Assembly (NCBI GenBank): GCA_964036295.1
Contig: OZ038473.1
Coordinates: 3,007,501-3,071,500, forward strand
Source of the DNA: Plumapathes pennacea
Lineage: Eukaryota > Cnidaria > Anthozoa > Antipatharia > Myriopathidae
DNA: 64,000 bases
Direction: 5' to 3'
This document shows, in pieces, positions 1 to 64,000 of this stretch. How positions within the stretch are numbered: the stretch's first letter is position 1; every line of letters starts with the position of its first letter. The notes below the pieces were generated by a model that made no database searches, was not told where the DNA came from, and saw nothing but the letters and a program-made list of their open reading frames with translations. The position numbers were made by a program, and so were the translations under genes.

Positions 1-41
1 AAATTTTTGGGTTGCTCAAAGTACCGTTTACTGTTTTTCAG

Positions 42-25073
<25,032 letters not shown>

Positions 25074-26641
25074 GATCGGATTTCTACTTTTTTCAGTGTT
25101 AGTTACGTATGTATGAGTATGGACTCATAAAACATTCTCAGGCAATATCTTACGAGATAGTAGTAAAACAGCATAGGGGACCAGGAGAATTACGTAATAT
25201 GAAACATATACACATAGTTATATCCATACAGTTATACTACATGCATAGTAAAGTCCCCACAACGTTTTTATTATTTTGTTTTAGGTCCCCAACTGACCCT
25301 AACAATATCCCCTTTTCCTAGCAAAATTTACTTATTCACTTTGGTGCCTTGTGCATACATTTCAAAAGGTTTTAATTTTGCCAATTCATTGGTAAAGATA
25401 ATAAAGAAGCTGTGGACACTAGTTACAGACAATTATAGCGGTAAACAATATGAAAATGGGTGGGAAATTGGCTAAAATACTTAGGTAATCTTTGACAGAA
25501 ATTTGCTCATTAGCTCAGTACATGTTGCTAACCTGAATCAACATGGTTTATGAAATTGGTACCAGTGGTGTCAAATGCAGGAGATTTCTGCGCGACGCAC
25601 TGGACGTTTGTTTGAATTTAGCGTAAATATGGGTGTCCCACGCGTACTCTCTTCTGAGTTGCGAGTTGCAAAAACAACTACCTCGTGTGCCTTTACCAAT
25701 CAGATTGCGTGTACTATCTACCTAGTTATCCTACAATGCTTTATGCGTGACAAAAAGCCGGTCTGGCCCAACATAATCACCTAATTGGTCAGACGTCGCT
25801 CAAACTGATGTTTGGCGAAAAGTTTGATTGAAGCACTTGCGCAAAGCAAATCTTAAACAGGTCCGTACTATTTAGAAGGGAACTTAATGTCATGTTGATT
25901 CTTGCATAAATAAATGGAGATAGGCAGGAGGGCAAATGTGTAAGATTTACTGCCTGAAAGTGCGCACAAATAGGGCCTTGTTCGCTGATAGTTTTTTTTT
26001 TTAGGCGGCGAGGGCGTCGTTAATCCTTTTCTAAATTTCCATCGTGACGCTTCCACAGGCCAGAGTAAACCCAGTGACCTTGAGAAGTTCCTATATCGAA
26101 TTCAATTCTGTCCACTGAAGTTCCTAATCGTTTTGTTTACTCTTCTATTTCTCTCTATTATTTCTCGTCCCAAAGTGAAAGTGCAGCGTTTCTGAGAAAA
26201 CAAATCCTTTAATGGCATATTAACAAATATACTAACAAACTAACAAACTGTGCCTCAGCACGAGCTAAGTATTGCAAAAGTATAAATTGGTTTCTTCATT
26301 GTCAGTTGAACTAGTGGAAGCTTATTTAAGAAATCAAACAAAGTCATCATATGGAATGTAAAAACTAAAATGTTTACAAACTCTTCGTTACAGAGTTTGT
26401 ACTTAGTTTGTACTTGGTTTCTTGCTACAGTTGAACTAGTACCTCACTCAAGGCTACCTTTAACATCATGGGGCAGCTTATCTCAAAAATCAAACTTATT
26501 CATCGTGGAATGACCATACTAAAAAGCTTACAAACTTCCTCTGCAAAATGTTGCAAAACTGTTGCTTTCTTTCTACAGTTGCAGTTGCGGTACTAAGTTA
26601 TAACTAAAGTTTGCAACTGTCACTCAACAAGGTGTTCTCGT
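25074..26641. other. Spacer between ferlin and EAR array
   Basis: Convergent 3' flanks of the ferlin and array copy 1. From about 25440 it matches the spacers between array copies (ggtgtcaaatgcaggagat, ggtgtcccacgcg, ttcttgcataaataaatgga, ctctattatttctcgtccc). The array repeat unit therefore extends past the last gene towards the ferlin. No separate gene seen. Confidence 0.6.
26208..26213 (-). promoter_or_regulatory. Possible polyadenylation signal of array copy 1
   Basis: ATTAAA on the minus strand, about 430 nt after the stop codon. It sits in sequence repeated downstream of the other copies (ctttaatggc on the plus strand). No AATAAA was seen closer to the stop. Confidence 0.3.
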
Positions 26642-29600
26642 TTAGACCCACTTGTATATTCCGCTGTTAATGTTATTTTTTCCCAAATAAGAGTTTGTCA
26701 CTGCCAGATATTGCTCATCTTTGTACACAAACGGACACATTCCGCGCGCTGCACTGGTGTCCAGTTCTTGGTACTTTACGAACTGAGCTCCTGATGCCTT
26801 GTAAACCACCGAGTTTACAGCGTAACCCTGACTGTTTCCATGATGGTTCGCCAACACCAGGAACACGTCACCGCTTATCACTAAAGAGTTCCAGGACTTT
26901 CCTCCTCGAGAAAGAATAGATTGGAAAATCACGAATTTTGCGCCGTCCCACTTGTACAGGTGTGAGTTGGTGTTGTGAGAACTTCCTGAATAGTAGTTGG
27001 CCACAGCAAGGAAACTGTGTCCGCTGACCTCGAAATAGTGCAGATCACGGGCTCCACTTGTGGGCAGAGACTGGTGCTTAAGAAAATGGCCGCCTGACCA
27101 TCTGTAGACCGTTGACTGGACTTTGGGATCCTGTTGGGAACTGTAGTAGTTCGCAAACGCCAAATATGTCTGGTTTGCAATAACGAAAGCTTCGCATGCC
27201 CAGGCTCCCTCAGTTCGGATGTCCTGGAACTTGACAAACTTGCCTATGAACAAACGGCAATGAGTGTATATGAGAGTGGACCGTTTTCAATTTTTCAGTA
27301 TCACAAGTCAGTAAATCATTAACCATGTTACGAAACATTTACAAATTGAGAAAAAAAAATTTCTATTTGTTACTTGCCTCTTTGCCAAATGTAAATGTAC
27401 GAGTTGATAGAAGCTGAGCTATCATCATGGTAATTGGCGAAAACCAGGTAAGAATCGCCATTTTTGTTGAAGAACGTTACGTCACTGGCACCTTGGGTGG
27501 GGATTTCCTGGAAAGCCGAGAATAATTTGCCATTCCACTTATAAATGCGAGAATTAATCTTGTATGTTGATCCATTGTGGAGACTTGCGACTGCCAGATA
27601 GGGGATCCCCCCGATGACAAAGTGTTTGAGACCGTAAGCTCCCGTGGTATGTAGACTCTGGTAAGGAACCAAAGTATCTCCCTTCATTTTGAACACAGCA
27701 GACCGAGCCTTGTACTTGTCCTTGTCTCCGTTGTTGTTGGCAAAAACCACAAACAGGACCCCGTCTATCTCGAAAGCGCTCACATCAATTGCCCCTTTTG
27801 TTGGGACTATGTGACTCAATTCAAAGAAATGTAGTCCTTCTAAAATGTAACCCAAAACAATGGATAAGATGACTAATAGAAATCGTACGTCAGTTCATGA
27901 GTAAGAGAATCCTTAATTTTGCATTTCACGCTATCTGTCAGGCCCCGCGCGTCTGCATGAGCCCGGTTGGGAGCGAGATCGTATATAACTAAAGTTTCTT
28001 TTCCTAGGGGTTAGAAAACTTCAGGCGCCGTTTCCGTGAACCCAAAGTGAATCTTATTTGAGCGGAGATATCCAAAGTGGGGTCAACTAAGGTAAGCTTG
28101 GCCAAAATTGCTAACTCCGTTATTCAAAACTAAGTTTCGGTCATTCAAGCGGATATATCCTCACCCATATAGATGGTATCAAGCTTAACTCGGTGTTATC
28201 AGTTGCTGATCAGTTAACTTTTAATTAGACTGGTTGTTAAGGTAAAAATGTTAATAAATGTAGAAGAAGAGTGTATGATCAACTGGCGCCGACCTTGCTT
28301 TGGCCACATCTGAAGACAGTACGGTGAATACCCAAATCAGGCAATATGAAATGAAACAAAGATTCGTTGTGAGTTTAAAGACGTCGGAACTGTACATTGC
28401 CTTATTTAAATCCTGGTCGGTATGCTGCCAGCGATGATAAATGCAATGGTAAAGACTAATTTAACTTGACACAATTGTAAAACAACTGTACTATTAGTAC
28501 TAAGAGCAAACGGAGTTTTCTAAGAGGGGAAGTCTTAATTTTCTGAATTATAGAGCAAAGACCTTCGTACAAAGACAAACGTAGAGGTGCAGAAGTTTCA
28601 GTCTTGGCTGCAAAGTCTAAAGTCACCTGCATTATCTTCACGTTCTTGAGTGTCTTTGTCAAATTATCAACTTTCGCCTTCAAATCCGTTATCTTCGCTG
28701 AACACTGAGAGACCGAAAAGAAAAGATAAACTATTTTATATTTGTAGGGTTTCTGCAAACAAACGCATTTTCGATCTCCCCCCGCCCCATGTTATTTTCC
28801 TTCTGAGTCATCAGGCAATTTTTAATGTTCACTACCGACCTAATGCGTGTGCAAAAAAACACTTATAAACTTGACAGTAAAGAGAGGTTAGAATTGCACA
28901 CCTCAAGACTGCAGTTTCCCTCCAGTCCTCTCTCGCCTTGTACTCCTTGTTGTCCTTTTTCGCCCTGTGCTCCTTGCTGTCCTTTCTCGCCCTACACTCC
29001 TTGTCCTTTTTCTCCGTTAAGTCCTCGGTCTCCTTTGTCACCCTGGAAGATGCGACATCCAGTTGTTTTGTTGGTTTGATGGTTGGATTAATGACGACGG
29101 TCAAGGAACAAGGCCGCCTTTTCAGTAATCTGTTGCTTTGTTTTATTGGGTCGTGACGCCCTCGGGTTATTTATAATTGAATTTATAATTGAATTTCTCG
29201 TAATGTCGTGGGAGTTAAATATCAAACAAAAAAGTGTAAGTCATGACATTTACCTTTTGTCCATCTCTTCCATCCCTTCCATCTCTCCCTGTAGTAAAAA
29301 ATCAAAGTGTAATCCAACAATTTTAAAATCTCTATCTTCAATAATCCATGAATATCATACTATTTTTATTATAATTAACAATTATTCGCCTCGGTGTCGT
29401 TTCGGCGAGGTAAATATCCACCGCTATTCACCGACACTGAGGCGAATAATTGTTTTAGTATATACCACACAAGTTTAATAGCCAACTCCCAAATAGCCTA
29501 TTTACTTCCGACGAAAGTGGGCAAATTTTGGGTTCGCGCGCCATTTTGTTTTACCGGAAGCCGCCGGGAGGTGAATAGTACTTGATATTCCGAGATTGAG

Positions 29601-30530
29601 GAGCCAATCAGAGCGCTCGATTCACTTGTATGTATATACTAATCATAATTATAATATGGCTAGAGTGGGAGACTGTCTACTCACCGTCACGCCCGCAACA
29701 TAAGGCCTTCCCGGAACAACCAAAGTTCTGTGCTGCTTTATTTGGCCCCTGGTAAATAATGAAAACTCAACAACATAAATGAAATATTCATGGTAAAGAT
29801 AGGGCTAACGGTTGCATTGGGAAGGAGTGCCGACGGAAAAGAAATATTCCAAGCGTAAGAAAACTCCATACAAGTCGGTTTAGTATCGCTTAATTTACCA
29901 TCTACCGTTCCAATATAATTTCTTTGTCAACAGACTGATAGCTGACAGGAGTAAACAGAAAATCTATTAGCATATAGATGATACGTTGCTTGTCATTCAA
30001 CACTCTGAAAACACCAAAACAGGACGAAACAGTAGTGAGGCAGCCGAGACTACGAACCATGCGCGATATTAGTTGAGCAAACCTGTTGTTTCAACATTAC
30101 GATGTTACAGGAAAAGTGGCGCTGTTAGCCAATTCATTATTTTTGTTTATCTAGAAACGAGTAAAAAATTCCGGCTTAGGTTGGTTCCCAACACAAAAAA
30201 CGCAATAAATAAATAGATTAAAAAATTAAAAAGCACTGGCAAGTAGCACTTTTGGGTCAAATAGATTTTATTTTACCCTCAAACGAGTCGGATGCAAGTG
30301 GGTTGGTATTCATCTTTTGACTTTTCTCGGCCCTAAACTTGGCGGATCAAGGAGTTTCGGTGCGCGCGTAACTAAGGCTGTGGTTAAGAGGCCCCCTGTA
30401 ATTATACCAGATCATTTAACTGGCCGGGATCTTTTGTACTCACCAAATTAGCCAGGGTTTTACTCTCCTTGGCGCACAAAACACTTGAAAACAGCACCGA
30501 CAAGATCAGTAGCAGTAACTTGGTCGACAT
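26642..30530 (-). CDS. Array copy 1: secreted collagen/coiled-coil/EAR-propeller gene, with in-frame stop
   Basis: Exons in transcript order: 30530-30444 (signal peptide), 29748-29685 (Cys cluster), 29288-29254 (GRD repeats), 29042-28902 (collagen), 28704-28627 (coiled coil), 28309-28294 (predicted 16-nt microexon), 27839-27378 (EAR repeats 1-3), 27243-26642 (EAR repeats 4-7, TAA stop). All phases agree and would give 494 residues. However, codon 17 of the collagen exon is TAG (28994-28992) where sisters read CAG. The collagen exon has phase 0 on both sides, so skipping it would restore a shorter protein. The copy may therefore be a pseudogene or alternatively spliced. The intron before EAR repeat 4 begins with GC. 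This copy lies tail-to-tail with the ferlin. Automated pipelines may call it TSPEAR-like because of the EAR repeats, but it lacks the laminin G domain. Confidence 0.75.
28294..28309 (-). other. Predicted 16-nt microexon (copy 1; equivalents in copies 2-5)
   Basis: The coiled-coil exon ends in phase 0, but the first EAR exon needs one extra base to stay in frame. Between them a conserved segment, ATGTGGCCAAAGCAAG, is preceded by a good acceptor (ctgtcttcag) and followed by gt. Its 16 nt supply exactly the missing phase and add MWPKQ. The same segment and frame work at 37317-37302, 43765-43750, 50004-49989 and 56758-56743. The donor context (gtcggc, gttggc or gttagc) is weak, so this is an inference from frame and conservation. 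Confidence 0.6.
29375..29643. mobile_element. Intronic palindromic MITE, copy 1 (also 38378-38689, 44890-45199, 51173-51479)
   Basis: In copies 2-4 it contains the palindrome attcgcctcagtgtcgg to its reverse complement around a gagccgtttcggcgag centre, followed by about 200 bp ending tgtatatactaat. Copy 1 has lost part of the left arm. Copy 5 has no element: its sequence at about 57,840 passes straight from ttattataat to cataattata. Confidence 0.65.
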
Positions 30531-30582
30531 GTTAACGCCGGCTCTGACGAGACCAATTTGACTTACTTCCTCAAATCCGTCC

Positions 30583-30590
30583 GATTTATA
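30583..30590 (-). promoter_or_regulatory. TATA-like box of array copy 1 (also copies 3, 4, 5)
   Basis: TATAAATC on the minus strand lies about 53-60 nt upstream of the signal-peptide ATG. The same octamer is at 46142-46135, 52409-52402 and 58779-58772. In copy 2 the position (39634-39627) reads TATGAATC. The short distance to ATG suggests a brief 5' UTR. Confidence 0.45.
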
Positions 30591-30909
30591 GGCACAGCCG
30601 CGCTCAAGTTTCCTGGTTACGTGACTTATCAGTTCAATCAGGGCTCTTCAGTAGACTCAATAGTTTGTTGAACATAAACAGTGTTTGTTTTAGCTCCATA
30701 GATTTGAACAGTGAAAGTCTTTGCGGAAATCTGGAGCTTTCTCTGTCATTTATTTTATTTCCGGGATTAGTTTGAAGTGCTGACGACTCCACAACCTGAA
30801 ATGCAGGCGCTCTAATTTGCCTGAAACGAGAGGGAACGCCCGTTTAAGAAAACAATAAAAAAACGCGCTGTAAATGCAAAAGTTAGTGGACATCTGATTG
30901 GCCAATAGA

Positions 30910-31495
30910 CACATGCTGTTCGTAGAGCTGAAGGCTGTCTAGTTATTGTCACGTGGTGCGCAAACAACGATTATTTCTGACGGGTAGATTTTGGAAATAC
31001 ATATTAGTGCGGTCTAGATGCTAATTTAGGGATGCACAAAACAAAGGTTATGTTTATTAAAATGTGCAGACACACTGTTTATAGAGCTGAAGGCTCTGTC
31101 TTGTTACTGTCACGTGGTGCGCAAACGATTATTTCTGACGGGTAGAATGCGGAAATGCATATTAGTGCGGTCTAGATGCTATTTAGGGATACACAAAACA
31201 AAGGTTATGTTTATTAAAATGTGCAGACACGCTGTTTATAGAGCTGAAGGCTGTGTAGTTACTGCCACGTGGTGCGGAAACAACGGTTATTTCTGATAGG
31301 TAGAATGCGATATGCATATTTAGTGAGGTTTTGCTGTTCATAGAACTGAGGACTGTCTAGATACTGTAATGTGATACACAAACAATCTTATTTTCAATGA
31401 ATTATGCGGAATCTAGATGCTGCCCAGTGATACACAAACAAAGGCTATGTTTGTTAAATTATGGAGACCCGTTGTGTTGAGAGCTTAAGAGGCTG
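30910..31495. repeat. Upstream ~160-bp tandem repeats with CACGTG motifs, copy 1
   Basis: Three to four imperfect units, each running from tagagctgaaggct through CACGTGgtgcg, tatttctgacgggtag, gcggtctagatgct and aaaggttatgtttatt. CACGTG occurs at 30950, 31111 and 31266. The block lies about 400 nt upstream of the signal-peptide exon. A 60-residue open frame through it is identical in several copies but is part of the repeat. Confidence 0.7.
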
Positions 31496-34400
31496 TCTCT
31501 GTAAAAGCGGTCCGGTCCGGTCAGACTGAAAAATAGAATCGCCTAATTTTTTGTGTGGTGAAAGTACTTCATGCCAAAGTAATAAAACCATAATTATTTT
31601 GATTCTCAGTTTTAAACTGATTTCGCCTGGACGAATAATTAATTTGGCTGATATTCACTCGCGCGAGACCAAAATTTGACACATTTTTTGACATTTTTTA
31701 AACGACTGGTTCAAAGTAGCGAAAGCATCTATGACCATAATTTTAGCATAGCAGCCAAGATATGCTACTATAGTTTGCTTTTTAGGAAATTCAAGCAATA
31801 TTTCATCAAACTATTTGCACACCATGGCGCTAATCAACCCCATGTAAAGACGTTCACGTGACAACCCGAAAATTGGTAATTTTGAAGACCACTTTTCTCA
31901 AATTGCAGGGAAAATTATACCATGCCAGTAACACTACAGGAAAGTCTGAACCTTACCCTACAGGGCTGTGAAAACAAAACTTGTCTATAACGGTTTTCCT
32001 GCAAATGTTGGTCGAGCATTTTTCTCTAAATTGACAAATTGCTCACAAAAGCCGTGCATACAGCGGAGGAAAGGAAAAACCTAAATAATTTAAAATAAAA
32101 ACTTGTTTCATGCCTCAAGGAGCCCGGAAGAGACAAGTAAACTTCAGGGAGCTCAAATACCGATCAATTACGGAATTTTAGTTGAATTTCTGTTCGTCTC
32201 AAGTCATTCGTGTTGACCACACAAGCCGGCCAAGGACGCTCTTTTTCTGTAGTTCTTCTGTTGACACGGGCGGCTTGTTAACATCATTGTTCCCATCTCT
32301 TTTTTCAATAGTTTTTGCACATCTCAGTGTGGACATGGTCAATTCATGTTCTGAATCGCTTAGATTGAGCGTGTGATCGATTTGGTCGTATGATCTCCAC
32401 ACTTCGGCAGTGAAATTTGATCCACGTCAAGCAGTCAACCAAGTACGTTCAAGACAGGAAGATATCGGAAAGGAAGGCAAACTTCATGGACTTTGAAACA
32501 CATAAATGTGCAATTTTAGTTGAATTCTTGTGGATGATTGGTGTAGGTGTTTATTTTTCTTCTGCCGGCGCGGGCGGCTAGCTATAGCGTAACACACTTC
32601 GGTCCGAGTCAAATTCGATCCACGTCCGACTGGAGTATTTAATCAATCGGGCATATAAACCAAGACGTTTGAAGTCGCGGTACTTTATTAAAGCATTTAC
32701 AACGTCCCGTGCAAAATGCAGTTAATGGAATGTGACGAGCAAGATCAGTCGAGGAAAGTCACGACATCGGCGGTTACTGTTCATTCACCATTGTGCACTA
32801 TTCATGTCCTCTAGTGAAACAATGCCATGCCTTAGGATTTTACCGGGATGACGAAACCTTGTCTAGAGACGGTTTTTAACTGCACAGAGATTGGCTCAAC
32901 TTATGTTTGCTCTATTTATGCTAGCTAAAACTCGCCACGTAATGGCGAGACATGTCAGGTTCAAGACCCACTGTTGTCCGATACTTGTCTGACTATAAAA
33001 GCAGCTGAACAATCGTCACAGTACATTTTATAGCAGCCTTACTTGGTACGCTTGTTGCAACGTTTTGCGAATTTCCCACCCTCCCTCCGTTTGGAGTGGT
33101 GCTTTGCTTTGTTTATTTCTCAATAAACTGGGTCACTTCCCTTTGTTTGCGGTTAAGTCTGCGCAGCGACTTCCCCCAAGCTTTTGGGCATTATTTTACG
33201 CATACCTGCCAATACTCTTGTCCAATCCAGCACGTGCTGACCTATGGTCTCAGCTCGTAGTGCCGGGGAGATAAGTGAGGCTCTGCTATAAAATCAAGAC
33301 CTACCAATACGCCCAAGCTAATGGGGTGATAAGTGAGGTTTCAAAAGGTCTCGCAACCGGAAGTCGCCTAGCTAGATATACCGCAGGGCAGTTCATCCCC
33401 CTTACGCCAAGTGTGTCTCGTCTTGATATAAGGAACAGTGACATTGTGTGTTATACAGTTACTGTGTAGCATGAACATTTTGCGGGATCTAATGTTTGTG
33501 ATTTTCCCGCGAACCGCAGGAAAAAGATCCTGCAAAACACAAAAATAATACCCACAGACAGAGAAGTCATCCTAGCTTCGGCCGCACTCCAAGGCTTTCC
33601 ACATTAAAATGCTTGAAATAGACACCCAGTGGGTACATGTCTCGGCCATAACTATCGCAATGCGACCCGCAAAAGAAAACATACGTGATAACTGCAACAC
33701 AAGATACTGTCCCAAATGCAGTTTCGTAGGTAACTGACAGCTCAAATTAAACACCGCAGTGATCAGTTCAACTGGAAGAACGCCAGTGTCGGGACGACTT
33801 CTCTGTCTGTGGGTATTATTTTTGTATTTTGCGGGATCTTTTTCCTGTGAATCGCGAGAAAATTGCAAACATTAGATCCCGCAAAAAGTTCATGCTACAC
33901 AGTAACTGTATACCACATAATTAAAATACCGCGACTTCAAACGTCTGGTTTATATACGCGGTACTCCAGTCGGACGTGGATCGAAGTGTGTCACGCTATA
34001 GCTAGCCGCCCGCGCCGGCAGAAGAAAAATAAACACCTACACCAATCATCCACAAGAATTCAACTAAAATTGCACATTTATGTGTTTCAAAGTCCATGAA
34101 GTTTGCCTTCCTTTCCGATATCTTCCTGTCTTGAACGTACTTGGTTGACTGCTTGACGTGGATCAAATTTCACTGCCGAAGTGTGGAGATCATACGACCA
34201 AATCGATCACACGCTCAATCTAAGCGATTCAGAACATGAATTGACCATGTCCACACTGAGATGTGCAAAAACTATTGAAAAAAGAGATGGGAACAATGAT
34301 GTTAACAAGCCGCCCGCGTCAACAGAAGAACTACAGAAAAAGAGCGTCCTTGGCCGGCTTGTGTGGTCAACACGAATGACTTGAGACGAACAGAAATTCA

Positions 34401-34804
34401 ACTAAAATTCCGTAATTGATCGGTATTTGAGCTCCCTGAAGTTTACTTGTCTCTTCCGGGCTCCTTGAGGCATGAAACAAGTTTTTATTTTAAATTATTT
34501 AGGTTTTTCCTTTCCTCCGCTGTATGCACGGCTTTTGTGAGCAATTTGTCAATTTAGAGAAAAATGCTCGACCAACATTTGCAGGAAAACCGTTATAGAC
34601 AAGTTTTGTTTTCACAGCCCTGTAGGGTAAGGTTCAGACTTTCCTGTAGTGTTACTGGCATGGTATAATTTTCCCTGCAATTTGAGAAAAGTGGTCTTCA
34701 AAATTACCAATTTTCGGGTTGTCACGTGAACGTCTTTACATGGGGTTGATTAGCGCCATGGTGTGCGAATAGTTTGATGAAATATTGCTTGAATTTCCTA
34801 AAAA
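31491..34804. mobile_element. Large foldback element (~3.3 kb) upstream of copy 1
   Basis: Left arm 31779-32686 is the reverse complement of 33930-34803, and inner arms 33451-33575 pair with 33794-33914. The left arm carries about 765 extra bases (32687-33450) not present on the right. The element replaces roughly 900 bp found between copies 2-5. A 67-residue open frame occurs in both arms (32402-32199 and 34181-34384) and is not recognisable as a known protein. No transposase was seen. Confidence 0.7.
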
Positions 34805-35620
34805 CGACGCCAATGCTGTAGTTTCGCGCTATTTAAAGACTCCAAGCGGGTCGCCATCTCGAAATCTAATGTTCGTATGTCAGTCTGTCGTACGACCTCC
34901 AAAACCACCTACAGGGCGAGGGGATATCTGCGATTATCGTATTTCTAGTTATTATTATTTTGTTAGACGGCAGGGCACCGTTAGTCTTTTTCTAAATCTC
35001 TATCGTGACGCTTCCACAGGCCAAAGTAGTCTTGAAAATAATAAACTCTTTGACCAGGGAATATTTCTATATATCAAATTCAATTCTGTTCACTGAAGTT
35101 GCATTTTAATGCCCTGATCGTTTGGTTTACTCTTCTATTTCTCTCTATTATTTCTCGTCCCAAAGTGAAAGTGTAGCGTATCTGAGAAAACAAATTCTTT
35201 AATGGCGTATTAACAAATATAATAACAAACTAACAAACTGCGCCTCAACACGAACTAAGTCTTGCAAAAGTATAAAGTGCTTTCATCGTACAGGTGAACT
35301 AGTGGAAGCTTATTTAAGAAATTAAACAAAGTCGTCATGATAAAACTAGAAAGTTTACAAACTCTTCTTTCGCAGAATATTACAGAATTTGTTGCTTTCT
35401 TGCTACAGTTGAACTATAGAACCTCGCGCAGGGCTAACGTTGTCAACAGGAGGCAGCTTATCTCAGAAATCAAACTGAAATTTATCGTGCAATGACAACA
35501 CTACAAAGCTTACAAACTCTTCCTCTGCAAAATGTTGCAAAACTGTTGCTTTCTTGCTACAGATGCGGTAACTAAGGTTTAACTAAAGTTTGCAACTGTC
35601 ACTCAATGAGGTGTCCTCGT

Positions 35621-38600
35621 TTAGACCCACTTGTATATTCCACTGTTAATGTTATAGTTTGGTTCCAAGTACGAATTTGTTACGGCCAGGTAATGCTCAT
35701 CTTGGTACACAAATGGACACATTCCGCGTGCTGCACTGGTGTCCAGTTCTTGGTACTTTACGAACTGAGCTCCTGACGCCTTGTAAATCACTGAGTTTAC
35801 AGCGTGCTTCTGACTGTCTCCATAAGTGTTTGCCAACACCAGGAACACGTCACTGCTTATCACCAAAGACTGCCAGGAAATTCCCCCTCGAGAAAGAATA
35901 GATTGGAAAATCACAAATTTTGCGCCGTCCCACTTGTACAGGTGTGAGTTAGTGTTGTAAACACCTGAATAGAAGTTGGCCACAGCAAGGAAACTGTGTC
36001 CGCTGGCCTCGAAATAGTGCAGATCACGGGCTCCACTTGTAGGCAGAGACTGGTGCTTAACAAAATGGCCGCCTGACCATTTGTAGACCACTGACTGGAC
36101 TTTGTACTTCTGTTGGGAATTGTAGTAGTTCGCAAACGCCAAATATGTCTGGTTTGCAATAACGAAAGTTTCACATGCCCAGACTCCCTCAGTTCGGATG
36201 TCCTGGAACTTGACAAACTTGTCTTTGGATTTAAATGAGAGAAAATTGTGTTAATCGTTTTTGCAGGAAGTAGTTAAGATGAGTAAATATGAGCGTAAAC
36301 CGTTTTCAATTTTTCAGTATCACAAGTCACTAAATCATTAACCATAATACAAAACATTTGCAATTTGAGAAAACAAATTACACTTTCTATTTGTTACTTG
36401 CCTCTTTGCCAAATGTAAATGTATGAGTAGATAGAACGTGAGCTATCACCAAGGTAATTGGCGAAAACCAGGTAAGAATCGCCATTTTTCTTGAAAAACG
36501 TTACGTCAATGGCACCTTGGGTGGGGATTTCCTGGAAAACCGAGAATAATTTGCCATTCCACTTGTAAATGCGAGAATTAATCTTGTATGTTGATCCATC
36601 GTAAAGACTTGCGACTGCCAGATAGGTGATCCCCCGGATGACAAAGTGTTTGAGAGCGAGGGCACCCGTGGTATGTAGACTCTGGTAATGAACCAAAGTA
36701 TCTCCCTTCATCTTGAACACATTAGAGGGAGCCTTTTGCTTCTCCTTGTCTCCGTAGTAGTTGGCAAAAACCACAAACAGGATACCGTCTATCTCAAAAG
36801 CGCTGACATCAGTTGCCCCTTTTGTTGGGACTTTATGACTCAATTCAAAGAAATGTAGTCCTGCCCCTAGATGAGGTGAATAATAGAAATCGTACGTCAG
36901 TTAGTGAGTAAGAGATTCCATAATTTTGCATTTCCCGCTCTCTGTCAGGCCCCGCGCGTCTACACGAGCCCGGTTGGGAGCGAGATCGTATATAACTAAA
37001 GTTTCTTTTCCTAGGAGTTGGAAAACTTCAGCCGTTTCCGTGAACCCAAAGTGGGTTTTATTAGAGCGGAGATATCCAACGTGGGATCAACTAAGGTAAG
37101 ATTGGCAAAAATTGCTCACTCCGTTATTCAAAACTAAGTTTCGGTCATTTAATTAAGCGGATAAATCCTCACCTATCTAGATGGTATCAAGCTTAACTCA
37201 GTGTTATTAGTTGCTGATCAGTTAATTTCTAATTAGACTGGTTGTTAAGGTAAAAATGTTAATAAATGTAGAAGAAGAGTGTATGATCAACTGGCGCCGA
37301 CCTTGCTTTGGCCACATCTGAAGACAGTGCGGTGAATACCCAAATCAGGCAATATGAAATGAAACAAAGATTCGTTGTGAGTTTAAAGACGTCGGAACTG
37401 TACATTGCCTTATTTAAATCCTGGTCGGTGTGCTGCCAGCGATGATAAATGCAATGGTAAAGACTAATTTAACTTGACACAATTGTAAAACAACTGTACT
37501 ATTAGTACTAAGAGCAAACGGAGTTTTCTAAGAGGGGAAGTCTTAATTTTCTGAATTATAGAGCAAAGACCTTCGTACAAAGACAAACGTACAGGTAGAG
37601 ACGTTTTAGTGTTGGCTGCAAAGTCTGAAGTCACCTGCATTACCTTCACGTTCTTGAGTGTCTTTGTCAAATTATCAACTTTCGCCTTCAAATCCGTTAT
37701 CTTCGCTGAACACTGAAAGACCGAAAAGAAAAGATAAGCTATTTTATATTTGTAGGGTTTCTGCAAACAAACGCATTTTCTCCCCCGCCCCATGTTATTT
37801 TCCTTCTGAGTCATCAGGCAATTTTTAATGTTCACTACCGACCTAATGCGTGTGCAAAGAAAACATACTTATAAACTTGACAGTAAAGAGAGGTTAGAAT
37901 TGCACACCTCAAGACTGCAGTTTCCCTCCAGTCCTCTCTCGCCTTGTACTCCTTGTTGTCCTTTTTCGCCCTGTGCTCCTTGCTGTCCTTTCTCGCTCTG
38001 TACTCCTTGTCCTTTTTCTCCGTTAAGTCCTCGGTCTCCTTTGTCACCCTGCAAGATGCGACATCCAGTTGTTTTCTTGGTTTGATGGTTGGATTGATGA
38101 CGACGGTCAAGGAACAAGGCCGCCTTTTCAGTAATCTGTTGCTTTGTTTTATTGGGTCGTGACGCTCTCGGGTTATTTATAATTGAATTTATAATTGAAT
38201 TTCTCGTAATGTTCTGGGAGTTAAATAACAAACAAAAAAGTGTAAGTCATGACATTTACCTTTTGTCCATCTCTTCCATCCCTTCCATCTCTCCCTGTAG
38301 TAAAAAATCAAAGTGTAATCCAACAATTTTAAAATCTCTGTCTTCAATAATCCATGAATATCATACTATTTTTATTATAATTAACAATATTATTCGCCTC
38401 AGTGTCGGTGAATAGCAGTGGATATTTACCGAGCCGTTTCGGCGAGGTAAATATCCACCGCTATTCACCGACACTGAGGCGAATAATTGTTTTAGTATAT
38501 ACCACACAAGTTTAATAGCCAACTCCCAAATAGCCTATTTACTTCCGACGAAAGTGGGCAAATTTTGGGTTCGCGCGCCATTTTGTTTTACCGGAAGCCG

Positions 38601-39574
38601 CCGGGAGGTGAATAGTACTTGATATTCCGAGATTGAGGAGCCAATCAGAGCGCGCGAAAAGCACTATTCACTTGTATGTATATACTAATCATAATTATAA
38701 TATGGCTAGAGTGGGAGACTGTGTCTACTCACCGTCACGTCCGCAACACAAGGCCTTTCCCGAACAACCAAAGTTCTGTGCTGCTTCATTTGGCCCCTGG
38801 TAAATAATGAAACCTCAACAACATAAATGAAATATTCATGGTAAAGATAGGGCTAACGGTTGCATTGGGAAGGAGTGCCGACGGAAAAGAAATATTCCAA
38901 GCGTAAGAAAACTCCATACAAGTCGGTTTAGTATCGCTTAATTTACCATCTACCGTTCCAATATAATTTCTTTGTCAACAGACTGATAACTGACAGGAGT
39001 AAACAGAAAATCTATTAGCATATAGATGATACGTTGCTTGTCAGTCAACACTCTGAAAACACCAAAACAGGACGGAACAGTAGTGAGGCAGCCGAGACTA
39101 CGAACCATGCGCGATATTAGTTGAGCAAACCTGTTGTTTCAACATTACGATGTTACAGGAAAAGTGGCGCTGTTAGCCAATTCATTACTTTTGTTTGTCT
39201 AGAAATGAGTAAAAAATTCCGGCTTAGGTTGGTTCCCAACACAAAAAACGCAATAAATAAATAAAAAAATAAAAAAGCACGGGCAAGTAGCACTTTTGGG
39301 TCAAATAGATTTTATTTTTCCCTCAAACGAGTCGGATGCAAGTGGGTTGGTATTCATCTTTTGACTTTTCTCGGCCCTAAACTTGGCGGATCAAGGAGTT
39401 TCGGCGCGCGCGCAACTAAGACTGTGGTTAAGAGGCCCCCCGTAATTATACCAGATCATTTAACTGGCCGGGATCTTTTGTACTCACCAAATTAGCCAAA
39501 GTTTTACTCTCCTTGGCGCACAAAACACTTGAAAACAGTACCGACATAACCAGTAGCAGGAACTTGGTCGACAT
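35621..39574 (-). CDS. Array copy 2: secreted collagen/coiled-coil/EAR-propeller protein
   Basis: Exons: 39574-39488, 38796-38733, 38294-38260, 38048-37908, 37712-37635, 37317-37302 (predicted microexon), 36866-36402, 36222-35621. The joined frame is open for 495 residues. The N terminus MSTKFLLLVMSVLFSSVLCA is a signal peptide. The second exon has three cysteines (GCSG, LCC). The collagen part is GRD repeats, then GDK/GEK/GQQ triplets, with one triplet shortened to GQ and one Gly replaced by Ser (VQSEKG). The coiled coil is ITDLKAKVDNLTKTLKNVK. The EAR part has seven repeats, each with a hydrophobic VFANYY-like core and ending in IYKW or VYKW. The propeller's second half is nearly identical to copy 5. 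The TATA-like box of the other copies is changed here. Function is unknown; an extracellular recognition or matrix role is inferred from architecture. Confidence 0.85.
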
Positions 39575-39739
39575 GTTAACGCCGGCTCTGACGAGACCAA
39601 TTTGACTTACTTCCTCAAATCCGTCAGATTCATAGGCACAGCCGCGCTCAAGTTTCCTGGTTACGTGACTTATCGGTTCAATCAAGGTTCTTCAGTAATA
39701 GTTTGTTAAACATAAACAGTACTTGTTTTAGGCCCCATA

Positions 39740-40325
39740 GAGCTGTTCATAGAGCTGAAGGTTCAGTCTCGTTATTGTCACGTGGTTCGCAAACACCGAT
39801 TATTTCTGACGGGTAGAATGCGGAAATGCATATTAGTGCGGTCTAGATGCTATTTAGGGATGCACAAAACAAAAGTTATGTTTATTGTAAATGTGCAGAC
39901 ACACTGTTTATAGAGCTGAAGGCTCTGTCTCGTTATTGTCACGTGGTGCGCAAACAACGATTATTTCTGACGGGTAGAATGCGGAAATGCATATTAGTGC
40001 GGTCTAGATGCTAATTAGTGATGCATAAAACAAAGGTTATGTTTATTAAAATGTGCAGACACGCTGTTTATAGAGCTGAAGGCTGTCTAGTTACTGTCAC
40101 GTGATACGGAAACAACGGTTATTTCTGATAGGTAGAATGCGATATGCATATTTAGTGAGGTTTCGCTGTTCGTAGAGCTGAAGGCTGTCTAGTTACTGTC
40201 ACGTGATACACAAACAATTTCATTTTCAATGAATTATGCGGAATCTAGACGCTGCCCAGTGATACACAAACAAAGGTTATATTTGTTAAATTATGCAGAC
40301 CCGTTGTGTTGAGAGCTTAAGGCTG
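39740..40325. repeat. Upstream ~160-bp tandem repeats, copy 2
   Basis: Same unit as upstream of copy 1, here beginning nearer the gene (about 170 nt from the ATG) because a segment present in copies 1, 3, 4 and 5 is deleted. Some units have cacgtgatac in place of cacgtggtgc. Confidence 0.7.
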
Positions 40326-40334
40326 TTTGTATAG

Positions 40335-40470
40335 GTAATCGCATGATTTCGAGTGCAATTTGGAATAAATGAGCACGAGTAAATTTTCAAAGACCACAAC
40401 AATTTGTGGTCTTTGAAAACTTTACGAGTGCTTATTTATTCCAAAATTGCGCGAGAAATCATGTGATTAC
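40335..40470. repeat. 136-bp imperfect palindrome upstream of copy 2 (also 47044-47179, 53322-53457, 59696-59831)
   Basis: The sequence runs from gtaatcgcatgatttc to gaaatcatgtgattac with its centre at ccacaacaatttgtgg. All of copies 2-5 carry it directly after the upstream tandem repeats. It resembles a foldback MITE. Copy 1 has a much larger foldback element at the equivalent place. Confidence 0.65.
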
Positions 40471-42083
40471 TTGTTAATAACATGCTTACAATAATTTACG
40501 TCGCGCGATTCTTTTCAATTTGGTTACAATTCTCAAGTGTCTCATTACTTCAGCACATGTTGCTAACCTGAACCAACAGGGTTTATGAAATTGTTGCCAG
40601 TGGTGTCAAATGCAGGAGATTTTTGCAGGAAATACTGGGGCCAATTTAGTGTATTTTACAAGCCGGATCAACTTCTCCACACGTTAAAACACACTTTAAT
40701 CCAATATAATGACCAAATACTGTTTTAATATTTCACTGGGAACTTGTATCTGTAATATTGTACAGACTTTGCTGGACTAAAGTCCGTTTAGTGGTGTTTG
40801 ACTAATGGTTACACGTGTAAATGTTTATTGAATTGGCCTCTGGACGTTTATAGGAATTTAGCGTTAAACATGCATGGGTGTCCCACGCGCACTCTCTTCT
40901 GAGTTGCGAGTTGCAAGAACAATTGCCTCGTGTGCCTTTACCAATCAGATTGTGTGTATTATCTACCTAGTTATACTACAATGCTTTACGTGTGACAAAA
41001 AGTCTGGCCCAACTTAATCATCTAATTGGTCAGACGTCGCTCAAACTAATGTTTGGCGAAAAGTTTGATCGAAGCACTTGCGCAAAGCAAATCTTAAATA
41101 GGTCCGTACTATTTAGGAGGGAACTTAATGTCATGTTGATTCTTGCATGAATAAATGGAGATAGGCAGGAGGGCAAATGTGTAAGATTCACTGCCTGAAA
41201 GTGCGCACAAATAGGGCCTGGCTCGCTGATAGTTTTTTATTATCCCCGAGCCCCGCGAGGGTAATAATCATGACGCGAATGCTGTAGTTTCGCGCTATTT
41301 GAAGACTCTAAGCGGGTCGCCATCTCAAAATCTAATGTTCGTATGTCAGTCTGTCGTACGACCTCCAAAACCACCTACAGGGCCAGGGGATATCTGCGAT
41401 TATTGTATTTGTGGTTATTATTTGTTAAAAGGCGGAGCGTCGATCGTGGCGTGACGCTTCCGCTATCGTGACGCTTCCACAGGCCAAAGTACTCTTGAAA
41501 ATAATAAACTCTTTGGAACATGGAACATGGAACATTTCTATATATCAAATTCAATTCTGTTCACTGAAGTTGCATTTTAATGCCCTGATCGTTTGGTTTA
41601 CTCTTCTATTTCTCTCTATTATTTCTCGTCCCAAAGTGAAAGTGCAGCGTTTCTGAGAAAACAAATCCTTTAATGGCGTATTAACAAATGTACTAACAAA
41701 CTAACAAACTGTGCCTCAGCACGAGCTAAGTATTGCAAAAGTATAAATTGGTTTCTTCATTGTCAGTTGAACTAGTGGAAGCTTATTTAAGAAATCAAAC
41801 AAAGTCATCATATGGAATGTAAAAACTAAAATGTTTACAGAGTCTGTAATTAATTTCTTGCTACAGTTGAACTAGTACCTCACTTAGGGCTACCTTTAAC
41901 ATCATGGGGCAGCTTATCTCAGAAATCAAACTTATTCATCGTGGAATGACCAGACTAAAAAGCTTACAAACTCTTTCTGAGTCTGCAAAATGTTGCAAAA
42001 CAGTTGCTTTCTTTCTACAGTTGCAGTTGCGTTACTGAGTTATAACTAAAGTTTGCAACTGTCACTCAACGAGGTGTCCTCGT
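40471..42083. other. Spacer between array copies 2 and 3 (equivalents 34805-35620, 47180-48595, 53458-55062, 59832-61954)
   Basis: Repeated non-coding sequence found between all copies. It has short open frames such as MFVCQSVVRPPKPPTGRG (54311, 60674) that recur with changes and look like a decayed mobile element. Copies 2 and 5 are nearly identical in this part (34805-35620 against about 54245-55062). Confidence 0.55.
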
Positions 42084-45000
42084 TTAGACCCACTTATATA
42101 TTCCGCTGTCAATGTTATGTTTTCTCAAATAAGAGTTTGTCACGGCCAGGTATTGCTCGTCTTGGTACACAAATGGACACATTCCGCGCGCTGCACTGGT
42201 GTCCAGTTCTTGGTACTTTACGAACTCAGCTCCTGACGCCTTGTAAATCACTGAGTTTACAGCGTGCTTCTGACTGTCTCCATAAGTGTTTGCCAACACC
42301 AGGAACACGTCACCGCTTATCACCAAAGACTTCCAGGACATTCCTCCTCGAGAAGGAATGGATTGGAAAACCACGAATTTTGCGCCGTCCCACTTGTACA
42401 GGTGTGAGTTGGTGTTGTAAGCACTTCCTGAATAGTAGTTGGCAGCAGCAAGGAAACTTTGTCCGCTGACCTCGAAATAGTGCAGATCACGGGCTGCACT
42501 TGTAGGCAGAGACTGGTGCTTAACAAAATGGCCGCCTGACCATCTATAGACCACTGACTGGACTTTGAACTTCTGTTGGGAATTGTAGTAGTTCGCAAAC
42601 GCCAAATATGTCTGGTTTGCAATAACGAAAGCTTCGCACCCCGTAACTTGCTCAGTTCGGATGTCCTGGAACTTGACAAACTTGTCTTTGGATTCAAATG
42701 AGAGAAAATTGTGTTGATCATACAAGGGCCGTTTTCAATATTTCAGCATCACAAGTCAGTAAACCATCACCCATGTTACAAGACATTTACAGTTTCACAA
42801 AACATTGTTTACACTGTTCATTTGTTACTTACCTCTTTGCCAAATGTAAATGTATGAGTTGATAGAGTGTGAGCCACCATCGTAGCAATTGGCAAAAGCT
42901 AGATACGAATTCCCATTTATGTTGAAGAACGTTACGTCAGCAGCACCTTGGGTGGGGATTTCCTGGAAAACCGAGAATAATTTGCCATTCCACTTGTAAA
43001 TGTGAGAATTAGTCTTGTAAGTTGATCCATTGTAGTTATTTGCGACTGCCAGATAGGTGATGCCCCCGATCACAAAATGTTTGAGACCGTAAGCCCCCGT
43101 GGTATGTAGACTCTGGTAAGGAACCAAAGTACCTCCCTTCATTTTGAACACATCAGACGGAGCCTTGAACTTGTCCTTATCTCCATGGAAGTTAGCAAAA
43201 ACCACAAACAGGACACCGTCTATCTCGAAAGCGCTGACATCAAATGCCCCTTTTGTTGGAACTTTGTGACTCAATTCAAAGAAATGTAGTCCTGCTTCTG
43301 AAATGCAATAAAACAATGGATAAGATGACTAATAGAAATCGTACGTCAGTTCGTAAGTAAGAGAATTCTCACTTTTGCATTTCAAGCTCTCTGTCAGGCC
43401 CCGCGCGTCTGCATGAGCCCGGTTGGGAGCGAGATCTTATATAACTAAAGTTTCTTTTCCTAGGGGTTGGAAAACTTCAGCCGTTTCCGTGAACCCAAAG
43501 TGAGTCTTATTCGAGCGGAGATATCCAACGTGGGATCAACTAAGGTAAGCTTGGCCAAAATTGCTAACTCCGTTGTTCAGAACTAAGTTTTCGGTCATTT
43601 AATTAAGCGGATAAATCCACACCTATCTAGATGGTATCAAGCTTAACTCAGTGTTATTAGTTGCTGATCAGTTAATTTCTAATTAGACTGGTTGTTAAGG
43701 TATATGCTAATAGATGTAGAAGGAGAATGTATAATCAACTTGCGCCAACCTTGCTTTGGCCACATCTGAAGACGGTACGTGAATACACAAATCAGGCAAA
43801 TATGAAATGAAACAAAGATTCGTTGTGAGTTTAAAGACGTCGGAACTGCACGTTGCCTTGTGTAAATTCTGGTCGGTATGCTGCCAGCGACGATAAATGC
43901 AATAGTAAAGACTAATTTAACTTGACACAATTGTAAAACAACTGTACTATTAGTACTAAGAGCAAACAGAGTTTTCTAAGAGGAGAAGTCTTAATTTTCT
44001 GAATTATAGAGCAAAGACCTTCGTACAAAGACAAACGTAGAGGTGCAGAAGTTTCAGTCTTGGCTGCAAAGTCTAAAGTCACCTGCATTATCTTCACGTT
44101 CTTGAGTGTCTTTGTCAAATTATCAACTTTCGCCTTCAAATCCGTTATCTTCGCTGAACACTGAGAGACCGAAAAGAAAAGATAAACTATTTTATATTTG
44201 TAGGGTTTCCGCAAACAAACGCATTTTCTCTCCCCGCCCCATGTTATTTTCCTCCTAAGTCATCAGGCAATTTTTAATGTTCACTACCGACCTAATGCGT
44301 GTGCAAAGAAAACATACTTATATAATGACAATAACAATAATTACAAAGTGACTAAGTTGAAAGTATAGAGAGGTAGAATGACACACCTCAAGACTGCAGT
44401 TTCCCTCCAGTCCTTTTTCGCCCTGTGCTCCTATTTGTCCTTTTTCGCCCTGTGCTCCTTGTTGTCCTTTTTCGCCCTGTGCTCCCTGCTGTCCTTTTTC
44501 GCCCTGTACTCCTTGTTGTCCTTTTTCTCCGTTAAGTCCTCGGTCTCCTTTGTCACCCTGTAAGATGCGACATCCTGTTGTTTTGCTGGTTTGATGGTTG
44601 GATTAATGACGACGGTCAAGGAACAAGGCCGCCTTTTCAGTAATCTGTTGCTTTGTTTTGTTGGGTCGTGACGCCCCCGGGTTATTTATAATTGAATTTA
44701 TAATTGAATTTCTCGTAATGTTGTGGGAGTTAAAATAACAAACAAAAATGTGTAAGTCATGGCATCTACCTTTTGTCCATCTCTTCCATCCCTTCCATCT
44801 CTACCTGTATTAAAAGTCAAGGTGTAATCCAACAATTTTAAAATCTCTATCTTCAATAATCCATGAATATCATACTATTTTTATTATAATTAACAATTAT
44901 TCGCCTCAGTGTCGGTGAATAGCAGTGGATATTTTACCGAGCCGTTTTGGCGAGGTAAATATCCACCGCTATTCACCGACACTGAGGCGAATAATTGTTT

Positions 45001-46072
45001 TAGTATATACCACACAAGTTTAATAGCCAACTCCCAAATAGCTATTTTATTTCCGACGAAAGTGGGCAAATTTTGGGTTCGCGCGCCATTTTGTTTTACT
45101 GGAAGCCGCCGGGAGGTGAATAGTGTACTTGATATTCCGAGATTGACGAGCCAATCAGAGCGCGCGAAAAGCACTATTCACTTGTATGTATATACTAATC
45201 ATAATTATAATATGGCTAGAGTGAGAGACTGTGTCTACTCACCGTCACGTCCGCAACACAAGGCCTTTCCGGAACAACCAAAGTTCTGTGCTGCTTCATT
45301 TGGCCCCTGGCGAATAACAAAAACTCAACAACATAAATGAAATATTCATGGTAAAGATAGGGCTAACGGTTGCATTGGGAAGGAGTGCCGACGGAAAAGA
45401 AAATACTCCAAACGTAAGAAAACTCCATACAAGTCGGTTTAGTATCGCTTAATTTACCATCTACCGTTCCAATATAATTTCTTTGTCAACAGACTGATAG
45501 CTGACAGGAGTAAACAGAAAATCTATTAGCATATAGATGATACATTGCTTGTCAGTCAACACTCTGAAAACACCAAAACAGGACAGAACAGTAGTGCGGC
45601 AGCCGAAACTACGCACCATGCGCGATATTAGTTGAGCAAACCTGTTGCTTTAACATGATGTTACAGAAAAAGGGGCGCTGTTAGTTAATTCAATATCTTT
45701 GTTTATCTAGAAATGAGTAAAAAATTCCGGTTAAAGTTGGTTCCCAACACAAAAAAACGCATTAAATAAATAAAAAAACACGGCAAGTAGCACTTTTGGG
45801 TCAAAAAAATTTTATTTTTCCCTCAAACGAGTCGGATGCAAGTGGGTGTATTCATCTTTTGACTTTTCTCGGCCCTAAACTTGGCGGGTCAAGGAGTTTC
45901 GGCGCGCGCGCAGCTAAGGCTGTGGTTAAGAGGCCCCCCGTAATTATACCAGATCATTTAACTGGCCGGGATCTTTTGTACTCACCAAATTAGCCAGAGT
46001 TTTACTCTCCTTGGCGCACAAAACACTTGAAAACTGTACCGACATAATCAGTAGCAGGAACTTGGTCGACAT
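42084..46072 (-). CDS. Array copy 3: secreted collagen/coiled-coil/EAR-propeller protein
   Basis: Exons: 46072-45986, 45306-45243, 44804-44770, 44557-44387, 44160-44083, 43765-43750 (predicted microexon), 43297-42833, 42685-42084. The joined frame is open for 505 residues. The signal peptide contains one Gln in its core (SVQFSSVLCA). The collagen exon is 57 codons, longer than in copies 1 and 2, through extra GEKGQQGAQ units. This copy alone has GT rather than GC at the start of the intron after EAR repeat 3 (42832-42831), which confirms where that exon ends in all copies. The propeller carries CEAFVIANQTYLAFANYY and LYKWDGAKFVVFQ repeats like its sisters. Confidence 0.87.
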
Positions 46073-46454
46073 GTTAACGCCGGCTCTGACGAGACCAATT
46101 TGACTTACTTCCTCAAATCCGTCCGATTTATAGGCACAGCCGCGCTCAAGTTTCCTGGTTACGTGACTTATCAGTTCAATCAGGGCTCTTCAGTAGACTC
46201 AATAGTTTGTTGAACATAAACAGTGTTTGTTTTAGCTCCATAGATTTGAACAGTGAAAGTCTTTGCGGAAATCTGGAGCTTTCTCTGTCATTATTTTATT
46301 TCCGGGATTAGTTTGAAGTGCTGACGACTCCACAACCTGAAATGCAGGCGCTCTAATTTGCCTGAAACGAGAGGGAACGCCCGTTTAAGAAAACAATAAA
46401 AAAACGCGCTGTAAATGCAAAAGTTAGTGGACATCTGATTGGCCAATAGACACA

Positions 46455-47035
46455 TGCTGTTCGTAGAGCTGAAGGCTGTCTAGTTATTGTCACGTGGTGC
46501 GCAAACAAAGATTATTTCTGACGGGTAGATTTTGGAAATACATATTAGTGCGGTCTAGATGCTAATTTAGGGATGCACAAAACAAAGGTTATGTTTATTA
46601 AAATGTGCAGACACACTGTTTATAGAGCTGAAGGCTCTGTCTTGTTACTGTCACGTGGTGCGCAAACGATTATTTCTGACGGGTAGAATGCGGAAATGCA
46701 TATTAGTGCGGTCTAGATGCTATTTAGGGATACACAAAACAAAGGTTATGTTTATTAAAATGTGCAGACACGCTGTTTATAGAGCTGAAGGCTGTGTAGT
46801 TACTGCCACGTGGTGCGGAAACAACGGTTATTTCTGATAGGTAGAATGCGATATGCATATTTAGTGAGGTTTTGCTGTTCATAGAACTGAGGACTGTCTA
46901 GATACTGTAATGTGATACACAAACAATCTTATTTTCAATGAATTATGCGGAATCTAGATGCTGCCCAGTGATACACAAACAAAGGCTATGTTTGTTAAAT
47001 TATGGAGACCCGTTGTGTTGAGAGCTTAAGGCTGT
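46455..47035. repeat. Upstream ~160-bp tandem repeats, copy 3
   Basis: Almost identical, base for base, to the block upstream of copy 1, including the CACGTG motifs and the TCTAGA sites. This marks copies 1 and 3 as sharing a recent ancestor in this part. Confidence 0.7.
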
Positions 47036-48595
47036 TTGTATAGGTAATCGCATGATTTCGAGTGCAATTTGGAATAAATGAGCACGAGTAAATTTTCAAA
47101 GACCACAACAATTTGTGGTCTTTGAAAACTTTACGAGTGCTTATTCATTCCAAAATTGCACTAGAAATCATGTGATTACTTGTTAATAACATACTTAAAA
47201 TAATTTACGTCGCGCGATTCATTTCAATTTCGTTACAATTCTCAAGTGTCTCATTACTTCAGCACATGTTGCTAACCTGAACCAACAGGGTTTATGAAAC
47301 TGTTGCCAGTGGTGTCAAATGCAGGAGATTTTTGCAGGACGTACTGGGGCCAATTCAATAAAGCATTTACAAGCGTATTTTACAAGCCGGATCAACTTCT
47401 CCACACGTTAAAACACACTTCAATCCAATATAATGACCAAATACTGTTGTGGTTGTGCACTGGGGACTTGTATCTGTAATATTGTACAGACTTTGCTGGA
47501 CTGAAGTCCGTTTAGTGGTGTTTGACTAATGGTTACACGTGTAAATGTTTATTGAATTGGCCTCTGGACGTTTATAGGAATTTAGCGTTAAACATGTATG
47601 GGTGTCCCACGCGCACTCTCTTCTGAGTTGCGAGTTGCAAGAACAATTGCCTCGTGTGCCTTTACCAATCAAATTGCGTGTATTATCTACCTAGTTATCC
47701 TACAATGCTTTACGTGTGACAAAAAGTCTGGCCCAACTTAATCATCTAATTGGTCAGACGTCGCTCAAACTAATGTTCGGCGAAAAGTTTGATCGAAGCA
47801 CTTGCGCAAAGGAAATCTTAAATAGGTCCATACTATTTAGAAGGGAACTTAATGTCATGTTGATTCTTGCATGAATAAATGGAGATAGGCAGGAGGGCAA
47901 ATGTGTAAGATTCACTGCCTGAAAGTGCGCACAAATAGGGCCTGCTTCACTCATAGTTTTTTTTAGGCGGCGAGGGCGTCGTTAATCCTTTTCTAAATTT
48001 CCGTCGTGACGCTTCCACAGGCCAGAGTAAACCCAGTGACCTTGAAAAGTTCCTATATCGAATTCAATTCTGTCCGCTGAAGTTCCTCATCATTTTGTTT
48101 ACTCTTCTATTTCTCTGTATTATTTCTCGTCCCAAAGTGAAAGTGCAGCGTTTCTGAGAAAACAAATCCTTTAATGGCGTATTAACAAATATACTAACAA
48201 ACTGTGCCTCAGCACGAGCAAAGTATTGCAAAAGTATAAATTGGTTTCTCCATTGTCAGTTGAACTAGTGGAAGCTTATTTAAGAAATCAAACAAAGTCA
48301 TCATATGGAATGTAAAAACTAAAATGTTTACAAACTCTTCGTTACAGAGTTTGTATTTAGTTTGTACTTGGTTTCTTGCTACAGTTGAACTAGTACCTCA
48401 CTCAGGGCTACCTTCAACATCATGGGGCAGCTTATCTCAGAAATCAAACTTATTCATCGTGGAATGACCATACTAAAAAGCTTACAAACTTCCTCTTCAA
48501 AATGTTACAAAACTGTTGCTTTCTTTCTACAGTTGCAGTTGCGGTACTGAGTTATAACTAAAGTTTGCAACTGTCACTCAACGAGGTGTCCTCGT

Positions 48596-51500
48596 TTAGA
48601 CCCACTTATATATTCCGCTGTCAATGTTATTTTTTTTGTCACGGCCAGAGTTTGTCACGGCCAGGTATTGCTCGTCTTGGTACACAAATGGACACATTCC
48701 GCGTGCTGCACTGGTGTCCAGTTCTTGGTACTTTACGAACTGAGCTCCTGACGCCTTGTAAACCACCGAGTTTACAGCGTAACCCTGACTGTATCCATGA
48801 TGGTTTGCGAGCACCAGGAACACGTCACCGCTTATCACCAAAGACTGCCAGGACATTGCCCCTCGAGAAAGAATGGATTGGAAAACCACGAATTTTGCGC
48901 CGTCCCACTTGTACAGGTGTGAGTTGGTGTTGTGAGAACTTCCTGAATAGTAGTTGGCAGCAGCAAGGAAACTGTGTCCGCTGACCTCAAAATAGTGAAC
49001 ACCCTGTGCCCTACTTGTGGGTAGATACTGGTGCTTAACAAAATGGCCGCCTGACCATTTGTAGACCACTGACTGGACTTTGCCCTTCTGTTGGGAATTA
49101 TAGTGGTTCGCAAACGCCAAATATGTCTGGTTTTCAATAAAGAAAGCCTCACATCCCATAGCTCCCTCGGTTCGGATGTCCTGGAACTTGACAAACTTGT
49201 CTATGAACAAACGGCAATGAGTAAATATGAGTATGGACCGTTTTAAGTTTTTCAGTATCACAAGTCAGTAAATCGTTAACCATGTTACAAAACATTTAAA
49301 ATTTGAGAAAAAAATTACACTTTTCCTTTGTTACTTGCCTTGTTGCCAAATGTAAATGTATGAGTTGATAGAAGTTGAGCTATCATCATGGTAATTGGCG
49401 AAAACCAGGTAAGAATTGCCATTTTTGTTAAAGAACGTTACGTCACTGGCACCTTGGGTGGGGATTTCCTGGAAAACCGAGAATAATTTGCCATTCCACT
49501 TGTAAATGCGAGAATTAATCTTGTATGTTGATCCATCGTAGTAACTTGCGACTGCCAGATAGGGGATCCCCCCGATGACAAAGTGTTTGAGACCGTAAGC
49601 TCCCGTGGTATGTAGACTCTGGTAAGGAACCAAAGTATCTCCCTTCATCTTGAACACATCAGACGGAGCCTTGTGCTTCTCCTTGTCTCCGTGGTAGTTG
49701 GCAAAAACAACAAACAGGACACCGTCTATCTCGAAAGCGCTGACATCAATTACCCCTTTTGTTGGGACGTTATGGCTTAATTCAAAAAAATGTAGTCCTG
49801 CTTCTGAAATGTAACAAAACAATGGATAATATGACTAATAGAAATCGTACGTCAGTTCGTGAGTGAGAGATTCCTTAATTTTGCATTTCACGCTCTCTGT
49901 CAGGCCCAGCGCGTCCACACAAACCCTGGTGGGAGCGAGATCGTATATAACTACAGTTTCTTTTCCTATGTGATCAACTTGCGCTAACCTTGCTTTGGCC
50001 ACATCTGAAGACGGAACGGTGAATACCCAAATCAGGCAATATGAAATGAAACAAAGGGTCGTGAGTTTAAAGCCGTCTGAACTTTGTATTGCCTTGTGTA
50101 AATCCTGGTCGGTATGCTGCCAGAGATGAATGCCATGGTAAAGACTAATAAACTTAACACAAATTTAGAACAATTGTTACATTGGAACTAGGATCAAAGC
50201 GGGGAGTATTCTAAGCGGACTAGTTTTAATGTTTTGAATTATAGAGCAAAGACCTTCATTGTTCGTGCAAACGTAGTAGTGAACGTATATGTAGAGACGT
50301 TTTAGTGTTGGCTGCAAAGTCTGAAGTCACCGCCTGCATTACCTTCACGTTCTTGAGTGTCTTTGTCAAATTATCAACTTTCGCCTTCAAATCCGTTATC
50401 TTCGCTGAACACTGAGAGACCGAAAAGAAAAGATAAACTATTTTATATTTGTAGGGTTTCTGCAAACAAACGCATTTTCGATCTCCCCCCGCCCCATGTT
50501 ATTTTCCTTCTGAGTCATCAGGCAATTTTTAATGTTCACTACCGACCTAATGCGTGTGCAAAGAAAACATACTTATATAACGACAATAACAATAATTACA
50601 AAGTGACTAAGTTGAAAGTATAGAGAGGTAGAATGACACACCTCAAGACTGCAGTTTCCCTCCAGTCCTTTTTCGCCCTGTGCTCCTATTTGTCCTTTTT
50701 CGCCCTGTGCTCCTTGTTGTCCTTTTTCGCCCTGTGCTCCTTGTTGTCCTTTTTCGCCCTGTGCTCCCTGCTGTCCTTTTTCGCCCTGTACTCCTTGTTG
50801 TCCTTTTTCTCCGTTAAGTCCTCGGTCTCCTTTGTCACCCTGTAAGATGCGACATCCTGTTGTTTTGCTGGTTTGATGGTTGGATTAATGACAACGGTCA
50901 AGGAACAAGGCCGCCTTTTCAGTAATCTGTTGCTTTGTTTTGTTGGGTCGTGACGCCCCCGGGTTATTTATAATTGAATTTATAATTGAATTTCTCGTAA
51001 TGTTGTGGGAGTTAAAATAACAAACAAAAATGTGTAAGTCATGGCATCTACCTTTTGTCCATCTCTTCCATCCCTTCCATCTCTACCTGTATTAAAAGTC
51101 AAGGTGTAATCCAACAATTTTAAAATCTCTATCTTCAATAATCCATGAATATCATACTATTTTTATTATAATTAACAATTATTCGCCTCAGTGTCGGTGA
51201 ATAGTAGTGGATATTTTACCGAGCCGTTTCGGCGAGGTAAATATCCACCGCTATTCACCGACACTGAGGCGAATAATTGCTTTAGTATATACCACACAAG
51301 TTTAATAGCCAACTCCCAAATAGCTATTTTATTTCCGACGAAAGTGGGCAAATTTTGGGTTCGCGCGCCATTTTGTTTTACCGGAAGCCGCCGGGAGGTG
51401 AATAGTACTTGATATTCCGAGATTGAGGAGCCAATCAGAGCGCGCGAAAAGCACTATTCACTTGTATGTATATACTAATCATAATTATAATATGGCTAGA

Positions 51501-52349
51501 GTGGGAGACTGTTTTCTCACCGTCACGTCCGCAACACAAGGCCTTTCCGGAGCAACCAAAGTTCTGTGCTGCTTCATTTGGCCCCTGGCAAATAACAAAA
51601 ACTCAACAACATAAATGAAATATTCATGGTAAAGATAGGGCTAACGGTTGCATTGGGAAGGAGTGCCGACGGAAAAGAAAATACTCCAAACGTAAGAAAA
51701 CTCCATACAAGTCGGTTTAGTATCGCTTACTTTACCATCTACCGTTCCAATATAATTTCTTTGTCAACAGACTGATAGCTGACAGGAGTAAACAGAAAAT
51801 CTATTAGCATATAGATGATACGTTGCTTGTCAGTCAACACTCTGAAAACACCAAAACAGGACGGAACAGTAGTGAGGCAGCCGAAACTACGCACCATGCG
51901 CGATATTAGTTGAGCAAACCTGTTGCTTTAACATGATGTTACAGAAAAAGGGGCGCTGTTAGTTAATTCAATATCTTTGTTTATCTAGAAATGAGTAAAA
52001 AATTCCGGTTAAAGTTGGTTCCCAACACAAAAAAACGCATTAAATAAATTAAAAAACACGGCAAGTAGCACTTTTGGGTAAAAAAAATTTATTTTTCCCT
52101 CAAACGAGTCGGATGCAAGTGGGTGTATTCATCTTTTGACTTTTCTCGGCCCTAAACTTGGCGGGTCAAGGAGTTTCGGCGCGCGCGCAGCTAAGGCTGT
52201 GGTTAAGAGGCCCCCCGTAATTATACCAGATCATTTAACTGGCCGGGATCTTTTGTACTCACCAAATTAGCCAGAGTTTTACTCTCCTTGGCGCACAAAA
52301 CACTTGAAAACTGTACCGACATAATCAGTAGAAGGAACTTGGTCGACAT
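48596..52349 (-). CDS. Array copy 4: secreted collagen/coiled-coil/EAR-propeller protein, longest collagen stalk
   Basis: Exons: 52349-52263, 51584-51521, 51086-51052, 50839-50642, 50411-50331, 50004-49989 (predicted microexon), 49803-49339, 49200-48596. The frame is open for 516 residues. The collagen exon is 66 codons, the longest in the array, with four GEKGQ-type units in a row. The coiled-coil exon gains one codon (GCG, Ala) at its donor: the sequence reads CAGGCG before gtgact, where sisters have CAG before gtgact. The last repeat also has one extra residue (NSGRDKKNNIDSG). Much of the intron between exons 5 and 7 is shorter than in the other copies (about 180 nt after the microexon). 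Confidence 0.85.
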
Positions 52350-52734
52350 GTTAACGCCGGCTCTGACGAGACCAATTTGACTTACTTCCTCAAATCCGTC
52401 CGATTTATAGGCACAGCCGCGCTCAAGTTTCCTGGTTACGTGACTTATCAGTTCAATCAGGGCTCTTCAGTAGACTCAATAGTTTGTTGAACATAAACAG
52501 TGTTTGTTTTAGCTCCATAGATTTGAACAGTGAAAGTCTTTGCGGAAATCTGGAGCTTTCTCTGTCATTTATTTTATTTCCGGGATTAGTTTGAAGTGCT
52601 GACGACTCCACAACCTGAAATGCAGGCGCTCTAATTTGCCTGAAACGAGAGGGAACGCCCGTTTAAGAAAACAATAAAAAAACGCGCTGTAAATGCAAAA
52701 GTTAGTGGACATCTGATTGGCCAATAGACACATG

Positions 52735-53310
52735 CTGTTCATAGAGCTGAAGGCTGTCTAGTTATTGTCACGTGGTGCGCAAACAACGATTATTTCTGAC
52801 GGGTAGATTTTGGAAATACATATTAGTGCGGTCTAGATGCTAATTTAGGGATGCACAAAACAAAGGTTATGTTTATTAAAATGTGCAGACACACTGTTTA
52901 TAGAGCTGAAGGCTCTGTCTTGTTACTGTCACGTGGTGCGCAAACGATTATTTCTGACGGGTAGAATGCGGAAATGCATATTAGTGCGGTCTAGATGCTA
53001 TTTAGGGATACACAAAACAAAGATTATGTTTATTAAAATGTGCAGACACGCTGTTTATAGAGCTGAAGGCTGTGTAGTTACTGCCACGTGGTGCGGAAAC
53101 AACGGTTATTTCTGATAGGTAGAATGCGATATGCATATTTAGTGAGGTTTTGCTGTTCATAGAACTGAGGACTGTCTAGATACTGTAATGTGATACACAA
53201 ACAATCTTATTTTCAATGAATTATGCGGAATCTAGATGCTGCCCAGTGATACACAAACAAAGGCTATGTTTGTTAAATTATGGAGACCCGTTGTGTTGAG
53301 AGCTTAAGGC
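52735..53310. repeat. Upstream ~160-bp tandem repeats, copy 4
   Basis: Same repeat block, nearly identical to those of copies 1 and 3, ending before gagagcttaaggctg. Confidence 0.7.
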
Positions 53311-55062
53311 TGTTTGTATAGGTAATCGCATGATTTCGAGTGCAATTTGGAATAAATGAGCACGAGTAAATTTTCAAAGACCACAACAATTTGTGGTCTT
53401 TGAAAACTTTACGAGTGCTTATTCATTCCAAAATTGCACTAGAAATCATGTGATTACTTGTTAATAACATGCTTACAATAATTTACGTCGCGCAATTCTT
53501 TTCAATTTCGTTACAATTCTCAAGTGCCTCATTACTTCAGCACATGTTGCTAACCTGAACCAACAGGGTTTATGAAACTGTTGCCAGTGGTGTCAAATGC
53601 AGGAGATTTTTGCAGGACGTACTGGGGCCAATTCAATAAAGCATTTACAAGTGTATTTTACAAGCCGGATCAACTTCTCCACACGCTAAAACACACTTTA
53701 ATCCAATATAATGACCAAATACTGTTGTGGTTGTGCACTGGGAACTTGTATCTGTAATATTGTACAGACTTTGCTGGACTAAAGTCCGTTTAGTGGTGTT
53801 TGACTAATGGTTACACGTGTAAATGTTTATTGAATTGGCCTCTGGACGTTTATAGGAATTTAGCGTTAACCATGTATGGGTGTCCCACGCGCACTCTCTT
53901 CTGAGTTGCGAGTTGCAAGAACAATTGCCTCGTGTGCCTTTACCAATCAGATTGCGTGTATTATCTACCTAGGTATCCTACAATGCTTTACGTGTGACAA
54001 AAATTCCAGCCCAACTTAATCATCTAATTGGTCAGACGTCGCTCAAACTAATGTTCGGCGAAAAGTTTGATCGAAACACTTGCGCAAAGCAAATCTTAAA
54101 TAGGTCCGTACTTGTTGATTCTTGCATGAATAAATGGAGATAGGCAGGAGGGCAAATGTGTAAGATTTACTGCAAAGTGCGCACAAATAGGGCCTGGTTC
54201 GCTGATAGTTTGTTATTATCCCCGAGCCCCGCGAGGGTAATAATCACGACGCCAATGCTGTAGTTTCGCGCTATTTAAAGACTCCAAGCGGGTCGCCATC
54301 TCGAAATCTAATGTTCGTATGTCAGTCTGTCGTACGACCTCCAAAACCACCTACAGGGCGAGGGGATATCTGCGATTATCGTATTTCTAGTTATTATTAT
54401 TTTGTTAGACGGCAGGGCACCGTTAGTCTTTTTCTAAATCTCTATCGTGACGCTTCCACAGGCCAAGGTAGTCTTGAAAATAATAAACTCTTTGACCAGG
54501 GAATATTTCTATATATCAAATTCAATTCTGTTCACTGAAGTTGCATTTTAATGCCCTGATCGTTTGGTTTACTCTTCTATTTCTCTCTATTATTTCTCGT
54601 GCCAAAGTGAAAGTGTAGCGTATCTGAGAAAACAAATTCTTTAATGGCGTATTAACAAATATACGAACAAACTAACAAACTGCGCCTCAACACGAACTGA
54701 GTCTTGCAAAAGTATAAAGTGCTTTCATCGTACAGGTGAACTAGTGGAAGCTTACTTAAGAAATCAAACAAAGTCGTCATGATAAAACTAGAAAGTTTAC
54801 AAACTCTTCTTTCGCAGAATATTACAGAATTTGTTGCTTTCTTGCTACAGTTGAACTATAGAACCTCGCGCAGGGCTAACTTTGTCAACAGGAGGCAGCT
54901 TATCTCAGAAATCAAACTGAAATGTATCGTGCAATGACAACACTACAAAGCTTACAAACTCTTCCACTGAAAAATGTTGCAAAACTGTTGCTTTCTTGCT
55001 ACAGATGCGGTAACTAAGGTTTAACTAAAGTTTGCAACTGTCACTCAATGAGGTGTCCTCGT

Positions 55063-58000
55063 TTAGACCCACTTGTATATTCCACTGTTAATGTTATAGT
55101 TTGGTTCCAAGTACGAATTTGTTACGGCCAGGTAATGCTCATCTTGGTACACAAATGGACACATTCCGCGTGCTGCACTGGTGTCCAGTTCTTGGTACTT
55201 TACGAACTGAGCTCCTGACGCCTTGTAAATCACTGAGTTTACAGCTTGCTTCTGACTGTCTCCATAAGTGTTTGCCAACACCAGGAACACGTCACTGCTT
55301 ATCACCAAAGACTGCCAGGAAATTCCCCCTCGAGAAAGAATAGATTGGAAAATCACGAATTTTGCGCCGTCCCACTTGTACAGGTGTGAGTTAGTGTTGT
55401 AAACACCTGAATAGAAGTTGGCCACAGCAAGGAAACTGTGTCCGCTGGCCTCGAAATAGTGCAGATCACGGGCTCCACTTGTAGGCAGAGACTGGTGCTT
55501 AACAAAATGGCCGCCTGACCATTTGTAGACCACTGACTGGACTTTGTACTTCTGTTGGGAATTGTAGTAGTTCGCAAACGCCAAATATGTCTGGTTTGCA
55601 ATAACGAAAGTTTCACATGCCCAGACTCCCTCAGTTCGGATGTCCTGGAACTTGACAAACTTGTCTTTGGATTTAAATGAGAGAAAATTGTGTTAATCGT
55701 TTTTGCAGGAAGTAATTAAGATGAGTAAATATGAGCGTAAACCGTTTTCAATTTTTCAGTATCACAAGTCACTAAATCATTAACCATAATACAAAACATT
55801 TGCAATTTGAGAAAACAAATTACACTTTCTATTTGTTACTTGCCTCTTCGCCAAATGTAAATGTATGAGTTGATAGAAGTTGAGCTACTACCAAGGTAAT
55901 TGGCGAAAACCAGGTAAGAATCGCCATTTTTCTTGAAAAACGTTACGTCAATGGCACCTTGGGTGGGGATTTCCTGGAAAACCGAGAATAGTTTGCCATT
56001 CCACTTGTAAATGCGAGAATTAATCTTGTATGTTGATCCATCGTAAAGACTTGCGACTGCCAAATAGGTGATCCCCCGGATGACAAAGTGTTTGAGAGCG
56101 AGGGCACCCGTGGTATGTAGACTCTGGTAATGAACCAAAGTATCTCCCTTCATCTTGAACACATTAGAAGGAGCCTTTTGCTTCTCCTTGTCTCCGTAGT
56201 AGTTGGCAAAAACCACAAACAGGACACCGTCTATCTCAAAAGCGCTGACATCAGTTGCCCCTTTTGTTGGGACCTTATGACTTAATTCAAAGAAATGTAG
56301 TCCTGCCCCTGGATGAGGTGAATAATAGAAATCGTGCGTCAGTTAGTAAGTAAGAGATTCCATAATTTTGCATTTCCCGCACTCTGTCAAGCCCCGCGCG
56401 TCTACACGAGCCCGGTTGGGAGCGAGATCGTATATAACTAAAGTTTCTTTTCCTAGGAGTTGGAAAACTTCAGCCGTTTCCGTGAACCCAAAGTGGGTTT
56501 TATTAGAGCGGAGATATCCAACGTGGGATCAACTAAGGTAAGATTGGCAAAAATTGCTAACTCCGTTATTCAAAACTAAGTTTCGGTCATTTAATTAAGC
56601 GGATAAATCCACACCCATCTAGATGGTATCCAGCTTAACTCAGTGTTATTAGTTGCTTATCAATTAGTTTTTAATTTAGACTAGTTGTTAAGTTATATGC
56701 TAATAGATGTAGAAGGAGAATGTATAATCAACTTGCGCCAACCTTGCTTTGGCCACATCTGAAGACGGTACGGTGAATACCCAAATCAGGCAATATGAAA
56801 TGAAACAAAGATTTGTTGTGAGTTTAAAGGCGTCGGAACTGCACATTTCCTTGTGTAAATTCTGGTCGGTATGCTGCCAGTAATGATAAATGCAATGGTA
56901 AAGACTAATTTAACTTGACACAATTGTACAATTGTACTATTAGTACTAAGAGCAAACGGAGTTTTCTAAGAGGAGAAGTCTTAATTTTCTGAATTATAGA
57001 GCAAAGATCTTCGTACAAAGACAAACGTAGAGGTGCAGAAGTTTCAGTCTTGGCTGCAAAGTCTAAAGTCACCTGCATTATCTTCACGTTCTTGAGTGTC
57101 TTTGTCAAATTATCAACTTTCGCCTTCAAATCCGTTATCTTCGCTGAACACTGAGAGACCGAAAAGAAAAGATAAACTATTTTATATTTGTAGGGTTTCT
57201 GCAAACAAACGCATTTTCTCTCCCCGCCCCATGTTATTTTCCTCCTAAGTCATCAGGCAATTTTTAATGTTCACTACCGACCTAATGCGTGTGCAAAGAA
57301 AACATACTTATATAATGACAATAACTATAATTACAAAGTGACTAACTTGACAGTATAGAGAGGTAGAATGACACACCTCAAGACTACAGTTTCCCTCCAG
57401 TCCTCGCTCGCCTTGTACTCCTTGCTGCCCTTTTTCGCCCTGTGCTCCTTGTTGTCCTTTTTCACCCTGTACTCCTTGCTGTCCTTTTTCTCTGTTAAGT
57501 CCTCGGTCTCCTTTGTCACCCTGCAAGATGCGACATCCAGTTGTCTCCTTGGTTTGATGGTTGGATTAATGACGACGGTCAAGGAACAAGGCCGCCTTTT
57601 CAGTAATCTGTTGCTTTGTTTGTTGGGTCGTGACGCCCTCGGGTTATTTATAATTGAATTGCTCGTAATGTTGTTGGAGTTAAAATAACAAACAAAAATG
57701 TGTAAGTCATGGCATCTACCTTCTGTCCATCTCTTCCATCCCTTCCATCTCTACCTGTAGTAAAAAAATCAAAGTGTAATCCAACAATTTTAAAATCTCT
57801 ATCTTCTATAATCCATGAATATTATACTATTTTTATTATAATCATAATTATAATATGGCTAGAGTGGGAGACTGTCTACTCACCGTCACGCCCGCAACAT
57901 AAGGCCTTCCCGGAGCATCCATAGTTCTGTGCTGCTTCATTTGGCCCCTGGTAAATAACAAAAACAACAACATAAATGAAATATTCATGGTAAAGAACGA

Positions 58001-58719
58001 GCAAAAAAAAATTGGTTGCATTGGGAAGGAGTGCCGACGGAAAAGAAATACTCCAAACGTAAGAAAACTCCATACAAGTCGGTTTAGTATCGCTTACTTT
58101 ACCATCTACCGTTCCAATATAATTTCTTTGTCAACAGACTGATAGCTGACAGGAGTAAACAGAAAATCTATTAGCATTTAGATGATACGTTGCTTGTCAG
58201 TCAACACTCTGAAAACACCAAAACAGGACGGAACAGTAGTGAGGCAGCCGAAACTACGCACCATGCGCGATATTAGTTGAGCAAACCTGTTGCTTTAACA
58301 TTACGATGTTACAGGAAAAGGGGCGCTGTTAGCCAATTCATTATTTTTGTTTGTCTAGAAATGAGTAAAAAATTCCGGCTAAAGTTGGTTCCCAACACAA
58401 AAAAACGCAATAAATAAAAAAACACGGGCAAGTAGCACTTTTGGGTCAAGTCAATTTTATTTTTCCCTCAAACGAGTCGGATGCAAGTGGGTTGGTATTC
58501 ATCTTTTGACTTTTCTCGGCCCTAAACTTGGCGGATCAAGGAGTTTCGGCGCGTGCGCAGCTAAGGCTGTGGTTAAGAAGCCCCCTGTAATTATACCAGA
58601 TCATTTAACTGGCCGGGATCTTTTGTACTCACCAAATTAGCCAGGGTTTTACTCTCCTTGGCGCACAAAACACTTGAAAACAGCACCGACAAGATCAGTA
58701 GCAGTAACTTGGTCGACAT
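55063..58719 (-). CDS. Array copy 5: secreted collagen/coiled-coil/EAR-propeller protein
   Basis: Exons: 58719-58633, 57947-57884, 57754-57720, 57520-57377, 57150-57073, 56758-56743 (predicted microexon), 56308-55844, 55664-55063. The frame is open for 496 residues. The signal peptide equals that of copy 1 (MSTKLLLLILSVLFSSVLCA). The collagen exon is 48 codons, with one Gly changed to Arg (LNREKG). EAR repeats 4-7 differ from copy 2 by about one residue over 173 (DSQKQAVN against DSQKHAVN), while the coiled-coil exon matches copies 1 and 3 rather than copy 2. The foldback MITE present in the long intron of copies 1-4 is absent here. Confidence 0.86.
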
Positions 58720-59104
58720 GTTAACGCCGGCTCTGACGAGACCAATTTGACTTACTTCCTCAAATCCATCAGATTTATAGGCACAGCCGCGCTCAAGTTT
58801 CCTGGTCACGTGACTTATCGGTTCAATCAGGGCTCTTCAGTAGACTCAATAGTTTGTTGAACATAAACAGTGTTTGTTTTAGCTCCATAGATTTGAACAG
58901 TGAAAGTCTTTGCGGAAATCTGGAGCTTTCTCTGTCATTTATTTTATTTCCGGGATTAGTTTGAAGTGCTCACGACTCCACAACCTGAAATACAGGCGCT
59001 CTAATTTGCCTGAAACAAGAGGGAACGCCCGTTTAAAAAACAATAAAAAGAAAGCGCTTTGTAAATGCAAAAGTTAGTGGACATCTGATTGGCCAATAGA
59101 CACA

Positions 59105-59690
59105 CGCTGTTCATAGAGCTGAAGGCTGTCTAGTTATTGTCACGTGGTGCGCAAACGATTATTTCTGACGGGTAGATTTTGGAAATACATATTAGTGCGG
59201 TCTAGATGCTAATTAGGGATGTACAAAACAAAGGTTATGTTTATTAAAATGTGCAGACACACTGTTTATAGAGCTGAAGGCTCTGTCTTGGTATTGTCAC
59301 GTGGTGCGCAAACGATTATTTCTGACGGGTAGAATGCGGAAATGCATATTAGTGCGGTCTAGATGCTATTTAGGGATACACAAAACAAAGATTATGTTTA
59401 TTAAAATGTGCAGACACGCTGTTTATAGAGCTGAAGGCTGTCCAGTTACTGTCACGTGGTGCGGAAACAACGGTTATTTCTGATAGGTAGAATGCGATAT
59501 GCATATTTAGTGAGGTTTTGCTGTTCATAAAGCTGAAGGCTGCCTAGTTATTGTAAAGTGATACAAATACACAAACAATTTAATTTTCAATGAATTATGC
59601 GGAATCTAGATGCTGCCCAGTGATACACAAACAAAGGCTATGTTTGTTAAATTATGCAGACCCGTTGTGTTGAGAGCTTAAGGCTGTTTG
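59105..59690. repeat. Upstream ~160-bp tandem repeats, copy 5
   Basis: Same repeat block, slightly more diverged (for example tccagttactgtcacgtgg in the third unit). A further CACGTG lies close to the gene near 58,806, where copies 1-4 read tacgtg. Confidence 0.7.
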
Positions 59691-61502
59691 TATAGGTAAT
59701 CGCATGATTTCGAGTGCAATTTGGAATAAATGAGCACGAGTAAATTTTCAAAGACCACAACAATTTGTGGTCTTTGAAAACTTTACGAGTGCTTATTCAT
59801 TCCAAAATTGCACTAGAAATCATGTGATTACTTGTTAATAACATGCTTACAATAATTTACGTCGAGCAATTCTTTTCAATTTCGTTACAATTCTCAAGTG
59901 CCTCATTACTTCAGCACATGTTGCTAACCTGAACCAACAGGGTTTATGAAACTGTTGCCAGTGGTGTCAAATGCAGGAGATTTTTGCAGGACGTACTGGG
60001 GCCAATTCAATAAAGCATTTACAAGTGTATTTTACAAGCCGGATCAACTTCTCCACACGTTAAAACACACTTTAATCCAATATAATGACCAAATACTGTT
60101 GTAATTGTTCACTGGGAACTTGTATCTGTAATATTGTACAGACTTTGCTGGACTGAAGTCCGTTTAGTTGTGTTTGACTAATGGTTACACGTGTAAATGT
60201 TTATTGAATTGGCCTCTGGACGTTTATAGGAATTTAGCGTTAAACATGTATGGGTGTCCCACGCGCACTCTCTTCTGAGTTGCGAGTTGCAAGAACAATT
60301 GCCTCGTGTGCCTTTACCAATCAGATTGCGTGTATTATCTACCTAGTTATCCTACAATGCTTTACGTGTGACAAAAAGTCTGGCCCAACATAATCACCTA
60401 ATTGGTCAGACGTCGCTCAAACTAATTTTCGGCGAAAAGTTTGATCGAAGCACTTGCGCAAAGCAAATCTTAAATAGGTCCTTACTATTTAGAAGGGAAC
60501 TTAATGTCATGTTGATTCTTGCATGAATAAATGGAGATAGGCAGGAGGGCAAATTTGTAAGATTTACTGCCTGAAAGTGCGCACAAATAGGGCCTGGCTC
60601 GCTGATATTTTTTTATTATTCCCGAGCCGCGCGAGGTAATAATCATGACGCCAATGCTGTAGTTTCGCGCTATTTGAAGACTCTAAGCGGGTCGCCATCT
60701 CAAAATCTAATGTTCGTATGTCAGTCTGTCGTACGACCTCCAAAACCACCCACAGGGCGAGGGGATATCTGCGATTATCGTATTTATGGCTATTATTTGT
60801 TAAACGGCGGAGCGTCGATCTTTATCGTGACGCTTCCACAGGCCAGAGTAGTCTTAAGAATAATAAACTCTGTGACCATGGACGAATATTTCTATATATG
60901 AAATTCAATTTACTGGAGTTGCATTTTAATCCTCTAATCGTTTGCTTTACTCTTCTATTTCTCTCTATTATTTCTCGTCCCAAAGTGAAAGTGTAGCGTA
61001 TCTGAGAAAACAAATTCCTTAATGGCGTAATAACAAATATACTAACAAACTGTGCCTCAACACGAACTAAGTATTGCAAAAATATAAAGTGCTTTCTTCA
61101 TACAGTTGAACGAGTGGAAGCTTACTTAAGAAATCAAAGTCATCATGCCCAAAACTAGAAAGTTTACAAACTCTTCTTCCAACTATAGTACCTCGCACAG
61201 GGCTAAATTTCTCAACAGGAGGCAGCTTATCTCAGAAATCAAACTGAAATGTATCGTGCAATGACAATACTACAAAGCCTACTCAGTCTTCTACTGAAAA
61301 ATGTTGCGAAAGTGTTGCTTTCTTGCTACAGTTGAACTATAGAACCTCGCACAGGGCTAACTTTGTCAACAGGAGGCAGCTTATCTCAGAAATCAAACTG
61401 AAATTCATCGTGAAATGACAAATACTACAAAGCTTACAAACTCTTCCACTGTAAAATGTTGCAAAAATGTGTTGCTTTCTTTCTACAGTTGCGGTAACTA
61501 AG

Positions 61503-61737
61503 TGTAACAAGGCCTTGCAGGGAGGAATTAGCTTCTTGTGAGAGGTGCCTTGTCACAGTCCGGGATCTTTTATATTGAGTAGATCAGGACTAGCAGTCAG
61601 GACTCGTTGTCGTTTATTTTGGTCCGAAGACCTTCACCAACCGACTCTCAGGCAAAACTCCCCGTCAGAGGAAAGGACGCGAATACTAATATTGCTCTTA
61701 ACCAATAGTAGTTGGACAAGTCAAGTCCGGCTGGACA
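61503..61737. mobile_element. Possible solo LTR, inverted copy of 24745-24979
   Basis: Runs from TGTAACAAGGCCTTG to GGCTGGACA, the reverse complement of the ferlin-intron copy with a few differences. It lies about 220 bp downstream of the stop of copy 6, where the other array copies have no such sequence. Confidence 0.5.
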
Positions 61738-61954
61738 AAGAACAAAGTTTACAGGATATTAATTCTAACACCTCTGGACCTGTCTACTCATTTCATATTC
61801 TGTTTACTTTGCATCACAAGCAGAGTTCACACCTAGATCTTAGCAGCTGGCAAAACTAGATTTCAAAAGTTGCAAAGTGCCTTCCTTTTGCGTAAAACTG
61901 CTCCGTAACATAAGTAATAGCTAAAGCTTGCAACTGCCAACGAAGTGTCCTCGT

Positions 61955-64000
61955 TTAGACCCACTTGAAAATTCCGCTGTTAATATTATGTTTTGGTTCC
62001 AAGTACGAATTTGTCACGGCCAGGTATTGCTCATCTTGGTACACAAATGAACACATTCCGCGAGCTGCACTGGTGTCCAGTTCTTGGTACTTTACGAACT
62101 GAGCTCCTGACGCCTTGTAAACCACCGAGTTTACAGCGTACCTCTGACTGTCTCCAAGAGAGTTTCCCAACACCAGGAACACGTCACCGCTTATCACCAA
62201 AGATTGCCAGGATCTTCCTCCTCGAGAAGGAATAGATTGGAAAATCATGAAGTTTGCGCCGTCCCACTTGTACAGGTATGAGTTGATGTTAAAAGAACTT
62301 AGTCCTGAACGGAAGTTGGCCACAGCAAGGAAACTGTGTCCGCTGACCTCAAAATAGTGCAGAGCGTGGGCTCCACTAGTGGCCAGAGACTGATGCTCAA
62401 CGAAATGGCCGCCGGACCATCTGTAGACCACTGACTGGACTTTGTACTTCTGTTGGGAATTGTAGTTGTTCGCAAACGCCAAATATGTCTGGTTTGCAAT
62501 AACGAAGGCTTCACAGGCCACGGCTCGCTCAGTTCGGATGTCCTGGAACTTGACAAACTTGTCTTTGGATGAAAATAAGAAGAAATCATGTCAATCGATT
62601 TTGCTGGAAACAGTTTGGATGAGTAAATATGAGCATTAGTTTTCAATATTTCAGTGTTTGTTTTTTATCTCAAACTCTAGTGTTAGCTAGTGTTATTGCC
62701 CTCTCAGAATCACACGTCGTTTATTACCCATGTTACACAACATTTACAGTTTGGTAAAGAATTCTTTAAGGCCATTTCACACTGGACGCGTCGCGACACG
62801 CTGTAACTGCATGCGACAACGCGACAAAATTAGATCCCGGTCATTCCTTCAATCCGATTCACACCGGACGCGGCGCGACATTCGCTATGTCGCGCCGCGT
62901 CCGGTGTGAATCGGATTGAAGGAATGACCGGGACCTAATTTTGTCGCGTTGTCGCATGTAGTTACAGCGTGTCGCGACGCGTCCAGTGTGAAATGGCCTT
63001 TACACTTTGAGCTGATTGCATTGTAGTTTGATGTTCATTTACTTGCCTCGTTGCCAAATGTAAATGGATGAGTTGATGGAAGTTGAGCTATCATCAAAGT
63101 GATTGGCGAAAACCAGGTAAGAATTGCCATTTTTGTTGAAGAACGTTACGTCAGCAGCACCTTGGGTGGGGATTTCCTGGAAAACCGAGAATAATTTGCC
63201 ATTCCACTTGTAAATGCGAGAATTAATCTTGTATGTTGATCCATCGAAGAGACTTGCAACTGCCAGATAGGTGATCCCCTTGATGACAAAATGTTGGACA
63301 GCGTGAGCTCCTGTGGTCTGTAGACTCTGGTAAGGAACCAAAGTATCTCCCTTCATCTTGAACACATCGGACGGAGCCTTGTACTTGTTCTTCTCTCCAT
63401 AGAAGTTAGCAAAAACCACAAACAAGACACCGTCTATCTCGAAAGCGCTGACATCAATTGCCCCTTTTGTTGGGATTTTATGACTTAATTCAAAGAAATG
63501 TAGTCCTGCCCCTGGATTAGGTGAATAATAGAAATCGTACGTCAGTTAGTGAGTAAGAGATTCCATACTTTTGCATTTCACGCTTTTTGTCAGGCCCCGC
63601 GCGTCTATGCGAGCCCGGTTGGGAGCCAGATTGTACATAACTAAAGTTTCTTTTTCTAAGGGTAGGAAAACTTCAGCCGTTTCCGTGAACCCAAAGTGAG
63701 TCTTATTCGAGCAGGATCAACTAAGGTAAGCTTGGCCAAAATTGCTAACTCCGTTATTCAAAACTAAGTTTTGGTCATTTAATTAAGCGGATAAATCCTC
63801 ACCCATCTAGATGGTATCCAGCTTAACTCAGTGTTATTAATTGCTTATCAATTAGTTTTTAATTAGACTAGTTGTTAAGGTATGTATTAATAAATATATA
63901 TATATATATATGAAGAATATATGATCAACTTGCGCCAACCTTGCTTTGGCCACATTTGAAGATGGTACGGTGAAATACCCAAATCAGGCAAATATGAAAT
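61955..64000 (-). CDS. Array copy 6 (partial): EAR-propeller exons, 5' part beyond window
   Basis: Two exons are complete: 63511-63047 (EAR repeats 1-3) and 62562-61955 (EAR repeats 4-7 with TAA stop). They join in frame through an intron that begins with GC and contains a 233-bp near-perfect palindrome. The sequence is more diverged than in the other copies (FINIQ-type changes such as SGLSSFNINSYLYKWDGANF and a two-residue insertion). The predicted microexon would be 63955-63940, but its acceptor reads AA instead of AG. The signal, collagen and coiled-coil exons should lie just past position 64,000. Confidence 0.8.
62768..63000. mobile_element. 233-bp near-perfect palindrome in copy 6 intron
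   Basis: Arms run from aaggccatttcacactgg to its reverse complement ccagtgtgaaatggcctt, with the centre at acattcgctatgt. It is GC-rich and contains tcgcgac and cgcggcgcg motifs. It lies between EAR exons 63511-63047 and 62562-61955, so it would form a long hairpin in the pre-mRNA. Other copies lack it. Confidence 0.75.

Follow-up and report, generated by a model that had tools for sequence, protein, structure and literature searches.

A tandem array of collagen-EAR genes

The window analyzed here, a 64,000-nucleotide stretch of contig OZ038473.1 from the black coral Plumapathes pennacea, holds six tandem gene copies (A-F, the last in part), where the original prediction had proposed at least six, all on the minus strand and spaced 6.4-9.0 kb apart. 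Two further copies, G and H, lie 11.7-24.1 kb ahead of the window start. Across the genome, exon 7 of copy D matches eight places and exon 8 nine, the ninth being a fragment on contig C1. Each gene model has eight exons, backed by phase, splice sites, and comparison with the diverged copies G and H; exon order and phases are alike in all eight copies. Position 26642 is the end of the copy A stop codon. The features are as follows (e, exon; all minus strand).

26642..30530, copy A: e1 30444-30530, e2 29685-29748, e3 29254-29288, e4 28902-29042, e5 28627-28704, e6 28294-28309, e7 27378-27839, e8 26642-27243
35621..39574, copy B: e1 39488-39574, e2 38733-38796, e3 38260-38294, e4 37908-38048, e5 37635-37712, e6 37302-37317, e7 36402-36866, e8 35621-36222
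42084..46072, copy C, intact: e1 45986-46072, e2 45243-45306, e3 44770-44804, e4 44387-44557, e5 44083-44160, e6 43750-43765, e7 42833-43297, e8 42084-42685
48596..52349, copy D, frame open throughout: e1 52263-52349, e2 51521-51584, e3 51052-51086, e4 50642-50839 (collagen exon, Cys on both sides), e5 50334-50411 (coil exon, three heptads), e6 49989-50004, e7 49339-49803 (EAR repeats 1-3), e8 48596-49200 (EAR repeats 4-7)
55063..58719, copy E, frame open throughout: e1 58633-58719, e2 57884-57947, e3 57720-57754, e4 57377-57520, e5 57073-57150, e6 56743-56758, e7 55844-56308, e8 55063-55664
61955..64000, copy F, part within the window: e6 63940-63955, e7 63047-63511, e8 61955-62562
64289-65922, copy F, e1-e5, past the window end

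Intron 7 begins with a GC donor (AG/GCAAGT) in copies A, B, D, E, and F and with GT in C, G, and H; taking the GC donor at exon 7 restores the frame in the gene model. For exon 5 of copy D the donor is either a GC or, three bases further on, a GT, and exon 6 is a micro-exon of 16 or 19 nt that restores the reading frame. A donor for exon 5 just after AAG was rejected because comparison with G and H favored a CAG site nine bases on, and an open frame at 49835-50164 in copy D was dropped as an extra exon since about 270 bases are inserted there in other copies.

Two of the eight copies look damaged: A has a premature TAG inside the collagen exon, and F has lost the acceptor AG of exon 6 (CAA in place of CAG). 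Within exon 4, copy B has a break in the collagen register and copy E a single Gly-to-Arg change in Gly-X-Y. Frames are open and splice sites usable in C, D, E, G, and H.

Stalk, coil, and head

The predicted order of parts stood up in the gene models, which encode a signal peptide, a cysteine segment (C-x5-CC), Gly-X-Y triplets, a three-heptad coil, the micro-exon, and seven EAR repeats. The stalk varies between 13 and 26 triplets, longest in copy D (26), and is unbroken in C, D, F, G, and H and broken in A, B, and E. The coil occurs in all eight black coral copies, with the expected residues I, L, V, L, L, V at the a/d positions (V, L, V, L, L, T in copy G); the coils of G and C are identical at four of six a/d positions and at 3 of 12 others. 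Chains of this construction may assemble as trimers.

Pfam searches with the models of copies C and H recovered Collagen at 41.6 and 30.8 bits (cut-off 27.2) and EPTP in seven stretches at 272.7 and 271.6 bits (cut-off 21), in agreement with the proposed seven-repeat EAR head. The same searches of these two models returned no domain beyond Collagen and EPTP: no C-type lectin, fibrinogen, C1q, or galectin head, no leucine-rich repeats, and no laminin-G/thrombospondin N-terminal domain.

The fold was examined in the predicted structure of a relative from outside the window, P0022, whose 28 strands are arranged as 7 x 4; one strand precedes the first A strand, and pLDDT in the head blocks is mostly 84-97, dipping to 66. 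In all seven repeats of this model, position 13 falls on the second residue of strand A, and strand B is followed directly by positions 31 and 32, which puts all three positions at one edge of the A-B hairpin.

Relatives in other corals

The same domain order was found in other corals. Collagen and EPTP occur together in at least nine relatives (9 of the 120 matches listed), those named being from Oculina patagonica and Porites lutea. Among relatives, an unbroken ORF runs from the leader to the last repeat on contigs of 1.9-3.6 kb that we take to be cDNA; for relatives, the continuous ORFs support the claim that collagen and EAR parts share one transcript. We dropped an assignment of EPTP-only matches on long ENA contigs to bacteria: those read start with what resembles an exon boundary (..CSTGFHFFE) and have the appearance of genomic ORFs from coral. 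No collagen-EAR protein is described among the matches listed from the openly available published literature.

Head variation is concentrated on one rim

Among the window copies, variation in the head centers on repeat positions 13, 31, and 32 (the rim), each of which varies in at least six of the seven repeats; the exceptions, both invariant, are position 13 in the seventh repeat and position 32 in the fourth. The rim accounts for 12 of the 30 most variable among 352 head columns. In permutation tests that treat the sequences as unrelated, the three positions total 3.50 bits in copies A-F, a value reached by none of the top-three sums in 20000 permutations, and, preset, they total 5.76 bits in an independent set of 42 relatives, against 2.15 +/- 0.41 (0 of 20000). 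All seven position-13 columns of the relatives fall within the top 10 of 354, and in both sets most other head columns are less variable than the rim. In nine TSPEAR-type proteins used as a control, 6969 of 20000 permutations did as well and positions 13, 31, and 32 are not hypervariable; in eight prokaryote-like EPTP proteins, a set that is itself little diverged (mean 0.17 bits), the rim is invariant. The suggestion of a diversifying family is thereby borne out more strongly than reading the sequence alone had allowed, with rim-focused variation in two sets and none in the controls.

A search with copy C brought up LGI1 as the EPTP relative whose structure has been solved, and LGI1 was the sole molecule matched by the head of a relative (four of four matches). 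LGI1 residues V284, Y433, and M477 align to position 13, L302 to 31, and F256 to 32; these five are reported as the hydrophobic contacts that grip ADAM22 (PMC5906670). As judged from this alignment, variation in the family is concentrated where human LGI1 holds its receptor, hydrophobic contact positions there corresponding to hypervariable ones here, and the rim is probably a binding site.

Selection and exon-8 homogenization

Selection was assessed in the black coral copies at rim sites preset from the relatives, using a codon model that assumes a single tree, which recombination among copies violates. Under this model, omega in EAR1-3 was 3.5 at the rim (p = 0.024 against 1) and 0.41 elsewhere. 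In EAR4-7 the estimate at the preset sites was 1.18, with p = 0.7 for the comparison to 1 and p = 0.046 for that to the remaining sites; when all eight copies were included it was 0.92, and the two comparisons gave p = 0.81 and p = 0.092. The synonymous rate at these rim sites was raised 2.3-2.8 fold. The whole head gave p = 0.056 against an omega of 1, and pooled rim pN/pS was 1.04 for A-F, or 0.84 when G and H are added. Omega above 1 is therefore supported solely in EAR1-3, and the EAR4-7 estimates together with the pooled pN/pS make weak constraint on an exposed rim possible.

Exon 8, encoding EAR4-7, is homogenized between subclusters A-F and G/H: dS between them is 0.17-0.29 in exon 8, with exon-sharp borders, against 1.4 to saturated in the diverged exon 7. 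Exons 7 and 8 of copies B and E are almost the same in sequence, but the stalks of these two copies differ (dS 0.25).

Comparison with known systems

Collectins (SP-D, MBL), ficolins, and C1q consist, in order, of a cysteine segment, a Gly-X-Y stalk, a neck, and a globular head. Of the collectin-like plan proposed for the array, the order of cysteine segment, stalk, and head held, whereas the heptad coil of the putative neck was found in the eight black coral copies and was absent from all ten relatives checked, so that a coiled neck is not general to the family. The array proteins resemble these molecules in the order of parts and, likely, in multivalency; they differ in carrying a predicted EAR propeller (copies C and H) instead of a C-type lectin, fibrinogen, or C1q head. 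TSPEAR shares EPTP repeats and secretion, but has a laminin-G/thrombospondin-type N-terminal domain (by names and Pfam) and, in nine proteins, a rim that is not hypervariable. Tachylectin-2 belongs to a different family of propellers, one not known to carry a collagen stalk. Its homologues in the coral Oculina resemble the array family in variability, being described as highly variable, under positive selection, and taken as immune (PMC2880987).

LGI1, the ligand of ADAM22/23, shares the EPTP head, but carries leucine-rich repeats (PMC3691968, PMC5906670) and has no collagen stalk. Nematogalectin, also cnidarian, comprises a signal peptide, a conserved region, Gly-X-Y, and a galectin head (PMC4195985); the likeness lies in the signal peptide, Gly-X-Y, and C-terminal binding head, and the difference in the galectin fold of that head and in its being a nematocyst protein. 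Minicollagens have about 15 Gly-X-Y repeats (PMC12549020), flanked by proline repeats and with Cys-rich domains at both ends (PMC4195985); inspection of the eight models revealed no minicollagen-type proline repeats.

A candidate recognition system

The explanation we lean towards is that the array encodes multivalent secreted binders, collagen-stalked propellers with a diversified rim, most plausibly to recognize surfaces, whether non-self or self. Each product would be secreted, with a collagen stalk and a C-terminal seven-bladed EAR (EPTP) beta-propeller; three chains would probably be linked through the cysteines on either side of the stalk, through its Gly-X-Y helix, and through the short coil, giving three heads per molecule. 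Each head would bind its partner through the rim of the central channel, the same surface that LGI1 uses on ADAM22. With the rim (13, 31, and 32 in almost all blades) diversified across paralogs and relatives, and the scaffold and stalk more conserved, the result would be a set of multivalent binders of differing specificities. Copies would arise by tandem duplication, with the exon for blades 4-7 swapped among them.

The products could instead be structural or adhesive matrix proteins, anchored by collagen in the mesoglea, the proteinaceous skeleton, or the nematocyst, with the propeller linking matrix or cell-surface proteins and the copies serving dosage. To our knowledge black corals do not calcify, so an aragonite skeleton is not among the uses in P. 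pennacea. Nematogalectin (PMC4195985) and minicollagens (PMC12549020) are cnidarian precedents of similar plan, and a red coral skeleton proteome lists a TSPEAR-named protein (PMC7853314); nevertheless, dosage or structure predicts neither variation that centers on a single rim across most repeats in both sequence sets nor its lack in TSPEAR-type proteins, and we regard a matrix role as rather unlikely. Drift of a solvent-exposed rim that the family does not use appears more doubtful still. It would accommodate the EAR4-7 omega of about 1 (1.18 and, if all eight copies are used, 0.92), the raised synonymous rate at those sites, and a pooled pN/pS near 1.0, but not the omega of 3.5 in EAR1-3, the lower variability of most other head columns, or two control families in which variability does not center on these positions. 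We give very little credence to collagen and EAR exons belonging to separate genes, or to an array of decaying duplicates or an assembly artefact: the stop in copy A, the lost acceptor in F, and the near identity of B and E in exons 7 and 8 point that way, whereas all eight copies, even the diverged G and H, agree in exon order and phases, short contigs from relatives carry the two parts within a single continuous ORF, five copies have open frames and usable sites, and the stalks of B and E differ.

The rim-focused variation of the head is new here, and makes this array family a good candidate for a diversified recognition system. We propose, tentatively, that it is a system of the anthozoans' own, used in immunity or self/non-self recognition, in which about 21 rim residues, three on each of the seven blades, may form the variable binding site, altered by substitution and by exchange of the blade 4-7 cassette among tandem genes. 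A mapped variable surface is rare among coral recognition candidates; here the variable residues can be named, would lie at one blade edge, and match the receptor contacts of a solved relative, which makes the idea directly testable. If multivalent binding by a diversified rim is true of these proteins, evolution would have arrived at the collectin plan using a quite different head.

Gene array and exon structure

Six gene copies (A–F) form a tandem array on the minus strand of the window, spaced 6.4–9.0 kb apart, and two more (G and H) lie 11.7–24.1 kb before its start. In searches across the 24-contig, 290-Mb assembly containing the window (G000:C12:3007501-3071500), the exons of copy D matched 8 places for exon 7 and 9 for exon 8. 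These places are the six window copies, G and H, the ninth exon-8 match being a fragment on contig C1:

G000:C1:37333586-37334101, truncated exon-8 fragment (EAR4-7); best match copy C, reaching into part of the C 3′ flank

All spliced models have eight exons with constant phases. The first encodes a signal peptide (assigned by eye) and the second, 64 nt long, carries C-x5-CC; exons 3 and 4 encode Gly-X-Y repeats, exon 5 the coil, exon 7 EAR1-3 and exon 8 EAR4-7, exon 6 being a micro-exon of 16 or 19 nt. Because G and H differ strongly from A–F in the sequence flanking their exons, the shared exon edges are good evidence for the gene model. The donor of intron 7 is GC in five of the eight copies (A, B, D, E and F; AG|GCAAGT, a GC-AG intron), and the intron is GT-AG in C, G and H. 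Stalk size ranges from 13 to 26 Gly-X-Y triplets. Copies C, D, E, G and H keep open frames and usable splice sites, the exon 5 donor of D being either GC or a GT three bases further and the collagen of E carrying a single Gly-to-Arg change. Copy B has a register break in the collagen, copy A a stop codon in exon 4 (the main collagen exon), and copy F has lost the acceptor of the micro-exon, exon 6.

A ferlin gene adjoins the array (window 10841-24173, plus strand):

window 10841-11152, plus strand, C2 domain
window 19279-19728, plus strand, ferlin dsRNA-binding-like domain
window 23850-24173, plus strand, ferlin C-terminus

A long, microsatellite-like run of Asn codons lies in an open frame at window 12269-12577. 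The extra spacing between A and B is occupied by a repeat (window 31700-34600) with at least 91 genome-wide matches (40/127 candidates scored), many in both orientations, which appears to resemble a foldback-type mobile element; it looks young, since its best other copy is 99% identical.

Elsewhere in the assembly, two EPTP loci 5 Mb apart on one contig (G000:C4, 13104985-13106333 and 18280272-18281678) score equally, repeat by repeat, over three repeats and look like a recent duplication. A one-exon EAR head of another family, with a 378-aa frame (G000:C2:11084309-11085442), has 53% identity to one ENA protein and 38% or less to the others, and a scan of its 10-kb locus found no collagen exon. 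Contig C24, of 17,711 bases, is the mitochondrial one, and its COX1 is split into pieces. Its ND2 marks the species as a black coral: one record labelled Antipatharia matches at 99% identity over 97% of the query and another at 100% over 73%, the remaining black coral hits lie at 86-93%, and the best of the other named hits, Relicanthus, reaches 88% over 73%.

Relatives in other corals and predicted fold

Of 8000 candidates scored in a protein search with copy C, 928 were hits, and 120 of these were listed. Collagen and EPTP occur together in nine of the 120 matches listed, those named being from Oculina patagonica and Porites lutea. The same contig size, 46,518,285, is given for three of the Oculina proteins, and two carry the tags ACROYT_G005432 and G005443, which suggests that the Oculina genes are also clustered. 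Four relatives (P0022, P0030, P0044 and P0083) have a single ORF from N-terminal leader to last repeat on contigs of 1.9–3.6 kb; we take these contigs as cDNA because the EPTP-only ORFs examined seem to start at a head exon. The ten relatives checked join collagen to head by a short, Cys-containing link with no coil; a coil was seen only in the eight black coral copies.

An AlphaFold2 model of P0022, run with 18 sequences, has a mean pLDDT of 72.9 and pTM of 0.68. Residues 16-144 (linker and collagen) fall below 50, and the head blocks, with 28 strands, lie mostly at 84–97 with dips to 66. The EPTP domain of LGI1 has a solved structure, a seven-bladed propeller whose blade 7 is completed by the N-terminal strand (PMC5906670); the strand order predicted for P0022 matches, with one strand ahead of the first A strand.

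Variation is concentrated on the rim

We numbered the repeat as T9-x-G11-A12-x13...F18...Y25-L26..A29-N30-x31-x32. Mean entropy in A–F, whose heads are 82–98% identical, is greatest at positions 13, 31 and 32 (1.35, 1.10 and 1.06 bits; next 0.45), and their sum exceeds every top-three sum from 20000 permutations within repeats. Across all eight copies, six of the seven repeats vary at position 13 (repeat 7 always Arg), all seven at position 31 (six in A–F) and six at position 32 (repeat 4 always Tyr). The eight have seven distinct 21-residue rims, one common to B and E. Since these positions were first noticed in the window copies' own data, they were preset and tested on 42 relatives hand-picked from the 120 listed matches: their sum was 5.76 bits versus 2.15 +/- 0.41 in permutations (0/20000 reach it). 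The permutation tests, on the window copies as on the relatives, leave kinship among the sequences out of account. The most variable positions in the relatives are, in order, 13, 31, 14 and 32. When the 354 head columns of the relatives are ranked by variability, all seven position-13 columns come within the first 10, and positions 13, 31 and 32 together supply 13 of the first 30; in the window copies they supply 12 of the first 30 out of 352. The loop after strand B (positions 34-38) is likewise variable.

Two other EPTP families served as controls. One consisted of nine vertebrate proteins, TSPEAR or TSPEAR-like, from 28 hits (P0252, P0257, P0258, P0250 and P0265 left out; 69-100% identity to the reference); it showed no rim excess over the six repeats mapped (1.18 versus 1.05 +/- 0.37, 6969/20000), its variation peaking at positions 19 and 22. 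In eight EPTP proteins of ~400 aa with a Tat-like N-terminus, which we read as prokaryotic (85-100% identical, six repeats), positions 13, 31 and 32 are invariant, but variation is low throughout (mean 0.17 bits).

A two-class codon model was fitted to A–F, with rim sites 13, 14, 31 and 32 preset from the relatives. In EAR1-3, omega was 3.5 for the rim sites and 0.41 for the remaining ones (p = 0.024 against a rim omega of 1, 0.00013 against one shared omega); the corresponding estimates were 1.18 and 0.48 for EAR4-7 (p = 0.7 and 0.046) and 1.9 and 0.46 over the head (p = 0.056 and 4.6e-5); with all eight copies, EAR4-7 gave 0.92 and 0.49 (p = 0.81 and 0.092). Positive selection at the rim is thus supported for EAR1-3 only. 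Pairwise omega in the stalk is 0.07-0.35 within A–F.

At the inner rim of its channel, LGI1 uses F256, V284, L302, Y433 and M477 to hold the aromatic residues of ADAM22 (PMC5906670). The repeat HMM places Y433 and M477 at position 13, ungapped extension of a weak HMM match puts V284 at 13 and L302 at 31, and F256, whose repeat has no HMM match, was set at 32 by hand, so the positions variable in the coral family correspond to binding positions in LGI1. The four hydrogen-bonding residues of LGI1 fall near 10-12 and at 33, placed mostly by hand.

Probable exchange of exon 8

Between A–F and G/H, dS lies at 1.25-1.50 for the stalk and from 1.4 to saturation for exon 7, but at 0.17-0.29 for exon 8. 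The high identity of exon 8 begins at the acceptor and ends just past the stop codon, and in pairs with G the identity of its flanks falls to 27-69%. Copy D groups with G and H in the exon-8 tree (support 85/92), and the exon-7 tree separates G and H from A–F (100/100). Strong constraint on synonymous sites is an alternative source of the low exon-8 dS; spread of exon 8 by ectopic gene conversion fits best.

Proposed function

To the anatomy, the variation and the fold predicted for a relative, all documented here, we would add by inference trimers, binding, a partner and a tissue. A secreted trimer, or an oligomer of trimers, would display several propeller heads, each gripping a partner on its rim; the stalk would provide avidity and the rim specificity. 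A use in matrix adhesion or in the nematocyst is possible. The tandem copies would supply a repertoire, most likely for immunity or self/non-self recognition.
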